64,000 nt of DNA from Sclerodactyla briareus (Eukaryota > Echinodermata > Holothuroidea > Dendrochirotida > Sclerodactylidae): the NCBI GenBank assembly GCA_026419785.1, contig JAODTK010005665.1:62001-126000 (forward strand). The letters run 5' to 3'. Made by a program: the position numbers and the translations under genes. Under the pieces are notes generated by a model that was given only the letters and a program-made list of their open reading frames with translations, was not told the origin of the DNA and made no database searches. Positions 1 through 64,000 of this stretch are shown here, piece after piece. Each line of letters starts with the position of its first letter. The first letter of the stretch is position 1.

Positions 1-640
1 GCTGATCAAATGAGTTATTGTGTACCGGAGCTGTACTGTACTGTTAACACCAATAGCGGATACTAAATTAAGACTTAAACTTTGTAATACACCCATGCTA
101 GCGGGAACCATGTTCGAGTTATTAACTTTGGACATGCTTGTCGTATGAATGTTCACCTAAATCTTACGTGGATAATTTCCTTGCTGACCGTGAATGAAAC
201 CATGTTCGAGTTATTTACTTTGGACATGCTTGCTGCATGACCGTTCACCTCAATTTTCTGTAGATAATTTCCTTGTTGAGCGTGATTGTTTCACTCTGTC
301 TGCTGCTGGTTCGATTAACAAACCTCCTGGAGAGACTGATAGAACGGAGAAGCGAATCATCTCAGGCTGATTTATTCCGTTCAAAATGACATTCATCAGT
401 TTTACGGGGGTCTTGGAATTTTCATTCTCATTTTGACAACGAGCCCCATCTCACGACATGGAATAGTAAGTTTTCTCTTTTGCGAAGAATATTCATGTTA
501 CTTTCAATATCATACAAGTGTATTGCACTACTCTACTGACAAAGTCGATAGGCGATACATCGATGCATTTTATTAGAACACTGTAGAACAGAGCTGATCA
601 AATGAATCATTGTGTACCGGAGCTGTAGTTTGTATTGTTA
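1..640 (+). repeat. Partial third copy of the U-segment head, with internal duplications
   Basis: Positions 105-480 resemble the head of the U segment at about 10,550-10,820. Shared landmarks are a block around GAATCATC followed by a GGCTGA block, then a GACATTCATC/GACACTTATC block and a CATTCTC..TTTGACAAC stretch. Two roughly 90-bp units (109-197 and 198-290), each with CCATGTTCGAGTTATT, sit in tandem. A separate direct repeat (GCTGATCAAATGA...TGTGTACCGGAGCTGTA) occurs at 1-38 and again at 595-632. No coding signal is visible. I infer that the copy-1 gene was once preceded by a full U segment, as copy 2 is, and that most of it has been lost. Confidence 0.5.
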
Positions 641-1475
641 TACGTATTTGACTTTTCAAAATGTTGATAATCAATCAAAACATAATATAACTGAACATTT
701 CCAAAATTCTCGAAATTCTCCATGGGGTTGCAGGTTCTCATTCCCCCCCCCAAATCTGTGCAATTGAATTAATTATTTGATTACGCTTATTATTCACCCG
801 ATTTCAAGAAACGCATAAAATCATCTTTATTCAGTTTCTTTTTTTATTATCCTGAAAACAGTGGCGTTTATCAATCATTGGAAATTTCTCGTAAAGGGTG
901 ATTCCTCTAAACAAAAGACCCATATCTTTCAGAAGTACCTGCGTTTCACTCTTCCTCAGTCAAAATTGGAAACTCTTTGACCATTTCTGAACAATTCTGA
1001 AGAGAAATTATATGTTTAGTGACGCTCAAGTCTTAGACCCCCCCCCCCCTTATGAAAAAACAAGACCAATGGAATCGCCAATACAAAATCGAGAAAAATC
1101 GTTTCAATCTCCAGATTAGGCGACAAACAGTCCACCCCCAAAACACATTTTGAGTCATCTTAATTTAACTGAAAATCAATATTTTAGGTATCTGATCTTT
1201 CACAACAATTGAGCCATTTGGTCATAATATTGATTTGCCGGAGTTTACCTCCTATCACTAAAACCCACAGGTTACTTCCAGGTGAACACGCGCCGATCAA
1301 TGGAGTCATCGCGATGGTTTCTTGCTATTGAAACCAGCCCAATCGTTTGCCCAGGATTAAATAAATTTTGCGATATCGAGCATCAATTATCATTTTTACA
1401 ACTTTAGTTTTCTGTCATCCTTTGATGTTGCTGTGATCATGATTGTTGCTTGACAGTCTTGACGTTGTCCTAATT
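641..1475. other. Gap with no recognised gene
   Basis: AT-rich sequence with C homopolymers near 745 and 1040. I see no open reading frame with family similarity, no RNA gene and no clear transposon end. It lies upstream of FReD copy 1 and could hold an unrecognised promoter or first exon. Confidence 0.4.
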
Positions 1476-1700
1476 TTTGACTCCCCTAATTGGTTAAACC
1501 ATCACAATTTCCGTTACTATACTTTGCTGTCAAGTATGGATCTCCACACCCTGGTTTAATTCACTTGCATATCTTGCAAAATAGGGGCAGGGGAAGGGGG
1601 GAAGGGGGCGGGTGGGAAGGGGGCGGGTTCATATCGTCAGCAGTGTTGGACCTTAAAGTGGAGCTTTTAGCAGAAGAAAACAAGATGATATAATACTATA
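1476..1700 (+). other. Conserved upstream segment of FReD copy 1 (possible first coding exon)
   Basis: This block recurs upstream of FReD copy 2 (17,740-18,015) and copy 4 (59,463-59,720, minus strand). Copies 1 and 2 share an open stretch translating to SSAVLDLKV followed by an acidic, Glu-rich run. That would suit a short helical or coiled-coil N-terminal region, which invertebrate FReD proteins often have, but I see no signal peptide and no confident splice sites. In copy 3 the block appears to be deleted. It may be an exon, a 5' UTR or just duplicated non-coding DNA. Confidence 0.25.
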
Positions 1701-1885
1701 GTTACTCTCTCATCTGCGCAATCGCAGCTGGGGCAAGACACAATATAATCGGATAATAATTAGCAGTGTCCGCACTGAAAATGGATGAAATAGGAAAGGA
1801 GAAGTGAAAATAAATTATAGCCCGAGTCTGTAATCTTATCATTTTGTCATACCGTCAAGCTGATATCATGTTATTCTGGTTTCAG

Positions 1886-1922
1886 AACGCACGGACCAGT
1901 GACAGAAGTTGCGGTCAACCTG
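1886..1922 (+). CDS. FReD gene copy 1, mini-exon (37 nt)
   Basis: A short block is bounded by a good acceptor (TTATTCTGGTTTCAG) and a donor (GTAAGA). The equivalent blocks in copies 2 and 4 have the same boundaries. In the frame that joins exon A it reads NARTSDRSCGQP plus one base. That extra G joins AT at the start of exon A to give an Asp codon, so the phase is right. It would encode a short Ser/Asp-rich linker ahead of the first FReD. The identification rests on conservation and phase, not on a known domain. Confidence 0.45.
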
Positions 1923-2398
1923 GTAAGAGCATTGTAGTGTTCAGTGCTACCCTATAGGCGTAGTGGAAGTTTATTTTTTTTAATACAACCCATCGTTTAC
2001 CGAATACACCAACGCCATTTGCTAGGCATACAGTGTGTCAAAAACAGTATGTGGGAGGTTCCTCAAAATAAATCGTTGGTCGTTATAAACTTGTACGTAT
2101 TGCTATTGAGAAGAAAAAACACAGAACGAAGATTGGATTATTATTCTCGGCTTCGAAACTGTTAAAAACCATTTCTGCCCAGAAATGTGTAAGCTGACAT
2201 CGATACGTCCGCAGGATTCAGAATTATTATATCGAGGAGAAAAAAGAGATTGCTTTGAAATGGTTGTTCCAAAATGACCAAGAGAGAGAAAGAACGAGAT
2301 AAACATGTATGAACTAAAGCTATGCAACTAAAGCCGAGTGATCGAGTACCTGAGTACCAAAATACTACTTATGGTTACTGCAATCGTTTCGCCACCAG
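1923..2398 (+). other. Intron between mini-exon and exon A, copy 1
   Basis: Non-coding sequence between the GTAAGA donor and the TTTCGCCACCAG acceptor. Its 3' half resembles the same intron in the other copies (ATATCGA(A/G)GA..AAA blocks and a GAGAGAGA-rich stretch). No separate feature is seen. Confidence 0.4.
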
Positions 2399-2572
2399 AT
2401 TCATCCTATTTCTTCTACCACCAATCCGAGTACCCGAGAGACTGCAATGAGGTTCATGAGCAGTGCCCATCTAATAACTCCAGTGGCGTTTACTTCATCA
2501 AACCAGATGGTATCGAGAACCCTCTGAAGCCTATTGCAGTGATGCTGCACGGTGGTTCATCGGGTGGAACAG
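2399..2572 (+). pseudogene. FReD gene copy 1, exon A (start of first fibrinogen-like domain), damaged
   Basis: It follows the acceptor TTTCGCCACCAG and reads DSSYFFYHQSEYPRDC, then a stretch ending SSGVYFIKPDG. This is the canonical beginning of a fibrinogen C-terminal-like domain, in which the first Cys forms a disulfide and GVY.I.P.G precedes the YC..D.GGWT motif. After KPDG the frame slips: the expected FEVYC...GWT reads LKPIAVMLHGG instead, so a net 1-nt change lies near 2,525. The exon ends at a GTATGT donor. Copies 2, 3 and 4 carry the same exon. Extracellular lectin module; this copy probably cannot be read through unless the indel is a sequencing error. Confidence 0.75.
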
Positions 2573-3488
2573 GTATGTATCCCCGTTTGGGGTATATTGC
2601 GATGCTCTTTATATCTGTAGTTTTCGTCAACCATTTGTACATTATTTCGGGCTAATCACCTATGTTTTTGTAGCGAAAGACAAATCTAAATGAACATCTC
2701 TTTCGAAAAAAATCCGACATCCAGGTAGAAATTCGTCGTTGGAATGTACATAGGGCATATTGAGGGAGTGGGATCAGTAGTGGAAACCTTCGTAGAGATC
2801 ACGATACCTACTTGTAATGATCTCCTCCACCCTATGTTAGTAGGAGAACATACGTCAATATCATGAACTAGCCATGTCCTTTGTCACAAAAGTAGGTGGG
2901 GTTCGCCTGTGGTGGCATTAGATTTAGATAAATTAAAATGCTTCCCTTTCCTTCCCGTCGCCCCGCACCCCCCCCCCCTTCCCCCTGTTTTGTTTTGTTG
3001 GTTGGTTTTGGTGGTTTGTTGTTGTTTTTTCATTCATTATTTAACTCCGCAATCTGCCGCTGTGCAGCCATCTCCTGAATAAACAGCTCTCCCAGCAGAT
3101 TTTTACGTGATTTGTCATTATTGCGAATTTTACCTGTATACCATTGAAGTAAGAAGACACTATTATGTTTGTTTCCTCTGTTTCAGCAATAAAACTGTTT
3201 TAACCTACAGGTTTTCCTCCTAAAGCGTCATCACTTTGTTTCCTACTGAAATTCCCTTTCATGTTTGTATACACATCTATACATGGGGGTGACGACACTG
3301 GGTTCAACGTTTAAACTTTCGCATGTTATCCTGTACACAAGCACAAACACACAAACGCGTGCGCACGCACACACGATTCGGAATCAACACCATGATTCGA
3401 TTAAATTTGATTAAATTAAAAGCGTGGTGTACCCCAGTTGTAAACAACACTTAAGACGATATTTTGGGGGCGTTTTTTTCTTGTGAAG
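2573..3488 (+). other. Intron A-B, copy 1
   Basis: Contains a C tract near 2,970, a GT-rich stretch (2,985-3,030) and a short CA/CG alternating tract at 3,341-3,375. The CA tract lies in the same intron as the longer CA/TG microsatellites of copies 2, 3 and 4. No gene is seen. Confidence 0.5.
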
Positions 3489-3876
3489 ATAATACGACGA
3501 CGAAGCAACGATGGTACCGTTAATTTCAGCAGAGACTGGGATAGCTACAAGATTGGTTTTGGATTCCTCTCTCACGATTTCTGGTTGGGAACAAACGGGC
3601 TCCTTCATACTTTGGCAAACCGAAGAACTATAACTCTTGATAGCGTTGACCCGCCATAACGGAACTGTGTTCAATGTGTCTTTAACCGGCTTCTTTATCA
3701 CGGATGAATTCAGCCAACTTAAACTGTTCGGTCAGGGTGGCGGTGGTCCAACTGATTGTATGGATGTATACAATTCCGATTTCTAGAGACAGTGGGGTCT
3801 ACACCATCAAGCCTACTGACTGGCCGGGGCAGCGTTTAGTGTCTACTGTAACATGACTGACGGGGGAGGATGGACA
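3489..3876 (+). pseudogene. FReD gene copy 1, exon B (middle of FReD-1 plus start of FReD-2), damaged
   Basis: The reading begins RRRSNDGTVNFSRDW, then YKIGFGFLSHDFWLG, the fibrinogen-domain core (QRR.DG.V.F.R.W..Y..GFG....EFWLG). The frame is then lost near 3,630 and a stop falls shortly after. Intact stretches reappear in other frames, ending AFSVYCNMTDGGGWT just before the GTAAGT donor. Intact copy 3 shows that this exon should be 129 codons, phase 0 at both ends. Here at least two indels break it, one beside GATTTCTAGAG at about 3,780. The minus-strand open frame over this region is only a shadow. Confidence 0.8.
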
Positions 3877-3932
3877 GTAAGTGTTGTGATAATCATTATT
3901 AATATATTGTTATACTATGTGTCATGTGATCA

Positions 3933-3961
3933 GATAATAATAATAATATAATAATAATAAT

Positions 3962-4002
<41 letters not shown>

Positions 4003-4003
4003 A
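3933..4003 (+). repeat. (AAT)n microsatellite in intron B-C of copy 1
   Basis: About 70 bp of AAT/ATAAT units directly upstream of exon C. Copy 2 has an equivalent tract at 21,211-21,283, with the same flanking sequence TACCCCGGTATTAAATGCAT on its 3' side. Copies 3 and 4 have only short, degenerate ATT runs at the mirrored place. Confidence 0.9.
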
Positions 4004-4041
4004 CCCCGGTATTAAATGCATGAATGTATAATTTCTCAAAG

Positions 4042-4307
4042 GTTTTTCAGAGACGTATTGACGGTAGCGTTGATTTCTACCTTGGGTGGGACGAATACAA
4101 AGAAGGCTTCGGAGATGTGGAACACGAGCACTCGCTCGGAAACGAACAACTCTATTACCTGTCGAACCAGAGAAGATACCAACTTAGAATTGATTTGTAA
4201 AACACGAGTGGGATATCCGTTCTACGCGAAGTTCAACTCCTTTAGAATTGACAGCGAGGACGATAACTATCGGCTGGGCGAAGTAGGAAACTACAGCGGA
4301 AATGCTG
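4042..4307 (+). pseudogene. FReD gene copy 1, exon C (middle of second FReD), with stop
   Basis: It follows TTTCTCAAAG and reads FQRRIDGSVDFYLGWDEYK, then EGFGDVEHEHSLGNEQL, matching the fibrinogen-domain core (the usual HWLGNE.. is HSLGNEQ here). A TAA stop interrupts it at about 4,197 where copy 3 has Val-Val, and a 1-nt insertion follows near 4,210. The frame recovers over ...NYRLGEVGNYSGNAG before the GTAGGT donor. The length, 266 nt, is one more than the 265 nt of intact copy 3. It is therefore a clear FReD exon with two inactivating changes. Confidence 0.85.
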
Positions 4308-6137
4308 GTAGGTGTCAACATAATCTGGGCAAGTAGGTATATGAATATATAGGATTTGTCATACAGACTTCTTTCAATGTTATCGGTAGTACATCGCCAT
4401 CCTCAAAGCTGCCCAGCGTCATGAGGAAGACGAATGTCAACATATTCATGAATGACCACCAGGAAGGTTCAAGTTCGTACAGGAAAAGAAGTTCGGATAA
4501 TGGCAACCCGGGTCCATCTCGTACCTCCAACTGGGTGTTTCCTGATTGGCTGCTCGTATTGTATGAAATCGATTGTGTTCTTTGTTAGGGTTAGGAATTA
4601 AAAGAAGGATCCGCTTAGCGTTATCCACTAAACGGAATTCTTGTTCACCAAAATGCATGTTAATTTTGGAGTGTTAGGACGGTGGTTGCGTGGTGTTAAC
4701 TCACAGATGGAATAAGTAAAAATATAAATGCGTGATGCACCAGTGAAACAGACGTTTGAACGGCCTCCATACTTCGAAAAAGGTATCCAAACGGTCGTCC
4801 TGGGCACAGTCCCTGATTTGTCATTCTAAGAAATATCTTGTGGAATCAATGTCAAGTTCTTCGAAGACTTCGGGTCTGCAGACCTTCCGAGAATTAAAAA
4901 TCTAATCGCATTTCTGAATTCTACCCGTAGACATGCCCTCATATGGAAATTATTTCTTGTGACCTACACGATCTGATGAAATGTGAATAATTCAAAATCC
5001 ATTCGTCGACGAAATACCATCAGAAAAGAGAATAAGTACACCCAAACGTTTCAATTCACTTCCATTGATATGCTAAGCCAGCATAATGACCATCAAGTCA
5101 TTTCCTAAATTTGCGTATTTTTCTCACTATGGACAGATGGAATATTTTATAGAATGTAAGAATTTAATGATCGTTTCCATGCTGCTGACCGATGTACAGG
5201 CTAATTCAAGTGAAAGCGCAGTTTCTAAAAGTACAATACACACACGGCGAATGCCTCATGTGTGTGTATAAAGGTGCATGGTTTGGATGTCACTCCGTCC
5301 AAAGATATATATATATGGCATGTATAATTGTACAACAGTACTATTGGATGAAAATTGTAGGTTTACAACCCTGCGTTTATTACCATTACGTATTTCGAAC
5401 AATATGCTGCAAATTTAAAGCGCATGTTACGAAACTTACTCATGATTCGAGATTATAATATGTTGGGTGATATAGAATGAAGAAACAACTGAATGCTGAA
5501 TAGAATATATTCTGAAAAATTCTAAAATACTGAATCTGTTATCAGCTGTGTTGCCTTATGCTATAACTGGGCGTAAATAAATGTGACGAAGAAATAGAAT
5601 GAGGGAGAGCCCTTCTCAGTTCATGACCATGTGACCTGACTGACGCAAGGTGAGTGGAATTCAAGTGCAGGGTTCAAGCTATGGATTCGATTCTATTACA
5701 ATTTACACTTTGGAAAGAACACGAGGGTTATAGGAATCGCCCATGGACTACAAGATTAGTGTTTCCATTTCCCAACTAAGGCACAAACATAGTAAATATG
5801 TTGAGTCATGACCCTGCATTGATAATAAGCAGAGATGTTTTACCATAAGATGAATGATATGGCAGCCATATACAGTTGCAGCCTGCTCTGCCATTCATTC
5901 CATAGAGAAATCTACGTCTTTAATTTGTAACACCGCCCTGAAAAAGTGTTCAAAAACTCGAATACCAACATGTTTGCTGGTTGACGGCCCAGTGGCACTG
6001 TTTTGGCGTAGGTGAACGTACGAGCTGCTGAATTGAAAACATCGGTAATAATGGTGATCCCAGGTGGTAGCAGAAATGATAGGACGCTAGAGAGTGCAGT
6101 ATAATAATGGCGTAGAAAGCATCTAACTCGTCCACAG
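4308..6137 (+). other. Intron C-D, copy 1
   Basis: A 1.8 kb intron with no recognised gene. Near 5,790 (around the bases ACATAGTAAAT) lies what looks like the empty TA target site of the MITE found in copies 2 and 3. Confidence 0.5.
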
Positions 6138-6402
6138 ATGTCTGTTATGAAGATGGCTATCCTCTCATCTATCATCAAGGATCTGAGGTCTCCACCTAAG
6201 GACAGGGACAACGACGATTTTGATTATCCATTCGATAATTACACCTTTGACGAAAATTCCTGTGCACAGTGGAATCGGGGTGCCTGGTGGTACAGTGATT
6301 GTTACTACTACACCTTGGAACGGCGTACAGGGATGACTTTATAATTAGTTCCCTACCTGCCGTCATTTTACTTTCAGTGAAATGAATCTTCGGCCAATTT
6401 TA
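6138..6402 (+). pseudogene. FReD gene copy 1, exon D (C-terminal part of FReD-2), frameshifted
   Basis: It follows a CGTCCACAG acceptor. Taking the phase left by exon C, it reads DVCYEDGYPLIYHQGSEVST and then hits TAA. One extra C (CACCTAAGG against CACTAAGG in copy 3) breaks the frame just before the calcium-site motif KDRDND. That motif survives in the next frame, followed by CAQWNRGAWWYSDC, the conserved Cys-Trp-Trp-Cys segment. The end reads FTFSEMNLRPI, the usual MK.RP C-terminus, but the stop seen after RPI in copies 2 and 3 is missing; the next in-frame stop is near 6,430. A good FReD exon with at least one inactivating indel. Confidence 0.8.
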
Positions 6403-6944
6403 AGTTTGAACATTCAAAGAATTGTCGACTGAAAACCCTTTTGTCACTTCCTGACGCGATAGGTCTTTCCTTTTATTATCCGATTTATGGGAAGAATATA
6501 TTTGCCGAAGGGTAGCGTATATTTTCTGTGAACGTACATTTTCATTACCGGCACGGATATTGCCGATTGTTGGTGCCGTCAGCCCCTCCATTCAGTTAAT
6601 AATGCAGCTAATTCTCCTTTTCCTTGTTTTTCCATTTCAATTGTTAAATTTAGAAGGCCGATATCCCATTTATGAAGAGTAATAACTAACATCGCGGTAC
6701 AAATGGAAACACAAATTGGCAGTGTGTTGTCATATCAGTGGAAAGTTAGTCCATGTGTTAATAGGTCTCAGGTGTTGGAATAAACGCCATATCAAGTTCA
6801 GAAATCTTCATCAGGAAATTCGTTAAGTTAATTTGACTTTGGGTGACAGATCGAAAATGAGGTCCTGGCAGTAATTCTTCGAATCCGATACATTAGACAG
6901 ATTGGTGAATTCTACGATGAAATGACATTTCGTCAATGAGTCAA
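6403..6944 (+). other. 3' flank of FReD copy 1
   Basis: Homologous to the 3' flanks of copy 2 (24,112-24,590) and copy 3 (34,325-34,815). A shared landmark is a GGGT.ACNGATCGAA block followed by TAATTCTTCGAA. Probably 3' UTR and downstream DNA. I could not place a polyadenylation signal with confidence. Confidence 0.5.
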
Positions 6945-7365
6945 TGAGTAATAATAATAAAATTAAATGATAATCATTCATGCGCCCGTCTATCTAGCGA
7001 ACTAATCCGAGGCGCAGATACGAAGCAGAAACAAAGATCTAAGTCCTATGAAACACTTTCCTAAACAGAAAGGATTCAAGTGAGATCTGAAAGTGAAGTT
7101 GCAATTCCTAAAACAAAGTGGCAGATCATTCCAAACCCTGGAAGCGGTGGTGGCAACAAACGATTTCCATGAGTGGATGAGGAACCTACAACACCAGAAG
7201 AGATTTATCACAAGACCAAAACGTACGTGCAGGGACATACTGAATAATCAGAGTAGTGATGCACTCAGGTGCGCTTCCATGCATAGCCTTAATACGCTCG
7301 CGGATTGGAAGCCAGTGTAAATCTTAGAGAATTGGCGTAATGTGCTCCGATTTCTTGGTATCAAT
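6945..7365 (-). mobile_element. LINE 3'-end fragment inserted in the copy-1 3' flank
   Basis: The minus strand reads ASRVWNDLPL and then FRSHLNPFCLGKCF, a typical non-LTR retrotransposon C-terminus (SR.WN.LP...R....F...LK..LF). A stretch reading GGAAGCCAGTGTAAATC near 7,305 resembles one at 51,350 in the right-arm LINE region. The fragment interrupts sequence that is continuous in copies 2 and 3, so it is an insertion specific to copy 1. It is too short to be active. Confidence 0.55.
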
Positions 7366-7815
7366 CGACATACAATACTCATAATCACCGCAGTCAGTGG
7401 ATATTGCTCACTTTTTTATCACTGTTATTAGTCGCCACAACCATTGGCGTCTTATAACCCAATTTCATATCTCACAATGCTGACAGTGTTCATAGTCCAA
7501 CGGCATGTAAAAATACAATGCCCTCGCCAATTGCACGACGCACCCCTGTTCTCTAGGCAGGGTGAGTCATTGTCAGAATCATACAATTTGTGTACACGTT
7601 CTGCACCACCCATGGTCACTTAAATGACTTACAATTCTTTGAAAACGACCCACTGGTCGGTCAACTTCTATCATTTTCAGCTTCGTGACTGACCATTAGA
7701 GAAAGTGACGCTCACGTGAGTCGCTTTGGATTTGACAACGAATCACATTTGACCTGCCGTGCCCAGGTTTATATCATTGGGGAGGGGGCAATATTGCACT
7801 TGACAGGGCAGTGTA
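7366..7815 (+). repeat. Continuation of the FReD copy-1 3' flank (shared with copy 3)
   Basis: Matches the reverse complement of about 33,650-34,240 in blocks, for example ATCAATCGACAT, CGCTTTGGATTTG.CAACG and CCCAGGTTTATATC. This shows that the duplicated unit extends about 1.4 kb past exon D. No coding signal. Confidence 0.6.
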
Positions 7816-7821
7816 TAATCC

Positions 7822-10105
7822 ATGAATTGCCGGATAAGGAGCTCCCGTAACGTTGCTTTTGACCAATTCAGGGATGGGCTCAACACTGTGTGTCCTTCTG
7901 CTGGCGATGGTGACGTTAACCAAAGTATTGACGACTATAACACCTCACTGAGTGAGCTCCTTGGACGGTATGCGCCATCAAGAAGACGAAGAGTAAATCC
8001 CCACCCGGCGCCTTGGCTATCTGATGAGATCATCAATGAACGGAAACTGAGAAGGAAAGAAGAGCAAATAACCGCAATTCAAAATTATTCGTCGATAAGC
8101 AGATCTACAAGTCCCAATCCAGAAGGGTTGCCACCGGCGATTTTTCAGGCACGAACACTTCCTTACATCGGAATCGGCTACTGAATGCGCACGCAACCCA
8201 AGGCCCCTGTTTCCAAGTGGAATCAAGGAACTATCTGGAGAATCCTCCTCTGCACAATTCATATTTCCGTCTGCCATGCCAAGCGAGGATCTACCTAACA
8301 AATTTGCCATCCATTTCGCGCAGAAAGTAGAGGATATCATGTCCAGTATAACACCACCAGTACCTACTCCAGAGCACCAAGGAAGTTCCCAGTGACCGCA
8401 GCTGAGGTCCTCTCTACCTTCCGTGAGTTGTCTGCAGAAGAAGTATTGAAAGTAGTTCTCAGCCTGACGTCTAAACACTCCATCACTTAACCCTATCCTA
8501 CAACATGGCTGATAAAGAAATGCAAAGCTGAATCCTTTTTCTTTTCTGCAACATTACAAATGCATCACTTGTCAGTGGGGTATTTCCCAGTCTATGTAAA
8601 AATGCAGTTGTGCGACCTGTCTTGAAGAAGGAGGAAGGTTTGGAACCTGAATATTTGGGGAACTATAGACCGATATCCAATTTACCTTTTGTATCGAGGT
8701 TTCGAAAGTGCGTCCTTAACCGAGTTGGTGGTCACATATAATGAATAATAACGCTCTCTTTACTCGTATCAGTGTGCTTACCGTATGGGTTACAACACTG
8801 AATCAGCCCTACTGAAAGTACAGAATGACGTTCTTCATGCCATTGATACCAGAAAATGTGTACTTTTGGTTTTACTAGACTTGTCGTCGGCTTTCGACAC
8901 CGTAGACCATAATATCCTGCTTTCTAAATTAGAAACTGAATGCAATATCAGCGGCACTCCTAAATTGGTTCAAACTACTTGAAAGACCGTTCACGAATAA
9001 TCAAAGTTTCTGATAATGTGTAAAATCCCATGGCCAGTATGGTGTTCCACAAGGATCTATTCTGGGTCCCGTTCTGTTTTCTTTGTACACTTCCTCTTCT
9101 GGGAGGATTCATCAACTCTCATGCTATCCTTTATATGTTATATGTTGATGATACCCAACTGTACTATGCTTTTAATTATAAGGATGTTGAGAATGCTGTA
9201 TCAAAGATGGAATCTTGTGTCCGCGAGGTTAAGAGATGGATGTGTACAAATTTTCTTAAACTTAATGATGCTAAGACAGAAGTAATTGTCTTTCACAGTA
9301 AGACCAGTGAAGTGCCTGAACTTAGAATTTGTCTTTGGAAATATGTGATGAGGTTATACATTCTTCCTCTCATGTTAGAAATCTTGAGGTTTATATGGAT
9401 TCTCATGTTGCGATGGATGAGCAGGTTATAGTCACATATGTAAATCTGCTTGTATCACATTCGGCAGTGGGGCAACTACGTAAGATCTGGATGGCCTGTA
9501 GTAGAGATGCTGATTCATTCTGTTATAGTCTAGCCGTCTGGATTATGCTAACTCCCTACTTTATGGTATTCCATGCTATCCAACTAAACAGGTTACAAAA
9601 TATTCGGAATTCAGCAGCTCGAATCGTCCGTAGGGCAGGAAATTCACGCCAGTGACACCTATTCTCTGTGAGTTGCACTGGCTGACTGTACATAAGCGTA
9701 AAATTTATAGGATACTTGTTATAGTTTTCCGGGCTCTTGAAACTGGTCGCCCTAGCTACTTGAATAGCATTTGCGCGAAAGCAGTACAAACAGGCCAACT
9801 CGCACGCAATACAAGTTCCAACTCGAAGTACCCATATCTCGAACTAGGACAGAAGTTTCCCAGTGTTATGCACCTCGGCTTTGGAACTCGCTCCCCACTG
9901 ATCTCAGATCATTGGATTCCCTCGTCGATTCAGGGGTTTCTAAAGCCCCTTTCTTTTCTCTCAGTAAGGTACCTTCGCTTCAATCTATGCTTCTTATTTT
10001 TTATTGGTGTTTTACGTCACCCGTAAACTGGTAAAGCGCATTGAGCAGCCACTGGTTAAATATTGCGCTATATAATATAATTATATTATTAATTTTATTA
10101 AAAAG
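7822..10105 (+). mobile_element. Degraded L2/CR1-like non-LTR retrotransposon (reverse transcriptase region to 3' end)
   Basis: A broken reverse-transcriptase open frame spread over three frames. In order it shows the linker before RT (HPAPWLSDEI, about 8,005); the RT motif LLDLSSAFDTVDHNIL (8,875-8,925); a QGS.LGPVLF-like stretch (about 9,050); the catalytic YVDDTQLYY (9,145); NFLKLNDAKTEV (9,250); LNRLQNIRNSAARIVRR (9,585); LHWLTV.KR (9,675); and a C-terminus APRLWNSLPTDLRSL (9,870). The 3' end GCGCTATATAATATAATTAT, with an AT-rich tail at 10,066-10,105, is typical of L2-type elements. No endonuclease domain is seen, so it is 5'-truncated and dead. The tail lies just before the U segment. 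Confidence 0.8.
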
Positions 10106-10229
10106 GGATCCACACCTACAAGTTCGAAACGCAGTTCTGTGAAGTGTTCTGATTCGAATACACCTTACTGCCACGTGAGTATTAGGCTATTCTACCGATA
10201 TGGTCTATAGCACCGCTGCACTGGTTTTT

Positions 10230-10640
10230 AGAACACGAGACCGTGACAGTAAAAATAGAATTTACCTAAACCGTAGTTTACGGTAATTGCAATTTCAGGA
10301 AATGTCATAGCATTTGACAAACGCTGCTGTATTCCCACCATACTGACTGAAACCGTGCACACGAAGTATACTTTGAACATTATTCTTGTAGTACGTTCAC
10401 CTGAAACTATCACCTATGCACTGGTTAAAAATACATGGACGTGGCAGATAGACGATGAAATATGTGTTGAAGATCCTAAACCGTAGTCTGCAGAATTAGC
10501 CATTGCAGGAAATAATACACCATTTTCGACAAACGCTGTATTTAAACCATGCTGGCAAAAACTGTGTTCCCCGAGATAAACTTTGAACATTTCTCTCGTA
10601 AGACGTTCACCCGAAACCTCCGTAGATATCTGTCTGGAAG
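10230..10640 (+). repeat. Two tandem ~200-bp repeats at the head of U
   Basis: Each unit runs from CCGTAGT.T.C.G.AATT through a GACAAACGCTG block and an ACTTTGAACATT block to a CGTTCACC.GAAAC end. One is at about 10,270-10,415 and the next at about 10,480-10,625. The same pair is present in the right arm (49,700-50,060), so the duplication is older than the inversion. Function unknown. Confidence 0.6.
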
Positions 10641-13600
10641 ATGAGTTACAAATTTCGCTGATTCGATTGTCAAATGATTCTCGAGGTCTGAAGGGGTGTG
10701 GGAACGAATCATCATCGGCTGAACGTTATCCTGTTCAAGATGACACTTATCGATTGTTATGGGGGTTTCAGAATTGGCATTCTCGTTTGGACAACTTGTC
10801 TCATCTCCACGCACTGAGGTAAGTTGAAACATTTCATACATTTTACTTGTAATCCTGAAGTCGACATAACAATCCCTGATAAAAATAAAAGCGCATAATT
10901 TGATATATAATTCCTCCTAATTTTATTTAAGAACACTAGTTGGTCACAAATCTCGTTTTAAAAAATCCTGACTGAAAAGTAAAAGTTTACTTACTATAAT
11001 CAAACCAATCCAATTCAGAATGTATAACCAGTATTTGCAAATAATATTGTTTAGGAGGGCGTTAGACACATTCTGTGCGATTTGTTTTATTACCTACAGC
11101 TACGAGACGTGTCAATTTGTCCCTCTTTAACATTATTGCACTCACTTACCATACAATTGAAAAACACACTTTTGAACATTAGAAGATTTTCGATCATTTT
11201 TATTTTTCAATTCAACAAGTAACTACGAGTATGATACATTAGATGTCGTCAGTATATATTTCCACAACGGTGACCATTGGACAAAAAATTTACCAGTAGT
11301 TTTCAACGTCAATTCGAAAAAAAGTTTTCAATAAAACTTTAAAAAAGTTTCTATTTTGCACATATCTCGCGAAAAATATTCAGTCAGTTGTTCTACGACC
11401 CAGTAGTACGCACTGCTTTGAGAGGCGTTTCCATGGGCTCCTTGGTTTTGTTAGCGTACCAATAACATCCTTCGTAAGAACCTTTGGTTGTTATTAGGAA
11501 TTGAGGTTAGTGTAGCATATACCTCTGATTCTTGAGAGGCACTGCACATTGACCACAACTGCCAAGATCTCCTATTGTTTTAATATTTGGCAATCTGTAG
11601 CTTGTGCCCTTGAAAGTCTCCCAAAGCTTATCGGTGTGAGTTCAATTGGCATGTCATTGCGTTGTAATACTTAAGTCAAATTATGTTCTCCAATTTCCTG
11701 ATTCGTTCCAGATTCGTTCCACCAACTCCCGACAATGAAGCATTCATGCCTAATTGTTCCACAGGCGAGTTAACCTATAAACTCTAATTGTAAAACTATT
11801 TTACGATCTATCTATCTTCCTAAGATACAACAGTTCAAATGGATATACCAGAACGATATGTTTCATCGACCGTCACTTGGTTTCCGTGCTTTGTTATTTA
11901 ACACCGCGACATCGATAATAATTGGCGCATCTCCAGAATTCAAAAGACGAGCTCAGTCAAAACTTGGCTCACTTGCTTCACAGACACGCCCTAGATTCAG
12001 CCATTCTTCTCTTTGTTAGATGGGGGAAGTATCACATGTAAGGATTGTTATTAGAAAGGTGCTGTTGACTGCAGCCAGCGTAGCAGTATAACAAATTTTC
12101 CAGAATTCTAAATCTCGTAAGACACTTAGTTCCATACAAGTTACATGAAACGACTATTATTCAGGCCCACTGTGAATAGCAGATACTATTAGAAAGGGAT
12201 AAGTATTCATAACTAAGCATGAATTTAGACGGTGGGCTGAGGCACTCATATTTTTTCTCTATAGCAGTAGATATGCATTCCTGTAAACCTAAACATTGTT
12301 TAAAACCAAACAAAATGATGCGTTTCCAATTTTGCGTATGACAAAAACAAAAAGATATTTGAAGGCCAATTGTCTTGTAAATAATACTTGACATGTGGTA
12401 TTTCCTACTCATTACATTATGGCAGTCAACTCACTTGACCGATTTCCAGTTGATCTGAGTGAGGCACAATTTGATATTGCGAATGCCCTGTTTAAAAACC
12501 TCAACGTCAAATAATGGTACTTCTAACCCTGTGGCAATCGAAAATAGATGGAATTCCAATGAAACCAAATTCGTTAAAATGATATTAAACACTGATTTCA
12601 TCAAATTTTAGGCATGCCCAATTCCCTCTTTTGCGTTATCAATGCCATAAAGATACAACATTTACTGTGTAAAGTCTACAGGAGGGCGGTCTTTTCCTCG
12701 TTTCCACCCATGACGTAACTATATTCCTCAACTTTTCCCGCCGGAGGAATATAATAACCAACTAACTCAACAAGCAATAATGCTAAGGCATAAGGCATAC
12801 AAAGATGTAGGGTACCCGGGTATCTGTTACGACCTCTCTTCAGTGTGCTATTCAAGGAAAGATGTGACCTTGTTCAAAAAGTAGTAAAATTAGCACATGA
12901 ACCTCATTAGGCCCGAAAACTGCTACTTTTCCATCTTATCTATTCTAGAATTCTAATCAGAGGACGAGGTTTCCTTTTTTCATCCAATACCAAGGAAACA
13001 ATCTATGACTTGCGAAAAATAACATCCCGAGAGTGAAATTCTAACACTATTGCCCCCCAAAAGTTCTTGGGTTAGACTGATACCCCCCCCCCCTCCCCCT
13101 CGTCCAATGACGGAACCAAACAATTTTCCGGTACTGTTATATCTCCCGATTTTAACAGGCAAGCGTGTGCTTCGGAACATTTCAAATTCAAGTTCGATTC
13201 ACGACTGTTCAGTCCTCCAATCCAATCTCTCGAAAATCGGGAGCTCCAGGATGATCAAAGTGTGACTTTCATCCTAAACCCAATTTTAGAGTCCTACTAT
13301 TTTATATCTAATTTGATTCTTCTGACTAAGTGATTTTATGACTATTCACATCGTTACAAAATCCAAAATAACTGTGCAACTGCTACAATAATTTCGATTC
13401 GTCCAGAACTGGAGTTCTGACAATCCATATTTCAAATGTTTCACATACAATTTCGAGAAATACTTTTAATACTTTAAAACAATTGAGTATTAATCAATCT
13501 CGATTGTGAATTGTTAAAATTCTAAAGAAGAAATCACATTTCTTAGAAGCAGTGGTCAAATGATTAGATTCTAGCTTTGAATAATACAACGTTATCGTCT

Positions 13601-14619
13601 ATTTGTGCAATTAAAAAAACCTCCTTTGCTCAAATATAATGTATTTCCCTCGAAATAACCCTGAAATTAACCTAAACCCAACCCCCAAACTGCGCACTGT
13701 CAATCACTTGCTTCCAAGCGCGCCCATTGGTCTCACAGCGGTTTCCCCCTTAGTTTTGACTGAACAGAACATAGTCCCAATAACGGGAGGACAATCCAGG
13801 CCATTCCTACTTCGAGCCGTCAATTTGGAAGACATGTTTCACCACCCCTAATTACGCAAAAACTACGAATTTTGTATGGGCGGCTATCGCCGCAAACATA
13901 AACAGTCGAAAACCCTGCAGCTCTTGCACTGACGGAAATAATGGTCATACACTTCCCGCCAACAACTGACACAACATGAAGCAACATGAAACGATTTATT
14001 AAATGAATGCAGGCGTTTTAATGTCACAAGTGATTTGTCCACACCACACCAGCTCGACGTACCATCCGCTGTTACGCTCGAAAATATATAGAAATTCCAT
14101 TAGCGAATTAACGTGCATTTCCTTTGAGTCTGCGCATTTTAAAATTTCCATCTATTCCATGGCCACTCACTTCATCATGAAGATGTGCTCCGTTTTAAAT
14201 ACCAATGGAATCATTCCACATTTGCTGATAGTTAACATGGGTATCATTTGGAATCCTGTTTCTCGATGTGCTATGAACATAGGAACATAGGAAGGCTTCA
14301 GCTAATCTGCGTAGGCTCTAGTGATTCACAATCAGCGGCTACAATATCGTCCGCAGTTTGTGTTGTCATTTTGCGCTTTCCCAGATTTGCTGAGAGCCTG
14401 CATGAGAACTCCACTCTAATATTTTTTTTTCCGACAAATAATATTTGTAAGGCTCCGACTATAGTTTTCCGACCTATACGATGAGTGAACCATTTTCCAA
14501 TATATTTTAATTGAGAAGTTGAGAAGTTGTTGGAGATACGATTTCGAACGCCCATATCTATTACATATAGAACCAATCGATACGGGGGAATAATTGATGA
14601 ATGTCTGTTTTAGAGATAA

Positions 14620-16340
14620 TGCAGCTATGATAGGTTTTTTGTTTCATCTCCGATGAGGCTACTTCTTCGTGGGAAAATATTTTTCACGAAGTTTTAAATC
14701 GACATGCACCTAATAAAAACGAAACCAATAAAAAGAGTAGCTCAGCCACCATGGGGGGGGATTTCTACCACAATTCTGAATGCTATAAAAGGCGGTGACG
14801 CCGTTAAAAGGAATGACCACAATCAATAGCGATTCTAGCCCAATAAGGTAACATGTCCTTATACGTTCTGCCAAGCGGAACTATTTTAAGAAGAGATTAG
14901 GAGAAACGCTGGTAACACAAAAGAAATATGGGAAGTCTTGATGATGATTCAGTCCAATAAACCACAACCACCCAAGTGGCAACCCCCACTTTACTAAAAA
15001 GAATTAACGATATTAACATTACTGAAAGTTGAATCCTTTAATTCTCGTATTTCAAACCTCAGTAGTAAGGTAATAACTGATAGTGGTATCTCTGATTTTT
15101 ATTTCTTCCATAACCCTTGAATCATGTACGTTCGAAATCCCTTGGATACAACATTGAAATACCACATATTTCTGACAATTTTGGTCGTGATACTAATGGA
15201 TCTTTGTTTCTTCCAAAGCAACAGGTTGTCGACGAAGTAAGTCTAAGTTTTAAAATGAGGCGCTCGACATATATATATATAGAAGCATTACTCACATTAT
15301 AACACAAGTATTATACCAAATACTTTTCATCCCCAATGGAAGTTGCAAAGGTAGTACCGATCTCGGCAGTAACTCAAGACTAGATGTCTCCCATTAACGT
15401 CTATTCGATTCTCCCTTCTGGTTCCAAAAATATATAGAAGGCATGTTGCATTGCACTTTTACTAATTTTCTTAGCAACCATTCCAGTTATTGTGGGTGCA
15501 AAATCCGGTATTTAGATCAAGTCTTCTTGATGACTGTCGCCTATACCTGTCACTGAATTAGGATGGAATCAATCGATAAGGGAGAGCTAACTGGAGCTGT
15601 TCTTTTAGATCTCAGGAAAGCGTTTGATATAGAAGATCATGATATTTGACGAAGAATTGAAATTGTTCAGTCTCCACATCTACACTGCAATGGTTTTCAA
15701 AAAAAACACACACAAAAAAACACACCAAAAAAAAAACAACAACAAACAAAAAAACCAAAAAACAAAAAAAAAAACACCCCCCCCCCCCCACAGCCCCCAA
15801 AAAAAAAAAAAAAAACAAAAGAAGCCAAAAAATCTTACTTGTTGAATAGAAGTCAATATGTAATCATGAGCGGTACTGCCTTCTCTTGTTGGAAGTCAAA
15901 AACGGCGTGACACAAGGATCACGTTTGGGCCACTATTATTCTGATCTAAAAATGGAATGAGCTGTGCCTAACTCACTGTAGAGCTGACATGTATGCAGAT
16001 GATACCACCTTCAATGTCTCAAAGTAAAAGTATTGAGGTCCCGCAAAAACTAAATGGAAACATGATGCCAAAAACGCGTCAGATTGGTGTAACATAATAG
16101 AATGGCGGTCAATACTGGTAAACCTAAATCCATGTTTATATGCTCCAAGCAGCGGTATGATAGTTTGCAAAGAACTGAAAAGTTTGTCCGTAAAAATGAA
16201 CAATATTATTGTAGACAATTCAAACCCAGAAAAACTTCCAGGGGTAAGAATGGACTGTATTAACAAAGCACAAATCGGGTATATTTGTTGCCCGATAAGT
16301 AAAAAAATTGGCCCTCTTGGGGTGGCAGATAAACCAGTAT
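14620..16340 (+). mobile_element. Degraded LINE (reverse transcriptase) inside left U
   Basis: Traces of a non-LTR retrotransposon polyprotein: SSWENIFHEVLNRHAPNKN (about 14,660); VAKVVPI (15,340); SIDKGELTGAVLLDLRKAFD (15,565-15,630, RT domain); GVTQGSRLG (15,905); MYADDT at 15,990; then a C-terminal stretch ending YCCPISKK. Many stops and frameshifts, so inactive. A related remnant lies on the minus strand of the right arm (44,100-44,960), again showing that the insertion preceded the inverted duplication. Clade not determined (CR1/Rex-like looks closest). Confidence 0.65.
15700..15832 (+). repeat. A-rich low-complexity tract inside the LINE
   Basis: A run of A homopolymers broken by C, plus a C10-type stretch at 15,777. 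It interrupts the LINE reading frame between the RT motif and the GVTQGS motif, and is absent from the right-arm LINE. Open frames here (Lys-rich or Phe-rich) are not real genes. Confidence 0.8.
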
Positions 16341-16739
16341 ATGATACATGACATGATCACTTTATGATAATAAATATATACTCCAATGATTATTGTGTTA
16401 GTATGGGATACTACTGCCATAAATATTGATAGATTTATAAAATTGCAAGAGCTTAGAATTAGCTGAAAACTCATTTGAGGATAGCTCGACTGACTTATTC
16501 ACAAAACTAGGCTGGAGACATTGATAAACATGTGATGTATCTGAACACTAACACCACAGCGTCTACGTCGATACAATATGGGACCTGAGTACATCAAAAG
16601 ATGTTTACCACAGTAACATTCACGTTAACGGGTGGTCCACACAAAGTTATAATAATCGTTTCTTACCATCGCCACAAAAGAATGGGAAACAAACTAGAAG
16701 GAGTTCAGATGGCAGGAAGTAATTACCCATTTTAAAAGT

Positions 16740-17740
16740 TACTCTCCAATAATTATCGGAATGTCTTTTTATATTACAGTAAGCAGATTTTTACTTGTTT
16801 ATTGATTTACCATATAAATTTGAATTGGTTAATCATAACCGGATCGGGTATTATATTCAAATGAATATTTTCACAACTGCTGATAATCTCTATTTTGAAT
16901 TATTATTTTGTAAGCTGTTATTAGTAACATTTTTCATACGTAGCTCCATTGTATTCCTGTATATATGTCTAGAGGCCACACGAAATAAACGAACCATGAC
17001 AAGGTAGTCTTCGAAAAACGAATCTAAACGAGAAAATCAAAAACATTGTGAAAGTGCTTCATTGCATCCGACATATTCACGGTCATCGTATGCCAACTGA
17101 TGGTGGTTCACATGGGTCACACTTGGAAATATTTGTTTCCCACATGTACGCCCGCCACCACAGTCATTCTGAAAACAAAAAGTGTTCTTCAAGGTTCCGC
17201 AGGCCTGACCAATAACATATATTTTCGTTGTTTTGGTGAATTTGGGCAAGAAGAGAAGAATTGAATGTGAAAGGCATGAATGTTTCAAAACCAAGTGATC
17301 CTGTGAATCTCACCCGTCAAGATATTGTATATACACACTGTGTACCAAATCATGGATCTCGTACAAGTTGATTAACTTGTGATTGCTTCCATAGTCTCTG
17401 TTGGTGTAAACTTGATATCAACATCTGATACCGAAACTGCACATGCGAATAGGAAACGGATGCAAGTGGGTCTTGAGGGAAGAAATCTGGAACAAATCAG
17501 TGCTGTTAAGCCCTTTCTGCACTATCGAGAGACGATCAATTTTTCAGCGCTGTTATCCGTCCGGCACCAATTCCAAGTGGATTTGATTCAGGCAAAAGCA
17601 AAATATGCATACATGTATGCTAGGGAAATGAATGAATGTTTTCAGTTGCAATAAGGTTTGTTATAGGGTTATTCCCTAAGTTGATGATAGCCATTTATGA
17701 TTAGAATACTTTGTATTATAAAGAAAGTTATATTTCAAGA
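16740..17740 (+). other. Junction between U and FReD copy 2; no gene seen
   Basis: 17,160-17,640 matches the reverse complement of about 41,220-41,700 (for example CTTCTCTTCTTGCCCAAATTC and the TATCAACATCTGATACCGAAACTGCA-type block). Nothing coding is recognised. The mirrored position on the right is interrupted by a Jockey-type LINE. Confidence 0.5.
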
Positions 17741-18015
17741 AAATAGGGAACCCTCATTTTGGAAGAGTCACTTGCTCCAGTGAGGTATTATTACAATTCT
17801 GTGGTATTTTTACTCTTTGCTGTCATGTATGGATCTGGTTTTTTTTTTTACGTGCATATTTCAGAGCAAAATAAGGAGAAGGGTGAATTATCATCAGCAG
17901 TGTTGGACCTAAAAGTGGATGCTTTGACGGAAAAAAAACGATACCAGTTACTCTCAAATCTGTGCATTGCTGCACAAGCAAGATACATTACATTATCATT
18001 CGGTCATAATCAGTA
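17740..18015 (+). other. Conserved upstream segment of FReD copy 2 (possible first coding exon)
   Basis: Counterpart of 1,476-1,700. An open frame of 85 codons has a hydrophobic stretch VVFLLFAVMYGSGFFFYV followed by SSAVLDLKVDAL. The hydrophobic part could pass for a signal anchor, but it partly comes from a T homopolymer and is not preserved in copies 1 or 4. The SSAVLDLKV part is shared with copy 1. Treat it as a candidate N-terminal exon only. Confidence 0.25.
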
Positions 18016-18140
18016 GTACTGAAAGCCTACGATTGAAAAATTATAAAACATAAAAGTAAAAATGATTAGGACAACCCGATACCAGTCTTTAATCTGGACC
18101 AATTTATCTTATATCAGCTGATATCTGGATTGGATTTCAG

Positions 18141-18177
18141 AGCACACAGACCAGTGACAGGAATAGCGATCAGCCTG
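18141..18177 (+). CDS. FReD gene copy 2, mini-exon (37 nt)
   Basis: Bounded by a GGATTGGATTTCAG acceptor and a GTGAGT donor. It reads STQTSDRNSDQP plus one base, in phase with exon A at 19,263. Same length as in copy 1; copy 4 is exactly one codon shorter. No known domain; a hydrophilic linker by composition. Confidence 0.45.
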
Positions 18178-19262
18178 GTGAGTTTCTTCAACCGAGTGAA
18201 AACTTTTGATGATAGCTCTCTCATGCCAGTGAAGGGCTTGTATTTCTTCGGGGTGGATGGTCACGACTGCCTTCTTGATTGGCGGTTCAGTGCCTCCCAG
18301 GGCGACTTCCCTTGAAATCGAATGAAACGTGTGTCACGTGGGAGTGCTTCGTCCAAGTTATTAAGCGTGATCTTTGTATCATGAAGGTTCGTGTTATTTA
18401 TATTACGGTCGCCTACCTATCAACCGTTTAACCAGTTGGTGGAGCGTTCACCCTTATCTCCATCTGCGTGTGATTTCCCCACCCCCAGCCCCCACCTTGA
18501 TAGCATACTGCCGGAGAGTCCTCGGTCTCATTCTTGTACCTTGTAGAGGATTCGCAGCTGATCAAATCACGTTGCAGTACAAGTATGCACCTGTGCCTTT
18601 GGATGGGTAATCATATTAGTCTATATTTTAGAAAAAATGTTCCTATGATAACAAGAGCGGCGGGAGTGCTGAAGTTGATCAATCAGAGAGGTGGCCCGAC
18701 GGCGAGGGACCTTTTGATAAATAATAGTTAGGTATTCCGTCGTATAGTTTATAGGAAAGGTGGAGCACGTCGGGGGGAGGCACCTTGTCGCTCTCGCCGA
18801 TTGGTACAGCCGAACATTGCAGTGTTCAGTGCTACCGACTTTTTTTTAAAGTCACTTAGTTTTAAGCAAGTAGACGGGAAGATCCCCGAGTCAATTAACT
18901 TGTTTCATAGTCAAGAAGCAGAAGCTTGTGTATATTGCTATTGAGCAAAATCGGAGCAGATAATGGTTTATTATCCTCGACTCCAAAAGTCACTTCAACC
19001 AACCAATAAGAGTACTTTTGCTTGGAGGGGTTGTGACAAGCCGGCTAATCTGACAGGAGCGTGTGACACTTGTACTTACGTAAATCCAGCGGTTTCATAT
19101 CGAAGAAAAATACTGCTTTAAAAAGCGGTTGCCTCAGAGTATGCAAGAGAGAGAATGAGAGAGGCAGTAGATACAGTTATGCAACTAGAGCGGAGTAATT
19201 CCAAATCGGTTTGAAGTATATTACGTAGAGTAATCATGCGTACTTCTCTGTTGCGCCACCAG
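18178..19262 (+). other. Intron between mini-exon and exon A, copy 2
   Basis: Contains blocks shared with copy 3 (40,300-40,320 and 40,590-40,680 reversed: GAACATTGCAGTGTT, AGGAAAGGTGGAGCAC) and with copies 1 and 4. A short ATG-led hydrophobic run (MKVRVIYITVAYLSTV, then stop) at 18,381 looks signal-peptide-like, but it is not conserved in the other copies. Confidence 0.35.
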
Positions 19263-19435
19263 ATTCATCTTACTTTCTTCTACCACCAATCCGAGTACCC
19301 AAGAGACTGCAAGGAGGTTCATGACCAATGCCCATCTAGTAACTCCAGTGGCGTTCACTTCATCAAACCAGATGGGTACCGAGAAACCCTTTGAGTAATT
19401 GCAGTGCTGCTGCAGATGGTTCGTCTGGGTGGACG
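19263..19435 (+). pseudogene. FReD gene copy 2, exon A, frameshifted
   Basis: It follows TTGCGCCACCAG and ends at GGACG before a GTAGGT donor. It is 173 nt long, exactly the length expected for the phase. Inside, however, one extra base near 19,273 (CTTACTTTCTTC against CCTATTTCTTC) and a compensating change in the last third shift the frame. The exon therefore contains the words QSEYPRDC and SSGVHFIKPDG but not in one frame with SSGWT. Homologous to 2,399-2,572. Confidence 0.75.
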
Positions 19436-19777
19436 GTAGGTCATTTTATCTCACCTCTTTGAAGTCTATTGCGATGCTCCTCATATCTGAATAGGAGGTT
19501 ACTAGGTCAAGTTTGTCACCGAGTTGTATACTTTTCGGGGATGATACCTTTTATATTGTAGCAAAAAGGACAGATCTAACATAACCCATGTTCGTCTTGG
19601 TTCTTGAAAGCGCAAATATTATTCTTGGGGTGAGGATACAGAAGGCATTATGGTTTAAGACACTAAGTGTTTTAGCTCTTGGTATTCACTATCTTGATTT
19701 CCCTCAAGGGGAATGAATTTACTCAAAACAAAATTTAAAATAAACCCTTCTGTTATCTCAAAAGTAGTTAGAAGGAC

Positions 19778-19975
19778 ATCTTCTTCTTCTTTGTCGGCCG
19801 CCCAGTACTAACGATTAGCTGCCAATAGAATGCATTTCCGTGTCTTCTCTTCCGAGTAGCTCCACGTTTTGCTCACACGAAGTTCAAACCTGTCCATTCA
19901 CTGATGTTATCACACCACTGCTTCTTTTGAAGTCCGACCCTCTCTTCCTTTCGACCTTCCCCCCTATAGGACCAT
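19778..19975 (-). mobile_element. LINE 3'-end fragment shared by copies 2 and 3
   Basis: The minus strand encodes a degraded GLQKKQWCDNISEWTGLN, the usual C-terminus of many non-LTR retrotransposons (KK.W.DNI.EWTG), followed by ...YWQLIVSTGRPTKK. The mirrored copy is at 39,165-39,362. I do not find it in the same intron of copies 1 or 4. Confidence 0.6.
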
Positions 19976-20388
19976 AGAATGGCTTATTTGCTCAGGAAAA
20001 AATACACAGATAGTAGTTTATACGAGTAGGAGGGATGGGGGTGCGGCCAGTTATTCTCACCTATAAGTACAGAATGAGGAATCTCCTCCTCTATATTTTA
20101 GTAGGTGAACATAACATCAACATTATACACTGGTCGAAATTGATGCTTTTGGTCAAGGAGGTATGATGAGCATAAAATGCTTCCCTCTGCTCCCCTGTCG
20201 GGGATCCTTGGCCCTAGTCGTCCCTGTCAACGAGTCGATGAGTGTGTTCGTGTCAACACTTCAACACTTTGTTTTTACTGATATTCCCGTTCATGTTTTT
20301 ATACATACACGAAGTGACGGACCTGGGTTGGCGTACAAACTTCGGTAATTCACTGTAATCTTCTTCCCGTGAGCATGTTGCCACAGAT

Positions 20389-20549
20389 ATACACGCACAC
20401 ACGCACACGCACACACACATAAACACACTTACACACGCACGCACGCACACCCACATACACCACAATGCACGCACAGACACACTTACACACATGCACACAC
20501 ACACGCACGCACACGCACAGAACACACACACATTCACGCACACACACGC
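20389..20549 (+). repeat. (CA)n microsatellite, intron A-B of copy 2
   Basis: Alternating CA with interspersed CG and TA steps. The corresponding intron has CA or TG tracts in all four gene copies. The Cys/Val-rich minus-strand open frames here are artefacts of the repeat. Confidence 0.9.
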
Positions 20550-20757
20550 ACGCGTGGGAAAGTGCGCACGGTACCGTATAACACCCGTCCAGTAGGTGAT
20601 ATTTTCACTGAGTCACACCATGTTCGATTATATTTCATTAAATTGAGGCGTGTTTCACCTTTTTTTGCGAACTTATAGCACGATATTTTCCCCCTGTTTA
20701 GTTCAGAAGAAGATCATCCTCACATACATTTATTACATGTTTTTCTTCTCGGTGAAG

Positions 20758-21173
20758 GTCATACAGCGACGTAGCAATGGAGGAATCGTTAATTTCAGCA
20801 GAAGACCTGGGAAAGCCTACAAGATCGGTGTTGGATTCTCTCTCACGAATTCTGGATTGGAAATGAACCGGACTACTCATAATGGCCAACCCACGACAGA
20901 CCCCCCCAATATCAACATCTTGACCCCATCGAGATGACTCTGCTTGACGGGACTGTGTTCAATGCGTCTTTAACCGGCTTCTTTATCAGTGATGAGTTCA
21001 GCCACACCTTAAACACCCCCCTGTTCGGTCACGGCGGCAGTGTTCCAACTGATTGTATGGATGTCTAACAATTCTGGCTCTAGAGACAGCGGGGTCTACA
21101 CCATCAAGCCTACTGACTGGCCCGGGCCAGCGTTTAGTATCTACTGTAACATGACAGATGGTGGAGGCTGGCA
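20758..21173 (+). pseudogene. FReD gene copy 2, exon B, multiply frameshifted
   Basis: It follows TCTCGGTGAAG and starts VIQRRSNGGIVNFSR, then Y.IGVGFSLTN, a diverged fibrinogen core. Expansions at ACAGACCCCCCCAATATC and CACACCTTAAACACCCCCC shift the frame. VPTDCMDV is followed directly by a stop, and the terminal GGAGGCTGGACA is shortened to GGAGGCTGGC before GTAAGT. The length is 416 nt against 387 nt in intact copy 3. Clearly a decayed copy, or a poorly polished one. Confidence 0.8.
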
Positions 21174-21210
21174 GTAAGTGTTCTGGTAATCATATTTATT
21201 TATGTCATGT

Positions 21211-21229
21211 GATAATAATAATAATAATA

Positions 21230-21262
<33 letters not shown>

Positions 21263-21283
21263 TAATAATAATAATAATAATAC
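21211..21283 (+). repeat. (AAT)n microsatellite, intron B-C of copy 2
   Basis: Near-perfect AAT units just upstream of TACCCCGGTATTAAATGCAT, the same position as 3,933-4,003 in copy 1. Confidence 0.9.
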
Positions 21284-21295
21284 CCCGGTATTAAA

Positions 21296-21345
21296 TGCAT
21301 GGTCGATGTAGGGAGCTACAGCGGAAATGCTGGTAGGTATACCTC
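21296..21345 (+). repeat. Duplicated scrap of exon C end inside intron B-C of copy 2
   Basis: The sequence GTAGGGAGCTACAGCGGAAA, then TGCTGGTAGGT, duplicates the last bases and donor of exon C (compare 4,283-4,313), but lies upstream of the real exon C at 21,570. No upstream exon C sequence precedes it. It looks like a rearrangement or conversion footprint. Confidence 0.55.
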
Positions 21346-21569
21346 CTTCGGTATGGATTCCTTGCAGTGCTATCACATTTTTTTTATCCAAAAATATGCG
21401 GTGTTTTTTGAGCACACGCTATGAGGCAGAACGGTTCCGGGGTGCTTTTATAGGTGACATAGTAGTCTTCTCATTTCGTGTTAATGGCGAGTGGTAGACG
21501 TATTTCAAACGTACCTTTGCTGACCTAACGAACACCGGTAATTAAATGCAAATGCATAATTTTTCAAAG

Positions 21570-21841
21570 GTTTTCCAGAGAGAGACGTATTGACGGTAGC
21601 GTTGATTTCTACCTTGGGTGGGACGAATACAACGAAGGCTCGGAGATGTGGAACACGAGCACTGGCTCCGGAAACGATCAACTCTACACCTGTCGAACCA
21701 AGAGAAAGATACCGCTCTTAGAAGTTATGTAGTTAACAGTAATGGGGATCCATACTACTGGCTAAGTTCAACTCTTTAGAATAAACAGCGAGGACGACAA
21801 CTATCGACTGGTTGAAGTAGGAAACTACAGTGGGGATGCCG
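21570..21841 (+). pseudogene. FReD gene copy 2, exon C, frameshifted
   Basis: It follows TTTTTCAAAG. The start GTTTTCCAGAGAGAGACG carries a 4-nt AGAG insertion relative to copies 1 and 3. More indels follow near 21,650 (CTCGGAGATG lacking a T) and 21,680. Recognisable blocks are RIDGSVDFYLGWDEY and DNYRLVEVGNYSGDAG, but in different frames. The donor GTAAGT is intact. Confidence 0.8.
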
Positions 21842-23328
21842 GTAAGTGTACATCCTGAGCAAATAGGTATACAAATATATAGAATTTGCTGTTTATATAG
21901 ACTGTTATAGGCAGTAAATCACCAACTACTACAAGAGGTCATGCGGGGGCGTGTATCAACGTATACGTAAACTATAGCCAGGGTAGTTTGGGCGTGTACA
22001 AACGAACGTCGAGATATTGGCCACGCGGGTTCTTTGGAATGGTGCCAACAAGGCTACTCGTTTTGCCGGTATTGTAGAGAATCGAATGTGCTCCTTGTAG
22101 GTCGCTTATTAAAAGGAATTGGTGATTCGCGAACCTTATGGGTGCAATTCTTGATTCTAGGTGTCCATCGACCGGGATCCGTGTTGTTTCTGATTGTAGG
22201 AGTGGGGTGTGTGGGATGTGATTCACAGAAGTAAACAAATGGTATTGATTCGTGAAACATCAGTTAAACAGACGTTCAAACATTCCATATTCCGGCAAGT
22301 CCTCCTGAACAGCCCCGCGCACACTGTAAATTTGCCAAATTCAGTGTATCAATTTCGTCTCTAAATTAAAGGGAGCCGCAAACAACGATGCGATGAAATT
22401 CCCAGGAAGCCTCTGGTCCGCCGACCTCCCACTCGGGTCCAGGCACTTGATTTGAGCCCCCACCCTGCTCCTGAAGTCGATCTGTATGAACCCTTTTTTT
22501 TTTTTTTTGTTGGGGTTTTTTTGTTTTTTTTTGTGTGGGGTGGGGGGGGGGGGGTTTTTTTGAATAACTCGTTAACACAAAGTATGTTTGGGACCCATAC
22601 GATATGATGAACGTGGCTCATTTGAATCCATTTTATAGTGGGTTCTTGGAGGAAATTTAATATGAGATTATATGAGAAATTGTATATAGTAGGCTAATAG
22701 GTAGCAACTGTATTGCTTGTTGCTACGTCAGGAAATACGGAGGAATAATCAGAAGAACTACAATGACAAACAGAGCATTGTCACTATACAGGAAATCTGA
22801 AGAAAAAAAAACAACCAACACAATACTTGCGGTGTTGTACCTACCTTCGAGGCATGGAAAACTGTAAGCTACAAGTATTGTACAGCGTATTCCTGGTGGT
22901 CAGTTCACGAACGTGCGTTCATTACTATGACGTATTGCAAACAATTTGCAAATTTTTAACGAATACGGAACATACATCATAGTCCAAATTATTCAAAATG
23001 TGTCGTTGCAAAAAAAATACTATGAATACTGAATAAATGGATATGATATGAAAAAATCAAGAATCTCAGATGCTGTAACTAGAAATTTCAGCTCTGTCGG
23101 GAATATGCCATAACTTGCGTGTAATAAATGTGACAAATGGATGGAATCAAGAAGAGTAGCACTTCTACAACTTAGTTCATGTCAGGTACTAGGGGAATAC
23201 AAGAGGGTTCAGGCAATGGGATAATCTTTATCATTATTTGCACCTCTGAAAACCATTAGGGTCACAGGATTAAATTGCGCATCGATCACATAATTATTGT
23301 TCACATTTTCAACTAAGGCAGATACCTA
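21842..23328 (+). other. Intron C-D, copy 2 (5' part)
   Basis: Mirrors about 35,560-37,213. Contains T and G homopolymers (22,493-22,560) but no gene. The block ATCAACGTATACGTAAACTATAGCC is shared with copies 3 and 4. Confidence 0.5.
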
Positions 23329-23500
23329 CACTCTTCAAAATGTTGGGTACAATTACCACCTGGGCAATTCGTTTTGTCCATGACTGGGTAAACATTCACC
23401 CAGCCTGGGTAAACTTCACACGTCAATGGGTAAGCTATCACCTTGAATGGCTATAACAAATTGCCCAGGTGGTATTTGTAACCAACTTTTTTTTAGAGAT
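23329..23500 (+). mobile_element. MITE with terminal inverted repeats, in intron C-D of copy 2
   Basis: The left end CACTCTTCAAAATGTTGGGT is mirrored by the right end ACCAACTTTTTTTTAGAGAT. TA flanks both sides. The interior repeats TGGGTAAAC and CCCAGG-type words. The same element lies at 35,397-35,550 in copy 3, and copy 1 has an apparent empty TA site near 5,790. TA duplication suggests a Tc1/mariner-type source, but no transposase is present. Confidence 0.75.
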
Positions 23501-23842
23501 TAGAATTTATATCCTCTAGCATCCCCCCTACTTTGAATGAAAGACAAAATAAATTTATCGCCTGTGAACATGATATAGCAGCATGTGCGTTTGCAACATG
23601 TTCCAATAGAGAAAATGCACATCTTCAATTCGTAACAGCACTCTAAAAATGTGTTCAAACTTTCGCATACTAACACTATTTACACTGCTAGACGGCACTG
23701 TAGCACTGTTTTTGAAGATATACGAGCTACTGCGCGAAAATGGCAATCAGAGTATGGTGTTCGCACATGTTTGTAGCAGAACTTCAATAGACGATAAGAT
23801 TAGTAACTTTTCATAATGCGTATAGCATCTCTGTTCTTCACA

Positions 23843-24111
23843 ATGGACTGTGACGGATGGCTTATTAACATCTCGTAAACAAGGATCTGAGTTTTTTCTC
23901 CACCAAGGACGGACAACGACCGACTATGATCATTCATATGATTATTACAGCTTGATGAAACTCCGTGCGCAGTGGATCGTGGTGGCCTGGTGGTACATTG
24001 ACTTATTATTATTCAACCTGAACGGACGATACGTGATTCCTTTTATATGTATTGTCTACTTGGCTCTAATTATCTTAACCTTCCAGTGAGATTAAGCTCC
24101 GGCCAATCTAG
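23843..24111 (+). pseudogene. FReD gene copy 2, exon D, acceptor and frame damaged
   Basis: Homologous to 6,138-6,402. The expected acceptor CCACAG|ATG reads TTCACAATG, so the AG is lost. The KDRDND calcium-site segment is altered (CCAAGGACGGACAACGACCGAC). The Cys motif reads CAVDRGGLVV in one frame and WIVVAWWYIDL in another, so the first Cys is displaced. The end, AGATTAAGCTCCGGCCAATCTAG, still encodes IKLRPI-stop. The second FReD of this copy is unlikely to fold as normal. Confidence 0.75.
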
Positions 24112-24720
24112 CCTTTCATAATGACGAGGGCGACTGAACATTACTCTCATGACGTTGTGAGGCATAGGAGAACTCGTATTTTTTGCTGTAATCGTACCGT
24201 CATCGGTGAATGGAAGAATGGTCTTTTCTGTGGTAGCAATATGCCTTTATGTAAATGAAAACTATCAATCACTGGCACAGATATTGCCATTTTACTTTCC
24301 TCGTCATACCCCCTCCTTCGCCAGTAAACTAACCAAACAGCAGGTCAATTTAGACCTTTGGCGGCTGCTTGCAGTTGTCATATCAGTTTGGGTGTTAAGC
24401 CCAGCTACTAACTCCCGACGGGTTGGATTAGACACGCCATATGAAGTTTAGGAATGTTACTTTGAAGTTACTTTGCGTTGGGGTCACCGGATCGAAGACG
24501 AGGCCCGGACAATAATTCTTCGAATGAGATACATTGGACAAATTGTTGCATTTTACGTTGAGATGGCAGTGTGTCAATGAGTAGGACTCTAGTCACTTCC
24601 GGATACCAATAGACAGACAATACTCATAACCACCTCAATCATGACTATTGCTAATTGTTTTATCTCTGCTTATTGGTAGCCACCACCATTGGTGTGGTAT
24701 AACCCGATTCAATATCTCTA
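24112..24720 (+). other. 3' flank of FReD copy 2
   Basis: Shares blocks with the flanks of copies 1 and 3 (GGGTCACCGGATCGAAGACG, then AATTCTTCGAA; CACTTCCGGATA). Homology fades after about 24,720, where the unmirrored spacer begins. Confidence 0.5.
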
Positions 24721-25249
24721 ATCGATTACATTGTTTATTAGTCAACTGTATTAAAATAAATTGCATCCAATAGTGTTAACTGATAGACATAGTGTACAAT
24801 CGCCTTACGTCTTGAAATTATAATCTCCTTGACAATTGCATTAGCCATGGAGAGCCACAGGGACGAAGTCAACAAATCTCAATTTCGGGGAAAAGATTAC
24901 CTGTAGATCTTGATAAGACTGCAGTATACTACGAAATAGATATCTCTCATACCTCAACTGACGAGAGCCTAATATTTCTCATTAATCCGTGAAGGTTTGT
25001 GTAACATTGCAGAGTAGAGTGTCATATTCAAGGAATAGGACTGACCGAATGAATGATTGACGGCGGCGAGAACAGATGTCGCTATACTTCTGAACAAAAT
25101 CATAACACGCAAATACCGGGAGAATCTAATATGAACATGACACTGCGATCCTCTTCTGATCCTTGCTGGCGCTGTCTCAGCTAGTGATTGTATGTTGAGA
25201 TGATTTGAAGGAACATTCCGTGTGAGCGATACAACGATGAGGTTCCATG
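24721..25249. other. Start of central spacer; nothing recognised
   Basis: AT-rich unique-looking sequence with no family-like open frame and no repeat that I can name. Confidence 0.4.
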
Positions 25250-25690
25250 AATAAAGATACCCTTGCCAAGACGACAGGCATCGGCTTCCACGATTTATGT
25301 GTATTGGTTATTTTTAGCAGTGCGCCCTCTTTTTCACTCTCAAAACAGAGAATCACCAGGGTGAGTTAAATCAACCATGGCGGTATCGTCAGCCAACTGG
25401 AAATGTGAGCACCCTTGTTCTGATGACGTGGCATCCTACGTGAATATTGTGTGAAGAGAAATTCTGTTAGGACTGTTCCTTGGGGTACCTCGGTATTTGG
25501 GAAAATGATATCGGAGAGGCAAAAAATACCAAGTCAAATTGAGTTCTCTTACTCAGTTCAATATCCATTCAATGAAAGCATTGGGAACGCCCATATCCCT
25601 ACGTTCACTGACCTAAATATGTAGTTAATATACAATGCCAAGCAATACTATCATGCATGCCCTTCGTAGGAGGAGATGCATCTTGCTAAT
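25250..25690 (-). mobile_element. LINE reverse transcriptase fragment
   Basis: On the minus strand, read across frames: GVPNAFIEWI, then Y.GTP.N (a decayed G.PQGT), then a stretch ending QLADDTA, the catalytic A-D-D motif. Surrounding stops and indels show that it is dead. Its orientation is opposite to the fragment at 26,250. Confidence 0.45.
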
Positions 25691-26249
25691 TTTCAAACAA
25701 TGAATCATCATGTTATTCAACTCATATCTGACCTCTGTCATTCGTATGGAACGCCAAACGGGTTATTAGGCAAAGTTCGTCATGAAAATGGTTACATCAG
25801 GCGTATCCGGGGCAGATATTGGCATCTGATTGAGCTGCTCGGCCCTATTTGCCGCGATATATGGGACCTACGATTCCATAATCCCCTCCTCAATTACAAA
25901 AGTAGCGTGACAAGTGACGGCATGGGGCGTGGCATGTTGCGTCGGCGTCCACCACGTATCATGTTACGTGTAAAGGCAGGAGGTATGCGGTTCATAGTGA
26001 GTGGCGGGTTGAGGGAGTGTTGTGGACGTTTGAGAGGGGCAGGGTAGGGGATAGATTTTTAGATGAGAGGTGTACGGAAATTCCTTGGAGGGTGGTCGAT
26101 CCACAGCCCGACGTCTTGACGCGAACTTCCCATAACCCTCATGTGGAGGAGGAGGCGGGAAAAGAAGCGAGGAAGGCAATGTTATTAAGCTATGTATGCT
26201 GATTCGTGATCGCCAACTGTGTATAGAGGGTATAATGCCGATTAAACGC

Positions 26250-26720
26250 CTATAGTTAATAATGTTTTGCAGGACAGTTAGGGAAGTAGCAGGGTACACA
26301 GGTGAAGCCGTAGGCATGATTTTCACATGCTTGAGAGTAACCAAGCTCCTTTTTTCCAGCTCAATTACGCTTCCAGTCTTCCTATGCTCCTGTGATGCAT
26401 GGATGCTCACTGTTGGACTGAGGCGGGGACTGAATGTTTCATTGGCTACCCCACGTCGCCGTATTCCGTGGTTACCACTGCTAATTAAGTCCAGTTGTCC
26501 AACGACAGAGTACCAGGGGATGGTGAAGTCAGCTGCCTGATTCGTGATCGCCAACTGCGCTTCTTTGGGCATCTGGCGCGCCTCCCGGTGGAAGAACCCG
26601 TCCAACGTGTTCTGTCTCCACGGGACCATTGAGTTAGGGGCCGTCCGCCAGGGTGGCCATGTTCATGTTCGCTTGCTTAGAGGATGCTGCATTGGCGATT
26701 GAAAGCGACAGGTGAAAGCT
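26250..26720 (+). mobile_element. LINE C-terminal fragment
   Basis: Plus-strand reading gives DAWMLTVGLRRGLNV (about 26,395) and, at about 26,528, SCLIRDRQLRFFGHLARLPV followed by EEPVQRVLSPRDH and a stop. This is the classic C-terminal segment of many non-LTR retrotransposons. The 221-codon minus-strand open frame over this region is antisense and not a gene. Confidence 0.65.
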
Positions 26721-27558
26721 GCTGAGTGCCTTCCAGGTATGCGCTCCCATGAGTGAATGGAGCATCGTGCAGAGGAAATTTATGTATGGAATGAAAGTCA
26801 GTGATTTTCAGAAAACGAGTGAATCAAGTGCCCCTAGTGGCGCGTAGTGTCTCCGGCTGGCTCTTATAAAAAAAAAAACACAGGCTTCGAATTGCTTTGG
26901 AATTGCTCTCGACATTCAAATATTCTGCCGACGAAGCTATTTCACCCCCTGGAGTAGTCGTGTTCAAGACGCCGTGACAGTGACTTTTGCTCTTCTCACA
27001 TAATCTAGATCCCCTATACAGCTCTTGAACAGTACGGTTCTAGATATGTTTTCGCCACGGACGTCTTGTAGAACTGTTCGTGAAGGTGTCTAATGCATAT
27101 GCATTTGCTGTATGAACGAGCAATCAATCATGCATCAAGTACTGCCTAACGTTAGAAAAGGCTAAGTAAGTTAGTCGAAAATTATCGATCTTTTTAGGCC
27201 TACTTGCTCCGATAACCTAATCAACAACGAGAAAATTGTCATTAGTAACTAGCGGCGAAAATGAGTTCTCTTACCGTTCACAAACAGATTGGACTTCACA
27301 TTCTCGATCGTTTCTCACAACTCACTAGGTTGTATTATTTATGTTGCCTATTCTTGTCGAATGAGTATTCAAAATAGCAATAACAAATTGCAGACTTCTC
27401 CGACAGGAATGAATGTTTCGTTCCCATCTGTCAATATTACTAATTTCCATTCCAGATATTACATAAATATTTGGAGGGAAATAAAAAACTTCAGTATGTT
27501 AGTTTAATAAGGTTCCTCGTAGAAGTCGAATCAGCAACCCATGGGATGTAAACATGGA
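26721..27558. other. Spacer; nothing recognised
   Basis: No gene or named repeat seen. One A10 tract lies near 26,870. Confidence 0.4.
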
Positions 27559-27900
27559 GGCGGATTAGCTCAAGTCGGTAGAGCTCCGGACTTAAGATCA
27601 ATAGATTGCGAGTTCGAATCCCAGTGAAAGCCCGAGGATTTTTCCGCATTGCTGTTAGACAAGTCGATTCTCCTCGAATGCCTCCACGCTAACCCACCTG
27701 TAAAAGTGGGTACCTGCGAGGTAACGGAAGTAGGCGCCGCTGCGTTGGCTGCCAGGGGTGTAGTAGGTCGTGAGCGAACGTGCACCCTGGTGGTGCGGGC
27801 AAGGTCTTCATCAGGTTACCAATGACCCGGGGATTGAGTTGCTAGTCGTGTGAAGAGGCGCTGCCTTGATACAAGACTATAAACACGAATCTTAATCTTA
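27559..27900 (+). mobile_element. tRNA-derived SINE (copy 1 of 2)
   Basis: The head GGCGGATTAGCTCAAGTCGG has an A-box-like TAGCTCAAGTCGG, and the B-box-like GAGTTCGAATCC follows 43 bases after the A-box start. These are internal RNA polymerase III promoter elements. The anticodon arm does not pair, so this is not a tRNA gene. A ~260-bp body follows (AAAGCCCGAGG, then GCTGCCAGGGGTGT, GTGGTGCGGGCAAGGTC), ending in CTATAAACACGAATCTTAATCTT. A second full copy lies at 63,318-63,676 on the minus strand, which defines both ends. Confidence 0.8.
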
Positions 27901-27998
27901 AACAATTACTGGAAACGTGGTGTGATTGGCTTGTGAAGATAGTGACGTCAATTGAACAGTTCTCCAAGACGAAGCTATTGCCATTCACAATCACCCTG

Positions 27999-28022
27999 AT
28001 ATATATATATATATATATATAC
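27999..28022 (+). repeat. (TA)n microsatellite
   Basis: About 12 TA units about 100 bp downstream of the SINE tail. Confidence 0.9.
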
Positions 28023-28700
28023 GATAGCTGGCACAACTGGTTGGTTTGTTGCAACGAAGTGAAGAAGTGCTAGCTTCGTCTTAACCCAAGACTACGCCTG
28101 AGGCGAAAGATGAAAACTTCACTTTTCCTGGATTGAACTCCCACCATTTTCTCTGTTAGGTTCGTGCGCCGGGACTCGTCCATAAAATGATCGTACGATA
28201 TTTTTATCGCATCGTATCGTATCGTATCGCCTAGGTGCATAGCGCTTTAGAAGTATTTTGTCGTTGGTGAAGGTTAGTGTTTCACCACAACTGACCTATT
28301 TTACTACAACTTTATTCACGAGGGGAAAATAGACAACTGTAGACAATTTTCTCAAATTGCTTCAGAGTATGAACTTCTGTAATGAGAATTCTTCTAAGGT
28401 TGTTAAGAATGAAAGGTTTGGCGAACAACTGTTAATGGAGATATTCATATAACGTTTGTTTATCCATGTGTTGTGTTTTGTTGCCTCTCTGGAGTGTTCT
28501 ATGTGACTCTATTCAGATTTCTCAAGACCGTTCGTAGCCACGATGGTCTGTGACTATGAAGTTTCTTGATCAATCATCAACTGGCCTCTTTGTTGTAACA
28601 ACTCACTACTCCACGGTACATCAAGTTCTCCGATAGCCTCGACGTTACAACGTATCACGATCTCAGTCGCAGGCACGTAAATAGCTGTGGTAGATGAACT
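28023..28700. other. Spacer; nothing recognised
   Basis: Includes a short ATCGTATCGTATCGTATCGC tandem at 28,207-28,230. No gene seen. Confidence 0.4.
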
Positions 28701-28975
28701 CCCAAGACGCCAATTTTACACTGGCTTCCAGTCCAACAAATTAATTCTCGCATGAAAACACTCCTCTGTATGACAGCGGAGCATTCTTAGTTGCAGCTGC
28801 AGAGGCAGCTTCCTCTTCACAACGCAGTTCTTCAAAATGACCTCACCTGAATATCGTGTGAAGTTAAACTTAGTCAATCAGTTATGACTGCCTTATGTAC
28901 TGTATATATTTGTCGGTTGTTCTAGCGCCTTGAGACTACTTCTATTTTGCGCTGTATACGTTCCTGTGCAATAGA
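28700..28975 (+). mobile_element. L2/CR1-like 3'-end remnant
   Basis: TTTTACACTGGCTTCCAGTC corresponds to the LINE word LHWLPV. Further on, GCGCCTTGAGACTACTTCTA, then TTTTGCGCTGTATACG, matches the usual L2-type end (CGCTT.GAG.....GCGCTATATAA). Decayed; seen only from these landmarks. Confidence 0.45.
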
Positions 28976-30811
28976 TTCTCTGAAATGTCAAAGTCACACT
29001 CAGCTTCTCGTCCTTTCCTCAAACTGCGATGAAAACACTGTTTATCGGATGTTCGGATAAACAGTAACGTTCCCTCGTAGAGTGAAGCAGTCTACACTCT
29101 AAAATGACTCAGAAATCGAAAATCGGATCAGATACTGTCAGAGAAGAACCGAATCAAGTATATGACTTTTCCTTCTATTCAAAACTAACCATTGTTTGTT
29201 CAAAAGCAGAATGTAGTACATTGTTTCTATCCTTCTCTGGTATATTGCTCACTCTTTCTAGTCGATTTAACCAGGAAAGTGCCATAGTGTCTGGAGACAT
29301 CACTGGGGAAGTTGATCAGAAATAGTGGACAAATTCTCCAGTTCAGTTACTCGATCTTTTCACCTGATATCCTGAACATTCTAACTAAGAAGAACTAATG
29401 ATTGGTCGATTTCACGAACGATTGATTGCTTGCGTAATATTATCGATACACCAACACCTTCCTGATACAGGGTGATCAGGTCAGCACAACCCTTCTAGTC
29501 GCATCTCGCTCTATTAAAAGAGGATCAGGCTTCATTACCGTACCTGAAATGGACGTATCAACTCTGCCATGAATAACTGAATTCCTAAACTGTTAACCCG
29601 ATAGGATTTTGATGAAAGTTGGACCTCATCTCGACCGAATAGTTTCGCATTGGGCACCTTTTTTCCTCTCCAATTGGTTCAGTTTGCCATATGAACCCAC
29701 TGAAACAACTATCTAGTCCAAATAACTGGACACTGGCTCGTTCGTACAGAAAAACTACCGCGGGAGTTTCATCATAGGGGATAGTATATGACCTTCATAG
29801 GAACGATTTTTGATGGATTTGTGAATATGCAAAATCGGTGTTGCGCCTGTTGATGGATCTGTGGATAAAGTACCGTGGTTAGGAATCAGTCAACCACCAC
29901 ATGCTACACCACCTACGGACTACAGGGAAGCAGCTGAAAGAATATGATCAGTTTTAGAGAGATAAAGATATATCTTCACTATACGAATATATATATTCTC
30001 GGTTCAGTTAGTAATGCTCACAGTTGTTGTCCCAGTTATTGTCTCTATAATGTTTTCCTACTCGGTAACTCACGCGGAGCACCATGCTCGACCACATGGC
30101 TGTCAATCTCTTGGTATGACTAGGAGATTTGGAAGAACCATTGGATCGATCCCACCATTAATGGGATGCTAAACAGCTCGCGGGGAACGTTCAAGTTCGA
30201 TAACCAATTCCAATAAACATATCTTGTTTTCAAATGATGACGTTGTTTGCCCCAACTTGACTTTCGGATGGACGTACTTTTCAGTAGTATATGATAGTAT
30301 TTATTTATCTAAACCTTCAAGGGATGAACTCAGTTAGCTTGAAAGCTAATCTTACCTGAGGACCTTTGACGAATAAATTACAATAAAACAGATAAACGAA
30401 GAACAATAAGACGTATACAGAAACTACATAAAAGTTCACTGTAATCCAGTGCATATTTTCTGTTAACCCCCTAAATGGTGCCTGATGAGACAAGGCAGGC
30501 AAATTCACTTGTCTGTATCACGATCAGCAACTCGGGCTGAATATTTTGGTACATTATAACCCACACGACAGCCGTTGTTCTCTCTGATGTGGATCCAGTT
30601 GTTCGGAGCGCAACATCTGGAGTGGGTAACGTGGGCAACTCCATCGAACTGTAAATAGTAAACATTTCATGCCGACTTGAGTAAGATTGCTAGAAACATA
30701 TAATATACAGTTTTGTGACTTTTCACGTTATTCCACCGGTGGATGTTTCTCGCCAACCGTTTTCTGTTCCTTGTCGAAGTCAGAGGAATCTATGGCAGTC
30801 GGACAGTGTGT
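28976..30811. other. Central spacer around the palindrome axis; nothing recognised
   Basis: No gene, no transposon end and no mirrored sequence seen. Open frames of 60-73 codons here have no recognisable features. The mirror axis falls at about 29.5-30.2 kb. Confidence 0.4.
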
Positions 30812-30860
30812 GCGTTTGTGTGTGTGTGTGTGTTTTCGTGTGCGTGTATGTGTGTGTAAC
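30812..30860 (+). repeat. (TG)n microsatellite
   Basis: GTGTGTGCG/GTGTGT tract directly before the AGGTCA-bearing repeat. Confidence 0.85.
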
Positions 30861-30880
30861 GTCTTGCCTTGTTAAATTGA

Positions 30881-31460
30881 ACTCGACCCCACTCGGATGA
30901 ATCAAGTCCATGATCCCTATTGTTTTGGGGTCAGGTCAAAGGTCATCCGAGATCAGGAAAATCTTGTTAACACAAGGAGTCCAGAATCCCTGGTCCGATC
31001 AGGTTGAAATTCGCTAATGCAGCTTTCTTACGAGGTTTGCAGGAACCCATGTGTTTTTTTATGTAAATCGGGGGTTAAATTTGGGGGGAAATTGGGAAAT
31101 GTGAAGAATTGACAATTTGGCCATTTGAGCTCGTTAACACGATTACTCGACCCCACTTAGAATGGATCAAGTTTCATACGTCATATATGGGTTCACCATA
31201 ATGAAGTACAGTCTTATTGTTTTGGGGTCAGGTCGGAGGTCATTTGAGGTCTACTAGTCCAGATTGCCTGGTCCGATCAGGTTGAAATTTGGTTATGCAG
31301 TTGTCTTATGATGAGTACAGGAACTGTTTTTGGTGTAAGTCGGGTCAGATTTGGGAGAAATTTATAAATTGTGATCGGTATGTGGGCTCATCTTAACGAG
31401 TACATGGTCCCTACTGGTTTGGGGGTCAGGTCAGCGGTCATCTAGCTTCAGGGAATGGTC
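30881..31460 (+). repeat. Tandem repeat (2 full + 1 partial ~250-bp units) carrying AGGTCA direct repeats
   Basis: Units start at 30,881 (ACTCGACCCCACT) and 31,145 (ACTCGACCCCACT); a third, partial unit begins at about 31,376. Each contains TTTGGGGTCAGGTC followed by a second half-site. Unit 1 has a perfect AGGTCA-A-AGGTCA (30,933-30,945). Unit 2 has AGGTCG-G-AGGTCA and unit 3 AGGTCA-G-CGGTCA. Units 1 and 2 also share GGTCCGATCAGGTTGAAATT. Direct repeats spaced by one base (DR1) are the binding format of RXR/HNF4/COUP-type nuclear receptors. Binding here is inference only. Confidence 0.7.
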
Positions 31461-32340
31461 AAAGTCTGATGCTATGCTATTCTTTGTTTGAAAGTATTTC
31501 CACAGGTATTAGCAGTCTGTAATCCACAATTTCCCTTTCAAACAAATTTTAAGTAAAAACATATGAAGGCATTCAGGGAATCACTAAACCTCTTGGCTTT
31601 CGGGTTCTAGTTGCGGCTGAGCAACTCTGCAATTCATCATGTCTCCGTCCAGGGGCGTCCTGCAAAAATAAATTTGTGGGGGGCCCATCAGCAGGTGATG
31701 AATATCTATGCCGAACGCCACCCCGGGTTGGCGCGCAACATACATAAAAAGGTTCGTCAGATAGCAGGAAAAGACACTTTTCACTTTCCGTGCCTTATCG
31801 AGTAAAGCAACACCCCTAAAATTTACACACACAAAAAAAACTTCAACGTTCTCATTCCGGGAAATGTTCTCTAGAATATTCATTTGATAGGCTTTTGACT
31901 TCCGACTTCTGAATTCACTTCTTTTACACCTCGTCAATTGTGCATCACAGAGATTTATCAGGGGTTCCCATATGGGTTTTGAAATATTGAAACCATTCAT
32001 TGCCGCACTCGAATTATTGAAGTAAAATGCTCCAGATGTTCATGTTTCATTCAAAATAATCAAAATAGTTAAATTTGAGATGGAGAAAAAGGAATGTCAC
32101 TTTAGTCAACATCATGTTGATACCATTATATCAAATGGAAGCGGAGCTCGGGCACCCATTGGTTGCCGCGAAGCGTAGCGAAAAATTATGGTCTTCTCAT
32201 CTGCCAGGTAGGCCCCAAGGTTCATTTTTCATGTGGTAATTGAAAATAAACTTTGCAAATCAAAATGAGTTTTTCAGGAAAAAAAAAAAAAAACCGCCGC
32301 TTGAACATAAGGTGGCTAAGATGCAGAATCTCGACTCGCA
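31461..32340. other. Spacer; only low-complexity and repeat-like scraps
   Basis: The block near 31,650 (GTCCAGGGGCGTCC, then GTGGGGGGCCCATCAGCAG) looks like a transposon fragment but cannot be named. An A14 tract lies at 32,280. The 138-codon minus-strand open frame here (31,584-32,000) has no recognisable domain. Confidence 0.35.
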
Positions 32341-32830
32341 TAAGCGTAATTTCAGTTTCTTCATGGAGATATTATTGTCCGTGAAGGTGTGTAATCCTTA
32401 TTTCTCGGAAAATAAGTTGTCAATTGATAAAGTTCAAAGGAGGGCTACAAGATTAATCTACTGTCTGCAAGATTTGCTGCATGAGGAGAGATTGAAGCGT
32501 CTTGGTCTGATTCCATTGGAGCTAAGACGAATTTGAGGTGATTCGAATCAGGTTTTCTAATATTGTCCATGGTTTCGATGACCTTTCGATATGCGAAAGT
32601 AGTTTTCCTCCCATGGAGTGATTAATGAGTGGAACAGCCTATTTGGGGTTGTTGTATGTTCTAAGAGTGGTAATGCCTGTCAGGGACGGTCTTGATTCGT
32701 TTTCCAGGAATTGTGGGCGCGTTCTTCATGTTATGTTTCTCTTCGTCTAGAGTTGTAGTGGTTTCAGGAACGTTCATGAAGATTATTCTTTCCTGACCCA
32801 TTATTACTAAACTAAACTAAACGAGAGGGC
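32340..32830 (+). mobile_element. LINE C-terminal fragment
   Basis: It reads VCNPYFSENKLSIDKVQRRA, then TRLIY, then HEERLKRLGLIPLELRR, the standard tail of CR1/Jockey-like reverse transcriptases (VW.PY....I..IEKVQRRATK.....L.YEERL..L.L..LE.RR). After a frame change it continues VINEWNSLFGVVV. Inactive remnant. Confidence 0.7.
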
Positions 32831-33649
32831 AATTCCCGGAGTTGCAGGATTCCTTTAGCAAATGTGGGACTTTCCAGTCGTTTTCTACCTGCTACTACCA
32901 AGACATGTCTGGGAACAGCCATTTTCCTAGAAAAAATCATATTCATAGAAGTCCAAAGCAATTTCAATATGAGTCTTGAGAATCTCTCTCAGCAAACAGC
33001 GTATGACAATTACCGAAGGCCAGTGTTGTTAGCAGTTAATTTATCTGTTATTTGTTATTTACGGCGCATGGAATTGGGGAATTGATACAGTGGATTTCAC
33101 ATGTAAAAGAGACGCTGGCTAGGCCAGTGATGCCCGCGATATATTTGCAGGCACGGTGAATAATTCACTATCTGACGTCACATTTTCTGTCCGTTTAGTG
33201 TACGTGTGCGTAAAAAGTTCCCCGAGGCTTTCCAAAAACGCACACGCTTGACGGACAAAACAAGGATTACATATGACGGACCTATGCATGCCTACCATAG
33301 GTTTATCACAGTGATTACTTTTTCACGCACATGGACAACGCGTGAGGCAGACGCATAACGGATCTATGGATGCATAGCTCAAGAGACACTCTTGCGAGTG
33401 AATCGCATTGCTGAAGTTGCAAGTTCTTAACCGCTACTCTGGTTACCACAGCAGCCGTTGTCATGGGAACCAGCAACAGTAAATACAGGTTAAATGGCAA
33501 ACTGACTACAATATCTAAACTAGTTTTGTTTGTCCCTGTGGATTCTAATGACTTAATATGCATCTTGTTAGTTGAGTTATGAGGAATATATGTTCGCAGC
33601 ATACTACAGTCCCATTCAAGATCTAATCCAATTAACGAGATTTGCTGTC
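32831..33649. other. Spacer; nothing recognised
   Basis: No family-like reading frame. It ends where homology to the FReD 3' flank of copy 1 begins. Confidence 0.4.
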
Positions 33650-34815
33650 CTTTGTAGGCCCTGTGGCTTTTTATTTTACACTAGTCAATTGCATACTTGC
33701 GTACCCCGATATAAAACCTGGGCTTGGAAGGTCAAACGTGATCCGTTGCCAAATCCAAAACGACTCGCTCGTGCGTCACATTCTCTAAATTCAGTCACAT
33801 AAGTCAGTCACATAGCTGACTCTGGAGCATGTCATCTTGCTCGAATTATGATAATATCATAAAGCTGGCCTACCCTGCTGTTCATTTACAAGGAGTTGTG
33901 AGTCACCTAGCAGTCTAAGTGACCGTGGGTGCGTCAAAGTACAAAATTGGTATGACCATCTTGGAAATGATTCATTATGTCCAGAGTATAGGGGGTGCAT
34001 CATAGAGGTGCGTCATACTATTGACAAAGGCGTCGTGTTGTCATGACCAGATGAGGCGATTGTACTCTTTGTCTGAGAGGGAACAGTAATTATGCAATAT
34101 TGTTCAGCACATCCTGAACTATGGAGCGTGTCGCCAGTTATGGTCATGGGAATCGTGTTATTACAAAAACCAGTGGCTGTGGCTACTGATGACATTGATA
34201 AAACAATGAGCAGTATTCACTGATTGCGGTGGTTATGAATGTCGATTGATATCCGGAAGTGACTAAATGCATACTCAATGAAGCACAGTCAACTCAACAT
34301 AAACTGCAGCAATCTGTCCAAAGTATCGGGTTCGAAGAATTACTGCCCGGGTCTCGTCTTCGATCCGTCACCCAAAGTCAAAATAACTAGTTCTTCATGG
34401 TGAAAATTTCTTAACCTTATATGACGTTTATCCCAACGCGTCGAGAGCTATTAATTCATGGACTAACTCTCAAACTGCTATCACAACAGCAGCCGCCAAA
34501 TTGTTTTCATTTCTTCTTTAGTGTTCAGTTATTTCTCTTCATACTATGAATATCGACCTCTAATTCAGCAATAAAAAATCAATTCAAACAGGGTAATTGG
34601 CAGCCTTAATAACTGGAGGGAGGGGATGACGGCACCGACAACCGGCAATATCTGTGAACGTTTGTTCACAGACAGCATACGCTAACCTTCGCAAAATACA
34701 TTCTTCTCATGAATCGAATAAGTTAAAAAAAAAGAGAGACCATGTTTTCCTATTGCTTCACAAAGAAGTTTCACAATAGAGGGGTTCTAGTCGTCCGGTC
34801 ATTCTAATTGTCTAA
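33650..34815 (-). repeat. 3' flank of FReD copy 3
   Basis: The reverse complement aligns in blocks with 6,403-7,815 (copy 1, minus its LINE insertion) and partly with 24,112-24,720 (copy 2). This sets the outer border of the duplicated unit at about 33,650. Confidence 0.6.
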
Positions 34816-35097
34816 CTAGATTGGCCGAAGCTTCATTCCACTGAAAGTAAGATATTCAGAGCCAGGTAGGCAATTCATATGAAGGTAATCCCTATATCGT
34901 CCGTTCAGGTTGTAATAATAATAACTATAACAGTAGTCACTGTACCACCAGGCACCACGATTCCACTGATCACAGGAGTTCTCATCAATGCTGAGATAGT
35001 CATATGAACAATCAAACTCGTCGTTGTCCCTGTCCTTAGTGGAGAACTCATATCCTTGACTATAGATGAGAAGAGATCCATCTCCAGCACAGCACAT
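34816..35097 (-). pseudogene. FReD gene copy 3, exon D (C-terminal part of FReD-2), one frameshift at its start
   Basis: Open from the acceptor CTACTTCCACAG to the stop. It carries FSTKDRDNDEFD (calcium-site loop), SCDQWNRGAWWYSDYCYSYY with the paired Cys and Trp-Trp of the ligand subdomain, NLNGRY, and ends LTFSGMKLRPI-stop. Exon C ends in phase 1, and copy 1 shows that exon D should start AT-GTC-TGT. Copy 3 has one extra base there (ATGTGCTGT), which puts the open frame out of register with exon C. Apart from this it is the best-preserved exon D in the window. Confidence 0.8.
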
Positions 35098-35396
35098 CTG
35101 TGGAAGTAGAGAAATTATACGCATTATGAACAGTTGTTCATCTTTATGGTCTATTTAAAAGTTCTGCTGCAAACGTGTGTGTTCCCAATCTCTTACCGAC
35201 ACTTCCTATTCAGTTGCTCATACAACAACCTACGTCCAAATACGTGTCGAGAGTGTGGATGTTCTCTAATGGAACGAATAACTGAACATATTTCAAACGC
35301 ACATGGCTGCCATGTCATTTTCAGAGGCAATACATTCAATTTGTATTTCTGCTTATCATTCAAGGTAGAGGGGCATGTTTCACAACAAAAATACTA

Positions 35397-35550
35397 CACT
35401 CTAAAAAATGTTGGGTACAATACCACCTGGGCAATTTGCTCTACCCATTTCAAGTGAATGTTTACCCAGGTTGGGTGAATGGTTTAACTAGGCTGGGTAA
35501 AACAAATAAAATTGCTTGGGTGTATTTGTACCCAACATTTTTTTGAAGCG
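35397..35550 (-). mobile_element. MITE, mirrored copy in intron C-D of FReD copy 3
   Basis: The ends CACTCTAAAAAATGTTGGGT and ACCCAACATTTTTTTGAAGCG are inverted repeats, with TA on both sides. Same element and same intron position as 23,329-23,500. At 154 bp against 172 bp, it has small internal deletions. Confidence 0.8.
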
Positions 35551-37213
35551 TACGTATGAGCCTCAGTTGAGAACGTAAACAATATTCCTATAATCTATGC
35601 GCTATTCAATCCTATAACCCTCATGTATTTCAAGTTCAATAATTGATAAAACTGATGCCATTATTTAGATCCTCTTGAATTCCCCTAGTACCTGTCATAG
35701 TTCGCTCTCCTAACGTCCGCCATGTTACATGGGCATGAATTTGGAAGTTGTAGAAGTACTACTCTTTCCATCCCTTGGTCACATCTATTACACGCTCAGT
35801 TATGGCATATTTCAGCATAGCCGAATTTTTCATATGATATCCATTTATTCAGTATTCATTAGTATTTTTGCAATACGTAATTGTAATGAACGCACGATCG
35901 TGAACTTACCATCGTCATTCCAAAAATACTGTTGCACAATATTACACATGTCCTTACATTTTTTATATCCTCGAAGGTCTGATACGACAAATATCGTTGT
36001 TGTTTTTGTTTTTGTTTTTTCGTCCAAATTCACTGGATAGTGGCACTGCTCTGTCTGTCGTTGTAGTTCTTTTGCGTAGTTCTCCGTATTGCCTAACGTA
36101 GCAATACAGTTTTCTAGCTGTTATCTTACTATTTATAATCTCTCGGCTATAACACATGCTGAGAGATTCAGGCTCTTCGTACTCTGGTGTGCAAGATATT
36201 CAACTTGGAATATCGCCTCGTCCCCTCCTTCATTGGACGTAGTGCCGTCACACATATGAGGCGCACGCGTGTGTAGCGATCTAAGTTCTAAATCCAGTAA
36301 ATCAGTAATCATCAGGGGAAACAAGTCATCGATTTTTTTTTTTATCATTTCACTTCATGAAAAGTTCCATACCAATACGCCAACTTAAGGAATGATTTGA
36401 TGGTCATTATTTTGGGCTTAGAAATAACAGTGGGAGTGAACGTTAAAATGTTAGGACGTACTTATTCCCTCTTCTGGTAATATTTCCTCCAAGAATCACT
36501 ACAGAATGGATTTAAATTATCCACATTTTATCAGAAGTGTTGGTCCAAAATAATCTTTGTATTGATGACTTTATGAAGGCGTTTCTACGGGTTCGAATTC
36601 AGGATGGGGAGGGCTCATGTTCAGTGCCTGAGACCCGAGTGGGAGGCCTGCGGACCAAAGGCTTTAGGGAATTCTATCACATCGATGGTCCAAGTCTGCG
36701 GCTCCCTTCAATTTAGATATGAAATTGATAAACCGAATCTGACAAATCTAAGGTGTGCCCGGGCTGTTTGGAGACTTTGCCCGGAATCTGGAATGTTTGA
36801 ACGTCTGTTTACTGATACTTCACGAAATAATACTTTTTGTCTTACGCTGTGAATCAACTCAACGAATCACTCCAGAAACCAAATGCGCACCTTTCATCAA
36901 GGATTCCCCTTATAAGATAACGCTAATCCGAACCCTTCATTCAATAGCTAACCCTTGCATGAGCGCTTTCGATTCTATACAACACCCGCAAAACGAGTAG
37001 CCTTGTTGGCACCATTCCAAAGAACCTGCGCGGCCAATATATCGACGCTCGCCTGTACGCGCATAACCGCCCTGGCTATAGTTGACGTATACGTTGATAC
37101 ACGCCCCCCGCGTGACCTCTTGATAGTAGTTGGTGAGGTACTGCTAATAACAGTCTATATAAACAGCAAATTCCATATATTTGTATACCTATGTGCTCAG
37201 AATGTACACTTAC
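35551..37213 (-). other. Intron C-D, copy 3
   Basis: Blocks at 36,130-36,300 and 36,740-37,200 match copy 4 (52,190-52,360 and 52,600-52,810 joined to 55,005-55,230). No gene seen. A TTTTTGTTTTTG tract lies near 36,005. Confidence 0.5.
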
Positions 37214-37478
37214 CGGCATCCCCGCTGTAGTTTTCTACTTCAACCAGCCGATAGTTGTCGCCCTCGCTGTTTATTCTAAAGGAGTTGAACTTCGCGTAGT
37301 ATGGATCCCCACCCGTGTTAACTACATCGATTCTAAGGTTGTATCTTTTCTGGTTCGACAGGTAGTAGAGTTGTTCGTTTCCGAGCCAATGCTCGCGTTC
37401 CACATCTCCGAAACCTTCTTTGTATTCGTCCCACCCAAGGTAGAAATCAACGCTCCCGTCAATACGTCTCTGGAAAAC
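37214..37478 (-). CDS. FReD gene copy 3, exon C (middle of second FReD), intact
   Basis: 265 nt, phase 0 to phase 1, fully open. It starts VFQRRIDGSVDFYLGWDEYK, continues EGFGDVEREHWLGNEQLYYL, and ends DNYRLVEVENYSGDAG. These are the conserved central strands of a fibrinogen-like domain: the RR.DGS.DF...W..YK.GFG core, the (H/E)(F/H)WLGNE motif, and the Y.L.......GDAG run that leads into the calcium loop of exon D. Acceptor ATTCCATGAAG, donor GTAAGT. FReD proteins of this kind are secreted carbohydrate-binding lectins used in innate recognition; the role of this one is inferred from family. Confidence 0.9.
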
Positions 37479-37804
37479 CTTCATGGAATTGCATATGAAG
37501 TTTTAATCCCGTGTTTTTTAGGTCAGCAAATGTATGTTTGAAATACGTCTACCACTCGCCATCAACACGAAATGTGTTTCTTCCAGGAGACGTTGTACAG
37601 CGATGTATATCACTTTTGGAGAACAGGGGAAAGCTGTATCATATAGCATAGCTTGGGCATGGCAGCAGATCTGCATTATCAAGTTTAACCTGGCGAAGTA
37701 TTATTACTCATATTGTTAATATTATTAACATTTAATTATTATTATCATCTAATCACATTGCACATAATATTCCCAAATAATGTTATGATTATCACAACAC
37801 TTAC

Positions 37805-38191
37805 TGTCCAGCCTCCCCCGTCAGCCATGTTACAGTAGACACTAAACGCTGACCCGGGCCAGTCAGTAGGCTTGATGGTGTAGACCCCACTGTCTCTAGA
37901 GCCAGAATTGTAGACATCCATACAATCAGTTGGAACACTGCCGCCGTGACCGAACAGTTTGAATTGGGTGAACTCATCAGTAATAAAGAAGCCGTTGAGA
38001 GACACATTGAACACAGTTCCGTTATGGCGGGTAATCTCTATCAAGAGTTGATAGTTTTTTGGGTTTGTCAAGTATGAGAGCCGTTCGTTTCCAATCCAGA
38101 AATCGTGAGAGAGGAATCCAACACAAATCTTGTAGCTTTCCCAGTCTCTGCTGAAATCGACGGTTCCATCATTGCTACGTCGCTGTATGAC
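37805..38191 (-). CDS. FReD gene copy 3, exon B (FReD-1 core fused to FReD-2 start), intact
   Basis: 387 nt, exactly 129 codons, phase 0 at both ends, fully open. It starts VIQRRSNDGTVDFSRDWESY, continues KICVGFLSHDFWIGNERLSYL and LIEITRHNGTVF, reaching FKLFGHGGS. There the first FReD stops short of its calcium/ligand subdomain. The text goes straight into VPTDCMDVYNSGSRDSGVYT and AFSVYCNMADGGGWT, the start of a second FReD. Acceptor GAAG, donor GTAAGT. Corresponding exons in copies 1, 2 and 4 have the same seam but are frameshifted. This is the key evidence for a one-and-a-half FReD lectin. Confidence 0.9.
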
Positions 38192-38397
38192 CTTCATCGA
38201 GAAGAGAAACGTGTAATAATAAAAGTATGTGAGGATGATCTTGTTATGAATCTAAACACTGGGGAAAATATCGTGCTATGTGTTCGCAAAAAAGGTGAAA
38301 CACGCCTCCAATTTAATGAAATATAATCGAAGATGGTGTGACTGAAAACTTCACCTATACTGGGTGGATGTTAATCGGTATCGTGTGCGCGTTCCCA

Positions 38398-38440
38398 CGC
38401 GCGCGCGCGCGCGTGGGTGTGTGTGTGTGTGTGTGTGTGG
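38398..38440 (+). repeat. (CG)n(TG)n alternating purine-pyrimidine tract, intron A-B of copy 3
   Basis: Seven CG steps followed by about twelve TG steps. The composition is favourable to left-handed Z-DNA. It is the counterpart of the CA tracts in copies 1, 2 and 4. Confidence 0.85.
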
Positions 38441-38938
38441 CAACATGCTCACGGGAAGAAGATTACAGTGAAATACGGGGGTTTGAACGCCAACCCAGGT
38501 CCGTCACTTCTTGTATGGATATGTATACAAACATGAACGGGAATATCAGTAAAAACAAAGTGTTGAAGTATTGAAGAGAAATAAAAAGTTGAAGCAGCGA
38601 GAGAAATGAAAACTCCTCCGAAATTACACGTGGTAAAAGGAAACGACTTTTCAATTGACAAAACGGAGAAATATATCGAATCTGATATTATTCCAGTGTC
38701 AAGCTATAGTCTGATAGTGGAATGCAGGTGAAATTCACAACGCTAACGGCTCACAGAGCCTAGTAGCTGAGAGAGATATTCAATTCGGGAAATGACTGGA
38801 TAGCGACAGGCGAATGAGTTTGATAAACGAAACACACACACAAACTCATTGACTCGTTGACGGGGACGACATGGGGCTAAGGATTCCCGACCGGGAGCGC
38901 GGAAAGCATTCTATGTTCCCCCTTCCTCCTTGACCAAA

Positions 38939-39001
38939 AGCATCAATTTCGACCAGTGAAGCATCAATTCCGACCAGTGAAGCATCAATTCCGACCAGTG
39001 T
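38939..39001 (+). repeat. 21-bp tandem repeat, three units
   Basis: Unit AGCATCAATTCCGACCAGTG plus A, at 38,939, 38,960 and 38,981, nearly identical. Copy 2 has a single unit at the mirrored place (near 20,130), so the expansion is specific to copy 3. Confidence 0.85.
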
Positions 39002-39164
39002 GTAATGTTGATGTTATGTTCACCTACTAACATATAGAGGAGGAGATTCCTCATTCTGTACTTATAGGTGAGAATAATTGGCCGCATCCCCATCCCTCAT
39101 AGATCGATATAAAAAGTACTAGTCTGTGTATTTTTCCATGAGCAATAGGCCATTACTATGGTCC

Positions 39165-39362
39165 TATAGAGGAGAAGGTCGGAAGAAGAGAGGGGTCGGA
39201 CTTCGTAAGAAGCAGTGGTATGATAACATCAGTGAATGGACAGATTTGAACTCCGTGTGAGCAAAACGTGGAGCTACTCGGAAGGAGAGGACACGGAAAT
39301 GTATTAAAGTGGCAACCAATCGTTAGTACTGGGCTGCCGACAAAGAAGAAGATGTCCTTCAA
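39165..39362 (+). mobile_element. LINE 3'-end fragment, mirrored copy
   Basis: It reads GLRKKQWYDNISEWTDLNSV, a stop, then AKRGATRKERTRKCI and YWAADKEED. Reverse-complement partner of 19,778-19,975. A typical non-LTR retrotransposon C-terminus, inactive. Confidence 0.65.
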
Positions 39363-39710
39363 AATACTTTTGAGAATACAGAATGTTTTTTTTTTTTTTT
39401 TTTTTTGAGTAAATTCATTCCCGTTGAGGAAAATCAAGACATGCGAGTAACAAGAGCTAAAAAAATTCAATTTAGTGTCTCGAACCATAATGCATTTTTT
39501 TCAGTCAGCCCAAATTGGCAATCATCATAATTTTCTCTTTCAAACAAACAAGAACGAACATGTGTTATTTTAGATCTGTCTATTTGCTACAATATGGAAG
39601 GTATTATCCCTGAAAAGTATACAAATAGTTGACAGAAACTTGACCTTGTACTTCCATGCAGATATGAGGAGCATCGCGGTAGACTTAAAAGAGATAAGAT
39701 CAATGACTAC

Positions 39711-39880
39711 CGTCCAGCCAGATTGATCCTCTGCAGCACACTGCAATAGACTTCGAAGGGTCTAGGTACCCATCTGGTTTGATGAAGTAAACGCCACTGG
39801 AGTTGGTATCTTGGACATCGGTCATGACTCCTTTCAGTCTCTCGGATACTCAGATTGGTGATAGAAGAAATAAGATGAAT
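39711..39880 (-). pseudogene. FReD gene copy 3, exon A, with stop
   Basis: It follows TTGCGCCGACAG and reads DSSYFFYHQSEYPRD. The conserved first Cys codon (TGC in copies 1, 2 and 4) is replaced by TGA, and two bases are missing a few codons later. The rest recovers as NSSGVYFIKPDG and ends in SGWT before a GTAGTC donor. It is 170 nt long against an expected 173. Copy 3 therefore has intact exons B and C but a broken exon A, which would stop translation early unless skipped or mis-assembled. Confidence 0.75.
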
Positions 39881-41038
39881 CTGTCGGCGCAACAGAGATG
39901 TAAGCATGATTACTCGTCGCTCTACTTATACTTCAGACTGATTTGGAACTATTTCGCTTTAGTTGCATAACTGTTTCCACATGTGATATCATCTCTCTCT
40001 TGAATACTCTGAGGCACCACTTTTGAAGCAGTATTTTTTCTTCGATATCAAACTGCTAGATCTACGTACGTAACAAGTGTCACAGGTTCCTGTCAGATTA
40101 GCCGGCTTGTCAATCGCCATGCAAAAAGTACTATTATGTGGTTGAAGTGAACTTCTGGAGTCGAGGATAATAAACCATTCTCTGCCTCGTTTTTTGCCTA
40201 ATAGCAATATAAACTAGCTTCTGCGCTTGATTATGAATACAATTTAATTGACCCAGGGAGCGTCCCGTCTACGTCGGTTGAAACTAAGTGACCTAAAAAA
40301 AAGTCGGTAGCACTAAACACTGCAATGTTCGGCTGTACCATCGTAAGAGCGACACGGAATCACATTATTTCCTATTTAAATATGACGAATTGAAATTTCG
40401 ATTTTGACCGTGTTTCCTTAATCCGAACCTGGCAACAGAAATCACAAATCGCAAATTGCTGTCTCAAAATTGAAACGGGCGTAAATTACAGTGAAAGATG
40501 AAAAAGAGACTGGTACAGCATTCTTACATAGATTACTAAATCACTCATTCCCCAACAGGGATGGGTTTGCCAATAAAACCAGGGTAGCGGAGATAGGATG
40601 GGAATAAGGTGAACATTTCCCCAAAAGCATAAAAGTGCTCCACCTTTCCTATGAGTCATACGCCAGAATACCTACCGTAACTGTTATTTTGTTCAAAAGT
40701 GCCCCTCGCCGCCGGTGCCTCTTTCCTGATTAAATCAACGTCCCGCACTCCCGGCCGATCTTGTTTATCATAGGAACAGTTCTAAAAATATAGACGAATA
40801 TGAACTATCCCATCCTAGGCCCATGTGCAGACTTGGGGTACCAGATAACGCTTGATACTTAAGTGTAGCGACTCCCACGTGACACTTTTCTTTCGAATTT
40901 CAACGAGAAGTGTGCTGCGTTCCCTGACCGCAATCAAAAAGACATGGTCGTGCCTTCCACCCCGGTAGCAATGCTAATTCCTTCACAAGACAGTGTGCAA
41001 CAGATTATCATCAAAATTTCCTCGGTTTGAAGAAAATT
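39881..41038 (-). other. Region between exon A and mini-exon, copy 3
   Basis: Shares blocks with the same intron in copies 1, 2 and 4. A 72-codon minus-strand open frame (39,989-40,207) contains DKPANLTGTCDTCYV, partly mirrored in copy 2 as DKPANLTGACDTC, but neither has convincing splice sites. Confidence 0.35.
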
Positions 41039-41076
41039 CAGGCTGAACGCTATTCTTGTCACTAGACCTGTGTGCT
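41039..41076 (-). pseudogene. FReD gene copy 3, mini-exon, damaged
   Basis: The acceptor TTCTGATTTCAG is intact. The block is 38 nt instead of 37 (one extra base brings a TAG into frame), and the donor GT is replaced by AATTTT. If this is a real exon, copy 3 cannot use it. Confidence 0.5.
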
Positions 41077-41099
41077 CTGAAATCAGAATTACAAGATGT

Positions 41100-42030
41100 C
41101 AGCTTGGATGGCATGGCAAAGACTAGTATCGGGGTGTCCTAATTCATTTTACCCCTATGTTTTTAAATTTTCCTTCTTCGCCAGGCTCAGCACTACAAGA
41201 TTTTAACATATTGTACTACACTATTTTTTGGCTTTTGCCTGAATCGAATCCACGTGCGTATAGTGCGCCGGAACGGATAGACAGCGCTGAATTCTCCCTC
41301 GCCTTCCTTCGAATAATGCACTCGGCTTAACGATACTGATGTGTTCTAAGCTTCTTCCCTCAAGACCCACGTTAATCCGTTTTCCCCGTTTTTTTCGAAG
41401 ATGCAGTTTCGGTATTAGATGTTGATACTACGGTTTGCACCCCTGACTGTGTTACTTCAACGAATACCTATGGAAAACAATCACACAGTGAATCACTGTA
41501 TACGCGATCCATCGATGTTGGTACACAGTGTGTCCTTACTAATCTGGACGGGTGAGGAATTCAGAAAATCACCTGTTTTGAAACAGTCCAGATTTTCCAC
41601 TGGCATTCTTCTTCTCTTCTTGCCCAAATTCCACAAAACAAACGAAAATATTCATGTAATTCAGGTGGAGCCTTGGCAACCTTGGTGAACACTTGTTTGT
41701 TTTTCCCTCCTATTGGTACTCTCTTCAGTAAATACTCAACTATTAGGCTTCAGAGACAAAACGTTACAATAATGGTTTCTCGTTTAGATTCCGTAGTTCG
41801 CAGTTGTGGAACTTACGGCTTTCACTCTCAAAAGGCGCGAGCATTGAAGGTCAACGTTATTTATTAAAACTTTGTGTTAAAGAAATACTCTTCCATTATG
41901 CCCTCTGTACATATGACAGTAAAATAAAAAATGGAAGGCAACAGTATGGAAATGTTTTACGAAAATAACAGCTTCAAATACTAATATAAAATAATAGAAG
42001 ATCAAACATTAATACAGTAAAATATTACAC
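41100..42030 (-). other. Upstream region of FReD copy 3; no gene seen
   Basis: Mirrors 17,160-17,640 and 18,020-18,120. The conserved upstream segment (SSAVLDLKV block) of copies 1 and 2 is missing here: sequence equivalent to 17,600 joins directly to sequence equivalent to 18,020. Confidence 0.5.
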
Positions 42031-42039
42031 TAGGTTTCC

Positions 42040-43150
42040 AACGCAGGAAAACTACCTCGGCTATCGTCTTAGACGCTGCAAAGGCCTTTAACCAGACCTG
42101 GCATAACGGGCTACGCTTTAAACTCTCCTTGGACTCCCAAAAATTACACTGCCATTCTCCCCTCCTCTCTTCACCACCGCACAAATCAGACAATGGTTGT
42201 TTGGTGCACGAATCATCTGTCCCGTTTTGTAACCTTTAATTCTGGCACCACTCAATGTTCTGTGCTCAGCCCCCTATTATATATAATATATGTTAACAAT
42301 CTGCTGAGCTGCTCAAATGTTGAATTTTCTCAGTTGGCTGATGACATTGCAATGTGGTCCACCCCCCCCCCCCCCCCTAGCGCCCCATCAACGTTAGACG
42401 CATTCAAAGGGCCATAACAATATTGAAAAGTGGTGTTGCCAGTGGCGCATTAAAATGAATCCTGATAACCAATCTCCTACGCTTTAACAAAAAGAAAAAA
42501 AAAAACACACACACAGTCTCCTTGCCAACCACAGCAGTAAGAATCCAACTCGTCAAGATTCACATCCCTCATGCAGAAATTGTCAATTTCTAGGGATTAC
42601 GCTTGACACAATATCCAACTTTAACTCTCACCTAAATAACATAATTTCTCGAGTGAACTTTAGTCTTTTTAACTTGAGGAACCTCCGTAGAAATAATAAC
42701 ATTACTATCAATACTGGTTACCATATACCGACCTATATCCGTCCTATCCTAGAGTATGGTTGCATTAGTTTCATTTCCACTGGCTCCACCTATATAAGAA
42801 CTTCGGAACGCATCCACCTTAGAAGCTCTTAAAATCATTCTTGAAACCCCCAGCTACACCCCAATTCTCAAGTCTTAGCGGCTGCAAACTGCGCTTCCCT
42901 TTTCGATAGGATTACTGTATTACATAGGTTCCTTACTAGGCTATTAAATAGTCCCTATATCCGTAACCGTGTCCTCAAAAATATCCTAAACAACCCTTTA
43001 AATAGGATTCCTACCACCCTTTCTACTCTGTTTTCAGAGGGTGAGCTCGGTGAGTGGGCTGCTGGTCGGAGTGGTGAGACGGAGTAGACAGTCGTGTGAC
43101 TCTTTTTCTGGGTATTCGAACCCCGGTCACCAGGTTGCCTCTCCACCCTG
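42040..43150 (+). mobile_element. Jockey-type LINE fragment, right arm only
   Basis: Plus-strand reading: AKAFNQTWHNGL (RT domain, about 42,070); SGTTQCSVLSPLLYIIYVNN (the G.PQGSVLSP.L..IY.N motif, 42,240-42,297); FSQLADDIAMWS (catalytic ADD, 42,327); FLGITLDT (about 42,590); FNLRNLRRN (42,670); YIRPILEYG (42,730); and a C-terminal INTGY/LFDRITVLHRFLTRLL region. A C14 tract and several frameshifts mark it as dead. No counterpart exists at the mirrored place in the left arm (about 16.7-17.1 kb), so it inserted after the inverted duplication. Confidence 0.75.
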
Positions 43151-44099
43151 TTTATCCAGAGATTTGTTCACCTCTGCTCATTTTTTATTTTATTTTTTAT
43201 TATTATTTATATATTACCAAGATGAGAAGAAAATAGGGGAAAAGGTTACCCCCTAGGGTAGACGACCCGAATCGTATGCCTAAACTATAGAAAAAAACGT
43301 GGTATATATAGAACTGTTCTTCAGGGAAATGAAGAAACATGGGGCCAGCGGCTATTGTCTCTGGCCCCCAAGAGCCTCTCAAACCTCCACTTTTTAAATT
43401 CTTATTTTGCCACTTGGCCCCTCTCTTGCCGTTCCTAACCGCCACTTTCCTGAAAACAAACTCTGTTCAGCATGAACTTCGACATCAGAGAGAAGAGGTG
43501 CTCAAGCGCCCTGAACTCTTTTCACTTCTTCATCAATCAGTAATTTATTTTATGAAAATATTCATTTAAATATAAAATAACCGTATCCGTTTACGGACTA
43601 AAACGTGCTATTCAAATTTATATGGTAAAAGTGATAATCAAGTAAAACTGCGTGACTTTAATATGAAAATACATTCAGATAATATCAGATAGTAAACTTT
43701 TTGATACTCCTTTCCAGTCCATTCTTTGGTTTGCGATGTCGAAAACGATTATCATAAAAAAAAATGTGTACCACTAGTGACGTGAATGTTATTTGTATGA
43801 TCGTGAATATCAACAACTGGGGTGGTGAACTCTTTGCATGTACTCAGGTCCCATATTGTTAATCGCCATTGTTAGTGTTCGATGACATGTTTATCGAATG
43901 TCTTCCAGCCTAGTTTTGTGGATAATTCAGTCGAGCTATCCTCAAATGAGGCATTTAGAATATTCTATCTAGCGGCGCTCTCTTGCAATTTTATAGCTTT
44001 ATCAATATTCTGGCAGTAGTATTTCCCCATACTAGGCAACTATATATTGGGAGGATATATCCATTAAAATAGAGTATACATGTCGATTGTATCAATTAT

Positions 44100-44960
44100 A
44101 CTGTGTACATTCCGCGCCAATGAGGGCCAATCTTGTACTTATCGGGCAACAAATATAACCATTTGTGCTGGCCAGGGTAAATTGACAGTGGTGGGGTGGG
44201 TCTCTTCTGACCCCTACAAGTTTTTTCGGCGTTGAATTGTCTAAAATGATGATTTTCATTTTTACGGACTAAAACTCTCTGTTCTTGCAAACTATCATAC
44301 TGCTGCTTGGAGCATGTCAACATTGATTTTTAGTTTTTTGGCATCAGATGTTCGTCTAGTTGCCAGGGGATGCAATATTTTTATTTGAGACATGAAAGGT
44401 GGTATCACATATATGTCAGCTTTACCGTGAGTTAGGCACAGGCTAAGATCTTGATATAGATAAATAATAATAGTGGCCCCACAATGACCTGTGGGACACT
44501 GCTATTGACTTCCATACAAGATAATGCAGAGTACCTACCATGATAAATGTTGACTTCTATTCAACAAGTAAGACTTGACAATATCACTAGTAGAGGTGGA
44601 GAACTGATACAATTAAACTTATTATCAAAAATAAGGATCAGCCCCCAGTAGTTTCCTTTATCGATTGTACCATCAATAATTCAGTAACATGTAATAGCCG
44701 CAGAGTTACACAAGAATGCTTTGATCTAAAATCCGACTGTGAACTCACCAATAACTGGAATTGGTTTAAGAAATTGGTAAGTGCAATATGCACATGCCTC
44801 TATAATTTTTGGACAAAGAACAGGGAGAATCGATTTAAGACTGTAATTGGATACATCCGTCTTCAGTTACTTTCGAATGATCGGTACTACCTTTGCAATC
44901 TTCCATTTGGAAGGGAAGTGTGGTATTAATACTTGGGTTAAGTTATGTTGAGTAATGCTT
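44100..44960 (-). mobile_element. Degraded LINE (reverse transcriptase) inside right U
   Basis: The minus strand reads VPQVIVGPLLLFIYIKILAC (a decayed GVPQGS..GPLLF.IYI), then HICDTT in place of YADDTT, then MLTCSKQQYDSLQEQRVLVR, and YLLPDKYKIG near 44,130. It matches the left-arm LINE (CSKQRYDSLQRTEKFVRKNE at about 16,140). Both arms thus carry the same dead insertion. Confidence 0.6.
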
Positions 44961-47900
44961 CGATAATATATGTCGAAACGCTCATTTTTAAATCTTAGCA
45001 TCCCTTCGTCAAGAACTGTTGCTTTTGGAACATAAAGAGTTGTTAATAAGTACTCAAAAACACAAAATTGTCAGAAAGCGGTGGTATTCACATGTTTTAT
45101 CCGAAGCATTTTCAAACGTAGATGCATCATGTATTGCCTTACTACCCCTCTGGAGTGGAATACGATTTAAAGGATTAAACTATCTCGCCATTGTCGATCT
45201 TATTCTGTCAACCCTTAGTAAAATAGGTTGCCACTTGGTGGTTGTGGTTTATTGACTGCACATTCCTCAAGATTTTCTCTTGTTCCCCTACGTTTTTCCC
45301 AATCTAATTTTGTAAATAGTCCTGCGGGCAGGAACGTTTAGACATGTACCTTAATTGCGCCAGATCGATATTGATTAGGGCATTCTTTTAAACGGCATCA
45401 TGGTTTTTCATACATTCAGAATAGTTTGATCATCCATGTTGTGTTTTGATTTACCCTTTTTAATCGTTTTCCGTTTGTTAAGTGCATGTCGACGTGATAC
45501 TTCGGAAAATTGTTTTGCCCACAGAAGAGCTTAATCCGGAGATGAAACAAACTCCCTATCATAGCTGCATATATCTCTCAAAAGCATATCGATTGTCTAG
45601 ATGTAATAGAACTTATGAGCTTCAGAAAGTTCATGGTGGTCCAATTAAAATATATTATAAATGGTCACGCTCATTCGATAGTCGGAACTCTACTCCTACC
45701 ACCACCCGTCACAAATGTGATTTTCGCCGATGCATATGATATGGTCAATTGGGGGAGAGCAGCTGAAATGTCCACTGGGTCAACAGCTGCCTGTGCCGTT
45801 CACTCGCGGCCGACATCGTGAACGACACGGGCACCTTTGGACTGAAATACTTGGATGGCTTAGCATGCTAGCTCCCCAGCAAACCTGGGGAAAGCGCGGA
45901 AATGACACCAAAACTGCGGCCGATATTGTAGCCGCTGATTGAGAATCAGAGCGCCTACGCAGAATTAGCTAAAGCCTCCACAGCTTTGTGTTTAAAGAAC
46001 ACCAGACAGGAATTCCAAAATGATACCATGTTTACCTTCAGCATTGATTCCATTGTTATTTGAAACAGAGTCTCATCTTCATGATTAGCTAGAGCCATGA
46101 ATAAATTGAAATTGAAATGCACAGACTCAACGGAAATGAGCGTTGATTCGCTAATGGAATTTTTAAATATTTAATATCTTTGAGCGTAACAGCGGATAGT
46201 ACGCGTCATTGGTGTGTACATCACGTTTCGATAACTGAAAGGCCTGCAGTAATACATTGTTTCATGTTGTTTCATGTTGTTTTATGTTGTTTTATGCTGT
46301 TGGCGGGAAGTGTATGACCATTATTTCCGTCAGTTTTGTTTTTTCCAGGGTTCAACACTTACATCTGCAGAGCTCGTCGCGGTTTTCGACTGTATATGTT
46401 TGCGGCGATAACCGCCCATACAAAATCGTAGTTGTCCGTAATTTGGGGCGGTGGACTGTTCTCCAAAATTGACGTTCTCGGGAAGTAGAAATGGCATGGC
46501 TATTGCCCTCCGTTATGTCCATTGTTCTGTTCCCTTCAACGTGTGGAAACTGCTGTGAGACCACGGGAAGCGCTTGGAAGCTCGCGATTATCGGGTGGGG
46601 GTGAGTTGATTTTAAGATTCATTTTGAGGAAAAATCATCATTACTGCAGACGTCATAAGGTCGAAAGCGAAACTTAAAAAGCCTTTTTATACTTGCATAT
46701 TGTTAAATATATTTGATGATAATATAATATATAACGTAAAATTCCAAATTACATAACATATTTGAAAAAACGAGTTACATTTTTATTTTTATTGCACCAA
46801 TAGACGATAAAGTTGTATTATTCAAAGCTAGGATCTGATCATTCGACCATCTGCTCGCAAGAAACGAGTTTTTTCTAGAATTTTCAAGATTGCAACCAAT
46901 ATTGATTAAAGTTTCAATTGTTCAGGAGAGAAGAAACACTAACAATTGAGTATTTCATTAATCGAAATTGGATGTGAAACATTTGAAATGTGGATTGTCA
47001 GAACTCCATTTCTGTACGAATCGCAATTATTGGCACATTTATTTTGAATTTTTTGTAACAATAGTAAAAAAATCAACTTAGTTAACAAATCAAATTAGAT
47101 AGAAAATAGTAGGACTCTGAAATTGGGTTCAGAATGAATGTCACACTTTTGATCAAATCCTGGAGCTCCCGAGATCTCTCGAGATATTGGATTGGCTAAC
47201 TGTCGTGAATCGGAACTTGAATTTGAATGTTTTCAAGCAGACTTTTGCCTTTAAAATCGGGAGATTTACCCGTACTGGAAAATATGTTTTGTTTCGTCTT
47301 AGGAAGAGGTGGGGGGATCAGTTCTAACCAGAATACTTTTTTTGGCAATAGTGTCAGAATTCACTCGATTAGTTATTTTTCGAAAGTCTTTGATTGTTTC
47401 CTTGTATTGGATGAAGAAAAGGAACCTTGCCCTTTGCTTAGAATTCTAGGATAGATAAGATAGGAGTAGTAGTTTTCGGGCCCAATGAGGTTCATGTGCA
47501 AATTTCACTACTCTTTGAACAATGTCACATATTTTCTTTGAACTAGCACATTTTGAAGAGAGGTCGTAACAGATACCGGGTACTCTACATCGAAGTCCTA
47601 GCATATTGCTTCATTGAGTTAGTTGAGTCAATCTATTTTCACTCCGGCGGAATTTGAGGAATATATTACGGTCACTGGGAGAACGATGAAAAGACCGCCT
47701 GTAGACTATACATAGTAAATGTTGTATTTTGTTCATTGATAACGAAAAGATGGGATTAGGCATTCACCTAAAAATTATGAATTAGTGTTCAATATTATTT
47801 GAACGCATTTGGTTCCCATCTATTTTTCGATTGTCACGGGTTTTCAGAAGGACATGTTTTACGTTGACTTGTATCACAGGGCATTCGCAATATCAGATTG

Positions 47901-49699
47901 GGTCTCACTCAGATCGGCTGAATTCGGTAAAGGGGTTTGACTGCCATAATGTGATAAGTAGTAAATACCACAAGTCAAGTATTACTTACGAGACAATTGG
48001 CCTTCAAATATCTTTTTTGTTGTTGCCATGCGCAAAAATTGGAAACCGCACTAATTTATTTGGTTTTAAGCAAGTTTAGGTTACAGAAATGCATATCTAC
48101 TCTATATATTTAAATATATATATACATTGAGTGCCTCAGCCGCTTAACCGTCTAAATTCATGCCCAGTTATGAATCCCTTTCTAATAGTATATGACATTC
48201 ATAGTGGCCTGAATAATAGTCGTTTCATGTAACATTACGAGATTCTGGAGAATTTGTTATACTGCTACGCTGGCTGCAGTCAACAGCATATTGGCACCTA
48301 TCTAATAACAATCCTTACATGTGATATTTCCCCTATCTAACAGAGAAAAAATGTTTGAATCTAGGACGTGTTTGTGAAGCAAGTGAGCCAAGTTTTGACT
48401 GAGCTCGTCTTTTGAAGTCTGAAGATGCGCCAATTATTATCGATGCCGCGGTGTTAATAACAAAGTACGGAAACCAAGTGACGTCGATGAAACAATTTCG
48501 TCTCTAGTTTATTTATTCATTTGAAATGTTGATATTTGGGCGTATACATATCGTCGAATAGTTCTACAATCACAGTGAGTTAATTAGGTTAACTCGCCCG
48601 TGGAGCAATTAGGCATGAATGCTTCATTGTTGGAGTTGGTGGAACGAATCCGAATGAATCAGGAAATTTGAGAAACATAATTTTACGTGAGTTACAACGC
48701 GATGACAGCAATTGAACTCACACCGAAAAGCTTTGGGAGACCTTCAAGGCACAAGCAACAGATTTGCCAATATATTAAACAGTAGAGATCTGGTAGGTGT
48801 GGTCAATGTGCAGTGCCTGTGGTATATGCTACACTAACCTCAATTCCTAATAACAACCAAAGGTTATTGCGAAGGATGTAATTGGTACGCTAACCACTAG
48901 CCCACTAAAAAGCCTCCCGAAGCAGTGTGTACTAACCGGGTCGTAGAACAACTGACAGAAATTTTTCGCGAGGTATGCGCAAAATGAAAACTTTACATTG
49001 AATATGACGTTGAAAAAAAAACTGGTAGTTTTTTTATCCAATGGTCACCGTTACCAAAAGGTATACTGACGACATCTAATGTATCACACTCGTAATTACT
49101 TGTTGAATTGAAAAATAGAAATGATCGAAAATCTTCTAATGTTCAACTGTGTTCGCTTGTATGTTAAGTGAAAAAAATCATAGTGAGAAAGGTAGCGATT
49201 TTGCAATGAATACGACAACTACATACCGCTAGGTGATAACACAAATCGCACAGAATGTGTCTAACGCCTAAAAAATATTATTTGCAAATACTGGCTATAG
49301 CTTTCTGAATTGGATGGGTTTGATTATAGTAAGTAAACTTTTACTTTTCAGTCAGGATAAAACGGGATTTGGGACCAACTAGTGTTTTTAAATAAAATTA
49401 GGAGGAATTATATTATCAAATTCAATGCGCTTTTTTATCAGGGATTGTCATGTCGACTTCAGGATTAAGTAAAATGTAAGAAATGTTTCAACTTACCACT
49501 CCGTGCCGTGAGATGAGACAAGTTGTCCAAAAGAGAAAGCTAAATCTGAAACAATCGATGATTGTCATCTTGAACAGGATAACGTTCAGCCGATGATGAA
49601 TCGCTTCCACACCCCTTCAGACTTCGAGAATCATTTGATGATCAAATCAGCGAAACATGTTACGACTCATCTCACAGACGTGACAGACATCTACGGGAG

Positions 49700-50070
49700 T
49701 TTCGGGTGAACGTCTTACAAAAGGAATGTTCAAAGTTTATTTCGGGGGCACGGGTTCTGTCAGCACGGTTGAAATACAGCAGCGTTTGTCGAATGGTGTG
49801 ATATTTCCTGCAATGGCCAATTCTGAAGTCTACGTTTTAGGTAATGGAAAAATATTTCATTCGTCCATCTGCCACCTGCACTTTACTATCAACTAAACCA
49901 GTGCATAGATGATAGTTTCGGGTGAACGTCTTACAAGAGTAATGTTCAAAGTATATTTCGTACGGTGAAATACAGCAGCGTTTGTCAAATGCTGTGATAT
50001 TACTTCAAAGGCAAATACCGTAGACTACGGTTCAGGTAAATTTATCCGTCTATCTGCCACGTCTGTGATC
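49700..50070 (-). repeat. Two tandem ~200-bp repeats at the head of right U
   Basis: Two units, each with TTTCGGGTGAACGTCTTACA, then AAAGT(T/A)TATTTCG, CAGCAGCGTTTGTC and a CCGTAG-type end, at 49,700-49,840 and 49,915-50,040. Mirrors 10,230-10,640. Confidence 0.65.
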
Positions 50071-50159
50071 TATTAACCAGTGCATCGGTGCTGTAGGCCG
50101 TATCAGTAGAAACGGCCTAATACTCACGTAGGTGTACTCAATCAGAAAACTTCACTACA

Positions 50160-52135
50160 TCTTATATAGCGCAGCAATATGCTAAAAGCATTTCTATGCG
50201 CTTTATAATGTCCCAAAGGGTCAAGCCAAAAAATGGGTTTTAAGCTTCCGCTCGAACGCATCCACATTTGGCGCTACCCTAATGCTGCGTGGAAGGAAGT
50301 TCCGAACCTGTGGGGCACTGGCATTAAAGGAGCCGGATCCCCTAACAGACATGTATCTGGGGCACTTGAGAAGTGTAGTGTCATCAGAAGAACAAAGTGC
50401 ACGAGCAGACGATAGGGATGAACCGTGTCATTCAGATACTGAGGTGTTATGATGTTACTGTCGAGAATTTTACAGACAGGAATGCATTGCGAATGTATTT
50501 CTGAACCGGAAGGGTAACCAGTGCAAATCAGTGAAGACTAAAAACAACTGTCACGCTTGTGCCCTCCATGACAGGTCTAGTCGAGTTGTCTCGCAACATT
50601 TTTAACCAGTGGATTTGATTCCTATGGGCAGTGCTAAGAAGTGAAGTACAATGATCCCGACGGGCCAGTACAAGAGAGTTAAAAACCATTTTACAAGCCT
50701 CTTCATTGATGTTGCGTCTGATATTACAAATAACGGAGAAATGAAGAGATGATGTTAGAGAAAAGTGTTGAGATTCGTCTGACTGATGATCGAACACGAC
50801 ACCCAAAATCCGGCTGTGCTTATTCGGATGGAGAGAGCTGTTGTCAACAGTCAACTGTGGCAGTATTTCATTACATTTAACGAAGTGCTGAGTGGCAGCA
50901 ACAAAAAAATTCGGTTTTGCTGTAGTTAAATTTCACTTACATTTGAGATGTGCAATAAGTATTATTAATGATAAAATAATAATAATATGTCTTGTGGAGA
51001 GCAAAATTCAGAACTGAATCTGCCCAATGCGCTGCCAGGGCAAAGGAGCAAAAAAATTAGTAGTTATAATACGACAGAAATAGGTGAGTTTCAAGATGTT
51101 CCTTGAAAGTGCTAAACGATTGGAGTGAACGTAGGTTGACTGGTAGGCTGGTTCATCGCGAGAGAAGGCACGGTCTTCGTGGGTCGGAATTCGGGATTGT
51201 GGAACGTCCAGGAGAAGCTGGTATTGGGATCGAGTAAGCGAGATTGTGACCTTTGCTGTATGATGTGCGAGAGGTAGACAGGCGTAACCAGTCTTAAGGG
51301 CACGGAACGAGTGACAGGATTTTATATTGGATTCGGTACTGCACCGGAAGCCAATGGAGAAATTTCAGAAGAGGTGTAATGTGATCTGATGTGGGCCTTT
51401 TTGTAACCATTCCCTACTTGATAGGGCGTTTTGGAGACTGTGCTAGGGGCCAAAACAGGCAAGCACGTTCGTCCTTTGGCGGCCAAGTAGCGACAGCTAG
51501 GTCTCTGGGATATGACTTTTTCCTGATAATACTGGTCACGTCATCAGCAGTAAGTAGTGGATTTGTCAACAACAGAGCACATGGCGGTGGTCCATAGCGC
51601 GTAGGCTTGGCAGGAGGTACCGGTAAGGTACTGCTCTGTTTATTAAATTCAGTCAGGATTTTGTTCACTTCTTGATAAAAGAAATGTGCGAAGTTGTTAG
51701 CCAACTGATGATCACTGTAAGCATTCGGAATGTGCTCACTGGGAATTAACAACTAAGAAAATTATAATGTAAATTTGTTGAATGCTTGTGAACATGTGAC
51801 ATGTCATATAGTAATTACGCTTTGATTGTTCGATTAGTTTTACAACTTGCTTGCACTGAGTACTGATGTAGATTTGTGTTGTCGACTTGCAGAGACGACT
51901 TATTCCAGCGTCTTTCCATGCGATAAAGCAGCATTCGAGCTTCGTGAATGTCGTCATTATACCAGGGGTTAGGTGGTCGGCCCTTAGAACTGATCGGCTG
52001 AAAAGTGGCATTCTCATCTAGGACATCCTTAGAAATGTTACAATAGGCATCGTACGAATTATTTGCAGGAAAGGACAACGTGATTGATTGCATCGTGCGG
52101 TTTGAGCTCGCAGCAAAACCGTCGGCGTCCATTCT
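50160..52135 (-). mobile_element. Degraded LINE complex between right U and FReD copy 4
   Basis: The minus strand, from 52,135 down, shows PPNPWYNDDIHEARMLLYRM with ERRWNKSSLQVD (linker before RT), then FAHFFYQEVNKI (51,650), a non-matching stretch at 50,950-51,420 that looks like another repeat, then GVVFDHQSDE with NSLVLARRDHCTSLLSTAHR (50,640-50,800, C-terminal domain). It ends near GCGCTATATAAGA at 50,160, an L2-type 3' end. The central RT core is missing. It occupies the place where exon D and the 3' flank of copy 4 should be. Confidence 0.65.
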
Positions 52136-52149
52136 TTTCAGAGATCGTC

Positions 52150-52814
52150 GTTTTACGCATTATGATCAGTTAAATGACAATCTATAATTTCTCGACTATA
52201 ACACAAGCTGATAATTCCGGCTATTCGAACTATGGGCTGTGTACAATGGATTCAACTGGAATATCGCCTCGTTTGCTGCTTCATTAGTCGGAGTTCTATC
52301 CTGACAATGCATCATAAGACATGCACATGAGGCGCTCGCCGTGTGTAGTTGACGTTCTTTGCTTTGGAATCGCAAACGCTCGAATTACCTGGTAGTTAGG
52401 CAATCGTCAGTGTAAGCGAATCAAAATGTTTCATAGTTAGGAAAGTACGCCAATACCCCAATTTAGGAAATGACTTCATGGTCATTACTTTGAGCTGAGC
52501 AATAACAATGGAAGTGAAAGTTCAAATGTTAGGGAATTTAATCGTACCGGTGTTTGCGGCTCCCGTTGATTTAGGGACGAAATTGATACATCTGGGGGTG
52601 TGCCCGGGCCGTTTGGAGACTTTGCTCGAAGTTATGGAAATGTTTAACGGCTGTTTAGTGTTGCTTCACATTACTGTTTGTCTCACTCCGTGAATCAACT
52701 CTAACCACCACCTCTCACCACCAGAAATCCACATTCATTTTTGCCGCACCTTTGAACAAGAATTCCCGTTATAGATACACTAATCCTAATCCCTCATCCT
52801 TGTCTAACCCTTAC
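52150..52814 (-). other. Remaining part of intron C-D, FReD copy 4
   Basis: Matches 36,120-36,960 of copy 3 (ACTGGAATATCGCCTCG, GGTGTGCCCGGGC.GTTTGGAGAC). Homology stops at about 52,150, inside the intron and before exon D, which I do not find. Confidence 0.6.
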
Positions 52815-52870
52815 CAGGGTTGTTTAGTGTCCTCGAAACCGCAGACCGGTCTCGAGACCAGCTTTTTTCT

Positions 52871-52919
<49 letters not shown>

Positions 52920-55000
52920 AACCCTTCTGGTCTCGGAAATTCTTCCGGTCTCGCTCCGAGACCAGCACAAAAATATTCGGTGTCGTCCCTTTTTTCTCTT
53001 CGGAATAATTCTAGTTCAGCAAAAATCATCCTGCAATTCATGTGTTGAGCTTTTGCTATGAACTAGCAATTGGAGTGGGCCTTTAAGTACTTGGTCGATG
53101 TGGGAAAGCGCCCAGGGCTTAGTACCCAAGGCCCAGTAATTTGTTGCGCGCTTCAAACGTGTGGCAGTCACAATAGCTTCATGGTCGACAACCTCAAAGT
53201 CCACAACAGTTCAGTAGGCAAGGAGGCAGAAGCCTGGTAACTGCTTCAATCGTAGGTGTTGCTTCACTTTAAGAATGCCTGTATTTGACAGTGGATATAT
53301 TAGGCATTAGCCAATCAATTGCTCCGAATAATTGTTATATGTCTGTTCAAACCCGAATAGTCTCCGTTCTTCCACTTCCACATTTTCGAAGCGTCAAGTG
53401 TTAGGGCTCTTCAATCTCATTTTTATCCACCTAATATATTGAACCCAATCATGATAGAAAAAGATGAATAAAAATAGAAACCCGGGCCCCTATAAACATG
53501 GGACCCCCGTTACGTATGCTACCCCGATACCAACTCCAGTAGGCACTGAACCCGATACCGGAGAGAAGAGAGGGATAGGTGAATCTTTAGTGATTTCAGT
53601 TACTAATTTAGTGGTGGGAGGAGGGAGCAGTAATGGTAATTAAATTATGCCAGTGACTGCCGTAGCCTAACGACTATCAATTATCATTGTTATGAACTGT
53701 GAACATGATTTTTGTTTCGATTTTCCAGATGGGTTAAACCTTATGACATTGGTACCATTTTCGCGAAAGTTGATCTCACATTGCTGGACATCCTTGAATG
53801 ATGAATTGTTCTCAGTACCTATTTTACATTTACCTTGGAATGCTTATTGGCTTACTTTTTCATGAAGTAGTCTCCTATGTCCAATCAATGGAGTATTTTA
53901 AGGTGTTAGAGCAATTCAGGTCTAAGATAGTAGTGCCTAGCCCCGTGGTGCCTTGTCTGTCCCAGGGTGTATCTGCTAGCTGTTATTAGTTGAGAAATCA
54001 CCACCTTAAACTGTACTGGTATTTTTAAAATGTCCACAAGTAAAACCTGGCCTACCCTGAATTCTCATTCCGGGGACACAGTGAAGGCCATAATGTTATA
54101 CCGTACATGGTATTGGAATTGGGTCATCCATGCTATGACAAAAGCGTATGTAAATGCATTTGAAGGGTCATTTATTGGTTTGATTTGATCTAGGGATGGG
54201 GCCTGGATGGAGACACCATAGCGTCCCCACCCTGGCCACATAAGGAAAGCGGGTGTCCTGGGGTGGGAGGGGAGGCATACGACATAAGAACTAATTGGAA
54301 TACCGAGACTGAGAGAGAAGATAAATAATTTCCTGGTTTAGGAGCCGTAGTATTCTGAATGCTGCATGAGGATGCAGAGAAGAAAGTCGCATGGCAATTG
54401 TTTACTGTTATCAGTTCATATTCAGTATGTTTAATGACATAGAGGTCATTCTGCAGCCTGCGGGGGCAAAAAAAGAAAAAGTCTTCACAATCCTGATTTT
54501 TACATTTCTTTTTAAATGTGATGAGCCATGAGGTTGTCTTTTTGGTTCATGGCTTCACCGGGGGGGGGATAATTTGGCGAACTGGGTGGAGGGGGGGGGG
54601 GGGGCTACCGGTAATGGTCATGGGTGCATCTCATATGGCACCACCCTTGATTTATGCTCTGTGGTTACACCTATTCCTCGTCGATTGTGGGGAATGATCG
54701 GGAATAAGAAGTGTTGACTTGTTGTGCAGATCTCGAAAAAGCAAATGTTCATTAGCAGAGGTTGTCTATTATGTCAAATAGAGCATGTGGGTGTAATAGG
54801 CCTACAATACAGTTTCGAATTGTTTGCCCCAACACTAGAGACATTTCGTCTCGGTCTCGGTCTCGGTCGCGGACCTTGCTGGTCTCGGTCGCGGTCTCGG
54901 TCTCGAAGTTTTTCTCCTGGTCTCGGTCTCGGTTCGGTCTCGAAACCCTCTGTTCTCGGTCTCCGGTCTCGGATTGTGCTGGTTTTCGACTAACCCACTG
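52815..55000 (+). mobile_element. hAT-like non-autonomous element with (GGTCTC)n subterminal arrays
   Basis: A 2.2 kb block absent from copy 3, where the flanks are continuous. It is flanked by a perfect 8-bp direct repeat, ACCCTTAC, at 52,807-52,814 and 55,001-55,008, which fits a hAT target duplication. The ends read CAGGGTTGTTTAGT...TCGAAACC and, reversed, CAGTGGGTTAGTCGAAAACC, a short imperfect inverted repeat starting CAG. Just inside each end lies a GGTCTC-rich array (52,851-52,965 and 54,846-54,975) in the same orientation. The interior has no recognisable transposase. Confidence 0.7.
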
Positions 55001-55237
55001 ACCCTTACAAAGAAACGCACCGATTCTCCCTCAATCCTGACCAAACGAGCACCCTTGTTTGTACAACATTCCAAAGACCCGCGTGGCCAAAATTCCGACT
55101 TCGCCTGTAACGCTCATAAACCGCCTGCTATAGTTGACGTATACGTTGATACACGACCCCCCCCCCCCCTCGATAAAAGTTATATAGACAACAAAGTCAC
55201 ATATATTTGTATACCTATTTGCCCATGATGTACACTT

Positions 55238-55499
55238 ATCGCATCCCCGCTGTAGTTTCCTACTTCGATCCGTCGAAGTTGTCGTCCTCGCGTTTATTCA
55301 CAGAGCTGACCTTCGCGTAAGTATGGATTCTCCCTCCGTGTTAACTACAATCATTCCTATGTTGTATCTTCTCTGGCTCGACAGGTAGTGAAGCTGTTCG
55401 TTTCCGAGCCAATGCTCGTGTTCCACATCTCCGAAGACCTTCTTTTTGTAGTCGGCCCACCAGTAGAAATCAACGCCCCCTCAATTACGTCTGGAAAAC
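55238..55499 (-). pseudogene. FReD gene copy 4, exon C, damaged
   Basis: It reads GTTTTCCAGACGTAATTGAG at the start, with RIDGS altered and bases missing. Blocks EHEHWLGNEQLHYLSS and NYSGDA-like are seen in separate frames. The donor is lost: GATGCGATAAGTG replaces GATGCCGGTAAGTG. With exon D missing as well, the second FReD of this copy is not functional. Confidence 0.75.
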
Positions 55500-55766
55500 C
55501 TTCGAGAATTGATCAGGAGTTTTTAATCCCGTTGTTTCTTCCAATAGATGTTTAAACAGCAATGTAGATCTCGTTTGAGGCAGGAAGGCTCGACATATAG
55601 CACAGCTTTGCATGACGACAGATCTACATAATCAAGTTCTAACCTGCTGAAGTATTATTACTATTATGTTACTATTCATTATCATTGTTAATAGTTTATC
55701 ATCTTATCACATTGCACATAACATACACAATTCCCGAATAATGCTCATGATTAACTCAACACTTAC

Positions 55767-56151
55767 TGTCCAGCCTCCCCCGTCAGTCATGTTACAGTAG
55801 ACCTGAACGCCTGACTCCGGGCCAGTTAGTTGGTTTGATGGTGTAGACCCCGCTGTCTCTAGAACCAGAATTGTAGACATCCATACAATCAGTTGGAACA
55901 CCGCGCCGTGACCGAACAGTTTAAATTGGGCTGACTCATCACTGATGAAAAGTCATTGATCACATTGAACACAGCCCGGTTTTGCATGTCATCTCGATCA
56001 AGAGCCTGATTTCTTCCTGGTTTGTTCAAGTATGTATAGCCTTTCGTTTCGCTCCATAATTCTTGAGCGAGAAATCCAAAACCAATATTTGTAGCTGTCC
56101 AGTCTCTAGTGAAAATTAACGGTGCCATCGTTTGCTGCGGCGTTGTATGAC
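55767..56151 (-). pseudogene. FReD gene copy 4, exon B, frameshifted
   Basis: 385 nt against 387 in copy 3. The first part reads FTRDW, then NIGFGFLAQELWSETKGY, YLNKPGR, then NRAVFNVINDF and FKLFGHG-like blocks across two frames. The second part reads TDCMDVYNSGSRDSGVYTIK in pieces and ends VYCNMTDGGGWT before GTAAGT. The seam between the two FReDs is the same as in copy 3. The sequence is more divergent than copies 1-3 in the core (ELWSETKGYTYL for DFWIGNERLSYL). Confidence 0.75.
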
Positions 56152-56303
56152 CTTCAAGAAAAAAACACTAACGTTCCGTAAAGGGTGTAACACGATTTAA
56201 ATTTGATAGAATCCAATCGAAGATGATCTTATTCAACAGATGAAAATCTCCACTCCCGAGCGGTTGGCGATCAGTATCGTAGTGTGTGCGTTGTGTGCAT
56301 GTG

Positions 56304-56336
<33 letters not shown>

Positions 56337-57311
56337 TGTGTTTGTGTGTGTGGGTGTGCATACACGCTCGCGGGAGTACAGTAAGTTAAATGTCCTAACC
56401 AGTTTTTCGTCACTTCATGAATGAGTATGTGTACACACATGCACAGGAATAGTAGTTAAAATAAGTGATACAGTAGTAGGAAGTGAAACGGAAGTTTAAA
56501 AACGGGAAAGCGCTCAGACTCCTTCCACAGTGGATGATGGTGGATGGATGGGGGGGGGTGTGGGATTGCTGAAACTGAGGAATTTATGAACCTAATAGTG
56601 ATTTTTTTTTTACGCAGTGAAATCCATGTGAAATTTACAAATTCTGTAGAACAATGGATTCCTAAACGCTCGTTGTTTTGATTCAAAAGATTACAAATCC
56701 TCATAATTCCACAAAGACACAGACACCTTATTCCTTGACAGGGGCGGGCCCCAGGAATGGCCCGACATGGGGCCAGTAAGAGCTTCTAGAGCAAGCGGAC
56801 ACTCAACCCTACCTTCTGGACACATTTGTTGAGTCCCATTTTGGCTCGGTTCATGCCTTCTTTCCCAAATTTCTTTTTTATGCTTCTCCAACTTGTCTTG
56901 AAGAGGATCTGTGAAAACGGATGGGGGAAGGGAGGGGGTCCACCACACAACAGCTAAGCAAAGGGGTTCTTAACCTATCCCTTTCCAGTACTCCCCAAGG
57001 CTGTACTTCCAACGACAAATTCCTACTAGTAATATCCTAATTTGTGTGATTTATAGGCTGAGACGGATCAGCTGTAACCCCCACCTCCCCCCCCCTCCCC
57101 CCACCCACCCACCCTATTTCGATTGACTGCACTTTCTGCGCATTTCTCTATGAGACAAGAACAAATAAGTATTATTTCAGATGTGTTTTTCACTACGAAT
57201 AAAGTGGTACTTAGCCCCAATAACGTACAAATGGTTGACGAAAATATGGACTCCCATCCAGGTATAGGAGCATCGGCGATAGACATAAAAGGAAAAGGTA
57301 AATTGACATAC
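56152..57311 (-). other. Intron A-B, copy 4
   Basis: Includes the TG microsatellite at 56,283-56,355 and a G9 tract at 56,550. It lacks the LINE 3' fragment found in copies 2 and 3. No gene seen. Confidence 0.5.
56283..56355 (+). repeat. (TG)n microsatellite, intron A-B of copy 4
   Basis: GTGTGCGTTGTGTGCATG followed by about 20 TG steps. Same intron as the CA/TG tracts of the other copies. Confidence 0.9.
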
Positions 57312-57479
57312 TGTCCCCCCCGATTAACCATCTGAAGCAGCACTGGATAGACTTCAGATGGTTCCGTACCCATCTGGCTTGATGAGTAAACGCCACTGAG
57401 TTTTACTGAATAGACATTGGTCGTCAAGCTCCTTGCAGTCTCTCGGTACTCGGATTGTGGTAGAAAAACTAAGTTGAAT
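57312..57479 (-). pseudogene. FReD gene copy 4, exon A, frameshifted
   Basis: It follows GGTTCCGCAGCAG. One base is missing in the CCC of PRDC (GAGTACCGAGAGACTGC), and further small deletions follow, so the open frame reads QSEYRETARSLTTNV instead of QSEYPRDCKELDDQC. The tail TCGGGGGGGACA replaces GGGTGGACG before a GTATGT donor. It is 168 nt long. Confidence 0.7.
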
Positions 57480-59235
57480 CTGCTGCGGAACCAAGATAAT
57501 CAAGGATGATTGTTGCCATCAGGCAAGTCCTCGATCACTCCACGTTATATTTCAGACTGATTTGAAACTCTTTTCCGGCTCCAGTCGCACGACAGTTCAT
57601 ACATGCTCTCTCTTCTATTTCTTGCATAGTCCGAGGCACTAATCGTAAAGCAGTATTTTTCTTCTTTTTGGATCTAAAACCGCTAGAGTCTAATGTACGC
57701 CAAGTGCCAGATAGCCGGATACAAATAATTACATGCCACAGAAAATACTAGCATGTGGCTGGGAAGTGACCTTTCGAGTCAAGGATGATGAACCCTTCTC
57801 TCTTCTGCCTTTTAACCTCAATCACAATACACACAAGCCTCTGTAGCTTGCATTGTGACAGCACTTTATTTATTTGTGGGAGCTTTCCCGCATAACGGTT
57901 CTAACATACAGGCCTGACAAACGAGGTTCATATATTATTTTGGTCGACGATGCTGTATTAAATAAAATTTCCACTACCTGGGCAGCACTGAACACCGCCT
58001 GTGTTGGCCATTGGCTATACCAATAGGCAAGAAGCGACACACATTTACCTTATAATTTCTTTGTTTATTTAACTCTGTTTAGCAGTTCTTTTCAACTGCT
58101 AAAAATTATAGGAGAAGATAAGATAGCAAATGCTTTAAAAAAAGGTTGAAAAACAGGGCTGTTGCAGCGTTCCTACATAAATCACTCAAACATCATTCCC
58201 CACGGGAAGCTTCATATTTTTCCAATTTATCGAAGGTGGCGGGAAGAGGTGGGGCGTGGCCAGGGGCACATCTTCCTACTTTTTTCCCAAAATATAAAAA
58301 AGTGTTTCCTTCACTTTGGAATGGACCCTGTTCTGGTTACAGTTATTGAGATTATAATGATATTGGGTCAAAGGTCAGGAAGAAACAACGGCAGGTCGAC
58401 GTTGAACGTACAGTTGCGGAACGTCTTTTCGAAACGCCCCTGCCGAGAATTACAAAACCTACCAACACGGGCCCCCCCCCCCCCCCACCTAATAACATCA
58501 AAAAGCATGTGCATGAATGCTTGCGTTTTCAAAATTGGGTGACAGCTTTAAAAAAATGACGTACGTTACCATCGAATCATTCACCAGTACATACGGCACT
58601 GCCCCTTTATCGATACCTAAATGTGGGGTTGGGGTTTATCACACACGCAGACGATAACTTTCAAATTGCCTACCTGTCCCAGCGTCAACTTCTTGTGCTG
58701 AGCACCGTATCCAGCATGAAGGCACAGTACAACACCTTTTTAGAGGCCTTTTGGGATCCGACGGAATAGAACTCCGATCTCCCGATTGATAAGCTACTTC
58801 CACCACCTGCCCCTCGGTAAATGGGTCAGGTACAAGTATATAAAAAATTTGTAGCTAAGTATGCTACTGTAACGGTAAATACTGTGTTATCCATCTCGTG
58901 GATTTGTAGAATAGGCAAGATTATAGGAATAATAATAACAAAATATAGATGCTACCGTGATAACAGTGAATTGTACTGTGCCATCCATACCATCCTTGAA
59001 TATAGGCACTTCCAATGAGTTTCGGTTATATATATTTTTCGATTTCGAAGTGAAGTAATTAACACACAGCTGTGACTCCCATGCTGACCTCTAATCATGA
59101 AGGTACGAGGTCTTGACTTCAAAATTCAGGTTTAACCACAAATAGATACCCACCACCCCGAGAAAATTACGAGTCCTTCGCCAGAGAAAATGCAACAGAT
59201 CGTCATCGAACGTGTAACTGGTTGCAGATACTTAC
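57480..59235 (-). other. Region between exon A and mini-exon, copy 4
   Basis: Longer than in the other copies. Blocks shared with copies 2 and 3 lie at 57,600-57,800. The rest (58,100-58,800), including a C16 tract at 58,472, shows nothing I recognise. Confidence 0.4.
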
Positions 59236-59269
59236 CTGGCTGACCGATATTTCCGTCACTCTGTGCGCT
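59236..59269 (-). CDS. FReD gene copy 4, mini-exon (34 nt)
   Basis: Acceptor TAATTCTGGTTTCAG and donor GTAAGT are both good. It reads SAQSDGNIGQP plus one base: same frame and same terminal phase as copies 1 and 2, but exactly one codon shorter. An indel of exactly three bases is what coding constraint would leave. Confidence 0.45.
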
Positions 59270-59462
59270 CTGAAACCAGAATTACGAGAAATATTAACTT
59301 GACGGTATGGCAATGTAGTAAATCAACTAAAATTGTATCGAACTATCTTTTTACTCCTAGTTTTCTTCTACAATTCAGGCCCCGGCACTGCTGATTATGA
59401 TCCAATAATGACGCAGCTTGCCTGTGCAGCAATTGCGCAGATGAGAAATTATTCTCTGATGC

Positions 59463-59720
59463 TCATAGCATCCACTTCTGGAGCTTAGGTTCAACACTGA
59501 TGGAAGTATTTATCATGATAACGAGAGCGTGGAATAGTTCGAAGACCGGGCGTTTCATTCGAATGTGCGCTTGTTCCCCCACGCCCATTTTGCTCTTGAG
59601 ATATGCAAATATGTGAAATAAACCAGCGTGTGGAAATCCATCGGTAACAGCGAAGTATAGTAACGGAAATTTTACCAGATAAACCCGGGTGGCCACTCAA
59701 CTCTTTGCAATTCCCTAATT
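59463..59720 (-). other. Conserved upstream segment of FReD copy 4
   Basis: The reverse complement matches 1,496-1,560 (AATTTCCGTTACTATACTT, GCTGGTTTA.TTCAC, TTGCATATCT). The SSAVLDLKV block is present only in a decayed form (ATCAGTGTTGAACCTAAGCT). Confidence 0.4.
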
Positions 59721-60959
59721 TTAAATATGAAGTAGTTCTTACTATTTTATGGCTACCACCAACTAAAGTAAGAACTTACTACAAACTTATTCCAACTAAT
59801 CACTCAATCAAACGTGATGGACACACTATTAGCTTGGCCTACATTAAAGGCCAATGGTCATGTGGGTATGACTTGATTTCGGTACTTGTATTTTTTACAT
59901 TATGGCCGTCAACCGCCAACCGAATTTCAGACCGATTTTGAGTGAGCCGCAAAGGAGCAATCAGCTAGTGCAAAATTCGACTTGTGACATCACGGGTGGA
60001 ACCACAGGATCCCCTCTAATACAAAGCCAATGTGAAACAAGTACTTTTGAACCCGTACATACGATAAGTGTATCGGGTAAATGCTGACAAAATTGTTCAC
60101 AAAATATGAAAGACTTTATTTCCTTCGTTTCTTAGTGAATACCTATTTCTATTTCTGTTATCATGCCGCAAAATACATTCACTGTGTACCGGTGATGCTG
60201 TAGCAATCCAACTGTTGACATTCCATTGCGATCTGGCAACCCTGAATTCTGTCCTTCCCGCGCATCGTCGATTCCTCGATTCTTCAAGTAATCTGCAATA
60301 ACTCAAGAAAGCAACATAGATAGTCTCCAAATTTGGGGTGTGGGTTTCGACTGTATTGCTACCATACACGGATGCGTATACATTGGACAGGGTGGCGCTC
60401 CAAGCTTTTCACCCCCCCTCGGCATCACCCCCAAAACTTTTTTCTAAAGCACTTTCTTTTTTCCCTCATTCAATTCTTTTTTCCGGTCAAATATTCCACG
60501 AAACTAAAGATATGAGTAATTAGTAACCCAATTATATGATCCATAGCTGCGAGAAAATTGTAAAGCATCTAATTTTCATCTGAAATTTGTGTTGGTAAGG
60601 GTGTCTAAATGTACCGGAGAAAAAGATGCCGTCGGTACAGGATGGGGAACCTGTTTTTTTTTTCCAAATCTTCAAAATGTCCGGCGAATATGGGAAATCG
60701 GTCGAAAATGCATTCATCTGTCGAAAAAGTTTGCAAATTCCCGAAACATTAGTGTACATATATTTTCCGATCATTGTTAGCACATACGCGACATTCCCAT
60801 GCTCCTAGTATGGGCCATAATCAAGATGCGGCCACGATGGCGGCCAATATGGCCGTCAATTCTTGGAATTTACAAAAAAAAAAATCGATTGTAAATCTGT
60901 CGGGAAAAGTTGGTGCCATCTCCAAACATAGATAGATCGATGGATAGCTAGATCGATCG
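59721..60959. other. Gap with no recognised gene
   Basis: A short block at 59,890-59,955 (CATTATGGC.GTCAAC...GAGTGAG) resembles U at 12,415-12,470 weakly. Otherwise nothing is seen. A repeat-like GATGCGGCCACGATGGCGGC stretch lies at 60,826. Confidence 0.35.
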
Positions 60960-61045
60960 ATAGATAGACAGACAGACAGACAACAGACAGAACAGACAGA
61001 CGACCGACAACAGACAGACAGCAGACAGCAGACAGATAGAGACAG
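60960..61045 (+). repeat. (GATA/GACA)n microsatellite
   Basis: ATAGATAGACAGACAGACAG and related units, imperfect, with CAACAGACAG interruptions. Confidence 0.9.
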
Positions 61046-61799
61046 TCATATAGAGAAGGCTATCTACAAGATTGATTTTCTTTGAGAGTCTGTGATCAAG
61101 CTTTTTTTTTCTGACTCAGAGGCATCGGCTTTCCGTTCCTCCGCATCAAACAAGCTGAATTGTAAGGCCATGAGGTGAACGTGTGCAACAACCTCTTCGG
61201 GGAGCGACACCCCCATGAAAAGCGCTAGAAAAAAGACGGGGAACCCCATTCTATTCTGCACATCATACAGACCTGAGGCCCAGACACAGAATTCTCCTTA
61301 CTACTCCTTACTCGGCACCACTTGTTCCGAACGCTTCACCTCTCCACATCCGCACCTCACCTTCCATTTCTGTCTCATGAGAACCTTTAGAAGCCTCGAT
61401 ACTGCTGTCGCGGTGAAAAGCGCTTCGAGTGCTAGTTTATTATAATCGTTTGTTCTCCACAACCGTCCTCTTGGTTGGTACTTGTTATGTCCTGTCCCTC
61501 AGACCTCGGGGTACTACACTACCCTGACTCTCGTAGGTCAGCAACCCGTCGTTGGGGCGTACTCCGTGTGGTCCAGGAATCTCTTCCTAACTGGTTGGCC
61601 AACACTTGCTGGATACTACTTCCCAGTGTCCCCGAAATACGGTAGCAACTCTGGCCTTGGTTTCTCCCACATCCTCTGGATCCTCCAACCAGGTCCTGGA
61701 ATTTCCTCCACTTTCTCTTTCTTTCTCGAACTATGTGGGTGTCGTTCGGTATTGATGTCTAGTCGCGATCGACTACTACCAGGTCTGGTTCCTTGCTCT
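61046..61799. other. Probable 3' part of the adjacent minus-strand LINE; no clear motif
   Basis: Continuous with the LINE below, but I cannot match a domain. The 107-codon plus-strand open frame (61,482-61,805) is likely antisense. Confidence 0.3.
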
Positions 61800-63317
61800 G
61801 ATTAACTCGCACCGCGAAGTCTCAGAGATCTTTGCCTTCCGTTTTCCTCCTCCTCCGTAGGTTTCGGATTGTGGAGCCAGGTATTGTCACTTTCCGTCGG
61901 GATCCCGTAGTGCGCACATATCCCTTGTGTAGTGCGGCCGCTAAGTTGTTAAGCCTTGTCTTATACATCCTTCCATCGATCTTTCGAGCAGGCCGTTGGG
62001 TTTTCTAATAGCCACCGTTTCTCTTCTTGTGGCACATGCGACATTTCGGGTCACTCGATGTTCGGGTGACTTTCGCCTGGTGGCCACTTGGTCTTCAGAC
62101 CTATCTTGGGGGGCAGCTGTTATCAGTGCCGCCGTCTCTATCTTGAGCCTGTAGCTTGTTGCATCTATCGGTAGGCGTTCTGTTTTCGACATTATATCTG
62201 GGACCTGTCGTCTGTATTGCGTTGTAGGTTTTGGTTGCCCATTTGTCTGTACACTCTTTCTGCCAATCGGCCTTTTCTCTTTCTTCGTTTTATACCCCGT
62301 GAGTACCTCATGGCCACCACACATCCTCTATCAGTGGGTCTCTCCCTGTTTGCCGGCGATAATTCCGGAGTACCGCACATTGGAGTTTCATGGCCGCGAC
62401 CTCCTTCAGGCCCTCCCACCATTCCTTCTTGGGATGTAGAACCGGTGGCCGTCAGCTAGTGGGTGTAGTCCACCGTAAATGTTCATCGTTTCCCTCGTCT
62501 TGCGTGTCCAGCTCTCCAACCTCTTTCTGCGCTTTCCATCTATATGCCCGCGTCATAGTGATGACACGGCAGGGCGTTATGTGTTCATGGGCGGATGAGG
62601 ATTCTGACCTACGCTTCCTCCTGTACGCTGCCGAGCTTGTCCTTGACCTCCCTCTGTTTGTTTTCCATGTTCTGCAGTATACCCAGGTATTTGTACCCCT
62701 CGTTAGGCTCGGGGTCTCCGATCTTTCCGATCGAGAGTTCAGGCGTCGGTCATCTTGTTTTCTCCCTGGTGGATGATGCTGCCTGGCACATTTATATCAA
62801 GTCCTACCTTCGTGGAATGTTGTCCTTTTTGAAAAAAAAAGTATCCTCACTGTCACTGTCTCACTCAGTGCTGTGCGGTCATTCTCATTCTTGGCGTAAC
62901 AATTTCGATCATCCATGTATAGAGGTGGTTGATTTTATTGTCATTGTTGATTGGGTTTCTCCTGTCCTGGCCTGCCCGTAGCAGGTGACTCAAGGGGTTG
63001 AGAGCCACGCAGAACAGGAATGGAGAGAGTGCATCCCCCTGATATTTCCACACTCAATCTTGATGTCAGCCAGGTGTTTCCTCCCTCCTCCCTTCCTATC
63101 CACTGGTTAGGGACTTGACGCAGTCTCCAATTGACTTCTCTAGGAGTGTCCCTTGTTCATGGTATGGATTATCCAGGAATGTGGCACTAAATCATATGCC
63201 TTCTTGTAGTCGATCCAACCCACTGCCAGGTTTGTGCGCCCCTCCTTCGAATCTCTGGTGAGAGCTTTGTCTAGTAGTAAGCTTGGTCGAACAATCCGTG
63301 TCTGGCCCCTTTCTGCT
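61800..63317 (-). mobile_element. LINE reverse transcriptase of an R4/Dong-like type, degraded
   Basis: On the minus strand, in order: SLLLDKALTRDSKEGRTNLA, then VGWIDYKKAYDLVPHSWI (63,190-63,290, RT domain with the W-I-D-Y-K-K-A-Y-D signature); QGDALSPFLFCVALNPLSHL (63,010); PLYMDDRNCYAKNE (62,910, catalytic D-D); EGYKYLGILQ (62,690); and NIYGGLHPLADGHRFYIPRR then NGGRA (62,410-62,490). Several frameshifts separate these blocks. The WIDYKKA.D.VPHSWI and QGD.LSP.LFC..LNPLS words fit R4/Dong-type elements as I recall them; the clade is tentative. Confidence 0.75.
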
Positions 63318-63676
63318 CGATTGAGATTGAGATTCGAGTTTATAGTCTTGTATAAGACATGCGCCTCCTTACAACCCACGACTTACCCTCAATTCATTGG
63401 CAACCTGATGATGACCTTGCCTGCACCACCAAGTATAACACTTCGTCACGACCTAATCCACCCTGGAACAAACACCCCTGGCAGCGAGCGGCCGCCTACT
63501 TACTTCTTTACCTCGCAGTCCCTCGTTTACAACGTGGTTAGTGTGGACATTCGAAAAGACATTCTTGTCCTAACATACCTGCGCAAATGCCTCGGGCTTT
63601 CATGGGGTTTCGAATTTCGCAATCTAATGATCTATTGATCTTACGTCCGAGCTCTACTACCGACTGAATCCGCTCC
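63318..63676 (-). mobile_element. tRNA-derived SINE (copy 2 of 2)
   Basis: The reverse complement matches 27,559-27,900 end to end: head GGAGCGGATTCAGTCGGTAG, B-box-like GAAATTCGAAACCCC, body GTGAAAG/ATGAAAGCCCGAGG, GCTGCCAGGGGTGT, GTGGTGCAGGCAAGGTCATC, tail CTATAAACTCGAATCTCAAT. It abuts the 5' side of the LINE reading frame. Inactive relic or dispersed copy; RNA polymerase III transcription is only inferred. Confidence 0.75.
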
Positions 63677-64000
63677 TCCTTCGTGTCACGTTTTGTGAAT
63701 TTATTTTTGCAGTTTGTTGGCCTTTCTTAGTTTTTCGAACTTATTAACCAGCACGATAAAATGATCGTGTTTCCAATTTATATGTTATGAGTGATATGCA
63801 TATGGATGAATATCTCACAGAGTGCCGGAACCGTGTGTCACTAATGTTTCAACTGCAATGACCATCTCCCTAAATTTTGCTAGTGTCTTACCGCCATTCT
63901 CCGTATTTTTAAGGTTCTAACACTAAACAGCTATATTGGGGGCCATCTTGGTTCTGGGACAAAGCTACAGTGGAATATTTCTCTGTGTGTTAGCATTACG
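63677..64000. other. Window end; nothing recognised
   Basis: AT-rich, no open frame or repeat that I can name. Confidence 0.4.

Follow-up and report, generated by a model that had tools for sequence, protein, structure and literature searches.

The question raised by this locus is whether four mirrored copies of a gene for fibrinogen-related domains (FReD) form one palindrome or are the products of duplications of different ages. The first-pass annotation of the window, that is, of the whole 64,000-nucleotide stretch of Sclerodactyla briareus DNA analysed here, described four lectin genes arranged as a single palindrome of about 58 kb. The layout itself was borne out by our self-matches and alignments of four related copies with the fibrinogen domain (PF00147). 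Copies 1 and 2 lie on the plus strand and copies 3 and 4 on the minus strand, the mirrored pairs of exon B (20,758/38,191), exon C (4,042/55,499) and exon D (23,843/35,097) agree with the alignments, and the pair formed by the U segment between the copies (10,850/49,490) agrees within a few tens of bases. When the window was compared with itself at E <= 1e-5, 39 inverted and 22 direct matches were obtained, far above chance, as each of 10 Markov-1 random windows gave 0. The sums of mirrored coordinates stay at about 57-61 kb across the window. We regard these near-constant sums as little evidence, because a spacing of 17-18 kb with two copies in each direction would yield them regardless of origin.

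The features are listed in Table 1. To judge from the sequence, the gene reads as five exons, S, A, B, C and D, joined in phases 0, 0, 0 and 1, and it would encode two fibrinogen domains, of which one is truncated and one complete. The U segment had been described as mirrored and non-coding; it is mirrored, but it holds a likely first exon with an ATG, a hydrophobic core and a GTAAGT donor. Thus U most likely belongs to the gene, as a signal-peptide-like exon S followed by intron 1, in units 1, 2 and 3. In these three units exon S ends at GTAAGT and its donor phase fits exon A; it is open in copy 3 only. Near copy 4, a U-like piece lies in the wrong orientation, and U as a part of unit 4 is therefore unsupported; no exon S above chance was found in 59.7-64 kb. 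We also tried this piece at 59.8 kb as a minus-strand U, but it aligned poorly, and its match to U is on the other strand. A codon scan of the two arms gave only weak candidates for other coding content in U, and no RNA families or tRNAs were found in the window. Intron 1 also holds conserved blocks.

Table 1. Positions of the features of the FReD cluster in the window.
Feature	Position	Strand	Remark
U fragment of unit 1	191..472	+	expected orientation; decayed exon S (ATG at 386; 1-bp deletion breaks frame)
Unit 1, upstream of exon A to 3' flank	1506..7819	+	older paralogue; B and D frameshifted, C with frameshift and stop
LINE-like remnant separating units 1 and 2	7819..10026	+	RVT_1 matches under Pfam cut-off
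Left arm, unit 2 (upstream region, exon S, intron 1, exons A-D)	10139..24974	+	decayed; from self-matches and arm alignment
Exon S, copy 2	10740..10818	+	signal-peptide-like; in-frame TGA shortly before GTAAGT donor
Spacer, ~8.6 kb	24975..33553		between arms 2 and 3
Right arm, unit 3	33554..50155	-	best preserved copy; from self-matches and arm alignment
Exon D, copy 3, from downstream AG	34819..35081	-	usual acceptor 35,097 out of frame
Exon C, copy 3	37214..37478	-	mid second domain; open; donor GTAAGT
Exon B, copy 3	37805..38191	-	mid first domain fused to second-domain start; open
Exon A, copy 3	39711..39848	-	first fibrinogen domain begins here; frameshifted, with in-frame TGA
Exon S, copy 3	49497..49568	-	signal-peptide-like; open over 24 codons; phase-0 GTAAGT donor
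LINE-like remnant separating units 4 and 3	50528..52159	-	putative label
Unit 4	52169..59671	-	exons B and C frameshifted
110-bp U-like piece (intron 1)	59844..59952	+	reverse of unit 4's expected orientation

In the four-copy alignment, 1,100 of 9,881 columns were usable in all copies, and K80 distances were calculated from the 471 four-way columns that remain when exons B and C are set aside. The distance between copies 2 and 3 (d23) was 0.164, and those of the other five pairs were 0.331-0.354, with d14 at 0.354 and both d12 and d13 at 0.331. The split 14|23 was recovered in 1000 of 1000 block bootstraps, and d23 was smaller than d14 in all of them. Copies 2 and 3 are a younger inverted duplication, and copies 1 and 4 are separated by about the distance seen in the other pairs. 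A value of 0.16 against about 0.35 elsewhere argues against both a simple duplication of the whole block and a fold-back of two haplotypes. The mirror symmetry thus has two ages, and the single 58-kb palindrome could not be upheld. Conversion within the inner arms could, for its part, mimic such unequal ages. Exons B and C taken alone weakly preferred 13|24 (629 of 1000 bootstraps) over 14|23 (310 of 1000), and an old conversion event involving copies 1 and 3 could be behind this signal. We also considered copies 1 and 3 as a mosaic, from their identity of 85-86% in exons B and C. Slower exon change in both is probably the reason, but the exons alone leave the tree undecided, so that a mosaic is conceivable.

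It is rather unlikely, in our opinion, that the tandem pair of units 1 and 2 was duplicated once in inverted form, giving a true 58-kb palindrome, and that subsequent conversion homogenised the inner arms (2 and 3) alone. Order, orientation and spacing match such an origin, which also predicts the split 14|23 and could accommodate the patchy identity of the arms, but d14 is not below d12 or d13, and the value of d23 would need conversion across the entire inner arm of about 15 kb, U included, in arms without a gap-free identical run above 46 bp. The outer junctions point both ways. Remnants which we take to be LINE-like lie at both mirrored positions. In translation they give one weak match to each other (41 residues, E 0.009), but at the DNA level their similarity goes no further than 47 bp at the arm edge (E 0.37). 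The remnant between units 4 and 3 gave no RVT_1 match in the four ORFs scanned, and comparison of the ORFs of the two remnants at E <= 1e-3 gave no match. A single shared insertion was not adopted for want of DNA support beyond those 47 bp, although it is conceivable in view of the 41-residue match.

An assembly artefact, in which two haplotypes of a very heterozygous animal were joined head to head, would by itself produce a similar mirror layout. We consider it very improbable, since a fold-back predicts that d14 is about equal to d23, and the bootstraps consistently contradict this. Moreover, the arms differ by 17% substitutions and 209 indel events over 8,277 columns, and allelic divergence in animals is usually below such a level. 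The doubt already expressed about a haplotype fold-back is thus supported, as is the reading of an inverted duplication.

Within the window, units 2 and 3 are collinear reverse-complement arms on either side of an unmirrored spacer, in which mirrored left-right matches reached E 6.4 at best. No homology was seen at the junctions of this inner duplication. Identity between the arms was 70.7% over all 14,089 aligned columns, 79.9% over the 9,648 alignable columns, and 88% in the best 500-column windows; the earlier estimate of roughly 10 percent difference in the best stretches is therefore fair for the very best of them only. The variance of arm identity was 3.9 times that of shuffled columns, and the longest identical run after removal of gap columns was 69 against a shuffled mean of 35; neither value was reached in 500 shuffles. 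This patchiness makes old conversion or conserved intronic blocks possible. The longest gap-free identical run was 46 bp in the arms and 52 bp in any pair of copies (copies 1 and 2, exon C). Neither the near-identical arms nor the long identical tracts of a palindrome maintained by conversion were found, and identity and identical runs gave no sign of recent conversion in the copies or the arms.

We next consider an active palindrome that diversifies immune lectins by conversion. The domain family is of immune type, and conversion between palindrome arms is known (in the cited parts of PMC7953838 and PMC3403216). The sex-chromosome palindromes described there (PMC3403216) have inverted arms and a spacer, like the window; however, the arms of human Y palindromes are said in that part to be at least 99.9% identical through conversion, and those examined here are about 80% alike in alignable columns. 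Exons B and C are, moreover, broken in three of the four copies, and long identical runs are absent. With copies 1 and 4 not close to each other either, the suggestion of one palindrome with exchange between its arms was not supported, and we give this explanation hardly any credence.

The description as four lectin genes also has to be revised, because exons S-A-B-C-D cannot be read through in any of the four copies. Relative to copy 3, frameshifting indels in copies 1, 2 and 4 numbered 8, 12 and 13 in exon B and 1, 9 and 10 in exon C, and in exon D copies 1 and 2 had 6 and 14, with none to score in copy 4; these counts vary with the gap costs chosen, and some of the indels are compensating pairs that lie close together. 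Exon D was not found in unit 4. Copies 1, 2 and 4, being frameshifted in exons B and C, are disabled. Raw-read noise was considered as the source of the many indels and rejected: copy 2- and copy 3-specific non-coding indels were similar in number (24 and 18, three-way columns), and substitutions in the arms exceed indels 6.7:1.

We then compared the changes specific to copy 2 with those specific to copy 3. The ratio was 82:71 in 1094 non-coding columns, 83:52 in 983 coding columns under the same filter (chi2 7.1), and 89:37 in 884 unfiltered columns of exons B-D (binomial p 4e-6), the last differing from the non-coding ratio with p 0.004. Exons B-D were thus slower to change in copy 3 than in copy 2, at an equal pace of non-coding change in the two. 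In copy 3, exons B-D changed more slowly than non-coding sequence (37/884 vs 71/1094, p 0.028), the column filters of the two sets being different. In copy 2, the exons changed faster than its own non-coding sequence (89/884 vs 82/1094, p 0.045), which hints at some misalignment around copy 2 indels. The copy-3-specific changes were not clearly synonymous, as 17 of 37 fell at third positions; copy 3 singletons in exons B and C comprised 2 synonymous and 7 non-synonymous ones.

The pieces of copy 3 matched Fibrinogen_C (PF00147) with 99.3, 96.1 and 25.7 bits, and its joined exons with 224.7 bits, against a Pfam cut-off of 22. A product of 329 residues is obtained only if exon A is skipped and the shifted exon D acceptor is used; with the usual acceptor, and exon A likewise left out, the product has 253 residues. 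The junctions among exons S, A and B are all in phase 0, so that A can be skipped in frame. We tentatively raise the possibility, doubtful as it is, that copy 3 is still alive as a gene whose structure changed once the inverted duplication had taken place, with the dead exon A skipped, exon D starting from a new AG, and a 329-residue secreted protein under selection while its three siblings are dead. If so, the protein would consist of a leftover half fibrinogen domain followed by a complete one. We are somewhat more inclined to think that copy 3 is also dead, and recently so, which is compatible with the explanation we prefer below. The in-frame TGA and frameshifts of exon A, the out-of-frame acceptor and the lack of a clear excess of synonymous change speak for its death, and the open exons S, B, C and D and the slower change of B-D speak against it.

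In alignment with FIBCD1, a Tyr of copy 3 falls opposite the His of CHTSNLNG, beside an insertion or expanded stretch. This His, in the CHxSNLNG stretch, is presumably the acetyl-group-binding feature of FReD lectins (ficolin, FIBCD1, TL5A), and the KDRDND stretch of the copy 3 product is one which we take to be putatively calcium-site-like. By sequence, FIBCD1 (PDB 4m7f) was the best match of the second domain of copy 3 among solved structures (217 residues, E 4.2e-47); apart from the aligned Tyr, the two differ in that the solved chain has one domain.

We take molluscan FREPs to be defined by IgSF domain(s) before the fibrinogen domain. In the 29 distinct ORFs scanned, of 329 ORFs of at least 60 aa, no IgSF family was above the cut-off, and one Integrin_A_Ig_2 match reached 14.1 bits against a cut-off of 24. 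With two fibrinogen domains and no IgSF domain in these ORFs, a snail-type FREP identity is therefore unsupported; the cluster also differs in that its copies are mostly broken. According to the parts of the reports cited, Biomphalaria pfeifferi has 103 FReDs (PMC10075465) and some Anopheles FREPs contain two or more FBG domains, most of them incomplete (PMC1242226); with these families the cluster shares Fibrinogen_C and clustered, lineage-specific copies. Amphioxus VCBP (PMC2632668) and sea urchin Sp185/333 (PMC5103432) are, in the cited parts, likewise families of immune type in which duplications and inverted repeats occur and the copy number changes. However, the VCBP variation is described there between haplotypes, and the Sp185/333 duplications look recent with pseudogenes almost absent, unlike the mostly broken cluster here. 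Among the matches listed in our literature search, no title concerned a FReD palindrome, which is not proof of absence.

Taken together, we think it probable that the locus is a small cluster shaped by the birth and death of copies of a single animal gene, some 13-15 kb long, and formed by serial duplications and a later inverted duplication that gave copies 2 and 3, with copy 3 partly selected. With exons S, A, B, C and D, the ancestral gene would have encoded two fibrinogen domains behind a signal peptide, the first truncated and the second complete. Older duplications may have produced copy 1, copy 4 and the ancestor of copies 2 and 3, and the inverted duplication, with its 8.6-kb unduplicated spacer, may then have arisen as in fold-back repair. 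Fold-back inverted duplications also have an unduplicated spacer, in the cited part of PMC3907307 of 0.77-70 kb, a range which includes the present one; the cases there are recent human rearrangements, many beside terminal deletions, whereas the duplication here is old and junction homology was unseen. Copy 2 would have decayed from early on, selection would have acted on copy 3 over at least some of the period, and the mirror symmetry would be a side effect that serves no function itself.

Mirrored coordinates alone thus do not prove a single palindrome, as evenly spaced copies give the same pattern, and the distances of mirrored pairs help to separate such cases without reads. The locus looks like an ordinary gene graveyard left by old duplications rather than an active palindrome. 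It lets birth and death be followed in a family of immune type: the age of an inverted duplication can be set against that of older neighbours, and one copy (copy 2) evolved freely and the other (copy 3) was apparently held back.

Self-BLAST of the window revealed inverted collinear pieces that pair the two arms, that is, unit 2 and unit 3 (coordinate sums 58.5-60.5 kb), and weaker inverted pieces between copies 1 and 4 (sums 57.4-61.2 kb). No comparable mirror matches occurred in 10 random windows from a Markov-1 model of the window sequence. The first-pass annotation had described a ~58-kb imperfect palindrome of four lectin genes. Its mirrored coordinate pairs were accurate within a few tens of bases and the mirror itself was confirmed by self-BLAST, but the single palindrome was not. 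The 1-4 matches were weaker than most cross-matches: those of 1-2, 1-3 and 3-4 exceeded them in strength, and those of 2-4 were similar. This was a first sign of four units rather than one palindrome.

The four-way alignment had 9,881 columns, of which 1,100 were usable and 471 of these lay outside exons B and C (exons S, A, B, C and D are those of the proposed ancestral gene, in order). On the 471 columns the K80 distance of copies 2 and 3 was 0.164 and those of the five other pairs were 0.331-0.354, every distance being lowered by the omission of columns unalignable in one or more copies. On an alternative set of 331 columns, the values were 0.20 and 0.32-0.38. On both sets copies 2 and 3 are thus the young pair and pair 1-4 is unremarkable (d14 minus mean(d12, d13) on the 471 columns, 95% interval -0.067 to 0.105). 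A single palindrome does not agree with these distances, since pair 1-4 is not as close as pair 2-3. When only exons B and C were used, however, the split 13|24 was favoured in 629/1000 bootstraps, which counts against 2-3 as the young pair.

In form, the inner pair matches an inverted duplication of the fold-back type, its arms separated by an unduplicated spacer of 8.6 kb, a length inside the 0.77-70 kb given for human fold-back cases (PMC3907307). No junction homology was seen past the arm ends. Units 2 and 3 would have arisen by such a fold-back-type duplication. Alternatively, a tandem pair 1-2 may have been copied as one block in inverted orientation, with the inner arms later homogenised by conversion; a weak translated match between the two LINE-like junction remnants favours this course, which we consider unlikely. 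Arm identity was 79.9% over 9,648 alignable columns and patchier than in shuffled data (variance 3.9 times, reached by 0/500 shuffles). Blocks of 91-94% fell in exons B and C, in the exon S and intron 1 parts of U, and around 19.8 kb. Within the arms no gap-free identical run exceeded 46 bp, and the longest for any copy pair was 52 bp (copies 1-2, exon C). Such short runs speak against recent long-tract conversion; older patchy conversion would be compatible with them.

Positions of the units, repeats and other features in the window
Feature	Position	Strand	Remark
Unit 1 left edge	106-285		92-bp tandem pair
U fragment of unit 1	191-472		
Junction remnant, units 1/2	7,819-10,026		LINE-like
Unit 2, left arm	10,139-24,974	+	
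U outer edge, both arms	10,208-10,617; 49,698-50,090		~200-bp tandem duplication
U block	10,480-11,110; partner ~49.2-49.8 kb		87-93% identity across arms; takes in likely promoter and exon S
U block	11,910-12,250; partner ~48.1-48.5 kb		87-93% identity across arms; conserved U beyond promoter and exon S is intronic
Spacer	24,975-33,553		
Dispersed repeat	27,552-27,901 (spacer); 63,321-63,686 (right flank)		inverted, 71% identity
Spacer remnant	32,240-32,536		presumably LINE-like; no Pfam match
Unit 3, right arm	33,554-50,155	-	
Exon B, copy 3	37,805-38,191	-	
Right-arm remnant	42,073-42,832		LINE-like; RVT_1 match under cut-off
Junction remnant, units 4/3	50,528-52,159		LINE-like
110-bp piece	59,844-59,952	+	similar to intron 1 of units 2/3

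U, a segment previously called non-coding, lies upstream of copies 2 and 3; a fragment of it also precedes copy 1, facing the same way relative to the copy. An ATG, a hydrophobic stretch and GTAAGT can be aligned across the three, and just past this donor unit 1 ceases to match units 2 and 3. In copy 3, exon S is open (24 codons, phase 0) and fits exon A, at whose start an AG stands directly before TATCCGAGAGAC in phase 0. From this exon and its phase match, we take U to comprise the promoter region, an exon for the signal peptide and a long first intron, exon S being a putative signal peptide by its composition. The search for exon S in copy 4 gave nothing above chance. The 110-bp U piece lies on the strand opposite to that needed by unit 4; it may thus have been rearranged, or be dispersed and unrelated.

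In copy 3, PF00147 matches fall in exons B, C and D, all three of them open. In exon B the middle of the first fibrinogen domain runs straight into the start of the second with no intron between, so that the first domain is without its C-terminal part; the second is completed by exons C and D. By our reading the first domain probably begins in exon A, which gave no Pfam match in the pieces of copies 1 and 2 scanned.

Compared with copy 3, frameshifting indels in copies 1, 2 and 4 numbered 8, 12 and 13 for exon B and 1, 9 and 10 for exon C, and for exon D copies 1 and 2 had 6 and 14, counts that vary with gap costs; exon D of copy 4 was not found in the window. Exon A of copy 3 has frameshifts and a TGA where the other three read TGC. 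The window therefore does not hold four intact lectin genes. From the usual acceptor, exon D of copy 3 is out of frame and the product stops at 253 residues. The frame survives omission of exon A, and use of an AG lying 16 bases further downstream brings exon D back into it; together they give a single 329-residue frame (PF00147, 224.7 bits), whose second domain is nearest to FIBCD1 among solved structures.

Changes specific to copies 2 and 3, polarised with copy 1, numbered 82 and 71 in 1094 non-coding columns, 83 and 52 in 983 coding columns under the identical filter, and 89 and 37 in 884 columns of exons B-D without it. Exon A of copy 3 had 13/137 changes, above its own exons B-D (p 0.017) and statistically indistinguishable from non-coding sequence (p 0.21). 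This pattern fits constraint on exons B-D of copy 3, not on its exon A. However, the copy-3-specific changes are not clearly synonymous, which counts against constraint. The exons of copy 2 changed faster than its own non-coding sequence (p 0.045), a hint of misalignment near indels that would weaken the constraint reading. It is at least as likely that copy 3 died recently as that it survives. We think the cluster is best explained, with good probability, by birth and death, in which older duplications were followed by the later inverted duplication giving copies 2 and 3.
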